Shown here piece by piece: positions 1 through 44,080 of a stretch of DNA of 44,080 bases. Source of the DNA: a virus. Position numbers and translations under genes: made by a program. The notes beneath the pieces are model-generated. The model searched no databases. It saw only the letters and a list, made by a program, of their open reading frames with translations, and was not told where the DNA came from. Positions within the stretch are counted from its first letter, which is position 1. Each line of letters opens with the position of its first letter. The DNA is taken from positions 1 through 44,080 of IMG/VR virus record IMGVR_UViG_3300031787_000240; one strand, given 5' to 3'.

Positions 1-44
1 CGATAATGCTTACAATCCTTACAAAGAAGAATAGGTTCAGTCAT
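1..44 (-). CDS. Partial CDS, N-terminus of a possible small zinc-binding protein
   Basis: Only the first 14 codons lie in the window; the gene continues beyond position 1. The visible N-terminus reads MTEPILLCKDCKHY and contains a C-x2-C pair typical of the first half of a small zinc ribbon. The ATG at 44-42 overlaps the stop of the upstream gene as ATGA, the usual coupling in this array, which supports the start. Function unknown. Confidence 0.6.
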   Translation of the reverse strand, partial: MTEPILLCKDCKHY

Positions 45-214
45 TCATCTTCCTCATAAGGGAACATTTCATCATACTCTTCATCAGTCAGAGTAAGATA
101 CTGAACATTAGCGTTCTTGTGCTCTTCGGCATACATCAACTGATAGTGTGCGAAGTCAGAGAGACTTGTGCTCCCATATTCTACCACACCATCAACCAAA
201 CACAAGTAGTTCAT
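41..214 (-). CDS. Small acidic hypothetical protein (57 aa)
   Basis: A 57-codon reading frame starting MNYLCLVDGVVEYGS and ending in an acidic tail (FPYEEDE). It starts inside an ATGA overlap with the gene at 211-405 and ends in an ATGA overlap with the partial gene at the window edge, so it fills the array without gaps. No family is recognised. Residues are mixed and soluble, with no membrane segment. Confidence 0.75.
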   Translation of the reverse strand: MNYLCLVDGVVEYGSTSLSDFAHYQLMYAEEHKNANVQYLTLTDEEYDEMFPYEEDE

Positions 215-405
215 AGCACCTCAGCAACAGTTTCAACATCCCATCCTGGTATAATACTATAAAACCATTCCATATGTTCATCATATTCAGAATCTTCCAG
301 TTCAAGAACTCCATTAATTCGTTCACTTACTGCAAGTGCTTCCTCTTCTGTATCAAATGTCAAAAGACAAGTTTGTGTTTCTGTTACTAAAACTTCGTAA
401 GTCAT
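211..405 (-). CDS. Small hypothetical protein (64 aa)
   Basis: Starts MTYEVLVTETQTCLLTF and is rich in Glu and Val. The pattern of strand, helix (EEEALAVSERING) and strand suggests a small alpha/beta fold, but no family is recognised. It is translationally coupled by ATGA overlaps to the genes on both sides. Probably an early accessory phage protein, judged only by position. Confidence 0.75.
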   Translation of the reverse strand: MTYEVLVTETQTCLLTFDTEEEALAVSERINGVLELEDSEYDEHMEWFYSIIPGWDVETVAEVL

Positions 406-563
406 CGGATGTAAAGATGTTGTTTGTTTACAATCATATGATCCAGAACCTGTGCGAGTTTCTGTTCATATGTGGGATTATCATGCTTCATACACTCCAC
501 ATAAGCATCATGCAGACGAGCATAAAGATCTTCCCAGTGTGTTTTGTCAATCGGTTTAATCAT
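402..563 (-). CDS. Small hypothetical protein (53 aa)
   Basis: A 53-codon frame starting MIKPIDKTHWEDLYARL, predicted mostly helical. The ATG at 563-561 overlaps the TGA of the preceding gene, and its own TGA overlaps the next ATG (ATGA at both ends). It closes what would otherwise be a 155-base gap. Function unknown. Confidence 0.75.
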   Translation of the reverse strand: MIKPIDKTHWEDLYARLHDAYVECMKHDNPTYEQKLAQVLDHMIVNKQHLYIR

Positions 564-760
564 AATACCTCCCAATCACATTCCCAATGACAATCGTTGC
601 TTACATTGACCCAGAAGAAGTATTTCTGGTTCTCTGATGCGAGAAACAGCATACCATCACCTTTATCTTGCTCTACAATACAGATGGGGTTGTTGCCCAT
701 AAGATTAGCAAGTCTGTTTTTGGATTTACTGCTCTTCGGTTTTACAGTCACTCTTCGCAT
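560..760 (-). CDS. Small basic/aromatic hypothetical protein (66 aa)
   Basis: Starts MRRVTVKPKSSKSKNRL. The basic N-terminus is followed by a Trp/Cys-rich C-terminus (NDCHWECDWEVL). Overlaps its upstream neighbour by 13 bases and its downstream neighbour by ATGA. No recognised family. The basic head could bind nucleic acid, but that is only an inference from charge. Confidence 0.7.
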   Translation of the reverse strand: MRRVTVKPKSSKSKNRLANLMGNNPICIVEQDKGDGMLFLASENQKYFFWVNVSNDCHWECDWEVL

Positions 761-909
761 TTGAGGGTTACCCGTGGTGGAATGTCCATAAGTTCATCAT
801 ACAGCATCTGGGCGAACCCGTAATGGGGTCTTGTACCAGTTTCAATACTGGTTGAGGTCGCCACTGCCCACATAATATCAAGTTGTAGTTTATCAGGTAG
901 TTTCTTCAT
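748..909 (-). CDS. Small hypothetical protein (53 aa)
   Basis: The frame is open to 990, but the upstream part only mirrors the 133-aa gene in another frame. I place the start at the ATG at 909 (MKKLPDKLQLDIMWAV), 17 bases inside the end of the upstream gene and just after a GAGGAAG stretch; an ATG at 918 is the alternative. No family recognised. Confidence 0.65.
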   Translation of the reverse strand: MKKLPDKLQLDIMWAVATSTSIETGTRPHYGFAQMLYDELMDIPPRVTLKCEE

Positions 910-1294
910 CTTCCTCATCAGACAGGACAGTTCCCATAGGACCTTTTTTGATACGCTCCCACTCTTTTTCTGCTTCAAGCATATCATCAAACTTCTTCCT
1001 CAGGTCTTCACCCAAAGTCAGTTCAAACTCATCAGCAACCTTACGCATATCTTCTTCTCTTCGGTCTTCACTAAATGCAAGACCACAAGCACCTTTCATA
1101 ATGTTGATGTCATTATGACCCATCGCACGGGCAACAGTTGCGAAGAAACGGAACAGTTGATGAACATTAAGGTCTTCAGCAGGAATCTGAAAAGTATAAT
1201 GCTCTTCAGGAAGCACAGTATCATCAAAACCGCTGCTGTAACTGGTGGAAGTCCATTCAGTATCAAACTGAACCTTGAGAGATGCCTTATACAT
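893..1294 (-). CDS. Hypothetical protein (133 aa), acidic C-terminus
   Basis: Starts MYKASLKVQFDTEWTST. I prefer the ATG at 1294 over the one at 1345, because the extra 17 residues are hydrophobic, read through the upstream intergenic region and follow directly on a terminator. The body has a helical C-terminal half and ends EEDEETT. Conserved-looking but not recognised. It is the first gene of the leftward group that runs to the window edge, beginning just after the terminator of the homing endonuclease. Confidence 0.7.
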   Translation of the reverse strand: MYKASLKVQFDTEWTSTSYSSGFDDTVLPEEHYTFQIPAEDLNVHQLFRFFATVARAMGHNDINIMKGACGLAFSEDRREEDMRKVADEFELTLGEDLRKKFDDMLEAEKEWERIKKGPMGTVLSDEEDEETT

Positions 1295-1334
1295 TTTGAG
1301 GAGGGGGGTGTTTGATTTATAAATGTATAATACC

Positions 1335-1361
1335 AAAAAGAGCACCTGAAATCAAGTGCCC
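1335..1361 (-). terminator. Rho-independent terminator after the homing endonuclease
   Basis: On the minus strand an 8-bp stem (GGGCACTT / AGGTGCTC, two G-T wobbles) with a six-base loop is followed by five T. It lies 14 bases beyond the stop of the GIY-YIG gene and would separate its transcript from the small-gene array further left. Confidence 0.7.
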
Positions 1362-1374
1362 TTGTGACGGTTCT

Positions 1375-1980
1375 TCAACTGTCCTTTTTTATTTTACGAC
1401 CAGCAACCCACCCCTCACCAGGACACTCTATCATAAATTTACATTTTTTCCCATCACTCCACCACTTTTTACCTTTATTTTTTATTCCACATTTTATTTT
1501 AGTTTCTTCTGAATGTTTTTTCCCCAACTTTGAGTTACTTATTTTTCTTTTATGCTCTTCTGTTATTGGTTTACCTCTAAAAGCATCACCAACTTTTCTT
1601 TTATGTTCTTCTGAAAGTTGTTTTCCCTTTTTTGATTGACTAATTTTTCTTCTTACTTCTTCCGAATGTGTTTTTCCAGTAAAAGAACCAATAGTTATTA
1701 TTCTTCCAGAAACACCATCACCACCATCAGTTTTATTATATAAAATACCTGTTCCTAAATCTTTTCTTCCAAAGACAGCAATCATATACTTTTCGTGCTT
1801 GAATGCTTCTTCTTCGGTTAAATTTTGTTTGAGAAATATTATTCTGGTCTCATCTTTTGGTTTATAACAAGGTCTTCCTCTTTTTTGATATATTCTATAT
1901 CCAGTCCCTTTACCTATGTAATAAGGTGTTTTATCCTCACGCAAATATGCATAGGTATAAAATCTGTATGGATTTACCAT
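1375..1980 (-). CDS. Free-standing GIY-YIG homing endonuclease (Seg-like)
   Basis: A 201-aa protein with an N-terminal GIY-YIG nuclease domain: YTYAYL at residues 8-13 and YYIGKG at 20-25 stand for the GIY and YIG motifs, and a Glu-rich helix follows ([13 protein letters not shown]). The middle carries three or four tandem NUMOD3-type DNA-binding motifs (GKxxSEExKxKxS), and the tail (WWSDGKK ... GEGWVAGR) is of the type found at the end of phage homing nucleases. Such enzymes nick or cut DNA to spread their own gene between phages. The gene is AT-richer than its neighbours, breaks the ATGA-coupled array, and has its own late promoter and terminator, all signs of a recent mobile insertion. Confidence 0.9.
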
Positions 1981-2008
1981 AGTTCTACTCTTAAACTAAC
2001 CGCATTAG

Positions 2009-2016
2009 TATTTATA
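2009..2016 (-). promoter_or_regulatory. T4-type late promoter (TATAAATA) of the homing endonuclease
   Basis: TATAAATA on the minus strand, an exact match to the T4 late-promoter core, 29 bases before the GIY-YIG start. It is unexpected in an otherwise early-looking gene array and points to late expression of the nuclease alone. Confidence 0.65.
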
Positions 2017-2023
2017 ATACAAA

Positions 2024-2043
2024 GGAGAGGATTTCTCCTCTCC
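2024..2043 (-). terminator. Hairpin, possible weak terminator
   Basis: Perfect 8-bp stem GGAGAGGA / TCCTCTCC with a GAAA tetraloop on the minus strand, followed by only three T. It lies between the end of the 121-aa gene and the late promoter of the endonuclease. It could be a weak terminator or an RNA-stabilising or processing hairpin; the short T run makes termination uncertain. Confidence 0.5.
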
Positions 2044-2079
2044 AACCTTACGGATTGCGGTCAGTTAAGGCATTACTAT

Positions 2080-2445
2080 TTAGTCCTCATCATCTTCGTC
2101 ATCAAACAAATCTACATCAACACCATCAGTAAGTTGTTTCAATCTATCAAAGAAATCTTCATCAAGAGGATAAACTTTTTCTTCACCCCTATCAATTCTG
2201 TCACACATTTCCATCAGGTACTCAAGAAACTCTTTGGGATAAGTTTCATCCATATTGATACTACACCAAAACCACTGATAACACTCTTCATATGGGTCAT
2301 CAGTTGGAAGTAGAGCATAGTCTTTATAGTTTCCACTAATGAGGTCTCTCCACATCTTAAAGTTATTCCACATCTCCCTCCAACCAGTTTGGAAGCAGTG
2401 ACCGAAATAATACTCAACCCAGTTCAGTGTAGTCTTCTTGCTCAT
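2080..2445 (-). CDS. Acidic hypothetical protein (121 aa)
   Basis: Starts MSKKTTLNWVEYYFGHC after a strong ribosome-binding site (GGAGG, six bases before ATG) that lies inside the end of the upstream gene, so the 32-base overlap is believable. Rich in Trp, Tyr and Phe, ending in an acidic tail (DLFDDEDDED). No family recognised. Last gene before the endonuclease insertion. Confidence 0.75.
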   Translation of the reverse strand: MSKKTTLNWVEYYFGHCFQTGWREMWNNFKMWRDLISGNYKDYALLPTDDPYEECYQWFWCSINMDETYPKEFLEYLMEMCDRIDRGEEKVYPLDEDFFDRLKQLTDGVDVDLFDDEDDED

Positions 2446-2692
2446 TGAGTTCCTCCCTATAATCCCATCTCCAAGTGCGTGAAAGAATATCTACATCCAG
2501 TCCAAACTTATATGCCCAGAACAGAATGGAGAACAAACCATTAGAACCAAATGTGACTTGTAGATAAGGCCAAGATGGATAATCATTCCAACTAACAGAT
2601 AGTTGAAGCAGTGACCATTTCTTTAGATTTAAAACCTGAATATAAAAGTCATGCCCAAAGTCATAATGGTGCTTAAATTGAAATAGAGTCAT
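2414..2692 (-). CDS. Aromatic-rich hypothetical protein (92 aa)
   Basis: Starts MTLFQFKHHYDFGHDFY. A compact, aromatic-rich protein with a mildly hydrophobic centre (GLFSILFWAYKFGLDV), too polar for a confident membrane segment. ATGA-type coupling to the upstream gene and a 32-base overlap with the downstream gene. Not recognised. Confidence 0.7.
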   Translation of the reverse strand: MTLFQFKHHYDFGHDFYIQVLNLKKWSLLQLSVSWNDYPSWPYLQVTFGSNGLFSILFWAYKFGLDVDILSRTWRWDYREELNEQEDYTELG

Positions 2693-3081
2693 CGTCCTGT
2701 TACATCCTCATAGTCTTGTAGTTTACCATGTTTGAAGTGAAGTTTCAACCTAGGCCAATCTTCCCATTTACCCTTCCATTGTTCTGGGTATATTTCAATG
2801 TATTTTGTAATAATGTGAACAGCAAACTTACCGTGCTTTCCTGTAGGTATCCACTCATAGTTTAAGAAAAGATGTTTATCATTATATCGTGGATCATCTT
2901 TTTCAATAACCTCAAATGTAGAAGTTCCTTTATAATCACCACACCACAAATAACCAGCAGGATCTATCCAGAAGTGAGTCATGGTTCCACTATAACCTTC
3001 CTCAATATCTTTGGTTTGGTTTATATCCATGAAAGGTTCTGGTAGGGGATAACTACTCTTCACCCAGTCAAACATTCCCAT
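2689..3081 (-). CDS. Hypothetical phage protein, MGMFDWV family (130 aa)
   Basis: The N-terminus MGMFDWVKSSYPLP resembles a widely spread small phage protein that starts MGMFD(Y/W)V and continues with a Leu-Pro segment; its function is unknown. The body has beta-rich stretches and a WKGKWEDWP segment. The start is supported by conservation of that N-terminus. It overlaps the downstream start by ATGA. Confidence 0.75.
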   Translation of the reverse strand: MGMFDWVKSSYPLPEPFMDINQTKDIEEGYSGTMTHFWIDPAGYLWCGDYKGTSTFEVIEKDDPRYNDKHLFLNYEWIPTGKHGKFAVHIITKYIEIYPEQWKGKWEDWPRLKLHFKHGKLQDYEDVTGR

Positions 3082-3096
3082 TAGATTTTCTCCAAA

Positions 3097-3318
3097 TCAC
3101 AGCAGGTTAGGGCATTTAGTAGCAACAACAGCAAGGGCAGTGACTTCAATCGCAGGAGATTTGTTAATAACTTTCCTCACATTATTCCCACCAAACTTAT
3201 CATTTGCTTTGGAATAGGCAATAAGAACAGACTTAAGAGTATCCATACCCTGTGCTTTCGCAGCACAGAAGTCACCAGCAACAAAATTAAGTAATGTGAG
3301 TAGTGTGAGTTCGGTCAT
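3097..3318 (-). CDS. Small alanine/valine-rich hypothetical protein (73 aa)
   Basis: Starts MTELTLLTLLNFVAGDF with ATGA coupling to the upstream gene. Predicted helical and fairly hydrophobic (EVTALAVVATKC) but without a clear membrane segment. Not recognised. A 15-base gap separates it from the next gene. Confidence 0.65.
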   Translation of the reverse strand: MTELTLLTLLNFVAGDFCAAKAQGMDTLKSVLIAYSKANDKFGGNNVRKVINKSPAIEVTALAVVATKCPNLL

Positions 3319-3503
3319 TGTCTTAGGTAGTTTGTTTTTTCTGTATCAAAATAAGTCCATTTTGCTATTTTAAGGCACATCCGAATTGTTTGATGTTCAC
3401 GAGCATACAATTCCCAGTCACCTTTACACATAGCATTGTATCGCCTTTGATAGGCACATTGCCAAACATCACGAAAGATTTTATCTTTTTCAGTCAAAGA
3501 CAT
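3315..3503 (-). CDS. Small hypothetical protein (62 aa)
   Basis: Starts MSLTEKDKIFRDVWQCAYQ; helical, rich in Arg, Trp and Tyr, charge balanced. Overlaps both neighbours by a few bases in the array style. No family recognised. Confidence 0.7.
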   Translation of the reverse strand: MSLTEKDKIFRDVWQCAYQRRYNAMCKGDWELYAREHQTIRMCLKIAKWTYFDTEKTNYLRQ

Positions 3504-3673
3504 ATCTTTTCACCACAAATCCACTGCTTTCCATTACGATGGAGTTCATAATAACCAATCCAGTCACGCTTCACATAAAGATAATGTGTGCCGTCTTCTC
3601 TCTCACAAATAAAGTCACACTTGTGAGGAGAATAGAGACGAAGTTCAATTACCTTGTCGTTTTTGTTCAGCAT
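3494..3673 (-). CDS. Small hypothetical protein (59 aa)
   Basis: The ATG at 3673 (MLNKNDKVIELRLYS) is preferred to a TTG two codons upstream. The protein is beta-rich with three Cys (HKCDFICE, WICGEKICL) and several Trp/Tyr. It overlaps the 47-aa gene upstream by 29 bases. Not recognised. Confidence 0.65.
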   Translation of the reverse strand: MLNKNDKVIELRLYSPHKCDFICEREDGTHYLYVKRDWIGYYELHRNGKQWICGEKICL

Positions 3674-3788
3674 ATTCAATCACAATTTTCTTGTGCTCTT
3701 TATACTTATCAGTTACAAGAACGGTGTAAAGTTTTCCACCAAGTTCTTCTGCTACTGTTTCCAGCAGGGTTTGTTGTTCAGGAGTCAT
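3645..3788 (-). CDS. Small charged hypothetical protein (47 aa)
   Basis: A 47-codon frame starting MTPEQQTLLETVAEEL. It fills the space between two better-supported genes, with its ATG one base after the upstream stop (3790). The first helix is amphipathic and the C-terminus basic (YAEQKRQGN). Function unknown. Confidence 0.65.
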   Translation of the reverse strand: MTPEQQTLLETVAEELGGKLYTVLVTDKYKEHKKIVIEYAEQKRQGN

Positions 3789-3789
3789 A

Positions 3790-4035
3790 TTAAGAAATAG
3801 ATTTTAAACCGTCAATAACTTCTTGAAACTTATCGGCACGGGTCTTATGCTCCGCAACATTTTGTCCAAGCACATCCACAATATCGTCCAGGATTACATC
3901 CACTGGAGCATCAGTATCAAAGTATTGTTGGATTGCTTCGGAAAGATATCTCCTCCGACTCCATTCCATACTGTAGGGTTTGTAGTCCATGACGATAGAG
4001 TATTTGCTAGGTATTATAGGGTCTTTAATCTTCAT
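3790..4035 (-). CDS. Hypothetical protein (81 aa)
   Basis: Start set at the ATG at 4035 (MKIKDPIIPSKYS), two codons after an unlikely TTG. The C-terminal two thirds look helical (DVILDDIVDVLGQNVAEH). It overlaps the upstream gene by 11 bases. Not recognised; a small phage regulator or adaptor is possible, but nothing shows it. Confidence 0.7.
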   Translation of the reverse strand: MKIKDPIIPSKYSIVMDYKPYSMEWSRRRYLSEAIQQYFDTDAPVDVILDDIVDVLGQNVAEHKTRADKFQEVIDGLKSIS

Positions 4036-4180
4036 TGTCAAGCTCTCTCAAGTAATCAGTCCACCAATCAGGATCTTTCTGCATTTTCCAGTTAGGAACA
4101 TCAAGACCACGCTCAAAATACCACTGCCAGATTGCCTGCTCAATTATTTCTTTTGTTTCAATAATCTTCGCCTTCCTCAT
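4025..4180 (-). CDS. Small hypothetical protein (51 aa)
   Basis: The frame is open to 4270, but I choose the ATG at 4180 (MRKAKIIETKEIIEQAIW) because GGAG lies six bases before it. This gives a 23-base overlap with the membrane-protein gene instead of over 100. The protein is helical with a Trp-rich end (DPDWWTDYLREL). Function unknown. Confidence 0.65.
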   Translation of the reverse strand: MRKAKIIETKEIIEQAIWQWYFERGLDVPNWKMQKDPDWWTDYLRELDNED

Positions 4181-4349
4181 CAGAGTCTCCATATGGGTCT
4201 TCCACATAAGGTCCGTGTGGTCGTTTGGCGTCATCTCTGACATACTTCTGCTCCATATTAACAGTAGCAATCCATACTGAGAGTTTCATCACTAACCATA
4301 TCGTAAAAAGGGGTAAAAAACAGAGTGATAAAATTATAACATTTTTCAT
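4158..4349 (-). CDS. Small single-pass membrane protein (63 aa)
   Basis: Residues 4-26 form one strong hydrophobic segment (IILSLCFLPLFTIWLVMKLS), followed by a hydrophilic, acidic tail (DSDEEGEDY). This predicts an inner-membrane anchor with a cytoplasmic or periplasmic tail. It starts by ATGA overlap from the 2OG-oxygenase gene. Cyanophages often carry such short membrane proteins; the role is unknown. Confidence 0.75.
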   Translation of the reverse strand: MKNVIILSLCFLPLFTIWLVMKLSVWIATVNMEQKYVRDDAKRPHGPYVEDPYGDSDEEGEDY

Positions 4350-4933
4350 ACAAATACATGCGATATTGCATTAAAACTAACAACTATTCGGTTATCCATA
4401 CTATTATCAAAGGAACCATGTTTCAACCAACCAGGAAATAGTATTAGGTCACAATTCTTTGGTTGTATCCAAAAAGTTTCATAGTTGTACCAGTTTCTCT
4501 CCAAGTAGAACTGGTTTGAAATATATGGGTTTGGTGTTGAGAAGTTTAGTTTTCCCCCCTCTTCAGTTATATTTAAGTACAAAGCACCAGAAACTTCAGC
4601 ATTTGGATGCGTATGATACTTCAATACACTATTAGAGTTCTGTATATTTGCCCAGGTATTAAAAATCTTAAGAGGTGGCAAACCAAATATCTTACCATAC
4701 TCATTTACAGACTGCTCTAAACGGTTCAGTAACTGTTTACCTAAGTCCTTATTGATTTCTTTCTTGTAGTAGTGTGTAGAAGAAGCGTCACCAGACAGTG
4801 CTGAATGTTGATGATACTTTGCATTTTTTAGTTTGTCACACAATCTTACCCTTTCTTCATCATTGATGAAGTTTGAAATATGTGATACTGGAACAGGAAA
4901 TGCTTCTATCAGTTTCTTGTCTTCGTCATTCAT
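4346..4933 (-). CDS. 2OG-Fe(II) oxygenase family protein (195 aa)
   Basis: Double-stranded beta-helix oxygenase of the type annotated as 'putative 2OG-Fe(II) oxygenase' in marine phages. Visible landmarks: YHTHPNAEVSGALYLN (His107/His109 region, metal-binding strand), GGKLNFSTPNP, then LFPGWLKHGS (His172, second metal ligand) and NRIVVSFN (Arg182, binding the 2-oxoglutarate carboxylate). It would hydroxylate an unknown substrate using O2, Fe(II) and 2-oxoglutarate, an abundant metabolite in cyanobacteria. It sits in the small early-gene array, coupled by ATGA to genes on both sides. Family confident, substrate unknown. Confidence 0.85.
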   Translation of the reverse strand: MNDEDKKLIEAFPVPVSHISNFINDEERVRLCDKLKNAKYHQHSALSGDASSTHYYKKEINKDLGKQLLNRLEQSVNEYGKIFGLPPLKIFNTWANIQNSNSVLKYHTHPNAEVSGALYLNITEEGGKLNFSTPNPYISNQFYLERNWYNYETFWIQPKNCDLILFPGWLKHGSFDNSMDNRIVVSFNAISHVFV

Positions 4934-5130
4934 TCTTCAATCTCCCAGCATTTTTGGAACTTATCTCTCAACTCATTGATTTTAACATTATGTTGAAACT
5001 CCATAATGTGATCTTTTATTTCCTTCTCCTCATCAGTAAAGTCCATACGATATTTAAGTTTAGTATCAACAAGACGCACCATTTCCATATAGAACTCAGT
5101 GCCTTTGTGAATAAACTCTTCGTAGGTCAT
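4930..5130 (-). CDS. Small helical hypothetical protein (66 aa)
   Basis: Starts MTYEEFIHKGTEFYMEM. Almost entirely predicted helix with heptad-like Leu/Ile/Met spacing (LVDTKLKYRMDF, ELRDKFQKCWEIEE), so it may form a coiled coil or bundle. Coupled by ATGA to the glutaredoxin-like gene upstream and the oxygenase downstream. Not recognised. Confidence 0.7.
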   Translation of the reverse strand: MTYEEFIHKGTEFYMEMVRLVDTKLKYRMDFTDEEKEIKDHIMEFQHNVKINELRDKFQKCWEIEE

Positions 5131-5393
5131 TCAAACAAACCGTTATCTTTCATATACTGAAGTGTTTCTTTCATACCACCAACATGCTTAAACCCAATAT
5201 TAATTTGAGGGTATTCAGCATCAGAACCAAACTCTGCTTCAAATCCTCTTTGAGTGAAGTGTTGGTTCAACTTATATTCAAGAAACTCACCACCAAGTGC
5301 TCTTAAGAGCATACCAATACGCTCACACTCTTGACTTCCGTTAGAATAAATTACTGCTGTTTCAGTCACGCTGCCTCCAATCAGTTTCGTCAT
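5127..5393 (-). CDS. Glutaredoxin-like protein lacking the CxxC motif (88 aa)
   Basis: Start placed at the ATG at 5393 (MTKLIGGSVTETAVIYS); upstream codons only mirror the next gene. The order of elements matches a glutaredoxin: strand AVIYS, active-site loop, helix CERIGMLLRALG, strand FLEYKLN, then YPQINIGFKHVGGMKETLQYM with the conserved cis-Pro (YPQI) and GG of the glutathione site. The active-site position reads NGSQEC, so the first Cys of CxxC is missing. It may use a single Cys or only bind glutathione or iron-sulfur ligands. Cyanophages commonly carry glutaredoxins near ribonucleotide reductase; this one stands alone. Confidence 0.7.
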   Translation of the reverse strand: MTKLIGGSVTETAVIYSNGSQECERIGMLLRALGGEFLEYKLNQHFTQRGFEAEFGSDAEYPQINIGFKHVGGMKETLQYMKDNGLFE

Positions 5394-5679
5394 CGTCTCT
5401 CTTAAACCAGTCAAGAAGATCGTCTGGACTATCAAAACCACGACGACCAAATCGCTCATGTCCTAAACCACCAATATCAAGTTGGTTCATAAAGTCATCC
5501 ATATCGTCCATATCAGGATTCTCTGCTCTTCTTCTTGCCTGACGAAGTATTGTTGCAGCAGAACGATTAGACTTAGCAAGTTTTTCTGCCCAAATCATAT
5601 CTTCCAAACTCACTTCTTCGTGTAGAACAATCTTCTCACAAATTGCTTCAAGACGAAGACGATATTGCGTAGAGAGCAT
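5362..5679 (-). CDS. Conserved cyanophage hypothetical protein (105 aa)
   Basis: Starts MLSTQYRLRLEAICEKI after a good ribosome-binding site (AGGAG, seven bases upstream). Two parts: a helical N-terminal half (LEDMIWAEKLAKSNRSAATI) and an acidic, Asp-rich C-terminal half ending DWRQRD. From memory this is a recurrent cyanomyovirus protein of unknown role; that recall cannot be checked here. It overlaps the glutaredoxin-like gene by 32 bases. Confidence 0.75.
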   Translation of the reverse strand: MLSTQYRLRLEAICEKIVLHEEVSLEDMIWAEKLAKSNRSAATILRQARRRAENPDMDDMDDFMNQLDIGGLGHERFGRRGFDSPDDLLDWFKRDDDETDWRQRD

Positions 5680-5698
5680 ACTTTACTCCTGGTATGGT

Positions 5699-5935
5699 CT
5701 ATTTATTTTCATCAAAGTATTTCTGTAACTCTTTAGCGAGTTTCATAGAACGACGCCACATTAGATATTTTACCACAGGATTACGGGGATTGTGCGTAAT
5801 CCACCACCACTGACGCTGAATGTATGCTTTTGCTAACCTATACACATAATAAAAAGCAGCGGCAACGCTCTCATCAGTTACGATGAAATACGCAGCCACT
5901 GCGAAAACAAACAGTAGAAATAGTTGATAGTTCAT
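5699..5935 (-). CDS. Small membrane protein (78 aa)
   Basis: Residues 4-20 (QLFLLFVFAVAAYFIV) form a hydrophobic signal-anchor. An aromatic middle follows (AAFYYVYRLAKAYIQRQWWW), then a basic amphipathic tail (WRRSMKLAKELQKYF). Likely an inner-membrane protein with a positively charged cytoplasmic tail. ATGA-coupled to the 59-aa gene upstream. Function unknown. Confidence 0.75.
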   Translation of the reverse strand: MNYQLFLLFVFAVAAYFIVTDESVAAAFYYVYRLAKAYIQRQWWWITHNPRNPVVKYLMWRRSMKLAKELQKYFDENK

Positions 5936-6111
5936 GTACTAAACTCCTCACCTCTACGGGAGTTTAGATACTCAAGAACTTCTTGTCTCCATTCAAGTAA
6001 CTCATTGTAACACTTTTGGTTGTGAGCACACTGTCTCAACTCATGGTCTGGTTTCAATACACTTTCAATAAACAATCCAAGAGCATCCTTGCGTTTTTGT
6101 TCTTTGTTCAT
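5932..6111 (-). CDS. Small hypothetical protein (59 aa)
   Basis: A 59-codon frame starting MNKEQKRKDALGLFIES, charged and helical, with two Cys (LRQCAHNQKCYNE). Its TGA overlaps the ATG of the membrane-protein gene (ATGA), and it fills an otherwise empty stretch of about 180 bases. Not recognised. Confidence 0.75.
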   Translation of the reverse strand: MNKEQKRKDALGLFIESVLKPDHELRQCAHNQKCYNELLEWRQEVLEYLNSRRGEEFST

Positions 6112-6138
6112 GAGTTGCTTTCAGTTATAGTATTTAAA

Positions 6139-6366
6139 CTACTTCTTCTTGGACTTTTTGATTTCCTTAAGAATGTAGCTCTTGGCGGCAGTATAGTTTC
6201 GTGCTTCATGAACAACAGAACCATTGTTAATGATAGCAAAACCTTTAGAACCAATGATGGGAACCGCTGCCCACATTCCATCATTGGTTACATAACCTTC
6301 AGGATCTCCTGTCTTTGGGTCAAGAATACCAGGACGATCGATGAAAGGTTTTTGAAATTTACCCAT
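6139..6366 (-). CDS. Small hypothetical protein with basic tail (75 aa)
   Basis: Starts MGKFQKPFIDRPGILDP; the middle is beta-rich (AAVPIIGSKGFAIINNGSVV) and the end strongly basic (KEIKKSKKK). The basic tail may bind nucleic acid. It abuts the 46-aa gene upstream (one shared base) and is probably co-transcribed from the promoter at 6530-6558. Not recognised. Confidence 0.7.
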   Translation of the reverse strand: MGKFQKPFIDRPGILDPKTGDPEGYVTNDGMWAAVPIIGSKGFAIINNGSVVHEARNYTAAKSYILKEIKKSKKK

Positions 6367-6506
6367 TAGAATACAGCGGTAACGCCAATAACTTTAGCAT
6401 TAGGATTACGGGCAAGTGCTACCTTTCGTGCTTCTTGATAGTCACGACAGATTACTTCCTCATAGAAGACTTGACCAGCAACAAAGAGTTGAACTCGGCA
6501 CTTCAT
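6366..6506 (-). CDS. Conserved small cyanophage protein (46 aa)
   Basis: A 46-codon frame starting MKCRVQLFVAGQVFYEE with AAGGAAA upstream as ribosome-binding site. It has strand-strand-helix-strand character (VQLFVAGQ, ARKVALARNPNAKVIGV). From memory, short proteins of this pattern are frequent in cyanomyoviruses and have no known function. First gene after the sigma70-type promoter at 6530-6558. Confidence 0.75.
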   Translation of the reverse strand: MKCRVQLFVAGQVFYEEVICRDYQEARKVALARNPNAKVIGVTAVF

Positions 6507-6529
6507 GGTAGTTTCCTTTCGGTGTTGGT

Positions 6530-6558
6530 ATTATAGCAGAAAAGTCAGCGACGCACAA
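6530..6558 (-). promoter_or_regulatory. Sigma70-type promoter with extended -10
   Basis: Minus strand: TTGTGC, 17-base spacer, then TGC-TATAAT (perfect -10 with extended TG). It lies at the end of the helicase gene, about 24 bases before the 46-aa gene, and probably drives the small-gene array to the left with host RNA polymerase early in infection. Confidence 0.65.
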
Positions 6559-7714
6559 CAGATACAGCAGGCAAACCCTGTTGGAAAACGGTGTCTACGA
6601 CCGCTTGGACGCTCTTGGCGGTGCTGATGCCCACCTTATCGTAGACAGGCACACAGACGAGTCCAAAGGTCTTCTGAGCGCCTCCAAGACGGATCACACG
6701 CCCGATAGACTGAGAGATTCCAATGTAGTCCATGTTACGCATAAACAGGACTGCCTCAAGTCCAGAGACATTGATACCTTCAGACAGAATAGAGTGGTGA
6801 AGAACCACAAACTTCTTGGAAGGATCTTTGCCCCAAGCATTCAGGGTATCAAAGAATACTTCACGGTTGACTTTCTGACCGTCAATAACACCACCAGTCT
6901 TAGCAGTGATATACATGCAGGAATAACCACGCTCAGTCAACTCCTTACGGAAGTCAGACTCACTCAGCAGTTTGATAATCTGTTTGGTAGAACGAGCACA
7001 GATCAGAATCTTACCCAGATCATTGTCGTCAATAGTATCCAGAAGATTCTGAGAGTCACGGTCAGCAATCATCTGTTTGTCCTGAACCATCTCAAGTTGC
7101 TTCACAACAACCTTAGGAGGAAGAATGTAACCTTCCTCAACCAACTTAGGAGCAGGAACATTACAGATGACTTTACCGTAGACTTCTACATCATTCATCC
7201 CAGGCTTGGAAACAGTAAGAGAATGCTTAGGAGTAGCAGTGAAGAAATAGCAGCGGTTAGCAGTAGAAGAGAAGTGCTCCGTAGCAGGGAAAAAGTTACG
7301 TTGGACGGAATTGTGCGCTTCATCAAAGTAAATGCAGTCAACGTTGATGTCCGCCTCTTGAAGACGGGGCAGAGAGTGATAGGTAGTGAAGATCAGTTGC
7401 TTGCGATATGCTTGCTTAGACCAGTTGTGAATAATAGCAGGGCGAGTGCTGCTGAAGTGATGAGTCTCACCACTATGAACGTGCATCACAGCAACATCAG
7501 TGTGAAATTCAAGAAACTCAGCAGAGAGTTGCTCGGCAAGCAGGATACGAGGAGCAACTACAACAATGACTCCAGCATCATAAGCATTCAGATAATCAAG
7601 AGAATCCTTGATCATGCACATAGTCTTACCACCGCCCGTAGGAACGATGATTTGACCCTTCTCAAACGCCAGCATAGCGTCAGTAGCATCCTGCTGGTGG
7701 GGACGGAGTTGCAT
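6545..7714 (-). CDS. SF2 DEAD/DEAH-box helicase (389 aa)
   Basis: ATP-dependent DNA/RNA helicase with the full SF2 set: Q-like LRPHQQDA near the N-terminus, Walker A PTGGGKT (residues 25-31), motif Ia VVAPRILLAEQL, motif II DEAH, motif III FTATP, motif V region HSILSEGINV, and motif VI QSIGRVIR with arginine fingers. I start at the ATG at 7714 because GAGGA precedes it and an extended -10 lies just upstream; the frame is open to an ATG at 7786 (413 aa). It lacks the N-terminal domain of T4 UvsW and is about 110 residues shorter, so I do not call it UvsW. Likely role: replication fork, recombination or transcript remodelling. Confidence 0.85.
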   Translation of the reverse strand: MQLRPHQQDATDAMLAFEKGQIIVPTGGGKTMCMIKDSLDYLNAYDAGVIVVVAPRILLAEQLSAEFLEFHTDVAVMHVHSGETHHFSSTRPAIIHNWSKQAYRKQLIFTTYHSLPRLQEADINVDCIYFDEAHNSVQRNFFPATEHFSSTANRCYFFTATPKHSLTVSKPGMNDVEVYGKVICNVPAPKLVEEGYILPPKVVVKQLEMVQDKQMIADRDSQNLLDTIDDNDLGKILICARSTKQIIKLLSESDFRKELTERGYSCMYITAKTGGVIDGQKVNREVFFDTLNAWGKDPSKKFVVLHHSILSEGINVSGLEAVLFMRNMDYIGISQSIGRVIRLGGAQKTFGLVCVPVYDKVGISTAKSVQAVVDTVFQQGLPAVSVVRR

Positions 7715-7738
7715 CACTTCCTCATCGACGATAGACTT

Positions 7739-7747
7739 ATTATAGCA
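7739..7747 (-). promoter_or_regulatory. Extended -10 element before the helicase
   Basis: TGCTATAAT on the minus strand, a perfect extended -10. No good -35 is visible at the right spacing. Transcription from here would begin around 7732, giving a short leader containing GAGGA before the ATG at 7714. This supports the shorter helicase start. Confidence 0.5.
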
Positions 7748-7835
7748 CGGAGGGGACTCTACCGATGAACCCTGTGCCAGTTTCATAACTGTCCCTTTAA
7801 GAGCTCATACTCTCATCTTCAACCGGGACAAAGGT

Positions 7836-7864
7836 AGTCTACAGGGTTTTTATGAGTTCGTCAA
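7836..7864 (-). promoter_or_regulatory. Sigma70-type promoter upstream of the helicase
   Basis: Minus strand: TTGACG, 17-base spacer, TAGACT (5/6 and 4/6 matches). It overlaps the last codons of the six-cysteine protein and precedes the helicase, marking the switch from the structural block on the right to the early block on the left. Confidence 0.55.
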
Positions 7865-8226
7865 GTGTTTTCTTTCCAGTCACTAATATGACTCAACTCA
7901 TGCTTAGTTTCCTCATCAAAACTATCAACAATAGTTTCATATTCATCCTCTGCCCATTTTCTATCTGATTCTTCCCATTTACCTAAGGGACAAGAAGCAG
8001 CAGAGAACTTTACTTTAGCAGCAAGAAAGCAACCACATTCTTTACATCTGTGTTGAATATCATCATAGGCAGGACAAGCCCTACAGGTGTTTATTCTTGC
8101 TCTCTGGATACCTTCAGACACGGCAACAGATGCTGTACCTTCAGCAAATGCTTTTCTTGCTATCTGTAGAGCAAAAGAAGCTAAGTTCTTACCTTGTTGT
8201 GATAAAGAAGGATACTCGTTTTCCAT
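7861..8226 (-). CDS. Six-cysteine zinc-ribbon-like protein (121 aa)
   Basis: A helical N-terminal half (LASFALQIARKAF) is followed by the metal-site-like signature C-x2-C-x9-C-x2-C-x-C-x12-C-P-x-G-K-W and an acidic C-terminal helix. The same signature with identical spacing forms most of the 51-aa protein at 24478-24633. The residues look like a small treble-clef or zinc-ribbon site, so zinc binding is inferred. It lies directly downstream (28 bases) of a glycine-rich adhesin that contains an eight-Cys insert, which suggests a role in fibre-tip assembly or metal loading; this is a hypothesis from context. Confidence 0.75.
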   Translation of the reverse strand: MENEYPSLSQQGKNLASFALQIARKAFAEGTASVAVSEGIQRARINTCRACPAYDDIQHRCKECGCFLAAKVKFSAASCPLGKWEESDRKWAEDEYETIVDSFDEETKHELSHISDWKENT

Positions 8227-8253
8227 TACAAACCATCATCTAGTTTATGTATC

Positions 8254-9432
8254 TTACTTCAGACCAAGGTATGCAGAGTCAACTCCATTAGCAGTATCAA
8301 TAGTATATCCAGAACCTGCTACTGCTCTACCTGCCGTTCCTCCTAATGTACCTGAAGCACCTGCCAATCCATTTGTGCGGTTTCCGTTAACACCAGTATT
8401 TCCAGTATCACCATTTTCACCATTTTGTCCCCAAGTTCCACCATCTCCACCATCTCCACCTTTTCCACCAGCTCCTGCATTAGTTCCACCAGCAGAACCA
8501 CCTACACCAGTTCCACCAAATGTTCTGGACTGTAGGTAACCTTGACCCAATCCGCCATCTGCGCCATCACCGCCAGCACCACCGTCTGTATTAACAGTAT
8601 AAGATACTGTTCTATCATAGAAACAGCAGAAACATTCTCCAGGGGTTCCTAATGCTCCACCACAGCAGTTATCTCCATTACCTTGTCTGCCGCTACAATA
8701 CTGTCCACCGGGGCAACCACAATTACCAGGACCACCTCTACTATATCCAGTTCCTACTCGTTCTGTATAACTGACAGTATATTGACCTCCACCACCTGTT
8801 CCACCATCTCCACCACCTCCGCCGCCACCGCCGCCGCCGTAGACTTGTGCAGAGGCACCAGAAGTCCTTACAGTAACTGTTCCGGTACTATTTGTGTTGA
8901 TATAGAGAGCATCACCACCATCTCCACCATTTATCGTTTCTGTTCCTGCAGATCCTCCATCACCAAGTATTACTCCAGTGATAAGAAGTAATACATTATA
9001 AACGGCAGTAGCATTTAGACTTGCTGCTGGTGTTGATGTAGTTGTTGACCCACTGGTTCCAGATAAATAAACTCTTTTTTCAATATTATATTGTAAGTTT
9101 GAATTCCAGAGTGAGGATGCTGCAATATTTAAGTTTAAATCTGTGTCAGATCCTTGTGTTAAATCATAATATTTTATAGAATTTCTAAACTGGGATAATT
9201 TTAAGTTACTTGATGTTGATATTCCACCACTCAAGGGTCCAGAAGTTCTATTTTCAGTACAATCTGGAACTATTGGTTCTGCTGTATTAACATTCGTATT
9301 TCTTCTAAGTTCAGATGCTTTTATGTTTCCTGATGATGTCCTCTTAAAGTTAGTTCTTAGGGAACTAAAAGATATAGATCCAGAAGCATAAAAAGGACCT
9401 GTTTCACTTGTTGTCGTTCTTGTTAAAGACAT
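8254..9432 (-). CDS. Glycine-rich tail-fibre tip adhesin with eight-Cys insert (392 aa)
   Basis: The N-terminal ~110 residues (SISFSSLRTNF, SSGNIKASELRRNTN, IVPDCTENR) resemble a conserved attachment domain of cyanophage structural proteins. A beta-strand region follows, then a C-terminal half of Gly-rich stretches (GGGGGGGGGGDGG, GTNAGAGGKGGDGGDGG) like the polyglycine-II sandwich of gp38-type adhesins. Between two Gly blocks lies an insert with eight Cys (about 8619-8730), alternating single and paired Cys. The gene overlaps the 549-aa fibre gene by one base, forming a shaft-tip pair. Expected at the tip of a long fibre, binding the host surface. The PGII fold is inferred from composition. 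Confidence 0.75.
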   Translation of the reverse strand: MSLTRTTTSETGPFYASGSISFSSLRTNFKRTSSGNIKASELRRNTNVNTAEPIVPDCTENRTSGPLSGGISTSSNLKLSQFRNSIKYYDLTQGSDTDLNLNIAASSLWNSNLQYNIEKRVYLSGTSGSTTTSTPAASLNATAVYNVLLLITGVILGDGGSAGTETINGGDGGDALYINTNSTGTVTVRTSGASAQVYGGGGGGGGGGDGGTGGGGQYTVSYTERVGTGYSRGGPGNCGCPGGQYCSGRQGNGDNCCGGALGTPGECFCCFYDRTVSYTVNTDGGAGGDGADGGLGQGYLQSRTFGGTGVGGSAGGTNAGAGGKGGDGGDGGTWGQNGENGDTGNTGVNGNRTNGLAGASGTLGGTAGRAVAGSGYTIDTANGVDSAYLGLK

Positions 9433-11081
9433 TAGAATAATCGAAGTGAAGTTGAACCAACACCTGGTACAGTAAATATAACTCTGCTTGGTGATGTTCC
9501 ATAGGTTATCTGAACAAACTCAGTTCCAACACCACTACTAATAAATCCACTAGTAGAACGAACTGAGAATGATGTAACATATCCACTAGCAACGTTCATT
9601 CCATCCGTCAATGTTAATGTATTTGCACGAATACCATTATTTACAGTTAAACCAGTATCTTGGAATCCAGAGTCAGTTCCAACACCAACATTAGTTCCTA
9701 ATCCAACAAAACTAGAACCATTAAAGTTTGCACTTCCAGTTACCTTCAGTGTACTGATAGTACTAACTCCAGAAGTGGTGTAGATGTTTGATGTTATAAT
9801 AGGATCTAGATTTAAAGTTCCACTAATAGAACCAGCAACAGTTAAGTTACCACCAAACCAGGCATTGCCCGTAACTGTTGATGTACCAACAACATGTAAC
9901 TTATGGGTTGGAATCGTCTGGTTAATACCAAGATTACCATCCCATGTTAGGGTCATTCTTTCGGAGTTAGTCTGACCATAAATCCACTTAAAGTTTCCAG
10001 TGCTACCAGCACCAGTACCATTGTGGAGTACAGTTCTAATATCTCCGGTATCATTGTTGATTAACTCTAGAGTCTTGCTTAAGTTACCAAATCTTAAAAT
10101 AGCATTGCTGTTCCCAATACCTATAGACTGACCAATACTAATTCTAGATTGACTATCAGTAGAGATAACCTCAAGTAATGTAGCATTTGACTTTCTAATT
10201 TGGAAGTCTGATGTTGGTTCTGCTGTTCCTACTCCAATTCTTCCAGAGTCTAGTGCTGCAAAAGAAGTTCCACCAGTTCCAACGTGCAATAGTTTGGTAA
10301 CAGTAGTGATACCAGATGGTGTTGCTGTAACTTCAATAGAATCTACTACAAGTTTAGATGCAGTTACTACTCCAACAGTAATATTTGGAGTTCCAATTAG
10401 TCCTCTTGCGGTTGTAGCAATACCAACGACATTTCCAGTTAAATCGCCAACAAATGTTGTTGCAGTAACGATACCACTATCAACAGTAACTGTACCTACT
10501 TTTAGTGATGTGAATGTTGAAACTCCAGTAGAATAAACATCACCAACTAAACCACCTCTGAAAGTCCCATAGAAGTCAGATGCTGTTATGATACCAGTTG
10601 CCTTAATACTTCCAGTTGAGTTAATACCAATACCATTTTGCGTATTTGGATTACCTCCAATTTGAAATACATATCTTGGATCTGTTGTTGCTACGCCAAC
10701 ATTTCCAGCAGCGTAAATGCTAGTAAATCCTAAACCAACATCAACATCAACCCACTGTGACGTTGGAAGGTTACTTAGAGTTGAACCATCACCATAAAAT
10801 GAAACTACACCAGATACTGCCGTAACAATACCGCTAGAACTGATTGATAGGTTACCAATAGAAGCGGAGGTTAAAGTTGTAACACCACTTACATTTAATG
10901 TTTTACTATGAAGTTGGTCTGCTGTTGCTAGTCCAACAACTTTGGCAGTTCCTCTTACGTCCAAAACTTCAGTTGGAATCGTGGTGCCGATTCCAACCAA
11001 ACCGTTTGAATTTACAACTAAGTTATCATAATCAACCTGGACGCCATTACGAAAATTAAACGACTTTCTATAATCTGCCAT
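9432..11081 (-). CDS. Tail-fibre-like structural protein with GIGT repeats (549 aa)
   Basis: Starts MADYRKSFNFRNGVQVDYDNL. The chain is beta-rich, low in charged residues and built on repeats around GIGTTxPTxxLDVxG (residues ~31-45, ~124-140, ~280-290, ~390-405), a pattern common in trimeric fibre stalks. The C-terminus (SRVIFTVPGVGSTSLRLF) probably interacts with the tip protein encoded next, whose start overlaps this stop by one base. A late promoter CATAAATA lies 18 bases before the ATG. Likely a trimeric fibre shaft; host-range role inferred. Confidence 0.75.
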   Translation of the reverse strand: MADYRKSFNFRNGVQVDYDNLVVNSNGLVGIGTTIPTEVLDVRGTAKVVGLATADQLHSKTLNVSGVTTLTSASIGNLSISSSGIVTAVSGVVSFYGDGSTLSNLPTSQWVDVDVGLGFTSIYAAGNVGVATTDPRYVFQIGGNPNTQNGIGINSTGSIKATGIITASDFYGTFRGGLVGDVYSTGVSTFTSLKVGTVTVDSGIVTATTFVGDLTGNVVGIATTARGLIGTPNITVGVVTASKLVVDSIEVTATPSGITTVTKLLHVGTGGTSFAALDSGRIGVGTAEPTSDFQIRKSNATLLEVISTDSQSRISIGQSIGIGNSNAILRFGNLSKTLELINNDTGDIRTVLHNGTGAGSTGNFKWIYGQTNSERMTLTWDGNLGINQTIPTHKLHVVGTSTVTGNAWFGGNLTVAGSISGTLNLDPIITSNIYTTSGVSTISTLKVTGSANFNGSSFVGLGTNVGVGTDSGFQDTGLTVNNGIRANTLTLTDGMNVASGYVTSFSVRSTSGFISSGVGTEFVQITYGTSPSRVIFTVPGVGSTSLRLF

Positions 11082-11098
11082 CTTAGACGGTTTTTAAG

Positions 11099-14000
11099 TT
11101 ATTTATGATTCTGGTCGTCAACCTTTCTAGAAAGTTCTTTAATAGCCTCAACCAGTAGAGGAACAATCTTATGGTAGTCAACCGCAAGGTAACCATTATC
11201 TCTAGTTGTGACTGCCTCTGGTAGAATCTTCTCAATTTCTTGAGCGATAAGACCAACATCATGACCAGTCTTGTTGGACTTTTCATTCCAATCAAATGTG
11301 TTACCACTGATTGATAGAACCTTTTCTAGTGGATTATCAATTCTAGTGATGTTATCCTTCAATCTTTCGTCAGAAGACCAGAAAGCAGTAATATCATCAG
11401 TTACGCTCAAGATACCAGTGATTGTTGTATTAGTTTGGATTGCAACAAGAGTGCTTCCACCATTTGCATTGAGTTTTAGATTTCCAGACTGAGTATCAAT
11501 AGTATTGTCATCAGTAACGGCAATTTTAATGTTACCAAAACTACCAGCGGAAGAAACTAGAGTAGATGAAGAATCAATAACTAGATTTCCACTTACGGTT
11601 AGGTTTCCAGTTACATTAGCATTTCCACCAACATTCAAGTTCTTCGCAATACCAACACCACCACTAACTGTGACTGCACCAGTACTGAAATCAGTTGACT
11701 GTGTAGTATCAGTTACTTTTAGTGGTGCAGAAATAGTAGTTGTATCATTAATTTTAACTTCTTTGTTGAACTTAACTGGACCATCAAACTGAGACAGAAC
11801 AGTACCAGAGTTTCCACCTTCAACTAGAAGTCTTTGCTTAACAATAACTTCATCAAATACAACACTCAAACTAGAAGGATCTTCACCAGTTATTGTTGGT
11901 ACTGGAATATCAAATACTTCTTCTTGACCAGTAGCAGAGTTAATCTTCTTATTACCAATGAAGAAGTCGCCAACGCTGTTCATACCAGTATAAACAACGA
12001 TACCGCAGTTCTTCTCTTGTGCTTGTGCGAGGTAGTCTTCCTTATCACTCAGACTCTTGACCTGAACTTGTGGAAGTGCAGTTGAATAGTTACCTGGACC
12101 ATAACCAAGATATTCAAATGTATGTCCAGAAGCACGTAAGTATGAAGGTCTACGGAACTCAATAGCCTTAGGTGTGATCTTCTTAATAAGAGCACCACCA
12201 GAATGGTTTTGCTTCAGAGTTCCTAAAGCACCACGAATAACACTGACTTCATTGTTACCAGAACCAGCAAGAGTGCTGGTTACAACTCTCATAATCTCAT
12301 CATCAACTTGGATATATGAACCAAGTTCAAATCTATTGGTAGTTGAAATACCAGAGTTTGTAGTTTTAATATGAAGTGTAGTCTGATTGGAGATATTAGA
12401 CTGAAGAATAGCAGTCTCGTTTCCGTAGAAGAAGAATCCTCTTGCTCCAAGATTCTCACCATCAACATCAGAGGTCTTATCATTGGAAGATAGACCATGC
12501 TTCAACAGATACTTAGGAGAAGTAAGTGATGCACTCGTCTTAGCACTAACTGTTGTGGTTGTGATACCAGTAACTAGATAGTCGCCTAAGTTTTGATCTG
12601 TAGAGTTCTTAACGGTGAGTCTATTACCAACCACAAAACCATGAGGTTCAGACATTGTAAAGGTGGTAATACCAGTTGCTGAAGTAAATGCTGAAGAAGA
12701 AACAGTTAGTTCAGGTGCAATGTTCAGTAGATATTGCCCTTGAACAATTCTTGGATCCTTATCAGTAATAGCAATAGCAACTTGATTTTTAGCAGGAACA
12801 CCAGTAATACGATAGTATCCACCAGCAGTTGTTCCAATACCTGTGATTTGAACGGTATTACCAATAACTGTTGAAATACCAGCAGTTGTTACAGTTAAAC
12901 CAGCGCCTACTCCACCACCAATTCTTCCAGTATCAAAGTCTAGTTCTTCGCCATTTGTATAACCAGAACCACCAACAGTAATATCTACAGAGGATACAGC
13001 ATTACCAGCAACTGTTACAGTGGCGGTAGCGCCATCCCAAGTTGATGTTCCATTATTAAAGAGTTTTACATTATAGTAAGTTCCATTGGTATATCCACTA
13101 CCACCAGTAAAGGAACTATAAGTTACAATTCCATTAAAACCATGCTCTCTAGCGAATGTTAAAGTTGCAACTCCAACAGTTGCACTTGGGAATGAAGTTG
13201 TAACTCCAGTGATAGGAAGACCAATACCAAGAGCTGGGAGTAAAATATCAACAGTTTCTCTTGTAAGACTCTTCTTAAGATCATCAGTTACAACATCGCC
13301 AATAGGAGATCTCTTAGCGTATGTTTTACTTGAGTTTGGATTATCACTGATATTATCTCTATCCAACTGTGGATATAGATCTTTAACATTTTGACTATAG
13401 GAATGTCCAGTGAATTCAGTTTCAACAGTATTACCAGCATTTAACACATACAAGTGATAAACACCATCTTGAACATCCTTAATATATGGAGAGATGACCT
13501 CGTTTCTATAAACATAGAAGTTCTCATTCCAATCATTTCTTTCTAATCTTGGAAGAGCAGTTGTTCTACTGCTTGTATCATTTGTAAATGAACCAGTAGA
13601 ATGAGTTATACCATAAACATCTGCTGTTGAGTGAGTAAATGTCTTATCATCAACTACAGAAGCAACAGTAAATACTCCATTATATCCCTTATTAACAGTT
13701 CCAGCAGTGTTTCCAGTGCTGGTTACATTTCTGATGATAATCTTCTCACCAACTCTTACATTATGTGGTAGTTCTGTAATAACAGTAACTGTAGAAGAAC
13801 TCGTTGAGCAGGTGCTGATGAATCTTGGGTTTCTGTTATAATCATAGTCAGATGTTGTAATTCCAGTAGCAGTAAAGTCAGCGTTAGATCTTGCTCCAGT
13901 AGTGCTGGACTCCTGAATAACAAATCCTTCTTCTGGATCCTTTGCATTATCAAACTCTTTTGGAACTACAACTCTAAACTTATAGAGTTTCTCATCAAGA

Positions 14001-16348
14001 CTTCTTGGATCTTCTGTTCTATTAAAGAATGATGGATTTGATGCAGAACCAAGAGTTCCAGTTCCTAGAGTATTAAATGCTGTGTAGATAGCATTATTAT
14101 GGGATGAATGAATAAACCAATTGTTATTTGCAGCATCAAACTGAATAGGTGAACCAATTTCACCAGCAGCCTTATCACTTACTCTACTAATAACTTTAAT
14201 ATTCGTTCCACCATATAGTGTAATGAATGCACTATTCTCAGCATTCGTTGCTGAAGATGCTATCTTAATTTGAGTTGAAGACTCTTTAATAACATAATAA
14301 ATGGTGTGTGGATTAATATTCTCTGGTAGGTCTCCACTATCACTGATGAGTAGAATCTTTTCACCAGTTAGTAAGTTATGTGTTCCAATAGTCAGAACGC
14401 TAGATGAAACGCTACTTACAGAGTATTGTTTAAATGAACTAGATGTTCCTAGAGCAGAGGTAATACCAGATGTGCTAATGGCATTATCAACCATTAGGAT
14501 ATTTGCACTGTAGGTAGTTCCAGATCCAACGAACGATAGTTGATCGTTCAGTTTAGCACCAACTCTATAACCTTGAACAAGAACTGGTGGAGCAATGTTC
14601 TTATCATTGTAACCATAAAGATATAGATGGCTTGAAATACCAACAGAAGTTGTTAAACCAACATCTAGTTGTACCCAGTCAATACTCTCTTCTGTCGCTA
14701 CAATTGCTTTTGGTGTAATAACAGAAGTAATAAATGCTTTATTGTCCTTCGCAAATGCTTCTGCCTTAAATCCTTCTGCGTTCAGTGAGAACTGACCAAA
14801 GTTTGAGTTAGAGTTTGTGATACTGAAGTCAGCACCAGTTCTACCATCAAAGTGATATGAAAAACCAATAGCAAATACAGAGACGACCTGAATAAAGGCA
14901 TCGTTCGAACCTTTAATATGACTAGATTCCCATCCAGTTCTATAGAGAGCATCAGAGTCTAGGTGATAAACTTTATTAGAATCTGTAGATGAAGATTCAC
15001 TTGAAAGTGATGCACCAGTTACTTTAGAAACCGTAATACCTTCATACGCTCTAGAAGACTCATTATACTTAACAAATGCTCTGTCGTCTTTCTGTAGAGA
15101 AACAGCAGTAAACTGAGCAACAACCATCGAACGGAAACCAGATGCCTTAGCACCATCGGCATGAAGACCGTTCATACCATAAACTGAACGCAAGGAACAG
15201 TTAAAGATATATGGAGAAGCACCACCAACAGTATCAGTCTCGATAGTAACTGTTGCTCCAGAAGCACTAGGAGAAGCAGGAAGATTGTTTCTTACAAATG
15301 GTAGTAGATAAGTAAACTGAGTTTCGCTGCTTACACTTTGAACTGTGGTTGATACATTATAGTCATCAACACTTACACCTTTAACTTTGATAGGTGTACC
15401 AGTTGTAAGACCATGTGCTGTAGATGTAGTAACTGTAATAACACTACCAGGAGTGAAACTATCTCCAGAAATAATGGTAGAGATATTAACTGGGTCAGCA
15501 GCAAATGCGCCAACAATTTCCCACTCAGAACGCTTCTTAGCAAAACCTAGTGGTTCAGCTGGCCACTTCTGGTCAATATTTCTGCCAGTTTCCGAATTAA
15601 ATGCATTCGAAAGCTTGCTATAATACATGTCGAGGTCTGTAATGGAATATCCAGTAGGGATATTCACACCATCAGCATACTCAAAACAAGTTAGTTTGTG
15701 GTGAGAGAATGTTGGTTTTGACTGATTACCAGAACCAAAGTTTGATGCATCAGTATATACTAGACCACTCTGGTCACCATCAAAGATAGAAAACTGCCAG
15801 AAGTAACAAGCACCTGTGATTCTGAAAATAGAAGAACCTGCTACATTAGTATCAGTTGGGTTTGGTACATACTTAGGACGAATCTTAGTCTTTCTAAGGT
15901 CTAAACCAACAATTGAAGTACCTCTAGGTACAACAACACCACCATGAATACTATTAAACTTATAAAGAATATTTTCTTGCTGCGTTAGATCAAATACTGA
16001 AGATGATGTAAGAGTTAATTCTGTAGATGCTACGGTCTCTGAACCAGCTGGAGATACGGCAGTAGCAGTTCCACTTACATCTTTAATAGCATATCCAGGT
16101 CTATTATCAATGACGTGTTCGCCAGGAAATAAAAGAATTGTAGTTTTCTCTACAATATCATTATCACTTCCCCTCAAATATGAGAATCTCGCTGCCTCTA
16201 GCAGTGCTCTCTGAATCGTTTTGAAAGGTTTTGTTAACGAATTACCTTGATTCTCGATAGAATCGGTAGCATCAAGGTCACTTGGGTTAACATAGAGAAT
16301 ACGCCCTTCAGTATTCTTTATGAAATTTTCCAGTTTGTTTAAAGGCAT
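11099..16348 (-). CDS. Giant tail fibre/tailspike-like protein with S74 chaperone (1,749 aa)
   Basis: Largest gene of the window. The N-terminus (GRILYVNPSDLDATDSIENQ ... KPFKTIQRALLEAA, residues ~14-60) is the entry of a right-handed beta-helix of the pectate-lyase type. Long beta-rich stretches follow, with repeated GGSGYTNG modules near residues 1075-1130. The last ~100 residues form an intramolecular chaperone of the endosialidase (peptidase S74) type: SSDERLKDN carries the Ser and Lys of the self-cleaving dyad, followed by LEKVLSISGNTFDW, GLIAQEIEKILPEAV and a final coiled-coil helix. It would trimerise the fibre, then cut itself off. A late promoter lies 33 bases upstream. Confidence 0.85.
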   Translation of the reverse strand: MPLNKLENFIKNTEGRILYVNPSDLDATDSIENQGNSLTKPFKTIQRALLEAARFSYLRGSDNDIVEKTTILLFPGEHVIDNRPGYAIKDVSGTATAVSPAGSETVASTELTLTSSSVFDLTQQENILYKFNSIHGGVVVPRGTSIVGLDLRKTKIRPKYVPNPTDTNVAGSSIFRITGACYFWQFSIFDGDQSGLVYTDASNFGSGNQSKPTFSHHKLTCFEYADGVNIPTGYSITDLDMYYSKLSNAFNSETGRNIDQKWPAEPLGFAKKRSEWEIVGAFAADPVNISTIISGDSFTPGSVITVTTSTAHGLTTGTPIKVKGVSVDDYNVSTTVQSVSSETQFTYLLPFVRNNLPASPSASGATVTIETDTVGGASPYIFNCSLRSVYGMNGLHADGAKASGFRSMVVAQFTAVSLQKDDRAFVKYNESSRAYEGITVSKVTGASLSSESSSTDSNKVYHLDSDALYRTGWESSHIKGSNDAFIQVVSVFAIGFSYHFDGRTGADFSITNSNSNFGQFSLNAEGFKAEAFAKDNKAFITSVITPKAIVATEESIDWVQLDVGLTTSVGISSHLYLYGYNDKNIAPPVLVQGYRVGAKLNDQLSFVGSGTTYSANILMVDNAISTSGITSALGTSSSFKQYSVSSVSSSVLTIGTHNLLTGEKILLISDSGDLPENINPHTIYYVIKESSTQIKIASSATNAENSAFITLYGGTNIKVISRVSDKAAGEIGSPIQFDAANNNWFIHSSHNNAIYTAFNTLGTGTLGSASNPSFFNRTEDPRSLDEKLYKFRVVVPKEFDNAKDPEEGFVIQESSTTGARSNADFTATGITTSDYDYNRNPRFISTCSTSSSTVTVITELPHNVRVGEKIIIRNVTSTGNTAGTVNKGYNGVFTVASVVDDKTFTHSTADVYGITHSTGSFTNDTSSRTTALPRLERNDWNENFYVYRNEVISPYIKDVQDGVYHLYVLNAGNTVETEFTGHSYSQNVKDLYPQLDRDNISDNPNSSKTYAKRSPIGDVVTDDLKKSLTRETVDILLPALGIGLPITGVTTSFPSATVGVATLTFAREHGFNGIVTYSSFTGGSGYTNGTYYNVKLFNNGTSTWDGATATVTVAGNAVSSVDITVGGSGYTNGEELDFDTGRIGGGVGAGLTVTTAGISTVIGNTVQITGIGTTAGGYYRITGVPAKNQVAIAITDKDPRIVQGQYLLNIAPELTVSSSAFTSATGITTFTMSEPHGFVVGNRLTVKNSTDQNLGDYLVTGITTTTVSAKTSASLTSPKYLLKHGLSSNDKTSDVDGENLGARGFFFYGNETAILQSNISNQTTLHIKTTNSGISTTNRFELGSYIQVDDEIMRVVTSTLAGSGNNEVSVIRGALGTLKQNHSGGALIKKITPKAIEFRRPSYLRASGHTFEYLGYGPGNYSTALPQVQVKSLSDKEDYLAQAQEKNCGIVVYTGMNSVGDFFIGNKKINSATGQEEVFDIPVPTITGEDPSSLSVVFDEVIVKQRLLVEGGNSGTVLSQFDGPVKFNKEVKINDTTTISAPLKVTDTTQSTDFSTGAVTVSGGVGIAKNLNVGGNANVTGNLTVSGNLVIDSSSTLVSSAGSFGNIKIAVTDDNTIDTQSGNLKLNANGGSTLVAIQTNTTITGILSVTDDITAFWSSDERLKDNITRIDNPLEKVLSISGNTFDWNEKSNKTGHDVGLIAQEIEKILPEAVTTRDNGYLAVDYHKIVPLLVEAIKELSRKVDDQNHK
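11100..11107 (-). promoter_or_regulatory. Late promoter (CATAAATA) of the 549-aa fibre gene
   Basis: CATAAATA on the minus strand, inside the last codons of the 1,749-aa gene and about 18 bases before the ATG at 11081. The leader between it and the ATG contains TAAAAACCGT, which also occurs in the leader of the collagen gene at 24353. Confidence 0.6.
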
Positions 16349-16380
16349 CGGATTATATACGCCAATATATTTCTATGTTT

Positions 16381-16388
16381 TATTTATC
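16381..16388 (-). promoter_or_regulatory. Late promoter (GATAAATA) of the 1,749-aa fibre gene
   Basis: GATAAATA on the minus strand, 33 bases before the ATG of the S74 fibre, overlapping the last two bases of the 101-aa gene. It matches the NATAAATA pattern seen before other structural genes here. Confidence 0.6.
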
Positions 16389-16692
16389 AACCCATCAAAT
16401 CTTCCTCATCGTGATAATATTCTAGTTCATCAGGCATATCTTCAGGGTTTTCTAGTTCTATCGGGAACATACAAGGATGCACTTCCTCATCTATAAGGTA
16501 GAAAGAACTTCTGTATAAGTCGTCTGGTTCAAATGATCTTTCTTTATCTGCTAGTCTCTTAAGATCATCATCTTCCAAATGCCCATCAGGCATCTCATCA
16601 AATGTGAATGGGACTTGATTAATGAAATACATTTTCACTATCATGCTGCCTTCGTTATACCAGCAGTACGCAGTGTCTATTCTATAAGACAT
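16387..16692 (-). CDS. Acidic hypothetical protein (101 aa)
   Basis: The ATG at 16692 (MSYRIDTAYCWYNEGS) is chosen because GGGAG lies eight bases upstream; a GTG three codons earlier is unlikely. The protein starts with beta strands (MIVKMYFINQVPFTF) and continues very acidic (ELENPEDMPDELEYYHDEED). No family recognised. It is the last gene of the tRNA-bearing island, possibly transcribed with the tRNAs or from an AATAAATA motif at 16714-16721. Confidence 0.7.
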   Translation of the reverse strand: MSYRIDTAYCWYNEGSMIVKMYFINQVPFTFDEMPDGHLEDDDLKRLADKERSFEPDDLYRSSFYLIDEEVHPCMFPIELENPEDMPDELEYYHDEEDLMG

Positions 16693-16713
16693 AGGCTTCA
16701 CTCCCGTATCTTA

Positions 16714-16721
16714 TATTTATT
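16714..16721 (-). promoter_or_regulatory. Possible late promoter (AATAAATA) of the 101-aa gene
   Basis: AATAAATA on the minus strand, 22 bases before the ATG at 16692 and just after the 3' end of the tRNA. The surroundings are AT-rich, so a chance match is possible. Confidence 0.4.
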
Positions 16722-16725
16722 TTTA

Positions 16726-16799
16726 TACCCACAGTCGGATTCGAACCGACACTGGAGGAGTTTTAAGCTCCCTATCTCTGCCTGTTGGATTATGCGGGC
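16726..16799 (-). tRNA. tRNA-Leu(UAA)-like, short variable arm
   Basis: A 74-nt cloverleaf can be folded: acceptor GCCCGCA/TGTGGGT (two G-T pairs), a weak D stem ATCC/AGAT with GG in the loop, anticodon stem GGGAG/CTCCT with loop CTTAAAA, a five-base variable loop, T stem GTCGG/CCGAC with loop TTCGAAT, and discriminator A. The anticodon UAA would read UUA. Bacterial tRNA-Leu normally has a long variable arm (class II), absent here, so this is either an unusual leucine tRNA or one with another identity. CCA is not encoded. Confidence 0.8.
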
Positions 16800-16804
16800 G
16801 TAGG

Positions 16805-16878
16805 TGCAGGTTGCGAGGATCGAACTCGCCTTCGCAGAATTATGAGTTCTGAGCATTCTACCAGATTGCTAAACCTGC
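16805..16878 (-). tRNA. tRNA with CAU anticodon (Met or Ile2)
   Basis: A 74-nt cloverleaf: perfect acceptor GCAGGTT/AACCTGC, D stem GCA/TGC, perfect anticodon stem CAGAA/TTCTG with loop CTCATAA, perfect T stem GCGAG/CTCGC with loop TTCGATC, discriminator A followed by CC but not a full CCA. The CAU anticodon can be elongator Met or, after lysidine modification, Ile for AUA codons; the sequence alone does not decide. Confidence 0.88.
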
Positions 16879-16889
16879 TTTATGTAATT

Positions 16890-16971
16890 GGGAAGAACAT
16901 TGCCCTTCCCATACGACGCTACGGAAGATACCCGTAGTAGAAGTTGGCGTCTTTTTAGGCTATCTGCCTAA
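16890..16971 (-). ncRNA. Hairpin-rich element between tRNA genes
   Basis: A stretch of about 80 nt without an ORF folds on the minus strand into three units in order: TTAGGC-AGATA-GCCTAA; a compound stem closed by GACGC/GCGTC and enclosing CTACGG/CCGTAG; and GGGAAG/CTTCCC with a nine-base loop. It lacks the TTCGAxT T-loop and is not a fourth tRNA. It lies between the class II tRNA and the CAU tRNA and would be part of the same precursor. It could be a stable RNA, a processing signal, or the remains of a tRNA; function unknown. Confidence 0.5.
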
Positions 16972-16981
16972 CGACTACCAA

Positions 16982-17069
16982 TAGAAGTGGGTGGATTCGA
17001 ACCACCTCAAAGCCGCTAATCTGGCGGAAAGAGTTTATAAGACTCCTCTGACTACCAAGTCTCACTTCC
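16982..17069 (-). tRNA. Class II tRNA-like gene, atypical anticodon loop (UAU)
   Basis: 88 nt with acceptor GGAAGTG/CACTTCT, a short D arm (ACT/AGT around TGGT), anticodon stem GGAGT/ACTCT with loop CTTATAA, a long variable arm (CCGC-CAGATTA-GCGG), T stem GGTGG/CCACC with loop TTCGAAT, and discriminator A. The long variable arm belongs to Leu, Ser or Tyr tRNAs, but the loop reads UAU (Ile). The stem-loop is one or two bases away from a normal Ser(UGA) or Leu(UAA) loop, so it may be a decayed or recoded tRNA. The gene call is firm, the identity is not. Confidence 0.7.
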
Positions 17070-17081
17070 TAGATGATGAAC

Positions 17082-17255
17082 TTACTGAGCTTCGTTGTTT
17101 AACTCAGTGTGTATTCGTATAAGTTCATCATCGGCAGGCATCATAACTGCTGCCTTACCATCTTCTCCAATGATACCAATGTGCTCTCCTTGTTCTACTC
17201 GTTCTAGGAGAGCATCAAAGTTTTCTTCCCACTCTTTTACAGTAAACACTTCCAT
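17082..17255 (-). CDS. Phd/YefM-like small protein (57 aa)
   Basis: A 57-codon frame starting MEVFTVKEWEENFDALLERV. The pattern (short strand, helix with F-x2-L-x2-RV-x2-GE, then a strand pair HIGIIGEDGKAAVMMP) matches the N-terminal DNA-binding half of Phd/YefM antitoxins (prevent-host-death family). No toxin gene lies next to it: upstream is a 64-aa protein and downstream are tRNA genes. It could be an orphan antitoxin that neutralises a host or rival-phage toxin, or a small repressor. Expected to be early, from the strong promoter at 17478-17506. Family by pattern only. Confidence 0.7.
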   Translation of the reverse strand: MEVFTVKEWEENFDALLERVEQGEHIGIIGEDGKAAVMMPADDELIRIHTELNNEAQ

Positions 17256-17257
17256 TA

Positions 17258-17452
17258 TTATTCTACAGCAATATCAGCGTATTCGATTTGATGAGGTTCA
17301 AGGTTAGCAGTAACAACTTCCAGGACATTCATAAACTCCTGAACAGTTTCACACTCTACCATTTTCTCATTACCTTCATCACTAATGAGAAGGAAAGAGC
17401 GAGTGCAGACATCAATAACAATGCCCAGGACAGATTCTTGTGCGGTTCCCAT
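17258..17452 (-). CDS. Small acidic hypothetical protein (64 aa)
   Basis: Starts MGTAQESVLGIVIDVCT and looks like a small alpha/beta protein (LGIVIDVCTRSFLLIS, then an acidic helix). It is the first gene after a perfect sigma70 promoter and ends two bases before the Phd-like ATG, so the two are probably one operon. A toxin role opposite the Phd-like protein is conceivable from the layout, but no toxin family is recognised. Confidence 0.65.
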   Translation of the reverse strand: MGTAQESVLGIVIDVCTRSFLLISDEGNEKMVECETVQEFMNVLEVVTANLEPHQIEYADIAVE

Positions 17453-17477
17453 TGGATGTTCCGTTGATTACCTGAGT

Positions 17478-17506
17478 ATTATAGGGGGTCTGGGTCCTGG
17501 TGTCAA
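17478..17506 (-). promoter_or_regulatory. Perfect sigma70 consensus promoter (P2)
   Basis: Minus strand: TTGACA, 17-base spacer, TATAAT, matching the consensus at all 12 positions. The -35 begins 11 bases after the T-run of the terminator at 17518-17547. It should drive the 64-aa gene, the Phd-like gene and the tRNA cluster immediately after infection with host RNA polymerase. Confidence 0.88.
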
Positions 17507-17517
17507 GGGGTCTAGGC

Positions 17518-17547
17518 AAAAAAAGAGAGGGTGCTAAGACCCTCTCT
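17518..17547 (-). terminator. Rho-independent terminator
   Basis: Minus strand: perfect 9-bp stem AGAGAGGGT/ACCCTCTCT with a six-base loop, followed by seven T. It would stop leftward late transcripts from the fibre block and the short transcript from the promoter at 17625-17653. Its 5' arm is also fully complementary (12 bases) to a segment 30 bases upstream (17577-17588), so an alternative antiterminator pairing exists. Confidence 0.88.
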
Positions 17548-17618
17548 AGTAACCACCAACTCATCTCTCCCACCACAGAGAGGGTCTTCATTCCCAAAGA
17601 TACAAGGATTTGAAAGAC
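17518..17618 (-). ncRNA. Candidate small RNA (~100 nt) or attenuated leader
   Basis: Bounded by a perfect sigma70 promoter at its 5' side and a strong rho-independent terminator at its 3' side, giving an RNA of about 100 nt. Segment 17577-17588 (minus AAGACCCTCTCT) duplicates the 3' arm of the terminator and is perfectly complementary to the 5' arm at 17536-17547. The RNA can thus form either the terminator or a longer antiterminator helix. A frame from 17591 (MKTLSVVGEMSWWLL) has no stop before the terminator and so is not a typical leader peptide. Target unknown. Confidence 0.6.
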
Positions 17619-17624
17619 TTGATT

Positions 17625-17653
17625 ATTATAAAGGATTATTTGGGGATTGTCAA
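17625..17653 (-). promoter_or_regulatory. Perfect sigma70 consensus promoter (P1)
   Basis: Minus strand: TTGACA, 17-base spacer, TATAAT, all 12 consensus positions. It lies just after the sulfotransferase-like gene, and only about 70 bases separate its predicted start from the terminator hairpin, so its main product should be the short RNA at 17518-17618. Confidence 0.85.
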
Positions 17654-17666
17654 GTCTAGTAATTTT

Positions 17667-18377
17667 TTAATTTAGAAAATCAATTTGCATACTGGGTATT
17701 TCTTTTTTAATCCATGAAACTAAATCATTAATTTCAGGACATAGATCACATAAGTCATCATCAATGATACCAAAAGAAGGGTATAAAGATTTTACTGTAC
17801 CTAAATTTGGTATCTCAGTTTCATTAATTGATTTTTCTTTCCCTATCAGACCAAAAGACTTCACATAAACATTAGATAGTTCATAGTTTTTTACTCTATC
17901 TAAATTAAAGTGATCACATACTTTATCCATAGTTTCTTTTTTATTCTCAAAAAAACTATTTGATTCTACCCATAAGACATCACCAATATCACTTATCCAT
18001 TGAACATTATTCAACCACATAAAAGTAATTTTCTCAAGATCAGTTGTAAACTGATATTCCTTTAAAGATGGGTGACAATGTTTTAGATGATGTTCATACT
18101 TTGTAGATACAATACGATTAATATAGTTTGATGATTTTATTTTAAACAGATGATGTTTTAATTTCCTATACAAGAAAACTTTTTTACCCGGTAGTTGATG
18201 TGAAAACGGACACCATCCACTTCCAAATTTAATAGTGGCATCATCAAGTTCCAACTCACCATTTAATAACCTAGAAGACCATGATGGTTCGCAATAAACA
18301 GTTGTAGAATTCGCCAATAATGTTGCCATTAAAGTAGAACCACAGTGAGATGTGTGGTAAATTTGATTAATTTTCAT
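17667..18377 (-). CDS. Sulfotransferase-like P-loop protein (236 aa)
   Basis: The ATG at 18377 (MKINQIYHTSHCGSTLM) overlaps the end of the 2OG-oxygenase gene by 11 bases; the longer frame to 18428 adds residues that only mirror that gene. TSHCGSTLMATLL at residues 9-21 resembles the 5'-phosphosulfate loop of PAPS-dependent sulfotransferases, and WVESNSFFENKKETMDKVCDHF near residue 150 resembles the later helix in which such enzymes select their cofactor. It could transfer sulfate to a sugar or protein side chain. Position beside fibre genes suggests modification of virion or host-surface structures; substrate unknown. The family call is moderate. Confidence 0.65.
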   Translation of the reverse strand: MKINQIYHTSHCGSTLMATLLANSTTVYCEPSWSSRLLNGELELDDATIKFGSGWCPFSHQLPGKKVFLYRKLKHHLFKIKSSNYINRIVSTKYEHHLKHCHPSLKEYQFTTDLEKITFMWLNNVQWISDIGDVLWVESNSFFENKKETMDKVCDHFNLDRVKNYELSNVYVKSFGLIGKEKSINETEIPNLGTVKSLYPSFGIIDDDLCDLCPEINDLVSWIKKEIPSMQIDFLN

Positions 18378-19011
18378 GTGCTTTTTGATAATCAATACCA
18401 AAGAAATGAGATATACAATATCTACCATTTCCAGAATAATAATCTGTATCTTCTATACTTACCCACTTAACTCCATGAGTAACATATGATGGTAACAGAA
18501 TTAAACTATTGTTCATACATTTAAATTCATAATCACCATACTCTGGAAAAAATAATTCACCACCCGTAAACTTTCTAGGTTCTCTATTGAAATAACTGAA
18601 CGCTAAAAAGTCATGATTTATATCAGTATGGGGAGCATAATAGTCTCCATCATGATAATATCTAACTTTTGTGTAGCAATAATTAGTGTTTAGAATTTTT
18701 TTATGTTGTGGAAACCTATCATAAAAGATATTCAAAAACCCATGATTGAATAACTTTTGAGTTACCGTTATAATATTGGAAAGATTTTTATCATTATAAG
18801 AGATATCTAATTGTATAGACCTAGATTTAGTTAAAATCTCTCCTGTTTCTGGATGAACTGCTCCATGAATGTATCCAGGATCGTACAATTTTCCTGGTTT
18901 AGTTAGAAAAATAAGTTCTTCCCAAATCAATTCTAATTCTTCATCAGTATAAAAATTTTCTATGGTCAGATGAGGAAATGGATCTTTAAATATACTTATC
19001 TTTCTTTCCAT
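18367..19011 (-). CDS. 2OG-Fe(II) oxygenase, prolyl-4-hydroxylase-like (214 aa)
   Basis: A double-stranded beta-helix dioxygenase with a complete facial triad and cofactor Arg: APHTD (His128, Asp130), YVTHG (His179), and NGRYCISHFF (Arg197). The region KFTGGELFFPEYGDYEF is the usual strand between the ligands. It would hydroxylate a protein or small molecule with O2 and 2-oxoglutarate. It lies between the collagen-fibre block and the sulfotransferase-like gene, overlapping the latter. Hydroxylation of fibre residues is an attractive idea, but the collagen repeats here contain almost no proline. Different from the oxygenase at 4346-4933. Confidence 0.85.
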   Translation of the reverse strand: MERKISIFKDPFPHLTIENFYTDEELELIWEELIFLTKPGKLYDPGYIHGAVHPETGEILTKSRSIQLDISYNDKNLSNIITVTQKLFNHGFLNIFYDRFPQHKKILNTNYCYTKVRYYHDGDYYAPHTDINHDFLAFSYFNREPRKFTGGELFFPEYGDYEFKCMNNSLILLPSYVTHGVKWVSIEDTDYYSGNGRYCISHFFGIDYQKAHEN

Positions 19012-19037
19012 TATTAATAGACATTTTAAACATTATA

Positions 19038-19544
19038 TCAAGTATTTGATTGATTGTCAATTAAATCTAATACCCAAGATCTTTCTCCTTCAGAACCTTC
19101 AACTTGTTTCCAATCTGAAATAGATTCATCCCATTCATATTGATGAGTAGTCATTGGTTTTGGAAATGGTGGTCTCCATTTTTTTCTTTCTGGATCATAC
19201 CACCATAAAGGATGTGGTTGAGGTAAAATAAATTCATCAAATTCTTCATTATATAAAGAACCATCTAAAACAACTCGATTATATTCTTCATCATAATGAT
19301 ATCCTGGTGGAATAAAAACTTGATGAACTTCATCATAGAAGTCACCTATCCCAGCATACTTATATCTAAAATTTGAATTATAAGAAGTTTGAACCCACTT
19401 TGTATCTTGTCCTAATAAGTTTTTATTGAATTGAATTCCAATCTCTTCTGACTCATTTCCATTTTCATCCAAAATATCAGAGTTATTGACTACTGTTACT
19501 TGAAGTACTATATTATTTTCATCTAGTTCTGCGAAATGTGCCAT
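19038..19544 (-). CDS. Conserved cyanophage protein, MAHFAELDENN family (168 aa)
   Basis: The N-terminus MAHFAELDENNIVLQVTVVN with IGIQFNKNLLGQDTKWVQTS and RYKYAGIGDFYDEVHQVFIPP is, from memory, a pattern found repeatedly in marine cyanophages next to tail-fibre genes. The protein is rich in Trp/Tyr/Pro, with tandem motifs (HPLWWYDPERKKWRPPFPKP; YEWDESISDWKQV) that look like small carbohydrate-facing or capping repeats. It probably accompanies fibre tips or is a minor virion component. No enzyme motif. Confidence 0.75.
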   Translation of the reverse strand: MAHFAELDENNIVLQVTVVNNSDILDENGNESEEIGIQFNKNLLGQDTKWVQTSYNSNFRYKYAGIGDFYDEVHQVFIPPGYHYDEEYNRVVLDGSLYNEEFDEFILPQPHPLWWYDPERKKWRPPFPKPMTTHQYEWDESISDWKQVEGSEGERSWVLDLIDNQSNT

Positions 19545-19557
19545 AATTATTACTATA

Positions 19558-20409
19558 TTAAGTTACAGAGAATGTACCATTTGCGGTGAAATCGTGAATA
19601 GTATAAGGAGATCCACCAACAGTCGCTGTTGTTACAGTTCCTCCTGTTGCTCTTTGTGTAGATCCAGCATAGCGAACGATGACTCTTCCTGATCCACCAG
19701 AGAAAGTACCTGCAGGGCCCAAGTAATTTCCGATAGCATTTCTAGCACCACCCCCTGTATTAGAAGCAGGTGATTGAGTCGTGGTTCCATCACCATTATT
19801 TCCGACACTACTCCATCCGGCACCACCCCCTCCAAAAGCAACTGTTAGTGAAGTCCCTCCTCTAAAAGTTGCTAAATCATAACCAGGTCCTCCAGCACCA
19901 CCGACAGGATATGGTCCTGGACTACCAGCACCACCTTTTCCTCCACCACCTCCTGCTCCCCATTGCGCGTTACTAGTGGATGATCCACCAGAATTTCCTT
20001 GACCAGAAGTTCCGGATCCGCCGGCGCCACCACTGCTACCACCACTTCCAGATCCACCAGGTCGGCCTGTCCAGGCTACACCAGTATCACTTGCTGCTCC
20101 ATATCCACCACCAACAGCATTAGAAGCACCAGTAAATGAAGTTGGAGATCCATCGGCAGAACCACTTCCACCTCCACCAATTGTGACTGTAGAACTGCTT
20201 CCAGGATTTAATGTTGCCGAGTAAATATATAATCCCCCAGCACCACCCCCGCCGCCTCCATAGTAATTTGGCCAATAAACATCGTCATCTCTAGCAATAG
20301 GATTAATTGCTAGAAGAGATGATGCTCCACCACCACCACCCATCATAAGAACTTCAACACTCAATGGTGATGAAGATGATCCCATAAAAAATGATTGAAT
20401 AATAGACAT
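19558..20409 (-). CDS. Glycine-rich tail-fibre tip protein, no cysteine (283 aa)
   Basis: Starts MSIIQSFFMGSSSSPLSVEV. Gly makes up a very large fraction, with GGGGGA and GGGxxGG runs (residues ~24-29, ~50-57, ~150-175) separated by short strands, as in polyglycine-II or collagen-like adhesins. The C-terminus (SPYTIHDFTANGTFSVT) is a beta end seen in Gly-rich phage tip proteins. Unlike the two other Gly-rich tips, it contains no Cys. The gene lies one base after the collagen shaft gene 20411-21358, forming a shaft-tip pair. Role: receptor binding, inferred. Confidence 0.72.
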   Translation of the reverse strand: MSIIQSFFMGSSSSPLSVEVLMMGGGGGASSLLAINPIARDDDVYWPNYYGGGGGGAGGLYIYSATLNPGSSSTVTIGGGGSGSADGSPTSFTGASNAVGGGYGAASDTGVAWTGRPGGSGSGGSSGGAGGSGTSGQGNSGGSSTSNAQWGAGGGGGKGGAGSPGPYPVGGAGGPGYDLATFRGGTSLTVAFGGGGAGWSSVGNNGDGTTTQSPASNTGGGARNAIGNYLGPAGTFSGGSGRVIVRYAGSTQRATGGTVTTATVGGSPYTIHDFTANGTFSVT

Positions 20410-20410
20410 A

Positions 20411-21358
20411 TTATGTTAATCCTGCTCCAAATATTACAAATGTATTAGACCCTACACACAAAATTGTACATACTCCATATTGTGCTAATGTTCTGTTTCC
20501 TGTATTTGCCGTTCCTGCTGAACGTAAAGTAGTAGATGCTCCTTGAGTAATTGTTTGATTACTACCAGAATTATTATATATAGACACCGCATCTCCAACA
20601 TTAAACACTGAGTTTGGAACAGTAACTCCACCAGTAGTTATTGATATATGCTTTCCAACATCACCAGATACCAAAGTGTATCCTGTTGTTTGGGAATTTT
20701 GAGGAATTGTTGATGGTCCAGCAACACCTTGTGCACCCTGTGCGCCAGTAGCACCTGTGGAACCTTGAGCACCTTGAGCACCAGTAGCACCTGTGGAACC
20801 TTGAGCACCTGTAGATCCTTGTGCTCCTTGAGCACCAGTAGCACCTGTGGAACCTTGAGCACCTGTAGATCCTTGTGCTCCTTGAGCACCAGTAGCACCT
20901 GTGGAACCTTGAGCACCTTGAGCACCTGTAGAACCTGTTGCACCCTGTGCACCTGTTGCTCCTGTACTTCCTTGTGCTCCAGTAGAACCTGTTGCACCCT
21001 GTGCTCCAGTTGCTCCAGTAGAACCTTGAGCACCTGTTGAACCTATACTACCTTGAGTTCCTTGAGCACCAGTAGCACCTTGAGCACCTGTAGATCCTTG
21101 AGCACCAGATCCAGTGGCACCTTGAGCACCTGTAGATCCTTGAGCACCAGCGGTTCCTTGAGCACCAGCGGTTCCTTGAGCACCAGATCCAGTGGCACCT
21201 TGAGCACCTTGAGCACCAGTAGTACCTGTGGAACCTTGAACACCTTGTGCTCCAGGGTCTGGTATTCGTTGCCAGGCAGTCCCATTCCATTGCCACCTAC
21301 GCCCATTGGCGACATAATAATCGTTTAAACTAGGGCTGGATGGAAAATCTAGCGCCAT
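20411..21358 (-). CDS. Collagen-like tail-fibre shaft protein (315 aa)
   Basis: Residues 1-33 ([20 protein letters not shown] ... [11 protein letters not shown]) form an N-terminal Trp-rich attachment module. Residues ~33-218 are about 60 uninterrupted Gly-x-y triplets, mainly GAQ, GST and GAT, a collagen-like triple helix without proline. The last ~95 residues ([20 protein letters not shown] ... FVIFGAGLT) are a beta-rich trimerisation cap shared with the proteins at 23454-24353 and 26070-27935. A late promoter GAATAAATA lies 20 bases upstream. The following gene encodes a glycine-rich tip. Confidence 0.85.
20714..21258 (-). repeat. Tandem 9-bp-based repeats encoding GAQ/GST/GAT triplets
   Basis: Near-identical 9-18 bp units of the type GGTGCTCAAGGTTCCACA on the minus strand run for about 540 bases and encode the collagen-like shaft. 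The same units occur at 23770-24250 and 26386-27164, so slippage or recombination within and between the three genes is likely. Confidence 0.85.
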
Positions 21359-21377
21359 TTATTACAAACTTTTTGAT

Positions 21378-21386
21378 TATTTATTC
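21378..21386 (-). promoter_or_regulatory. Late promoter (GAATAAATA) of the 315-aa collagen gene
   Basis: GAATAAATA on the minus strand, 20 bases before the ATG at 21358, in the short gap after the 687-aa gene. Matches the NATAAATA late pattern of cyanophages. Confidence 0.6.
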
Positions 21387-21390
21387 TAGA

Positions 21391-23454
21391 TTATAAGTAC
21401 CGAATAATTTGAGTAGCAGAAGCATCTGATATTGAAAGTGATGATGTGCTTGATGATCCAAGTGTTCCAAAGGATAGACTTGGTGTTGAAGATGTAATAG
21501 TTGGAGTAGAATCAGTTGTTGTATAAGATGCTAACGTAAATCCACCATACGTTCCAGTAAAAGAACCATCTATTGGAAGTTTTGCTACCATATGATCCCA
21601 ATTTCCAGCAGTAGACTGATTCATACCAACAAAGTAAATACTATTTCTAACAACATAAAGATGGTGAGAATTACTTTGTACAAAATTAGTTGAATGGGAT
21701 ATAGATCTCTTCCAAGAAATGTTTCCATTGGATTGGTTATATTTAAAAAGAAAAGACCTGAGAACAACTGATGGACTTGTTTGTAGAAGAGATCCTCCAA
21801 CGTAAAGATTGCCATCATCATCCAAAGTCATTGCTGTAGCATAGATTCTACTTTCAGAGCTATGCTTAATCTGCCATTGAATTACGCCAGAAGAATTTGT
21901 TTTCAATACATATCCATCATTATTACTATCAATAGCACCCACAAATATATTTCCACTACTATCAACACATAATCCTCTAATTCCACTATTGGAAAGTATT
22001 GTAGAAAACTGTACCGTCTTTTGAAGAGTTCCCGATGAATTGAAATGAGAAACATTATTACCAAATCCAACATAAACATCATCAGTTGTTCTATCTACAA
22101 AAACAACCATTCCAGAGTAACCAGTACCTGATGTTTTAGTCCACTGTAAAGTTCCTGAAGAATTATATTTTACAAGATACATTTGTTCATTACCGGCAGT
22201 TGCTGGAGAATTGACGTATCCAGTCCAATAAACATTTCCACTTGAATCACATCTTAAATCATAAGCTACATTATTAGCATATCCTGTTGTAATTTGTCTT
22301 TGCCATTGAATTGCTCCAGTCGAAGAGCTTAATTGCATTGTCCAGAACGGTTTGTATAATTCCGATGACTGAGCACCAAAGATGTAAATATTACCACTAG
22401 AATCAATATCTATTCCAAGACCATATTCATAATTACCAGCACCAATATATTTTTGCCAAACAATCGCACCATATTCATTTATTTTATAGATAAACCAATC
22501 ATCATGTCCACCACTTCCCCTATTTGTATCACCAAAACCATAGTAATGTCCATCATAATATACACCAGCAGTACCTCTCTCAAGACTACTATAACCAACA
22601 CTACTTATCCAATACGAAGAATCTGGATTAACTCCAGGTCCAGCATCATAAACTTCTGTAATTTGAGTAGAATTTAAAAGTGTTGCCCACGCTGCCGATT
22701 TATAGTATTTTCCACTAAAGGCACCATCACCATAAACATCAGCACTTACACCATATCCAGTTCTAGATCCTACTGGAGTATTGACAGATTCAGTCTCAGT
22801 ATAATTATCTTCAAAGGTTCCATTCACATATAAACTAATTACACCAGAAGAATTGAATGTTATAGTTATATTATACAGAACTGAAGTTGAAAAAGTATAG
22901 TCAAATGTATGTTCTTCTTGCCATCCTGCTGTATAATCATAACTAGTGTATACAAGTTTTCCAGAAACAAAATAAAATCCAACATATCTTTGACCAGAAC
23001 TTGGAATTGTATCTACTCCCATTAAAGCTTGTTTTGCAATATTATTGTGTTCATAAGTAACCCAAAATGTAAATGTCATACTACTATTTGGCCAATTCAT
23101 TTGGTTTTTAGCGCCAATTGCTGGACCAACAAAACCAGCAAGAACTCCAGAAGTATCAGGATTCCAATTATTATTCACAGACATATCCAAATATTCTCCA
23201 TTAGAATTACTGGATAAAGTTGGATAATAATTATATGGAGTTTCAGTTTGACCAAACCTAGAACCATTACGATTACTAGATCCTGCATTTACAGCAAAGG
23301 GATGTCCAGGTGCAAGACTTTGTAAAATATTTCCATTAGGTCTGTTATATATCCCATACACACTACTAATATTATAATAATAAATACAATTCTCCAACGA
23401 CGGAAGATCATTCAGTTGAGTATTAAATATTGTATATTGTTGTGGATGACCCAT
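21391..23454 (-). CDS. Lectin-domain plus beta-propeller tail-fibre tip protein (687 aa)
   Basis: Residues ~1-260 resemble a LamG/concanavalin-type jelly roll (MTFTFWVTYEHNN, LYNITITFNSSGVISLYVNG, SGKYYKSAAWATLLNSTQIT), as in carbohydrate-binding domains. Residues ~290-630 carry at least six SBBP-type beta-propeller blades with the repeated DSSGNIY(I/V)xG pattern (GIDIDSSGNIYIFG, RCDSSGNVYWTG, CVDSSGNIFVG, LDDDGNLYVGG). The end is a Ser/Thr-rich tail. Its ATG overlaps the stop of the collagen shaft gene upstream (TAATG), so it probably forms the tip of that fibre and binds host glycans. Domain assignment is by pattern; no catalytic residues seen. Confidence 0.75.
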   Translation of the reverse strand: MGHPQQYTIFNTQLNDLPSLENCIYYYNISSVYGIYNRPNGNILQSLAPGHPFAVNAGSSNRNGSRFGQTETPYNYYPTLSSNSNGEYLDMSVNNNWNPDTSGVLAGFVGPAIGAKNQMNWPNSSMTFTFWVTYEHNNIAKQALMGVDTIPSSGQRYVGFYFVSGKLVYTSYDYTAGWQEEHTFDYTFSTSVLYNITITFNSSGVISLYVNGTFEDNYTETESVNTPVGSRTGYGVSADVYGDGAFSGKYYKSAAWATLLNSTQITEVYDAGPGVNPDSSYWISSVGYSSLERGTAGVYYDGHYYGFGDTNRGSGGHDDWFIYKINEYGAIVWQKYIGAGNYEYGLGIDIDSSGNIYIFGAQSSELYKPFWTMQLSSSTGAIQWQRQITTGYANNVAYDLRCDSSGNVYWTGYVNSPATAGNEQMYLVKYNSSGTLQWTKTSGTGYSGMVVFVDRTTDDVYVGFGNNVSHFNSSGTLQKTVQFSTILSNSGIRGLCVDSSGNIFVGAIDSNNDGYVLKTNSSGVIQWQIKHSSESRIYATAMTLDDDGNLYVGGSLLQTSPSVVLRSFLFKYNQSNGNISWKRSISHSTNFVQSNSHHLYVVRNSIYFVGMNQSTAGNWDHMVAKLPIDGSFTGTYGGFTLASYTTTDSTPTITSSTPSLSFGTLGSSSTSSLSISDASATQIIRYL

Positions 23455-24353
23455 TATACAAGACCAGCTCCACTAATGAAAAAAGTATCGGAAGATACGC
23501 AAATTACCGTAGCAATTCCTCTTTGAATTAAAGATTTATTTCCTGTAGTAGAAGTTCCTGCAGTGTACATAGTAACACCAGATCCTTGAACTATTGATCT
23601 GGTTGCATTTGTGTTATTTACTATGGTTACAGTATCTCCAGCAGAAAATACTCCAGATGGAACGGTGATACTAATTGCTGCAGTAATTGAAATAATTTTA
23701 CTATTATCTGATGCTACTAATGTATAATTTGAAGACTTTTCATTAAGAGTTAGAGTTCCAGGTGAACCCTGTACACCTTGAGCACCTTGAGCACCAGTAG
23801 CACCTACAGCACCCTGAGCACCAGTAGCACCTTGAGCACCTATAGTACCTTGAGATCCTGATGCACCTTGAGCACCTATAGTACCTTGAGCACCTGCCGT
23901 ACCTTGAGCACCTTGAGCACCAGTAGCACCTACAGCACCCTGAGCACCAGTAGCACCTTGAGCACCTATAGTACCTTGAGATCCTGATGCACCTGCAGCA
24001 CCCTGAGCACCAGTAGCACCTACAGCACCCTGAGCACCAGTAGCACCAGTAGCACCTTGAGCACCAGCGGTTCCTTGTGCTCCTACTGAACCTTGTGCGC
24101 CAGTAGCACCTGTGGAACCTTGAGCACCAGTAGCACCTGTGGAACCTTGAGCACCTTGAGCCCCTACAGCACCTTGAGCACCAGCGGTCCCTTGAGCACC
24201 TTGAGCACCAGTAGCACCTGTGGAACCTTGAGCACCTTGTGCTCCAGGATCACCAAGTCTTACCCAAGCAGTTCCATTCCAACGCCAAGTAGCACCATTA
24301 GCGTTATACTCATCATTTAAAGTAGGACTAGCAGGAAAATTTAATGCAGCCAT
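23454..24353 (-). CDS. Collagen-like tail-fibre shaft protein (299 aa)
   Basis: Same three-part plan as the 315-aa fibre: N-terminal module ([20 protein letters not shown] ... [11 protein letters not shown], residues 1-33), Gly-x-y collagen repeat (residues ~33-202, mainly GAQ/GAV/GTI/GAT), and a C-terminal beta cap of ~95 residues ([20 protein letters not shown] ... [10 protein letters not shown]). Late promoter GAATAAATA 18 bases upstream. The stop overlaps the start of the 687-aa lectin/propeller gene, suggesting coordinated production of shaft and tip. Paralogue of the two other collagen fibres. Confidence 0.85.
23770..24250 (-). repeat. Tandem repeats encoding collagen triplets
   Basis: About 480 bases of 9-18 bp units coding GAQ/GAV/GTI/GST triplets, closely related in DNA to the arrays at 20714-21258 and 26386-27164. 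They form a potential hotspot for unequal recombination. Confidence 0.85.
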
Positions 24354-24370
24354 TATCTACGGTTTTTAGA

Positions 24371-24379
24371 TATTTATTC
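24371..24379 (-). promoter_or_regulatory. Late promoter (GAATAAATA) of the 299-aa collagen gene
   Basis: GAATAAATA on the minus strand, 18 bases before the ATG at 24353. The leader contains TAAAAACCGT, shared with the 549-aa fibre gene. The rest of the 117-base gap up to 24477 is AT-rich and shows no further gene. Confidence 0.6.
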
Positions 24380-24477
24380 TTAGCATGTAATTAGAAATGC
24401 AACATTAAATCTGTAACTTTTTTGCCAACCAATCACTTTAGTTAATATTAATTAAGATTTTTATCATCAACAATAAA

Positions 24478-24633
24478 CTACCATTTCCCAACAGGACACG
24501 AAGAATTGCTAAGTCTTACCTTAATCGGCATAAAACACCCACACTTCTTACACTGTCTAGTTGGTTTGAAGAAATGTTCGCACTGTAAGCAAAGTTTCAT
24601 TCTATCAACAGCTAACTGAATTTTTTCATTCAT
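24478..24633 (-). CDS. Six-cysteine zinc-ribbon-like small protein (51 aa)
   Basis: A 51-codon frame starting MNEKIQLAVDRMKLCLQC. Six Cys at residues 15, 18, 28, 31, 33 and 46 give C-x2-C-x9-C-x2-C-x-C-x12-C followed by PVGKW, identical in spacing to the central domain of the 121-aa protein at 7861-8226. It overlaps the 184-aa gene upstream by eight bases. Probably binds zinc (inference). It lies two genes downstream of a glycine-rich tip with eight Cys, mirroring the arrangement at 7.9-9.4 kb. Confidence 0.8.
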   Translation of the reverse strand: MNEKIQLAVDRMKLCLQCEHFFKPTRQCKKCGCFMPIKVRLSNSSCPVGKW

Positions 24634-25180
24634 TTTTCAATTGCTCCTCTGCAAGTTCTACGATTAAATCATCATTTTCAAAAATTAAACTTTCTATTGC
24701 ATCTTCAACAGTAATACTATTTGTTACGACATATTCCTCAATTTTCTTATCCAACTCTTCTTTCAATCTATAATCATCATTTTTCTTGATAAAGTAATCT
24801 GCCATTACATATGATATGATAATTTGGTCTTTGTGAAAATTTGGTAGTGGTAAACCGCCATATAATTCAGTTGTAATTGGTGTTAAATCTACATCTGGAA
24901 CATTATCACTAGTTGATGCTTGAGTTTGAATAGATTTTTCAAAAATTGTATTTGGCAATACAGAATTTTCCTTTCTAGTAGATTGCCTTTCTAAATCTAC
25001 AGAAACATTCGAATTAATCAAAGTTTGTGGGTCTGGTATAAATTCTGGATCATAATAAGATACTGCGTCATCAACATCTTCTAGAGAAAAATTTTCTCCA
25101 ATAGGCACGATTGCCCACGAATTATCTTCAAACTCAACCCTGATTTGACCAGGAAGAACTTCTTTGATTATATACTTCAT
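24626..25180 (-). CDS. Hypothetical tail-fibre-region protein (184 aa)
   Basis: The N-terminal ~35 residues form strands (YIIKEVLPGQIRVEFEDNSW AIVPIG), the middle is a polar, probably disordered linker (SVDLERQSTRKENS), and the C-terminal half is helical and acidic (KEELDKKIEEYVVTNSITVE). Late promoter GATAAATA 23 bases upstream, so it is expressed with virion genes. It could be a fibre-assembly chaperone or adaptor, judged by position between fibre genes; no family recognised. Confidence 0.7.
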   Translation of the reverse strand: MKYIIKEVLPGQIRVEFEDNSWAIVPIGENFSLEDVDDAVSYYDPEFIPDPQTLINSNVSVDLERQSTRKENSVLPNTIFEKSIQTQASTSDNVPDVDLTPITTELYGGLPLPNFHKDQIIISYVMADYFIKKNDDYRLKEELDKKIEEYVVTNSITVEDAIESLIFENDDLIVELAEEQLKNE

Positions 25181-25202
25181 TATGTATCAATAAATTTACA
25201 AG

Positions 25203-25210
25203 TATTTATC
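25203..25210 (-). promoter_or_regulatory. Late promoter (GATAAATA) of the 184-aa gene
   Basis: GATAAATA on the minus strand, 23 bases before the ATG at 25180, overlapping the last codons of the glycine-rich tip gene. Confidence 0.6.
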
Positions 25211-26066
25211 CTATTCTACCATTTCTTGTGCCATTTGCAACCCAAGTAACATTTCCATTGTTAACGATATAAAATCCTGCTAAACCACCAGCAGTTCCTG
25301 CGGCACCAGACCCATTGTTGCCGTTTGCACCGGTGTTACCAGTATTACCACTGTTTCCGTAAGAACCACCAGTTCCACCTGTTCCACCAGCACCAGCATT
25401 TGTGCCACCTGCACTTCCAGAAGAACCAGATGCAGCAGCACCATCATAACCTTCACCTCTTCCACCATTACCACCAGAACCACCTGAGGTATAGTAAGTA
25501 TTTGTATAGCAATATTTACATACTTTTTCCCATAATGTATAGTTTCTACCATCACCACAAGCTCTTATTCTTCTACATTCATCTTGACAGTTACAAGGGT
25601 GTGGTGGATTTAATTGATAACAAGGCATACTGTTTCCGCTACAAACAGTATTTGCCCAATATGATTCTCCAGATGATTGATAATATCCTCCACCACCAGT
25701 GCCACCAACTCCTCCTCCTCCACCACCAGAGGAAATAGTGCCACGATTATCAATGAAAATATTAGAGGCACCAGCATTAATAGCATTTCCACCAGTTCCA
25801 CTATTTGCGGCACCACCAGCACCAAGAATAGAACCCTCATTTACCAAAAGTATTCTTCCACCAAATCCTGACGGAATGTTTAAAGCATAATTTCCTGTGC
25901 TCGTGGCTCCAATAGTAACTCCACTAGCAATGACAACTCTTTTATTAATACCTGCTGAATACTTACTTGATCCAAAAAGAGTTTGTAAATTTAAATTCTC
26001 TTGATTGGTTGTAATGTGATGAATTAATTCTGAAGATAGTAAATGAGGAACAGATGCAATAGTCAT
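25206..26066 (-). CDS. Glycine-rich tail-fibre tip adhesin with eight-Cys insert (286 aa)
   Basis: The N-terminal ~95 residues are beta-rich (HLLSSELIHHITTNQENLNL ... KRVVIASGVTIGATST). Then come Gly blocks (GGGGGGVGGTGGGG; GGSGGNGGRGEG; GGTNAGAGGTGGTGG) of polyglycine-II type, interrupted by an insert of about 45 residues with eight Cys (around 25505-25645). The C-terminus (GFYIVNNGNVTWVANG) is a short beta cap. It begins three bases after the 621-aa collagen shaft, forming a shaft-tip pair. Resembles the 392-aa tip at 8254-9432 in architecture and in the shared GSAGGTNAGAGG segment. Confidence 0.75.
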   Translation of the reverse strand: MTIASVPHLLSSELIHHITTNQENLNLQTLFGSSKYSAGINKRVVIASGVTIGATSTGNYALNIPSGFGGRILLVNEGSILGAGGAANSGTGGNAINAGASNIFIDNRGTISSGGGGGGVGGTGGGGYYQSSGESYWANTVCSGNSMPCYQLNPPHPCNCQDECRRIRACGDGRNYTLWEKVCKYCYTNTYYTSGGSGGNGGRGEGYDGAAASGSSGSAGGTNAGAGGTGGTGGSYGNSGNTGNTGANGNNGSGAAGTAGGLAGFYIVNNGNVTWVANGTRNGRIG

Positions 26067-26069
26067 AAA

Positions 26070-27935
26070 TTACAACAATCCGCTACCAGAAATTACAAAT
26101 TCGTTACTTGCTATACATAAAACCGTTGCCAAACCTCTTTGCTGTAAAGTTCTATTGCCAGTATCAGAAGTTCCAGGAAGTCTTAATGTTGTAGAAGTAC
26201 CCTGTGTGATTGTTTGTGAAGAAGCGGAGTTATTGTAAATTAATACGGTATTTCCTGCAGTAAAAGTATCAGAAGGAACAGTAACTCCTCCTGCAGTTAT
26301 ACTTATAATAGTTCCAGCGTCTCCTGCAACTAAAACATATGATGAAGATTTTGTGGTTACAGTTAGAGGTCTTGTTCCATCGGATCCTTGAGCACCTGCC
26401 GTACCTTGAGCACCTTGAGCACCAGTAGCACCCTGACGACCTTGAGCACCCTGTGCTCCTACTGAACCTTGAGCACCTATAGTACCTTGAGCACCTATAG
26501 TACCTTGAGATCCTGCGGTTCCTTGAGCACCTTGAGCACCAGTAGTACCTTGAGATCCTGATGCACCTGCGGTTCCTTGAGCACCTTGAGCACCAGTAGC
26601 ACCTTGAGCACCTATAGTACCTTGAGATCCTGATGTACCTGCCGTACCTTGAGCACCTTGAGCACCTGCGGTTCCTTGAGCACCTTGAGCACCTGTAGAT
26701 CCTTGTGCTCCTACTGAACCTTGAGCACCAGTAGCACCTTGAGCACCTTGAGCACCAACAGCACCCTGAACACCTTGATAACCTTGTGCACCTTGAGCAC
26801 CTACAGTACCTTGAGATCCTGATGTACCTGCCGTACCTTGAGCACCTGTAGATCCTTGTGCTCCTACTGAACCTTGAGCACCAGTAGCACCTTGAGCACC
26901 AACAGCACCCTGACGACCTTGAGCACCTTGAGCACCTTGAGCACCTATAGTACCTTGAGATCCTGATGTACCTGCCGTACCTTGAGCACCTTGAGCACCT
27001 GTAGATCCTTGTGCTCCTACTGAACCTTGAGCACCAGTAGCACCTTGAGCACCTGTAGATCCTTGTGCTCCTACTGCACCTTGAGCACCTTGATAACCTT
27101 GTGCTCCTTGTGGTCCAGCAGTACCTTGAGCACCTGTAGATCCTTGTGGTCCTTCAATAGCATTGCTTGCCGTAACCCATTGAGATGTGTCTGCATCTTC
27201 ATAGTAAACGTAAAGGTTACCAGACTCACTATTCCACCAAAGATCGCCTGGTTGTGGTGATGATGGAGATGATGTTGATATTTGTACTAGTGTATCAGAA
27301 CTATTTGCAGATACCCATTGAGAACTAGAACCATCATTATAATATACTTTTAAATCTCCAGTATCACTTTCCCACCATAAGTCTCCAATATTTGGAGAAC
27401 TTGGAGCAGTATCGCTAATAGTTACAGTCTCACTACCACCAGATGTTTCAACCCACTGTTCACTATTTCCATCCTGATAGTAAAGATATAGTTCACCTAC
27501 ATCACTATCCCACCAAAGATCTCCCTGACTTACTCCACTTGGTGGTTCTGCACTAACAGTAACTCTGGGAGATATTGTAATTGTAGAAATAGATCCACTT
27601 GCAATGGCAGTTACACCAGTTCCTACAAAGTTTAGTTTTGATATACTATTGGCAGTTCCAACAAGAAATCCTTCGTCAAAGATACTTATTCCACCAGGTT
27701 GTAAACCAGGCTGTTCCTGCCAGTATCTATCATAAGTTGTACCGTTATTAACGGTAATCAACTGATAATACTTATCAGCAAGTGGTATTAATTTTTCTCC
27801 AACATAACCTAAGTTGGGTTCGACCTCACCTGGATGAACATATAAATGACGGTCTGAAGATAACGCTTCAGTTCCTGCTATCTTTACTCTACCACTTATA
27901 TATCGCTGTGTCGGCTTTCTTGTATTATCTGCCAT
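26070..27935 (-). CDS. Long collagen-like tail-fibre protein with Trp-rich repeats (621 aa)
   Basis: Residues 1-130 form an attachment/beta region (RYISGRVKIAGTEALSSDRH LYVHPGEVEPNLG). Residues ~133-255 carry three Trp-rich repeats of the form GDLWWxSxxGxLYVYYxDxxSxQWV. Residues ~258-517 are a long collagen-like Gly-x-y shaft (GAQ, GTA, GTI, GSV). The last ~100 residues are the same beta cap (SSYVLVAGDAGTIISITAGG ... EFVISGSGLL) as in the two shorter collagen fibres. The longest collagen fibre here, with a glycine-rich tip encoded directly downstream. Confidence 0.85.
   Translation of the reverse strand: MADNTRKPTQRYISGRVKIAGTEALSSDRHLYVHPGEVEPNLGYVGEKLIPLADKYYQLITVNNGTTYDRYWQEQPGLQPGGISIFDEGFLVGTANSISKLNFVGTGVTAIASGSISTITISPRVTVSAEPPSGVSQGDLWWDSDVGELYLYYQDGNSEQWVETSGGSETVTISDTAPSSPNIGDLWWESDTGDLKVYYNDGSSSQWVSANSSDTLVQISTSSPSSPQPGDLWWNSESGNLYVYYEDADTSQWVTASNAIEGPQGSTGAQGTAGPQGAQGYQGAQGAVGAQGSTGAQGATGAQGSVGAQGSTGAQGAQGTAGTSGSQGTIGAQGAQGAQGRQGAVGAQGATGAQGSVGAQGSTGAQGTAGTSGSQGTVGAQGAQGYQGVQGAVGAQGAQGATGAQGSVGAQGSTGAQGAQGTAGAQGAQGTAGTSGSQGTIGAQGATGAQGAQGTAGASGSQGTTGAQGAQGTAGSQGTIGAQGTIGAQGSVGAQGAQGRQGATGAQGAQGTAGAQGSDGTRPLTVTTKSSSYVLVAGDAGTIISITAGGVTVPSDTFTAGNTVLIYNNSASSQTITQGTSTTLRLPGTSDTGNRTLQQRGLATVLCIASNEFVISGSGLL
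26386..27164 (-). repeat. Tandem repeats encoding the long collagen shaft
   Basis: About 780 bases of 9-18 bp related units; larger blocks also recur within the array (for example [10 protein letters not shown] and GTAGTSGSQGT units return several times), showing past expansion by duplication. Confidence 0.85.
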
Positions 27936-27941
27936 TTCTTA

Positions 27942-28601
27942 TTAAGTGGTGCTATTTTCTAGGAAACTACCAATAAATTCCATTTGTAGTGGACCAACAA
28001 GACCGCCGCTTACATATGTATGGATAATTCCATTGGCGCTTCCTACAGTTGTTGTGAATGTTTTCGAACCTCCAACATCACTAGTTATGTTGTCTACAAC
28101 ATAAGACTTTTGTGGACTTGGGAAAATAGTTGTGGTAATACCAGAACCTGATGGGCAGGTCATAGCAATACCAGACATAGTGATATCAGAACCAACAGTA
28201 AAGTTATGTGCTGTTAAAGTTGTAATAGTTGAAACACCAGTTGGTTCATCATAAGTTACATTTGTAATCGTTACAATACCAGTCTGTGTTCCAGTGATAT
28301 AAAGTCTATCTAGAACTGTAGCAGTTTTTTCTAAAACCAAACGACCATCAATAAGAATAGCAGCATCGTTTGGTGGAACTTCAATATTTTTTATAATTCT
28401 AATATCTCTTGTATTACCTGTACTTCTACTTTCTCTTCTGTGTATCAGAGTTGTAGTCGGATAGGTTCCAACTCCCACATTAGATACTTGTGCATAGAGT
28501 AAAATAGCAGAAGTGCCTGTAGGGACCTCGTATATTTTCTGTTCTCCTGGAGCCACAGGAACAGCGACTGTAAGAAACTTATTGACTGGTGCGATTGCCA
28601 T
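27942..28601 (-). CDS. Virion structural protein (219 aa)
   Basis: Starts MAIAPVNKFLTVAVPVAPGE. Beta-rich throughout, with PTGTSAILLYAQVSNVG and an ExPPNDAAILIDGRLVLEKT segment, and no helix or enzyme motif. From memory, similar proteins are annotated as virion structural proteins in cyanomyoviruses. It lies between the 1,304-aa structural protein (10-base gap) and the long collagen fibre, and may connect fibre and baseplate. Role inferred from context. Confidence 0.7.
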   Translation of the reverse strand: MAIAPVNKFLTVAVPVAPGEQKIYEVPTGTSAILLYAQVSNVGVGTYPTTTLIHRRESRSTGNTRDIRIIKNIEVPPNDAAILIDGRLVLEKTATVLDRLYITGTQTGIVTITNVTYDEPTGVSTITTLTAHNFTVGSDITMSGIAMTCPSGSGITTTIFPSPQKSYVVDNITSDVGGSKTFTTTVGSANGIIHTYVSGGLVGPLQMEFIGSFLENSTT

Positions 28602-28610
28602 CTTATCTTA

Positions 28611-31600
28611 TTATCCTCCCAAAGCAAGTATCAGTGGTGTTAAGTTTGCTTGTATCGCTCTGTTAAAGTCTCTTCCAGAAATAGTAGAGGTAGTTTGGTC
28701 AATAGTTAGTCCTTGTCCAATTCTAAAGTTTCCTTTTTGATCTGTGCTGGTGAATGGAATTTGACCGCCATTAATAGCAACTATTTCATTTTCAGGAATA
28801 GGCACACCACCCTGGAAGGGGTTTGCTCTATTTATGTCTGTACCAGCACCGATATATTCAAAGGAGTGAGAACTGGTGATGATTCTACTTAGTCTTCTCA
28901 GTGAAACACTCACACCAACACCAACAGAATAAGGAACAAATTCATTGAAAGTAACAGTTGTAACACCAGTATTTGTTGGTTCTGTTGCAGTGTTTATAGT
29001 GTAAAGTATTGGATCCGTAATCGCTTCGGCAGTTGCTCCACCAGAACCAGAAATGGTGATAACAATATCCTGTTGATTAGATCCACTACCTGCGGGAAGG
29101 AAGTTTCTACCACTAGCAATAATATCAATAGAACTAATAGTTCCGGCAGCACTCACATTAGCAGATAGTTCGGCAAGAATTCCTTCAGGACCAAATGGTG
29201 CAGATACAGTTACATTAGGAGGAGCTGATGCACTATATCCAGAACCTCCATTGGTAACATTAATTGTTCTAATAGTTCTAAGTGGTTCCATAACAATACC
29301 ACTCTTTCCTCCAGTATTAACATAATCGTCAAGGTTTATCTTGAAGAAAGCACCCTGACCATCAAATGGTTTTCTTATATTCGATAGATCATCTCTCATA
29401 TCGAAGAAGGTATAAGTATCTTGTTCCGCAGCAACTGTTGTCCCAGTAGTAATTCCAGTAAACTCATCACCACTGGTTCCATCAGCATACAAACCATAAT
29501 CACCAAATGAGGAGTTAGAGTTTGTTAGGTCACATTGTCCACCACTACCAGCAAAGATACCAATCTTAGAGTTGATAGTAAAAATAGAAACTAACTGAGC
29601 ATATGCTTTGTTAGTGATAGAAACGCCAATACCATTTTGGTTATATTGAGTAAATGAGTCACAAACCATACACTTGAGGTCTTGCCCAAGATTATTAGTT
29701 CCGGTAAAGGCAGCAGCAACATGGTCTCCGTCTATCTTCATACCAATACTGTTACTCATAAAGTTCGTACAGTTACGAACATATGGAGATCTCCATCTTC
29801 CACTTGGACCTTCATTGCAAGGACCAGGATCCAAGAAACCAGATCTAGCACTACCAATACCAGCTGGTGGTGGGAAAGCAACAGCAGCACCAGTAATAGA
29901 CAATGGTGCAGAATCATCATAAGGATCTTTACTGTAAGCAAAACTCAAACTATCAATCAAACATCCTCTTCTAACATAAAAGACATCATCATTGTTTTGT
30001 GGGTAAATAGTAACCAGTCTTAAGTCTTGACCAATAACCGAAACATCAGTTCTTAAACCAATAGGATTGTTCTCAGCATAAACACCAGAGCGAACCATAA
30101 TAGTATCGCCAGGTTGTGCTGCTTCAGCGGCGGAACCGATAGTTAGTTTTGCTGAACCTTCTGTTCTACCATCATTATCATCGTTACCATACTTAGAAAC
30201 CCAGATAATGTTTCTAGAGTCAGCACCTGCAGGAGCCCAAACAATCTTACCATTTGGTGCTGTTGTGGTAAAACCAATAGTGGTGAATGCAGATGCACCA
30301 AGTTGAATAATATTAGTAACAATACCTGCACAAACAGTAATAGCAGAAACAACATTAGAACAACCGCCTGGATCAGTGTTGAAACCAACAGCAGGGTCGT
30401 CTTGTAATGTTAGATCACGAATGAGAGAAACACTATTGCCTACACCCTGATAAGATCTTGGTGCTGGTAAGTTATTGATAACATATCTTGCTACTTGAGC
30501 AGCAGTCGTGATAGCAACAATAGTTGCTTCCTTGATACTGTAACCGTTTATATCAGTTCCAGTGATGTGCTGTAGAGTTGCTCCATTATAATAAGACTGA
30601 CCAGCACCAACACAACGGGAGTTACCACCTCTTGTGATATCATAGGTAATAGCTTTCAGAATATCCTTAATATCATCCTTACAGGAAGTGTAGTCTGCCG
30701 AAGATAGGGCAAATGCTGGACTCTTATAGTCTGTACTTGTTAAGAAACCAATAGATTCATTAGCAATGTAGTCTAAGTTTAGTCGTATTAGGTTTGCGGC
30801 ATCATAGAATCTTCCACCAATAATGTTTCCTGTCGTATCAACTCCAACAGTTGTTAGGACATTTCTTGGAACCTGATACTTTTCAGTTCTAAATCCAACA
30901 TTATCATTTAGATCATATAATGCCTGCTGGAAGCGAACATCTTTTTGGAAGTCAACTGCTCTTGTTGGAGTTGTGCTGTTGAAACCAATATCACCAGATG
31001 CATTAGTAGCAATAACTGTAGCAGCAGATCCAACCTGTAAAGATCCATCAATACCCAAAGCATTGGTTGATGGGTTATATGTAATACCACTATCAACTCT
31101 TACAGTCTCACTTGTTTGACTAGTTGAGTTTTCAACAAATGGAATGAAGAAGTCTTGGTTTGTGAGAGTCTCAGTAGTTTGAATGAATGTAGAAATGCCT
31201 GCTCTAGCGGCATTTGTTGCGAAACCTGCTACTGTAGCAAATCCAGACTGGATAGCAAAGGTAGCAATACCTGATACTGTAGAGAAACCAGACTGAATAG
31301 CAAAAGTCGATATACCAGATACAGTAGCAAATCCTGCCTGAATAGCAAACGTTGAGATTCCTGCTACTGTTGCGAAACCTGCTTGAATAGCAAAAGTCGA
31401 TATACCAGATACGGTAGCAAATCCTGCTTGAATAGCAAAAGTAGAGATGCCTGATACTGTAGAGAAGCCAGACTGAATAGCGTATGTAGCAATGCCTGAT
31501 ACTGTAGAGAAACCAGACTGGATAGCAAACGTTGAGATTCCTGCTACTGTAGAGAAACCTGCCCTATCTGCATATGTAGCAATACCAGAGTTATTTGCGT

Positions 31601-32525
31601 ATATTGCTGTTGTTGCTGTACCTACAATAAGATTATTATGTACTCTCAGTGGAGCATCTATTCTAACCAACTGAGTAAATGTTGATACCCCAGATACTCT
31701 CAGTTCATCCCTGAACCAAGCAATTCCGTTAACATCAAGCTGTGTTTGTGGGGAAATTACATTAACACCAACATTAACTGTTGTGTGAATACCAGCACCA
31801 TTTCTTATCCAATGGTCTATGATATTAACATCAAGGACATTGGAGTCTGAAGTATTTACTGTAGCATTAACAACGTCTCCACCACTACCATTACCAATGA
31901 AGTTAATAGTTGTAAATGAACCAACACCGACGTTTATACCTTCATTTCGTGCGAAGAATCCATCAGTCTTAGCATTTGGTGGTGCAGAAATCCAACGAAT
32001 ACCATTAGCATCGCGGGATAGGAAGTATCCATTATCACCAGGAAAGTTAGCAGAGTCAAAGATATTCCTAACAATACGAATAGAGTTACCAATATCAAGT
32101 AGTTGTTCAGGTAACGTGCTTCCAATACCAATATTACCAGCGCGGGATCCAGTAGCAAAACCAACTAAGTAATTAGTTCCGCCATCACTAGTAAGTTCAA
32201 AACGTTGTCTGACTGTAGCAATTCCAACATCAATATTATCTACATCTAGTGTTCCTAGAATGTTAACATCGGTTTGGAAAGTAGCAGTGTTTCCAAAAGA
32301 AACTACGCTATTAAATTGAGATGCTCCTATGAAAGTAGAGAGACCTGCTACATATAGGTCATTTATATTTGCTTGGTTATTAACAGTAAGATTATCAAGA
32401 GTTAAATCATCTCCAAGACCTTCAAAGTCATAATAAAGTTTTCCGTAAATGTATACGTCTTTGAAGAACTTAGCGTCTTCATTAAAATATGACTCTTGTC
32501 CTTGTACCCAGATGTTTTCTGCCAT
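28611..32525 (-). CDS. Large baseplate/tail-fibre structural protein (1,304 aa)
   Basis: Starts MAENIWVQGQESYFNEDAKF. Residues ~1-310 are beta-rich with GIGSTLPEQLLDIG-type fibre motifs. Residues ~315-445 consist of 15-residue repeats of the type GISTFAIQAGFATVS. Residues ~770-900 resemble a right-handed beta-helix (WVSKYGNDDNDGRTEGSAKL, AAQPGDTIMVRSGVYAEN) as in pectate-lyase-like tailspikes. Near residue 1100 a GGSGYSASAPP module occurs, also found in gp5 and the 1,749-aa fibre. The C-terminus (GNFRIGQGLTIDQTTSTISG RDFNRA) resembles a conserved cyanophage structural end. Probably a baseplate-anchored spike or short fibre. Confidence 0.8.
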   Translation of the reverse strand: MAENIWVQGQESYFNEDAKFFKDVYIYGKLYYDFEGLGDDLTLDNLTVNNQANINDLYVAGLSTFIGASQFNSVVSFGNTATFQTDVNILGTLDVDNIDVGIATVRQRFELTSDGGTNYLVGFATGSRAGNIGIGSTLPEQLLDIGNSIRIVRNIFDSANFPGDNGYFLSRDANGIRWISAPPNAKTDGFFARNEGINVGVGSFTTINFIGNGSGGDVVNATVNTSDSNVLDVNIIDHWIRNGAGIHTTVNVGVNVISPQTQLDVNGIAWFRDELRVSGVSTFTQLVRIDAPLRVHNNLIVGTATTAIYANNSGIATYADRAGFSTVAGISTFAIQSGFSTVSGIATYAIQSGFSTVSGISTFAIQAGFATVSGISTFAIQAGFATVAGISTFAIQAGFATVSGISTFAIQSGFSTVSGIATFAIQSGFATVAGFATNAARAGISTFIQTTETLTNQDFFIPFVENSTSQTSETVRVDSGITYNPSTNALGIDGSLQVGSAATVIATNASGDIGFNSTTPTRAVDFQKDVRFQQALYDLNDNVGFRTEKYQVPRNVLTTVGVDTTGNIIGGRFYDAANLIRLNLDYIANESIGFLTSTDYKSPAFALSSADYTSCKDDIKDILKAITYDITRGGNSRCVGAGQSYYNGATLQHITGTDINGYSIKEATIVAITTAAQVARYVINNLPAPRSYQGVGNSVSLIRDLTLQDDPAVGFNTDPGGCSNVVSAITVCAGIVTNIIQLGASAFTTIGFTTTAPNGKIVWAPAGADSRNIIWVSKYGNDDNDGRTEGSAKLTIGSAAEAAQPGDTIMVRSGVYAENNPIGLRTDVSVIGQDLRLVTIYPQNNDDVFYVRRGCLIDSLSFAYSKDPYDDSAPLSITGAAVAFPPPAGIGSARSGFLDPGPCNEGPSGRWRSPYVRNCTNFMSNSIGMKIDGDHVAAAFTGTNNLGQDLKCMVCDSFTQYNQNGIGVSITNKAYAQLVSIFTINSKIGIFAGSGGQCDLTNSNSSFGDYGLYADGTSGDEFTGITTGTTVAAEQDTYTFFDMRDDLSNIRKPFDGQGAFFKINLDDYVNTGGKSGIVMEPLRTIRTINVTNGGSGYSASAPPNVTVSAPFGPEGILAELSANVSAAGTISSIDIIASGRNFLPAGSGSNQQDIVITISGSGGATAEAITDPILYTINTATEPTNTGVTTVTFNEFVPYSVGVGVSVSLRRLSRIITSSHSFEYIGAGTDINRANPFQGGVPIPENEIVAINGGQIPFTSTDQKGNFRIGQGLTIDQTTSTISGRDFNRAIQANLTPLILALGG
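31195..31590 (-). repeat. Eight or so 45-bp tandem repeats in the 1,304-aa gene
   Basis: The 15-residue unit GISTFAIQ(A/S)GF(A/S)TVS is repeated about eight times, with DNA copies 80-100 percent alike by eye. Neighbouring repeats differ by synonymous changes, so the array is not brand new. Such units are usual in trimeric fibre stalks. Confidence 0.8.
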
Positions 32526-32526
32526 C

Positions 32527-33072
32527 TTATCCTATGAATAATCCAAGTGCTTTTAGTATTACTCCACCACCAACAAAGGAGTTGGCGAAGACTTTAAATA
32601 AAAACTGTTTCTGTGGTGGAACCATACTTCCTGTTAGTGCATCAGATTCAATACTGTTCCCTTGAAACCTCATGTTAGCGGCATCAACAATAAAATCATT
32701 ACCAGCCACATATTCGAGATCACCATTAGACTCAACTACTACATTATTACCCGATATGCGAATATTTCCAGTTCTATCTGCTGTTATTGATACATTACCA
32801 CGTCTAGCGTGAATTAGAATGTTCTCACTTTTGTCGCCAGAACGCTCTCCAGCAACCATTTCAATGGATTCGTCGGAGTTTAGAATAAATTTTCCAGCAT
32901 CCGTAATGTCGATAGAAGTTTTTAAATTCTTATCGGATACTGTATATAAAAAATAATTGGAAGCTCCCAAATATCCAAAGGAAGGATTACATATTTCTTC
33001 CCTTACTTTTGGGTTATAAGAGATACACTCTCTCAAATACCAGTTTTGTTTATCTTCTGGGCGCTTTGCCAT
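32527..33072 (-). CDS. Spike needle protein, gp5 C-terminal beta-helix-like (181 aa)
   Basis: Residues ~60-155 contain repeated short strands of eight to ten residues (ILIHARRGNVSITADRTGNI, RISGNNVVVESNGDLEYVAG), the pattern of the triangular beta-helix that forms the membrane-puncturing needle in T4 gp5, phage spikes and VgrG. The gene directly follows the gp5-like gene (no spacer) but is a separate polypeptide. The C-terminal segment (FKVFANSFVGGGVILKALGL) is hydrophobic. Inferred role: central tail spike that pierces the outer membrane. T4 has this domain fused to gp5. Confidence 0.75.
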   Translation of the reverse strand: MAKRPEDKQNWYLRECISYNPKVREEICNPSFGYLGASNYFLYTVSDKNLKTSIDITDAGKFILNSDESIEMVAGERSGDKSENILIHARRGNVSITADRTGNIRISGNNVVVESNGDLEYVAGNDFIVDAANMRFQGNSIESDALTGSMVPPQKQFLFKVFANSFVGGGVILKALGLFIG

Positions 33073-35124
33073 TTAGGTAATACAATCAATTACTTGCTTA
33101 ACTTCTCCATCAAATGGTGGTCTTTCTCCTAGGTTAGCAGCAAGGATTGCTCCAGAACCATTCTTTGAAATGACCTCAAGTACAGGAATATTAGTTACAT
33201 CTCTACTATTTATTGGGGTCACCTTGATGATAGCACCAGACTGGATAAGAACATCATACTCATTTCCTTGGTCATCAACTACAGTATCTCCATCTTCAAA
33301 GTCTTGCCCTGGATCAATAACTGTTACGCTATCAACAACATATGGAATCTCTTTATCTGCTGGATAGTTCTCACCCTCAGACACAACATAAATGGTATCT
33401 ACCTGACCATTCTTAACAATAGCTCTAGCAATAGCACCATATCCTTGGTTACAACTATCTACAACTTCTACAAATGGTGGGAAGGTATATCCACTTCCTG
33501 GATTGGTTACCTTAACACTTATAATACTTCCTGTTTTATACTTATCTTCACCGATAATACCACCAAGAATAGGAACAGCACTTGCTCCTGTACCACCCCC
33601 ACCAAAAATATTGATCTTTGGTGGTCCACAAACAATTGGTGGTCCAGTATAACAAGAACCAAGATCACCAATAAAGTTTGGATCTTTAACTGTTCCAGAT
33701 ATGAAGTCATATGCTCCAGCAATATCTTGAACTCCGTCTAATGGGAAACCAGCAAGCTTTGCTGCTGTTGATATTGACTTAGCAGTATTAGCATTATCAA
33801 TAATTCCTTTGAGATCTGGCTCATCTTGAAATACTGGTCCATATCCTAGTTTATATTTGCAAGCGCCATACTTGTCTTTCTGATTCTTTTTATTACAAGA
33901 CTTAAGACCAACAAGTCCAAGAAGTGCATCAATACCATTCCGTAGTAGACCCTCAACACTAAAGTCTTCGAAGAATTGAAGAATCTTAGATATTCCATTA
34001 ATTGCTGGTAGCAATGCATTATCAATAAGACCAATAATACCATTGATCATTGCACCGACAGTTTGATCAGCAACACAATCGACAAAGTTTAGGACATTAT
34101 TAGCAATAGACTTTAAAAGATCTTTTACAAGATTAAATACTTTGTCTAAGATTTGATTAACAATACAAGGGATAAGATCTTGAAGTATTTTTACTGGTTG
34201 AAGCATAGCAGTTTGTGCCGCTACTCCAGCAAGGTGTGCTGCTACTGGATTTAAAGTTGCAGCGAAGACTGTAGCATATACAGAAGCATAGAGAAGATCA
34301 AGACCCTTGCTTAGAATTGGTTCAAGTTTCTTAAATAACTTATTAATCATACCACTGATCATTTTGGTTGCAGCGGTAGTTATTTGTTCTGCCCTAATAT
34401 CAATCTCTCTATCTACCCAGTCTCTATAATACTCAAGTCCCTCATCAAACTGTGCCTTTAAGTCTTGGAGAAACTTAACAAATCCTTCAATAGCATTTTT
34501 GATCTTGGTAATTGTTCCTTTATTACCTTTAGTATCTTCACCTTCTGTACCACAAGGTAATCGTATCACCTTTCCATCAGAAGTTCTCTTTGCTGCTGGA
34601 TTGCTTGGATCTACCTTTTTAGCATCAGAAGGACTAACACCTATTGGTTGTTTTGCAGTTGCAGCATTCTGATCTCCAGACTCACTCTTTGATAGTGAGC
34701 CTTTCGCTGGTTCTTTGATATACTTATTGTATCCGGAGAATGGTGCGAATGGTAGTTTCTCACCATCCTTTACAGCGTCGATTGAATTGGCGAATGCACC
34801 CATAATAACTGGATGCTGACCATCTGCTCCATCTAGAAAGAAACCAATTACAGTATCACCAGGGTTAAAACGAATACTCTTGAATGTATTTGCCGAACCA
34901 GTTCCATGACCTGGTGGTAGCATCACATGTGCCCATGGTAAGTCCTCATTACTTAGTTCCGCTTCACTATAAGGATGATATCCCATAATGCGGACTTTAT
35001 ATCTAATGCCCCAACCTGGACCAGTTGCTTGTTGGTCCCATGATTCAATAGGTGGAATCTGCCCTATCCACCAAACAAATCCATCTCTGCCTACAAAATT
35101 AGTTTTAAGTGAAAGATCTTCCAT
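33073..35124 (-). CDS. 5: gp5-like baseplate hub protein without lysozyme domain (683 aa)
   Basis: The N-terminal ~115 residues are the gp5 OB-fold: DGFVWWIGQIPP, WGIRYKVRIMGYHP, LPWAHVMLPPGHGTGSAN, FNPGDTVIGFFLDGADGQHP and VIMGAFANS. Where T4 gp5 carries a T4-lysozyme domain, this protein has a charged linker and ~200 residues of helices (IRAEQITTAATKMISGMINK, residues ~210-400) without the Glu-Asp-Thr lysozyme signature. The C-terminal ~200 residues are beta-rich with a GSGYTFPPFVEV module. It follows gp27 by nine bases and should sit on the gp27 trimer at the tip of the tail tube. Longer than T4 gp5 (575 aa). Confidence 0.85.
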   Translation of the reverse strand: MEDLSLKTNFVGRDGFVWWIGQIPPIESWDQQATGPGWGIRYKVRIMGYHPYSEAELSNEDLPWAHVMLPPGHGTGSANTFKSIRFNPGDTVIGFFLDGADGQHPVIMGAFANSIDAVKDGEKLPFAPFSGYNKYIKEPAKGSLSKSESGDQNAATAKQPIGVSPSDAKKVDPSNPAAKRTSDGKVIRLPCGTEGEDTKGNKGTITKIKNAIEGFVKFLQDLKAQFDEGLEYYRDWVDREIDIRAEQITTAATKMISGMINKLFKKLEPILSKGLDLLYASVYATVFAATLNPVAAHLAGVAAQTAMLQPVKILQDLIPCIVNQILDKVFNLVKDLLKSIANNVLNFVDCVADQTVGAMINGIIGLIDNALLPAINGISKILQFFEDFSVEGLLRNGIDALLGLVGLKSCNKKNQKDKYGACKYKLGYGPVFQDEPDLKGIIDNANTAKSISTAAKLAGFPLDGVQDIAGAYDFISGTVKDPNFIGDLGSCYTGPPIVCGPPKINIFGGGGTGASAVPILGGIIGEDKYKTGSIISVKVTNPGSGYTFPPFVEVVDSCNQGYGAIARAIVKNGQVDTIYVVSEGENYPADKEIPYVVDSVTVIDPGQDFEDGDTVVDDQGNEYDVLIQSGAIIKVTPINSRDVTNIPVLEVISKNGSGAILAANLGERPPFDGEVKQVIDCIT

Positions 35125-35133
35125 TTGTTACTT

Positions 35134-36423
35134 TTAAATATCCCTGAATGTATCTCTAAGTAGCTTCATTGATGTTAGAGATTGTGTACCATCAAAATAA
35201 TGACAGAGTTCTTTTATCATATATAGACCACTATTCTCAGGGTCAAAATCATTACTGTTTGCTGAAATTTTAAGGAAATTGCATCGTATAACATCACCAG
35301 ATCTTAAATTATTATTTAATGGAACAGTCATATTGAGTGTTTGCATGAACAAATAATTGTATCTAAAGAAAGCGTCTCTTTGATATAACTTAGCATCATT
35401 ACCAGGTTGTTTGCTCACATCTTTCTCCAACACACCAACATCGAGAACTGATGAGATAATTCTACTTGGAACAGTGTCAAAAGAGAAGTTACCAGAACCA
35501 AAAATTTTAGGAATATCTGGATCGTCACCAAGGAATGTTGCGTTCTTAGCAAAATCAGTTATTGTTCTCTTTCCTTCTTGCTGAAGACTAAACTTACTTT
35601 GATATGGATCATATTCAGTAAAGAATGATGCATACGTTCCTAGTCTAAGTTTTTCTAATAAGTCATTATTTCTATTAACAGAATAACTCAATATCCTTTG
35701 ATCAGTTGACTTCTCAATATCTTGGTCCTCTTGATGATAATATTCTGCTTTTGGACTTGCTTTTCCATCAATAATAAGTTTGTCGATAGATCTGAAGTTG
35801 TATCCATCTATAGTTTCATAGAAAAAGTATCCAGGAACATTGGTATCTGGAATAGACTTTGATGCTAACCAAGTCAGAACATCGAAAGGTCTTCTCAAGT
35901 TTCCAATAAAACTATATTGATTACTAACGACATCAGATTTCAATGTTTTTTGAGATTGTAAACCTTCCTTTATAATGTTTTCTATATGATCAGTTATTTG
36001 AGCTCTTGGAAATTTTTTGTATAGTCTTGAAGTTTCATTAGTAATTGCTTCTCTTGATACTAACTTTAATGTAAATGTTTCTCTTTGACCTTCTCTGATA
36101 ACATTTGTAATTTTAGAGACGTACAATGGTTCATCAACAAGATCAATACCAGATTTATTTTTATCACTGTTACCAGCAATTTTTATGAATACTCTTTCGC
36201 CACCTCTTAACGGAAGACCACTGTAGATTGACTGCAATGAACCATCTTTTCCAGGAATTGTTCCTCCCGTATTAGATACGGTAATCTCTGCTGTGATAGT
36301 TGGTGAAAAAACATCTTCATAATATTTGATAGCAACTACACCGAGTCTCATATCAATGGTTCTTGTACCATCACCAGACTCTATGGTAATTTGTTCGAAT
36401 ATTGATGCGTCTCTTGCTGCCAT
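35134..36423 (-). CDS. 27: gp27-like baseplate hub protein (429 aa)
   Basis: Starts MAARDASIFEQITIESGDGT. The pattern LGVVAIKYYEDVFSPTITAE, followed by LPLRGGERVFIKIAG and YVSKITNVIREGQRETFTLK, is that of the gp27 hub family (two tube-like beta-barrel domains per subunit), and RRPFDVLTWLASKSIP with GYFFYETIDGYNFRSID is typical of the middle domain. T4 gp27 has 391 residues. It should form the trimeric hub that joins the six-fold tube to the three-fold gp5 spike. The neighbouring gp5-like gene supports this. Confidence 0.85.
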   Translation of the reverse strand: MAARDASIFEQITIESGDGTRTIDMRLGVVAIKYYEDVFSPTITAEITVSNTGGTIPGKDGSLQSIYSGLPLRGGERVFIKIAGNSDKNKSGIDLVDEPLYVSKITNVIREGQRETFTLKLVSREAITNETSRLYKKFPRAQITDHIENIIKEGLQSQKTLKSDVVSNQYSFIGNLRRPFDVLTWLASKSIPDTNVPGYFFYETIDGYNFRSIDKLIIDGKASPKAEYYHQEDQDIEKSTDQRILSYSVNRNNDLLEKLRLGTYASFFTEYDPYQSKFSLQQEGKRTITDFAKNATFLGDDPDIPKIFGSGNFSFDTVPSRIISSVLDVGVLEKDVSKQPGNDAKLYQRDAFFRYNYLFMQTLNMTVPLNNNLRSGDVIRCNFLKISANSNDFDPENSGLYMIKELCHYFDGTQSLTSMKLLRDTFRDI

Positions 36424-37977
36424 TTATACTACACTAGAAAGGAACTTATTTTTTATATTATTACTATTTACCCCAGCAACTATAATAACAGAACCACTAT
36501 TTGTTTCTCCACCAACATATTCTGTTTGCTTTACAGTATTATTTAAAATTAAAGTATTTGTTCTTGGTTGTGGTTTTGCATTTTGCAAAGCCATAGCAAG
36601 TTGAGATGAATAGTCTTTTTTAGATGAACCTACCCATTCACCAATTTTTGGAGACTTAGGATCTCCAGGAATTCCGGGAGCACCCTCTTTACTCGCATCA
36701 GGCATAGCAGTATTTCGTTTTGGGGGGCTTTTTGGTGGTGGTGCTTGTGGTTGTGGTTTTGGTAGGTTAAGTGATGCTGGACCACTAAGCATCGGATCTT
36801 TGGATGGATCCACAAGGAACTGGTTATCTTGGTTTGTACCACGCCAGACGGAACCAGGAATTATTCCATTAGCATCTGCCCGAATATTATTTCGTGGATC
36901 GCTATCACTATTAACTGCCCTAACTGTTGCTGGACTACCTCTAAACTCTAGAGCACCGCCAACAAATTTTGCTGCACTTGCTTGTCTTTTTGGATCGGAT
37001 AGAAGACTAATAACTTTTAATAGAGTTGCCTGACTTTGACCAGACCATGCAGATGCTTGCCCTAAAGTACGTATTGATTTAAATGCTCCACTACCTCTAG
37101 TGTACACACCTTGAAACTGTCCGGGAGCACCAAGAACATCAGTATAGTTAGTACCATATCCAGGGTGTGCAACTCTATTAGCAACCACCTGCAGCATGTC
37201 GGCGTATCCCTGGTCACTACTACCTTCTGTGGTGAGTGCCGCAGCGATACGATACATTTCAGCAGACTTTGGATCTGGAAGTTGTGCTGAACCTCCTCCA
37301 GGATCTACTCCACCACCTCCACCATCATCACTACCTCTATCAAATTCATAATCCTCAATTCCAAGTAATTTCTTAACATCCTGCTTAAGTAAAAGTATTA
37401 CAGAATTTATTGAATTATCCATTTGGACGAAGGAATCCTTCATTTGATTCATTCCTTTGTCTACTGCTACTCTTACAGCATTAAAATCAAATCTAACAAG
37501 ACCAGAAGAAATTTCACCAACCATATCACCAAATCCTATCAAAAAGTTTTGAAGACCCTCTCTAAAATTATTGAGATATTGGAAATATGTCTTCATCCTC
37601 TCAATGAGAGCTTGAGCCATTTTAATGATATTTGGGAGATTGGTCAAAGCCCATCCAACTAGTAATGTTCCAAGAAAATCAAGTATTCTACCCAAGAAAC
37701 CTCTTGTGCTATTTGCTACAGCACTAGTAGATCTTGATATTGCACCCTGAATTGATGATGCCTCTACAATATCCTCTCTTTCTTTTCTTCTTGTCGCTTC
37801 TCTTCTCTGATTAAATGCTTTTATACTCGCTGAAAAAGATTTTCTCTTATTTGTTGTAGACTGTATAATTGTTGTTCTAACAGTTGCAGCAGATTCTCTT
37901 GTCCTAAGAAGACTTTTGTTAAGTCCAGATAAAGACTTATTAATGCTAGTTACATTTATGGAAGAACGATACGCCAT
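36424..37977 (-). CDS. Tape-measure-like protein with SleB-like cell-wall hydrolase domain (517 aa)
   Basis: Residues ~1-90 are basic and helical; residues 93-125 (FLGRILDFLGTLLVGWALTN) are a hydrophobic segment shared in style with the next gene; helices continue to ~205. After an Asp/Gly-rich linker, residues ~238-390 resemble the SleB/CwlJ hydrolase family: MYRIAAALTTEGSSDQGYAD, with Glu251 at the position of the catalytic Glu, then LQVVANRVAHPGYGTNYTDV, APGQFQG and a Trp-rich end. It would cleave peptidoglycan during DNA injection. The C-terminus is Pro/Lys-rich. Genome position equals that of T4 gp29 (tape measure). Function by family pattern. Confidence 0.7.
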   Translation of the reverse strand: MAYRSSINVTSINKSLSGLNKSLLRTRESAATVRTTIIQSTTNKRKSFSASIKAFNQRREATRRKEREDIVEASSIQGAISRSTSAVANSTRGFLGRILDFLGTLLVGWALTNLPNIIKMAQALIERMKTYFQYLNNFREGLQNFLIGFGDMVGEISSGLVRFDFNAVRVAVDKGMNQMKDSFVQMDNSINSVILLLKQDVKKLLGIEDYEFDRGSDDGGGGGVDPGGGSAQLPDPKSAEMYRIAAALTTEGSSDQGYADMLQVVANRVAHPGYGTNYTDVLGAPGQFQGVYTRGSGAFKSIRTLGQASAWSGQSQATLLKVISLLSDPKRQASAAKFVGGALEFRGSPATVRAVNSDSDPRNNIRADANGIIPGSVWRGTNQDNQFLVDPSKDPMLSGPASLNLPKPQPQAPPPKSPPKRNTAMPDASKEGAPGIPGDPKSPKIGEWVGSSKKDYSSQLAMALQNAKPQPRTNTLILNNTVKQTEYVGGETNSGSVIIVAGVNSNNIKNKFLSSVV

Positions 37978-37982
37978 TTAAC

Positions 37983-39395
37983 TTATGCCCATCCAGTATT
38001 AAAGTAACGATACGAAGTATACTTGTGAAAATTATCTGGATCTGAAGTAGCAATGCTAGGCAGATAGTTAGCAGAACCTAGATCTTGTGTTGGTACATTT
38101 CTTGCACTAGCAGTAGATTCATTATTAATTACTGTTACATTACCTCCAGAGTCTGAACTTTTTAATGACTGGAGATTATCATTAGATTTTTTTGGTGGTG
38201 CATTTATTTCTGGAGATGGTGTTTTAAATAATGGTCCTTGTCCAGTAAACGCATCTAGTAAATTAATCTCTGTATTCAAGAATGGATTATCTTTACCAAT
38301 ATCGCTTCCCTTATAAAATTCCTTACCAAGACCAATCAATGCTGGAATAGCAAATGTTCCAGCTATTGTTAACGGTATTGTGAATTTTGGACCTAGAACA
38401 TAGTTTAATGCTGATAGAGCACCGCCAGCAGCAAAACCTGTACCAGAACCAGCGATCATTTCACCAACAGATGATCCAAAAAGCGTATCGTATATTGCAG
38501 ACGCACCTGCAGCGAATAAACCACCTTTAAGTACTGATGAACCAAAAGGACTTCCTTTAGAACCAGATGAAGCAGGTGGAGCTCCACTAGATCCTGCTTT
38601 ACCTCCAGGTGAAGTTTTTGCTGGTGGTGCTGATGGTTTTGGTTTTGTTGGAGTTGGTTTTGTTTTTGGTTTTAAACCTATTCCTGCCGCTATACCTGCA
38701 GCAGCAGTTTTAACTAAATTGAGTAGTGCAGCAACAGGTCTAATTAATAAGTTTCTAAAAATAGAACTACCCAACTTAGAAGTAAGTCTGGTAAGATAAC
38801 CAAGTATAGTTCTAAATCCACCACTAAACAATAAGAAAATACCAGTTACAACACCAATATTCTTCAAGAACTTTTGCTTAAGTTCTTCTAGTCTTTCTTT
38901 ATCACCAGATATCAAGGCACTAATAGTTGATAGCGCCATATTTCCTAGGAAACCACCTAGGAGAATCATAAAGAAGCTTGATAATCTACCTAGAGTAAAT
39001 CTTGCTTTATCGCCAACTTTTTTAATCGGAGTCAAAAGAGCAGACTGCATTTTGCGTTCAACGACGCTTTCTTTACCTTCTCTGATTTTCTGCTCTGCTA
39101 AGATTTCTTCCTGTCTTATCTTCTGAGATTCTCTTGCCTGATCTAATGCAGAATCTTCTCTTACTCTTTCAGCAATACCATTCAGAGAAGCACTTAGAGC
39201 ACTAACTTGATTACTAAGATTTATAAGGGAAGAATTAATATTATCAAAAGCAAGTCTATTCTGCTGCAGCGCAAGCGTAGTTCCATAATCTTCCCTTGGC
39301 TGTTGGTCTTGGGGACGATTCAGAAACGAAAAAGAGGATACTCTAGTTCTTCTTACTCTTAAACCAGTTGTGATTGGCGATGAAAACTCAGCCAT
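37983..39395 (-). CDS. Tape-measure-like protein with hydrophobic segments (470 aa)
   Basis: Residues ~40-125 are coiled-coil helices (LAFDNINSSLINLSNQVSAL, KIRQEEILAEQKIREGKESV). Residues ~136-163 (RLSSFFMILLGGFLGNMALS) and ~178-200 are hydrophobic, the mixture expected of a tape-measure protein that enters the host membrane. A Pro/Lys/Gly linker and a Gly/Ala-rich hydrophobic region follow. It overlaps the 60-aa chaperone-like gene by eight bases, the classical place for a tape measure. At ~1.5 A per residue it would span only about 70 nm, so the 517-aa protein may be a second part. Confidence 0.65.
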   Translation of the reverse strand: MAEFSSPITTGLRVRRTRVSSFSFLNRPQDQQPREDYGTTLALQQNRLAFDNINSSLINLSNQVSALSASLNGIAERVREDSALDQARESQKIRQEEILAEQKIREGKESVVERKMQSALLTPIKKVGDKARFTLGRLSSFFMILLGGFLGNMALSTISALISGDKERLEELKQKFLKNIGVVTGIFLLFSGGFRTILGYLTRLTSKLGSSIFRNLLIRPVAALLNLVKTAAAGIAAGIGLKPKTKPTPTKPKPSAPPAKTSPGGKAGSSGAPPASSGSKGSPFGSSVLKGGLFAAGASAIYDTLFGSSVGEMIAGSGTGFAAGGALSALNYVLGPKFTIPLTIAGTFAIPALIGLGKEFYKGSDIGKDNPFLNTEINLLDAFTGQGPLFKTPSPEINAPPKKSNDNLQSLKSSDSGGNVTVINNESTASARNVPTQDLGSANYLPSIATSDPDNFHKYTSYRYFNTGWA

Positions 39396-39570
39396 TTAGT
39401 TCAGATTGCTGTTGTTTTAAATTTTCTTCCTCAATATATTGTTTTAGGAAAGTGAGATAAACTTCTCTTTCCCAAGGTATCATATTCTCTAGTTCAGTCA
39501 ATGAGTATTTATGATGCTGCATCAAGGCAAAATTTATCTTGTAGTATGACTCAAGATCTTCATGAGCCAT
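39388..39570 (-). CDS. Tail-assembly-chaperone-like ORF, probably fused to gp26 by -1 frameshift (60 aa)
   Basis: Starts MAHEDLESYYKINFALMQHH. The segment YSLTELENMIPWEREVYLTF with LKQYIEEEN is the pattern of the C-terminal 'T' part of G/GT tail assembly chaperones. The ATG lies two bases after the gp26 stop. The frame is also open upstream and joins gp26 in the -1 frame at the slippery site 39579-39585, so a gp26-T fusion of about 300 residues is predicted besides any free product. The gene overlaps the tape-measure-like gene, as in other long-tailed phages. Confidence 0.7.
   Translation of the reverse strand: MAHEDLESYYKINFALMQHHKYSLTELENMIPWEREVYLTFLKQYIEEENLKQQQSELNG
39506..39513 (-). 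promoter_or_regulatory. Possible internal late promoter (CATAAATA)
   Basis: CATAAATA on the minus strand inside the 60-aa ORF, about 110 bases before the 470-aa tape-measure-like gene. It could give extra late transcripts of the tape-measure genes; a chance match in AT-rich coding DNA is also possible. Confidence 0.35.
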
Positions 39571-39572
39571 AC

Positions 39573-40289
39573 TTACCCGAAAAAAGCATTTAATCCCTCC
39601 AGAACAATTTCATTTTCAACCTTTGTATTTGGATTCATCACCGTAACAGTATGAGACAATTTTGGCATTGTCTCAAAGAATGTTTCAATCTCTTTGAATT
39701 GTTTTGAACTCAACTGCTCAAGAAATTCTCTAAGTTCTTTCTTAGAACAGTCCGATGCTGACCAAGACTCTTCCTCAGAATAGACTTGCTCAATGCAGGA
39801 AGAGATTAGATCAAAAGTATTATCTAAGTTTAGCTCTTCGGTGCTGAAATTATTTTTCACAAATTCTTCCATAGATGGATACTTCATCCTCAGAATAAGA
39901 TCATTATCAAGTTTGATATCTCTATTATGGTTCTTTCCAGTCTCAACTTTGATATCATCTAAGTTGATTGTTACGGGAACTTGGGTAGTTCCATCATCTG
40001 GACATGTTACAATAACTTCCACTTCTTCGCCAACAGATTTACCTCTGATGTTCAAAAAGATATATTCAATATCAAATGTAGACAGTTGTTCGATTTTAAT
40101 TCCTCTGCTTAGGATACAGTTAGAAATAACTTCCTTAACAGCATTTGTGATTTGCTTATCATCTTCGCTTTCCATTGCGATGATAAGAATCTTTTCTTCT
40201 CTTACAAGAAAAGGGCGATATCTAATTTTCTTTCCATTAGAAGGAAGTTCCAACTCATAGGTTGGTGTAGATATTTTTGGTAAAGGCAT
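39573..40289 (-). CDS. 26: gp26-like baseplate hub assembly / tail chaperone (238 aa)
   Basis: The N-terminal signature (TPTYELELPSNGKKIRYRPF LVREEKILIIAMES, then KEVISNCIL) is that of the T4_baseplate (gp26) family, which occurs upstream of tape-measure genes in many myoviruses. DxEYIFLNIRGKSVGEEVEV and a CPDDG zinc-ribbon-like turn follow. T4 gp26 has 208 residues. Its last codons contain the heptamer T_TTT_TTC, four codons from the TAA when the TAA itself is counted, allowing -1 slippage into the next ORF. Late promoter GATAAATA 27 bases upstream. Probably acts in hub assembly, not as a major virion part. Confidence 0.8.
   Translation of the reverse strand: MPLPKISTPTYELELPSNGKKIRYRPFLVREEKILIIAMESEDDKQITNAVKEVISNCILSRGIKIEQLSTFDIEYIFLNIRGKSVGEEVEVIVTCPDDGTTQVPVTINLDDIKVETGKNHNRDIKLDNDLILRMKYPSMEEFVKNNFSTEELNLDNTFDLISSCIEQVYSEEESWSASDCSKKELREFLEQLSSKQFKEIETFFETMPKLSHTVTVMNPNTKVENEIVLEGLNAFFG
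39579..39585 (-). other. Predicted -1 programmed frameshift site (T_TTT_TTC)
   Basis: In gp26 the final codons read GCT TTT TTC GGG TAA. The heptamer T TTT TTC fits X_XXY_YYZ in the zero frame. After -1 slippage the ribosome continues CGG GTA AGT ATG GCT, directly in frame with the 60-aa ORF. The position before the tape-measure gene matches the conserved G/GT frameshift of long-tailed phages. Confidence 0.65.
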
Positions 40290-40315
40290 AACAACCCAAA
40301 AAGTTCAGTTAAAAA

Positions 40316-40323
40316 TATTTATC
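40316..40323 (-). promoter_or_regulatory. Late promoter (GATAAATA) of gp26
   Basis: GATAAATA on the minus strand, 27 bases before the gp26 ATG, overlapping the stop of the tube-like gene. Confidence 0.6.
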
Positions 40324-41119
40324 TAGGTCCATAGGGGCTATTGTAGACTTGTCCCTTGTTAAGTGCTTCAGCATAAGTCATACCTTCAGGAATAAATCTA
40401 ACTCCACCAGCCTGAGCAGCACCAGCAGAAACTGGAACATATCTCTGTCCTTCATTACCAGTTGATTGATTTGAATTATCATTTTTCTTATTATCATCAG
40501 TTCCTCTGTGAATAGAGTAACTATCACTTCTACCACAAATATATCTGTCGTAACTAAAGCGTACTGATGCTTTTAATATCTCCGATGCATCATATTTCAC
40601 TACTGTTGATGAAAGATCTCTTGGAAAAAGACCCCAGAAAGTATATTCTATATCTTCTTTATAATCTCTATCAAACTTAATAATTTTTGTTTGGTTTGAT
40701 TTATAATCTTCTGGATATTCCATCCTAAAATAATAATCATCAGATGCTTTTCTATGTGCGGATCCATTAGAAATGAAGTCCATCCAATGTTCTAAGAACT
40801 TCAGAGTTTTATACTCATTATCAACATAAAACTCAAGACCTATCTCAGTAAACAATCTTGTGTGAGCCATATTTTCAACGACTCCCATAAAGTTTCCCTT
40901 AATATTCGCAGTAGCAAGAGCACTTCCAGGTAACGAAGCAGAATAGCACAGAAGTCCTGATGTCTCAGTAATAAACCTATAACCAACTCCACGGACATTC
41001 AAATGTTGTCTTAAAGGTAATGGTAGACCACCAAAAACAACCTGATAATGTGAAGTTTGCGCTAGATTTGTTAGTGCTGGTTTAAAATCCGATATCCTTC
41101 TTGGTCTAGGTGCTGCCAC
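40319..41119 (-). CDS. Tail-tube-fold baseplate protein, possibly gp54-like (266 aa)
   Basis: Residues ~20-210 follow the tail-tube (gp19/gp54) pattern: SHYQVVFGGLPL, LLCYSASLPGSALATANIKG, FTEIGLEFYVDNEYKTLKFL, HWMDFIS, then IEYTFWGLFPRDLSSTVVKY and ASVRFSYDRY. The last ~55 residues are a polar, Gln/Asn-rich tail. The first gene of the leftward late operon, divergent from gp4. It could be the tube initiator (gp54, 320 aa in T4) or another inner tube or hub ring. A CTAAATA late promoter lies 35 bases upstream. Confidence 0.7.
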   Translation of the reverse strand: MAAPRPRRISDFKPALTNLAQTSHYQVVFGGLPLPLRQHLNVRGVGYRFITETSGLLCYSASLPGSALATANIKGNFMGVVENMAHTRLFTEIGLEFYVDNEYKTLKFLEHWMDFISNGSAHRKASDDYYFRMEYPEDYKSNQTKIIKFDRDYKEDIEYTFWGLFPRDLSSTVVKYDASEILKASVRFSYDRYICGRSDSYSIHRGTDDNKKNDNSNQSTGNEGQRYVPVSAGAAQAGGVRFIPEGMTYAEALNKGQVYNSPYGPR

Positions 41120-41120
41120 T

Positions 41121-41127
41121 CTAAATA
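41121..41127 (+). promoter_or_regulatory. Late promoter (CTAAATA) for gp4 operon
   Basis: CTAAATA followed by C on the plus strand, 34 bases before the gp4 ATG. Together with the motif at 41154-41160 it makes a symmetrical divergent late-promoter pair in a 41-base gap. Confidence 0.6.
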
Positions 41128-41153
41128 CCTTATACGAGTCTTACATTATTAGT

Positions 41154-41160
41154 TATTTAG
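41154..41160 (-). promoter_or_regulatory. Late promoter (CTAAATA) for the tube-like gene
   Basis: CTAAATA on the minus strand, 35 bases before the ATG at 41119 and directly before the gp4 start codon on the other strand. Confidence 0.6.
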
Positions 41161-41598
41161 ATGGCATATAAGGGAAAGTATCAACCTTCTAACCCAAAAA
41201 AATACAAAGGTGACCCATCAAATATAATCTATAGATCATTATGGGAAAGAAAGTTTTGTCGTTACTGTGATAATAACCCAAATATATTAGAATGGGGTAG
41301 TGAAGAAATGTATGTGTGGTATAAGTCTCCAGTAGACAATAAACCACATAGATATTTTCCAGACTTTTACATTAAAGTAAAAGAATCAACTGGAAACATT
41401 AAAAAGTATATTATTGAGATTAAACCTCTACGTCAAACTGCACCTCCACCAAAACCAAAGAGACAAACTCAAGGTTACTTGCGTGAGGCATACGAGTATG
41501 CTAAAAACCAGGCAAAGTGGGAAGCAGCAAAAGAATGGTGTCTTGATAGGGGTTATGAGTTCAGAGTCTTTACTGAGAAAGAATTAGGTATCAAGTAA
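41161..41598 (+). CDS. 4: gp4 head completion protein (TnsA-like nuclease fold, 145 aa)
   Basis: Clear match to the T4 gp4 (gp50/65) head completion family: MAYKGKYQPSNPKKYKGDPS, then NIIYRSLWERKFCRYCDNNP, SPVDNKPHRYFPDFYIKV and IIEIKPLRQ, KWEAAKEWC. Glu29, Asp68 and Glu86-x-Lys88 form a PD-(D/E)XK-type site as in TnsA. T4 gp4 is about 150 residues. It acts after DNA packaging, before tail joining, perhaps trimming or sealing the DNA end at the head vertex. First gene of the rightward late operon; its stop overlaps the next ATG (TAATG). Confidence 0.93.
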   Translation: MAYKGKYQPSNPKKYKGDPSNIIYRSLWERKFCRYCDNNPNILEWGSEEMYVWYKSPVDNKPHRYFPDFYIKVKESTGNIKKYIIEIKPLRQTAPPPKPKRQTQGYLREAYEYAKNQAKWEAAKEWCLDRGYEFRVFTEKELGIK

Positions 41599-42005
41599 TG
41601 CCTAGAAAGACAGTCAAGCAACAAACAACAAAAAGACCCACAGATACGGATACAAATGTAAACCGAGTCCGTGGGATAAGTGATAGTATTATTGGTATCA
41701 AAGACCCTGATGATATTATGGTAGAACTCTTAGCAGTTCTAAATGAAGGACCTAAGATACCTGAAGCAGGTAAGATTTATATCTTTGTTTACAGCGCCAA
41801 GACAGCATCACTGAACTATGATCAAAACCCTTTTGTTGCTGTTACTGATGTATTCCAGTGGGGTTTTCGTGGTCTGAACTTCCATTGGGGTGAGACCAGA
41901 CAATATACTTGGAATGAAGTTGCTGGTGGGTTGTATGAAGTCTATCCATCGGAAGTGAAAGATTTGCAGATGATACCTTTTGCTAATTTTCGACTAAATA
42001 CTTAA
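41598..42005 (+). CDS. Conserved cyanophage hypothetical protein (135 aa)
   Basis: A basic N-terminal tail (MPRKTVKQQTTKRPTDTDTN) is followed by a compact domain: IMVELLAVLNEGPKIPEAGK, YIFVYSAKTASLNYDQNPFV AVTDVFQWGFRGLNFHWGE, YTWNEV. From memory a protein with this FRGxNxHWGExRxYTW pattern stands between gp4 and gp48 in many cyanomyoviruses. The function is unknown; a virion or head-tail joining role is inferred from the neighbours. Confidence 0.75.
   Translation: MPRKTVKQQTTKRPTDTDTNVNRVRGISDSIIGIKDPDDIMVELLAVLNEGPKIPEAGKIYIFVYSAKTASLNYDQNPFVAVTDVFQWGFRGLNFHWGETRQYTWNEVAGGLYEVYPSEVKDLQMIPFANFRLNT
41994..42000 (+). promoter_or_regulatory. Late promoter (CTAAATA) before gp48
   Basis: CTAAATA followed by C on the plus strand, overlapping the last codons of the 135-aa gene, 14 bases before the gp48 ATG. 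The leader would be very short. Confidence 0.5.
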
Positions 42006-42014
42006 AAAACATAA

Positions 42015-43091
42015 ATGGCGATACCCTTAGATGTAATTCCATATCAAGGAAATCAACCAAATTCACCTAAACCTGGAGAGAAAGCAACTGCTCAAAAGGA
42101 CAAGGTTTTAAGGTATCCATATGCTAGAATCGATAACGACTCTGATTATTTGAGAATTGAGATAATCAAATATGAGTCTCCAGCAATTAACTTAGATTCT
42201 CTTTTTGATGTTCCAACAGATCAGAATGTAGAAAATCCAACTGTAAAAATAAAAGAGAAGGCAAACTTTCAATTACCTACGATATCTTCAAAAGTAGAAG
42301 AAACTAAAAGAACGAAAGGAATACTTCATACAATTTATCTACCAATACCAGAACAAATAGGTGATACCACACAAATTAGTTGGGGAGAGGGAAAATTAAA
42401 TCCAGCAGAAGCCTTTGGTATTGGTTTTGGTAATCAATTTCAAGATAATCCAACAGCAGCATTAAATGCTGCCCTAAAGGCGTTGACGGATGGAGTAAGT
42501 GGAATTGGAGCTGATTCACAAGCATTGAAAGCCATACAGAATGTTGTTTCCTCTACCGCAATTGGTGTCTTAGGTGGTAACGTAAGTGCTAATGAATTAA
42601 TTTCAAGAGCAACTGGTCAAGTATTTAATCCAAACCTGGAACTATTATTTGATGGTGTTGGTCTTAGAAATTTCCAGTTTAGCTTTGAATTCTTTCCAAG
42701 AAATAAGAAAGAAGCGGAACAAGTCATTCTTATTATTCGTACCCTGAAAGCAAGAATGAGTGCTAAGAAAAACGCAAGTGGAAACTCTAAGATTCAAGGT
42801 GTCTTCATTTCCGCTCCAGATCTTTTCCAACTGACTTATATGAAAGGTGGTAAAAACCACCCAATATTGAATAAGTTTAAACCAATGGCTCTGGTAGATC
42901 TACAAGTGAACTACACAGGTTCTGGAACTTATTCAACCTTCTGGGATGGAACACCAACTCATATAACAATGTCTTTATCATTTAAAGAACTTAATCCAAT
43001 ATACTTTGAAGATTATAACGAGGAGCAATATAGTGGTCCATATGCTCCAGGTGAAGATCCAGTGAACCAAGGTCATGCTGTAGGTTACTAA
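42015..43091 (+). CDS. 48: gp48-like baseplate tail-tube cap (358 aa)
   Basis: Length nearly equals that of T4 gp48 (364 aa). The C-terminal half carries the tube-fold signature NLELLFDGVGLRNFQFSFEF, FPRNKKEAEQVILIIRTLKA, SAPDLFQLTYMKGGKNHPIL, LVDLQVNYTGSGTYSTFWDG and HITMSLSFKEL. The middle is a Gly/Ala-rich helical stretch (NPTAALNAALKALTDG). gp48 sits on the hub and, with gp54, starts polymerisation of the tail tube. gp54 is related, so gp48/gp54 cannot be fully separated by eye; the next gene, gp53, supports this baseplate assignment. Confidence 0.85.
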   Translation: MAIPLDVIPYQGNQPNSPKPGEKATAQKDKVLRYPYARIDNDSDYLRIEIIKYESPAINLDSLFDVPTDQNVENPTVKIKEKANFQLPTISSKVEETKRTKGILHTIYLPIPEQIGDTTQISWGEGKLNPAEAFGIGFGNQFQDNPTAALNAALKALTDGVSGIGADSQALKAIQNVVSSTAIGVLGGNVSANELISRATGQVFNPNLELLFDGVGLRNFQFSFEFFPRNKKEAEQVILIIRTLKARMSAKKNASGNSKIQGVFISAPDLFQLTYMKGGKNHPILNKFKPMALVDLQVNYTGSGTYSTFWDGTPTHITMSLSFKELNPIYFEDYNEEQYSGPYAPGEDPVNQGHAVGY

Positions 43092-43092
43092 A

Positions 43093-43743
43093 ATGAGTTA
43101 CTTTAGAGAACTACCAGACTTATTCTATCAGTCCCCATTTAAAGATAGAACTTCATCTACCGAATATGTAAGAGTAAAGAATCTTTTTAGAAGAGTCAAA
43201 CTTCGTGATGACTTACAGAATGTTTTTACTCTATTCAACAAATACCAAATCCAACAAGGAGAAAGACCAGAAACTGTCGCCAATAGACTTTATGGTGACG
43301 TATCTTATGATTGGGTTGTTCTTTTAACCGCTGGTATTGTAAATGTTAGAGACCAGTGGCCACTTTCAGATTACGAACTTTATAAGTATGCAGAAAATAA
43401 GTATGGTAGTAATCTGAATACAATTAGATTCTATGAAACAACTGAAGTGAAAGATTCTTCTGGAAGGCTTATTCTTCCTAAAGGTAAAGTTGTAGATTCA
43501 AATTTCTCAATTCCAAATCCAAATATACCAACAGCAAATTTAAATCCTGTTGGTGGTGTTACTAACTATGAGTATGAAGTAAGACTAAATGAGCAAAAGA
43601 GACAGGTCTATCTATTAAAACCAGACTACCTACAACTCTATCTTAGTGATATGAGAAGAATTATGAAGTATGAAAAGTCTTCTCAATATATCAATAAGCA
43701 ACTTGCTGCTACTGAAAATACTAGAAACACTTCACCACAGTAA
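43093..43743 (+). CDS. 53: gp53 baseplate wedge subunit (216 aa)
   Basis: The N-terminus YFRELPDLFYQSPFKDRTSS followed by NLFRRVKLRDD and the LysM-like segment FNKYQIQQGERPETVANRLY GDVSYDWVVLLTAGIVN is the gp53 family signature. T4 gp53 is 196 residues. It joins neighbouring wedges in the baseplate, closing the ring around the hub. It begins one base after the gp48 stop. Its last 12 bases overlap the 3' end of a convergent gene on the other strand. Confidence 0.92.
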   Translation: MSYFRELPDLFYQSPFKDRTSSTEYVRVKNLFRRVKLRDDLQNVFTLFNKYQIQQGERPETVANRLYGDVSYDWVVLLTAGIVNVRDQWPLSDYELYKYAENKYGSNLNTIRFYETTEVKDSSGRLILPKGKVVDSNFSIPNPNIPTANLNPVGGVTNYEYEVRLNEQKRQVYLLKPDYLQLYLSDMRRIMKYEKSSQYINKQLAATENTRNTSPQ

Positions 43744-44080
43744 CTCTAAATTCTTATCAAATATCATCACATATCGGTGTTTGCGGGAGCGTTCTTTCCA
43801 TTCTCCTGCAGCACCTTTAATTTTGCCTCTAGAGTGTTTAGTTCCGTCTGCATAGTAGAAATCTTTCTTTGGGTCTGTGAGTCCGCAATACTTAAAGTTA
43901 CAAGCGCGATAGATTGTACCAGAATGAAAATCACTATCAGCGTAAGAGATGACTGCTTTAACTTCAGTATCCTTCCGTAACTGTCTAATCGCTCTTGAAA
44001 CAAACCAAGAAGTGATATTATATTCTGCTCGTTGGGTTTCAGGGTGTACGCAAAGGCGTGAAAGTTCAAAGAGTCCTTCT
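43732..44080 (-). CDS. Mom-like GNAT-fold protein, 3' part (115 aa visible)
   Basis: A frame without start runs in from the right edge and ends at 43732. Visible pattern: LFELSRLCVHPETQRAEYNI, TSWFVSRAIRQLRKDTEVKA, VISYADSDFHSGTIYRACNF KYCGLTDPKK and RGKIKGAAGEWKERSRKHRY. This is the order of motifs in the Mom family of phage DNA-modification proteins and related GNAT-fold phage proteins (R-L-W/C-V, SWF-x-S/R, SYAD-x-G-IY-x-A-NF). Mom of phage Mu modifies adenine against restriction. It is more convincing than the 100-aa ORF in another frame at 43767-44069. The N-terminus lies outside the window. Confidence 0.75.
   Translation of the reverse strand, partial: EGLFELSRLCVHPETQRAEYNITSWFVSRAIRQLRKDTEVKAVISYADSDFHSGTIYRACNFKYCGLTDPKKDFYYADGTKHSRGKIKGAAGEWKERSRKHRYVMIFDKNLELLW

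What the first reader, a model, noticed from the sequence alone, without database searches (positions are those of the whole stretch)
8254..27935. Four shaft-tip gene pairs: one phage carrying several interchangeable host-binding fibres
Four times a fibre-shaft gene is followed without a gap (1-base overlap to 3-base gap) by a gene for a different putative tip: 549-aa GIGT fibre plus 392-aa Gly-rich protein (9432/8254); 315-aa collagen plus 283-aa Gly-rich (20411/19558); 299-aa collagen plus 687-aa lectin/propeller (23454/21391); 621-aa collagen plus 286-aa Gly-rich (26070/25206). The three collagen shafts share the same C-terminal ~95-residue cap, which would be the natural socket for the tip, while the tips differ. 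This resembles gp37-gp38 of T-even phages, multiplied. It suggests a modular adhesin system in which tips can be exchanged on a common socket.
Basis: partly seen in the sequence, partly recalled or inferred. Interest (0 to 1): 0.85.

Follow-up and report, generated by a model that had tools for sequence, protein, structure and literature searches.

The report
Plug-and-socket joint for phage tips
This virus, apparently one that infects cyanobacteria, carries three tail fibres that end in the same small socket, each followed by a gene for a different putative host-gripping tip, and many other viruses seem to use the same socket with a short matching plug to exchange tips of quite different kinds.

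Summary
In detail: four shaft-tip gene pairs, three with a shared ~99-residue C-terminal cap. Tight spacing alone is weak evidence (8 of 24 neighbouring gaps are as small); relatives make the case. In IMG/VR all 108 assessable unique caps end at a stop codon followed by an ORF, 101 within -4..+4 nt. The following tips fall into 48 BLAST clusters (many glycine-rich; others lectin, propeller, fibronectin or gp38-like) yet tend to share an N-terminal "dock" near MSIxQxLLxG; a profile trained on glycine-rich tips recognises 11 of 15 other clusters. In reverse, 45 of 47 genes picked by one form of the dock follow a cap. The gp38-like body follows a cap when its N-terminus is short (12 of 12), not when it has another N-terminal domain (0 of 16). 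Caps up to 96% identical carry bodies without BLAST similarity. Tip 4 models as gp38 (Z 20), the cap as the gp9/XD1 fold. Pair 1 has no cap. Collagen is incidental (11 of 108 shafts). Contact and presence in virions are inferred. Best reading: an exchangeable cap-dock joint, like gp37-gp38 with a different socket.

The parts
26070..27935 (-). Shaft 4: collagen-like fibre with three QGDLWW-type repeats before the collagen
   Evidence: (PF01391 E 3.4e-40)
26073..26369 (-). Cap (socket) of shaft 4, last 99 residues
   Evidence: AF2 model pLDDT 98
25206..26066 (-). Tip 4: gp38-like polyglycine adhesin; first ~10 residues (26037-26066) at the dock position, low confidence in the model
   Evidence: Z 20.0 to S16 gp38 6f45_D; phrog_2056 host specificity E 3.8e-5. 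Its own dock score is below the 95% background line; relatives L025/L048 carry MSIIQ at this place
23454..24353 (-). Shaft 3: collagen-like fibre
23457..23756 (-). Cap of shaft 3
21391..23454 (-). Tip 3: propeller-bearing tip ([10 protein letters not shown], at best a divergent dock)
   Evidence: dock score below background line
20411..21358 (-). Shaft 2: collagen-like fibre, start 79% identical in DNA to that of shaft 3 over 163 nt
20414..20710 (-). Cap of shaft 2
19558..20409 (-). Tip 2: Gly_rich_2 tip with dock MSIIQSFFMG
   Evidence: PF21722 E 6.7e-13
9432..11081 (-). Shaft 1: GIGT fibre (phrog_3269), no cap
8254..9432 (-). Tip 1: glycine-rich tip with its own ~60-residue N-terminal domain, shared with P-SSM2 and S-SRM01 proteins

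Best explanation
[quoted passage not shown] Cap plus dock act as a standard joint: the body behind the dock is exchanged by recombination between phages, giving tips of unrelated folds on the same socket. Shown: cap, dock, their mutual association in both search directions, exchange of bodies behind similar caps, the gp38 fold of tip 4 and the gp9/XD1-like fold of the cap (both as models). Inferred: physical binding, trimeric cap, stoichiometry, presence in virions, host binding, and that this phage displays all three fibres. Pair 1 is probably also a fibre with a gp38-like tip, but with another joint.
For: Cap first: 183 hits reduce to 111 unique (cap plus 300 nt), all ending 0-3 residues before the end of the open frame; 108 of 108 assessable are followed by an ORF, gap -1 in 73, -4 in 15, +1 in 10. 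Same-locus control, all loci: cap to tip within +-4 nt in 131 of 139, tip to next gene in 56 of 139. Dock: among 48 body clusters, leave-one-out scores of residues 2-11 exceed 99% of 713 background ORFs in 36 of 48; since many clusters are glycine-rich and may be related, a profile trained on the 33 clusters with at least 20% Gly was tested on the 15 others: 11 of 15 exceed 99% of 709 background ORFs. Dock first: 45 of 47 genes with an upstream gene follow a cap, 42 of them at -4, -1 or +1; the other two have a cap gene 350-600 nt upstream. Same body, other joint: gp38-like body with short N-terminus behind a cap 12 of 12, with other N-terminal domains 0 of 16. Swaps: 7 of 32 locus pairs with caps at least 90% identical have different body clusters; DNA identity drops to chance at or shortly after the tip start. 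Isolates: in S-B28, S-CBS2 and Sphaerotilus phage vB_SnaP-R1 (the last with a T7 fibre anchor) 3 of 3 have an overlapping tip gene. Tip bodies match binding folds: Gly_rich_2 28, Laminin_G_3 8, SBBP 3, fn3 2, GP38 2 of 65 scanned.
Against: No direct evidence of contact; complexes could not be modelled. Cap and dock do not co-vary across different bodies: Mantel rho 0.146, p 0.052 with 45 representatives and rho -0.022, p 0.57 with 70. Tips 3 and 4 of this window score below the dock threshold. In L084, L265 and L280 small genes separate cap and tip. Most cap-bearing records have one cap (22 of 32); three occur only in copies of this phage. The loci are the best 80 of at least 501 and the best 80 of 246 relatives, so distant caps are under-sampled.
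Confidence: 0.76

Rival explanations
1. The downstream genes are fibre-specific assembly chaperones (like Pam3 gp25 or the Alteromonas phage chaperones) that help the cap trimerise, some staying on the fibre.
For: Fibre-chaperone pairs are known, and a fibre with its cognate chaperone is shared between distant phages (PMC9608196, first part of five read; PMC10579305, abstract). T4 gp38 itself is a chaperone that is released (passage in PMC12892980).
Against: 65 scanned tips match mostly sugar- and protein-binding folds; none of the 25 families shown (of 26) is a chaperone. Tip 4 models as the gp38 adhesins of S16 and PP01 (Z 20.0 and 19.8). Many different folds as chaperones of one cap is implausible (inference).
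Confidence: 0.08
2. Adjacency only reflects dense packing of structural genes; the tips are virion proteins bound elsewhere.
For: Gaps in the window are generally small (8 of 24 within -4..+4).
Against: 131 of 139 against 56 of 139 in the same-locus control; a dock pattern alone retrieves caps in 45 of 47; the gp38-like body lacks a cap before it when it has another N-terminus.
Confidence: 0.06
3. The conserved first residues of the tips serve translation (coupled start after the cap stop codon) or co-translational assembly, not docking.
For: Overlaps of -1 and -4 dominate, and L116 and L105 stay alike in DNA about 60 nt into the tip gene, so part of the conservation is linkage.
Against: Conservation is seen in amino acids (I3, Q5, L/M6, L/F7) among bodies in different clusters and in tips at +1 and +15 gaps such as L088, L078, L029. 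L121 and L153 keep similar docks although their DNA identity falls already at the stop codon.
Confidence: 0.1

Closest known systems
gp37-gp38 long tail fibre tip of S16, T2, PP01
   Same: Separate adhesin protein on the fibre end (gene order gp37-gp38 recalled); tip 4 has the gp38 polyglycine fold (Z 20.0, 189 residues, rmsd 3.3, 28% identity); T2 gp37 did not accept PP01 gp38 until its N-terminal 113 residues were those of T2 gp38 (passage of PMC12892980).
   Different: Socket models as a gp9/XD1-like cap; S16 gp37 did not appear among its matches (inconclusive). The common part of the tips is ~10 residues. Tips of many other folds use the same socket; three pairs in one phage.
XD domains of CBA120 TSP4, T4 gp10 and the gp9 middle domain
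   Same: Cap model matches TSP4 residues 79-183 (Z 9.3, 24% identity), gp9 64-166 (Z 8.6), gp10 (Z 8.1). XD2/XD3 are sites where other receptor-binding proteins attach (passages of PMC8825819).
   Different: The matched stretch is the XD1 domain, whose function that paper calls not yet fully understood (apparently a spacer); here it is the C-terminal end of the shaft. Non-phage proteins also match: CpaA complex 6o38 Z 9.7, StcE 4dny Z 7.5.
Fibre-chaperone modules of Alteromonas phages A5 and V22, and Pam3 gp24-gp25
   Same: A fibre and a second protein acting on its distal part; the A5/V22 module is shared across distant phages (abstracts).
   Different: There the second protein is a chaperone; here the second genes are diverse binding folds with a common N-terminal peptide.

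Membership tests
gp38 adhesin (S16/T2/PP01 type), tip 4 | Polyglycine-helix sandwich fold | tested here: met
   AF2 model Z 20.0 to 6f45_D and 19.8 to 9v85_A, next 8.0; profile E 3.2e-6 to 6f45_D (an unrelated 'Tet4 variant' also reaches 4.6e-4, so composition contributes)
gp38 adhesin (S16/T2/PP01 type), tip 4 | Variable segment between glycine-rich motifs | tested here: met
   Alignment A5, columns ~141-230
gp38 adhesin (S16/T2/PP01 type), tip 4 | Pfam PF05268 match | tested here: not met
   No Pfam family for tip 4 at E 0.01; 2 of 65 tips scanned match PF05268. So tip 4 is called gp38-like, not a Pfam member
gp38 adhesin (S16/T2/PP01 type), tip 4 | Caps a gp37-type fibre trimer in the virion | not testable with these tools
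   No complex prediction available; gp37 not among the listed matches of the cap, which excludes nothing
XD1/gp9 domain, cap | Fold | tested here: met
   Z 8.1-11.4 to gp9, gp10-type, tailspike and spike domains over 84-92 residues; a non-phage chain (6o38) lies in the same range (Z 9.7)
XD1/gp9 domain, cap | Trimer and partner binding | not testable with these tools
   Single chains only
XD1/gp9 domain, cap | Sequence family | tested here: inconclusive
   Only weak scattered Pfam matches (StcE_b-sandwich 1, Phage_depo_C 1 of 99); phrog_8780 minor tail protein 34 of 99
Tail fibre assembly chaperones | Match to a chaperone family | tested here: not met
   None among the 25 Pfam families shown (of 26) for 65 tips at E 0.001
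Collagen-like phage fibres | PF01391 | tested here: met
   Shafts 2, 3, 4
Gly_rich_2 proteins, tip 2 | PF21722 above curated cut-off | tested here: met
   49.6 bits against 24.3

The most novel reading that the evidence does not exclude
Cap plus dock is a standard joint used across tail types and hosts, on which phages exchange adhesins of unrelated folds by recombination close behind a ~10-residue plug; it is one of several such joint codes (a second: fibre ends GD[IV]WY[KQ][IV] with LHxKxAGxW docks, three distinct cases), so tip partners can be read from sequence alone.
Probability: 0.55. Interest if true: 0.87.

Novelty: new variant of a known kind. Interest (0 to 1): 0.74.

Why it matters
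Receptor-binding proteins are hard to find in environmental phages. A recognisable socket and plug would point to the adhesin gene in phages with no annotation, show how adhesins move between phages with different tails and hosts, and make the exchange of host-binding parts between unrelated phages a testable rule.

Tried and rejected
Tight gene spacing as evidence by itself: rejected, base rate too high in the window. Collagen as the essential part: rejected, 11 of 108 shafts. Cap-dock covariation: tested twice and not found (rho 0.146, p 0.052; rho -0.022, p 0.57, while the control residues gave rho 0.083, p 0.022). Pair 1 as the same system: rejected, no cap. PDB sequence searches with tips 1 and 4 alone and with the cap profile gave nothing useful. 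Bacterial genomes: of 47 pattern stretches in genome contigs only 2 encode a cap; in both, L376 (a metagenome-assembled genome) and L377, an ORF starts with a -1 overlap, in L376 with MSIYNVLAG; too few to say more. S16 gp37 did not appear among structure matches of the cap; this excludes nothing. Ten literature searches listed no title or abstract start describing this cap or dock; only the top rows are listed and the library is open-access only. The dock sequence itself was not searched in any family database. Dock statistics include dock-selected loci, so I rely. The 48 body clusters are BLAST clusters, not 48 proven folds: 33 of their representatives have at least 20% Gly and may be related. 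In one search one of the 108 following ORFs (L084) is not a tip; a glycine-rich tip follows one gene later. My ORF rule takes the first start near the stop, which favours small gaps; the same-locus control used the same rule. Some of the 45 dock-first tips are cut by contig ends (L217, L276).
Full report
WHAT IS THERE. The window is a whole 44,080-base IMG/VR virus record, of a cyanomyovirus-like phage by its baseplate and tail genes (phrog matches), with three tRNA genes; its nearest named DNA is in a marine virus single-cell record and in Synechococcus and Prochlorococcus phages. On the - strand lie the four shaft-tip pairs as described. Shafts 2, 3 and 4 contain collagen and end in a shared cap of about 99 residues, 49-58% identical. 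Tip 2 is a Gly_rich_2 protein, tip 3 has propeller repeats similar to CylK, tips 1 and 4 both match phrog_10745. Junctions are -1, +1, -1 and +3. Tight junctions alone prove little: 8 of 24 adjacent same-strand gaps in the window lie within -4..+4.

THE CAP PREDICTS A FOLLOWING TIP GENE. tblastn in 50,697 phage records found 7 with a cap, two of them second entries of S-B28 and S-CBS2. In S-B28, S-CBS2 and Sphaerotilus phage vB_SnaP-R1 the next gene overlaps the cap gene by 1-4 bases; it encodes a Laminin_G_3 protein in S-B28 and glycine-rich proteins in the other two, that of the Sphaerotilus phage gp38-like by eye. S-B28 and the Sphaerotilus phage are Autographiviridae by their records; that S-CBS2 is a siphovirus is recalled. 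Two IMG/VR scans kept the best 80 of at least 501 and the best 80 of 246 relatives; with the phage records these gave 183 profile hits, 111 unique, and each cap ended 0-3 residues before the end of its frame. Of 108 with at least 150 bases downstream, 108 were followed by an ORF, 101 within -4..+4. In one of them (L084) that ORF is another small gene and a glycine-rich tip comes after it. With all loci fetched later, 174 of 174 assessable caps are followed by an ORF, 163 within -4..+4 (which includes loci chosen by dock). In 139 loci the cap-tip gap is within +-4 in 131, the tip-next gene gap in 56.

THE TIPS TEND TO SHARE A DOCK. The 108 following proteins form 48 BLAST body clusters. Position 3 is Ile in 28 of 48 and position 5 Gln in 29 of 48; leave-one-out scores of residues 2-11 exceed 99% of 713 other ORFs in 36 of 48 and 95% in 39 of 48. 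The nine low scorers include tips 3 and 4 of this window, so the dock is a tendency, not a rule. Because many clusters are glycine-rich and may be distantly related, I trained a profile on the 33 clusters with at least 20% Gly and tested the 15 others: 11 of 15 exceed 99% of 709 background ORFs, the four failures being L011 (tip 3 of this phage), L061, L160 and L084. In reverse, a DNA pattern for M-x-I-Q-Q-M-[L/F]-[L/F] found 91 stretches. Of the 80 matches held, 31 were too short to be genes, 2 had no usable upstream gene, and of the remaining 47, 45 follow a gene ending in the cap (gap -4, -1 or +1 in 42; 21, 38 and 42 in three); the other two, L265 and L280, have a cap gene 350-600 bases upstream with small ORFs between. 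These 47 are 35 distinct tips, 33 of them directly after a cap, and 31 of the 35 are not in the cap-first set.

SAME BODY, DIFFERENT JOINT. Relatives of tip 4 (28 of 38 loci examined, the ten left out being further 100% identical copies) with a short N-terminus lie behind a cap in 12 of 12. Those with another N-terminal domain (mostly ISFNDINVELG-like, one LHIKDAGTW-like) lie behind a cap in 0 of 16; one of these, L201, starts too near the contig end to judge, and several are near copies of each other. Rhizobium phage RHEph27 has a similar body, a LHVKQAGAW start and a fibre without cap. A pattern search for that second dock found 6 stretches: four copies of one locus, and L383 (the L203 contig), follow fibres ending GDIWYQI and GDIWYKV; one other protein (L382) does not. 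With RHEph27 (GDVWYKI) this is three distinct cases.

EXCHANGE. Among pairs of loci with caps at least 90% identical, 7 of 32 have different body clusters. Three of the seven involve L116, which keeps a 41-residue BLAST match to its partners; the other four (L079/L063 at 95.9%, and L121 with L153, L069 and L151 at 92-94%) have none. L116 and L105 have 96.9% identical caps and nearly the same first ~20 tip residues, then different bodies; DNA identity falls from ~95% to chance about 60 bases after the stop. In three other pairs it falls at the stop codon or some 20-40 bases after it. Of the 108 tips I scanned 65 in Pfam: Gly_rich_2 in 28, Laminin_G_3 in 8, SBBP in 3, fn3 in 2, GP38 in 2, and SPRY, F5/8 type C and WD40-type propellers in single members. 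Shafts vary as well: 11 of 108 are collagen-like, and the Sphaerotilus shaft has a T7 fibre anchor (PF03906). Cap and dock do not co-vary over different bodies, which fits a common joint but gives no support from co-evolution.

STRUCTURE. The cap models at mean pLDDT 98. Its best matches are Pa223 capsid spike C-terminus Z 11.4 (92 residues, rmsd 2.4), KP1 baseplate Z 11.1, Solidus tailspike C-terminus Z 10.8, the non-phage chaperone-substrate complex 6o38 Z 9.7 (CpaA, per PMC8825819), CBA120 TSP4 79-183 Z 9.3, T4 gp9 Z 8.6, gp10 Z 8.1, StcE Z 7.5. In TSP4 this stretch is the XD1 domain, which its authors relate to gp9, CpaA and StcE and call not fully understood, while XD2 and XD3 bind other tailspikes (passages of PMC8825819). 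Tip 4 models at 86.9 with residues 1-10 at about 42; the variable segment around residues 141-180 is also low, about 50. It matches S16 gp38 at Z 20.0 and PP01 gp38 at Z 19.8; the next is 8.0. In PP01 and T2 the gp38 N-terminus must suit gp37 (passage of PMC12892980).

PAIR 1. Shaft 1 has no cap. Its tip shares a ~60-residue N-terminal domain with a 1,147-residue P-SSM2 protein that directly follows a similar shaft, and with an S-SRM01 protein annotated as gp37-gp38 adhesin tip complex (PF05268 by the authors' own search, passage of PMC8557907). Of 80 loci I examined 74 (six more copies left out), 56 distinct; 43 have an ORF directly upstream, and it is a GIGT-type shaft, by a rough motif test, in 25. 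In S-SRM01 a halogenase gene lies between. It is a fibre-tip pair of another, looser kind.

SEVERAL FIBRES IN ONE PHAGE. Of 39 records searched, 32 have a cap: six have three (the window and five near-identical contigs), four have two, 22 have one (records are fragments, and in one two-cap record, G010, the two hits have equal scores on opposite strands, which may be an assembly duplication). So three caps in one record is unusual. In the near-identical contigs that I checked, the tips present are 100% identical in DNA.

JUDGEMENT. Best reading: cap and dock form an exchangeable plug-and-socket joint at the distal end of fibres, functionally like gp37-gp38 with a different socket. Contact, trimer state and virion presence are inferred. 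Ten literature searches listed nothing that describes this cap or dock. For the cap, Pfam and NCBIfam gave only weak scattered matches and PHROGs gave phrog_8780, minor tail protein, in 34 of 99 and two others in one each. Papers seen: PMC9608196 first of five parts; PMC12892980, PMC8825819, PMC13243795, PMC8557907 passages; PMC10579305 and PMC10743442 abstract and outline; others in listings only.

Noticed in passing
window 23454-24353 and 26070-27935; L011, L013, L014, L015: In near-identical contigs of this phage the tips present are 100% identical in DNA, but collagen shafts 3 and 4 differ by insertions and deletions (open frames of 258, 300 and 342 codons for shaft 3): repeat-length variation or assembly artefact.
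   Followed up: partly
L166 10499-11956 and several IMG/VR loci (e.g. L323, L332, L339): A flavin-dependent halogenase gene (S-SRM01 annotation), or an ORF of similar ~490-residue length in other loci, lies directly before the tip-1-type gene.
   Followed up: no
L062, L131, L039: Cap proteins of only 123-125 residues, little more than the socket itself, with a following ORF: possible adaptor proteins.
   Followed up: no
window 19038-19544; L084 from 5278: A small MAHFAELDENN protein follows tip 2 here and sits between cap and tip in L084.
   Followed up: partly
L203, L378-L381, L383, L165: A possible second joint code: fibres ending GD[IV]WY[KQ][IV] followed by tips starting with LHxKxAGxW repeats.
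   Followed up: partly
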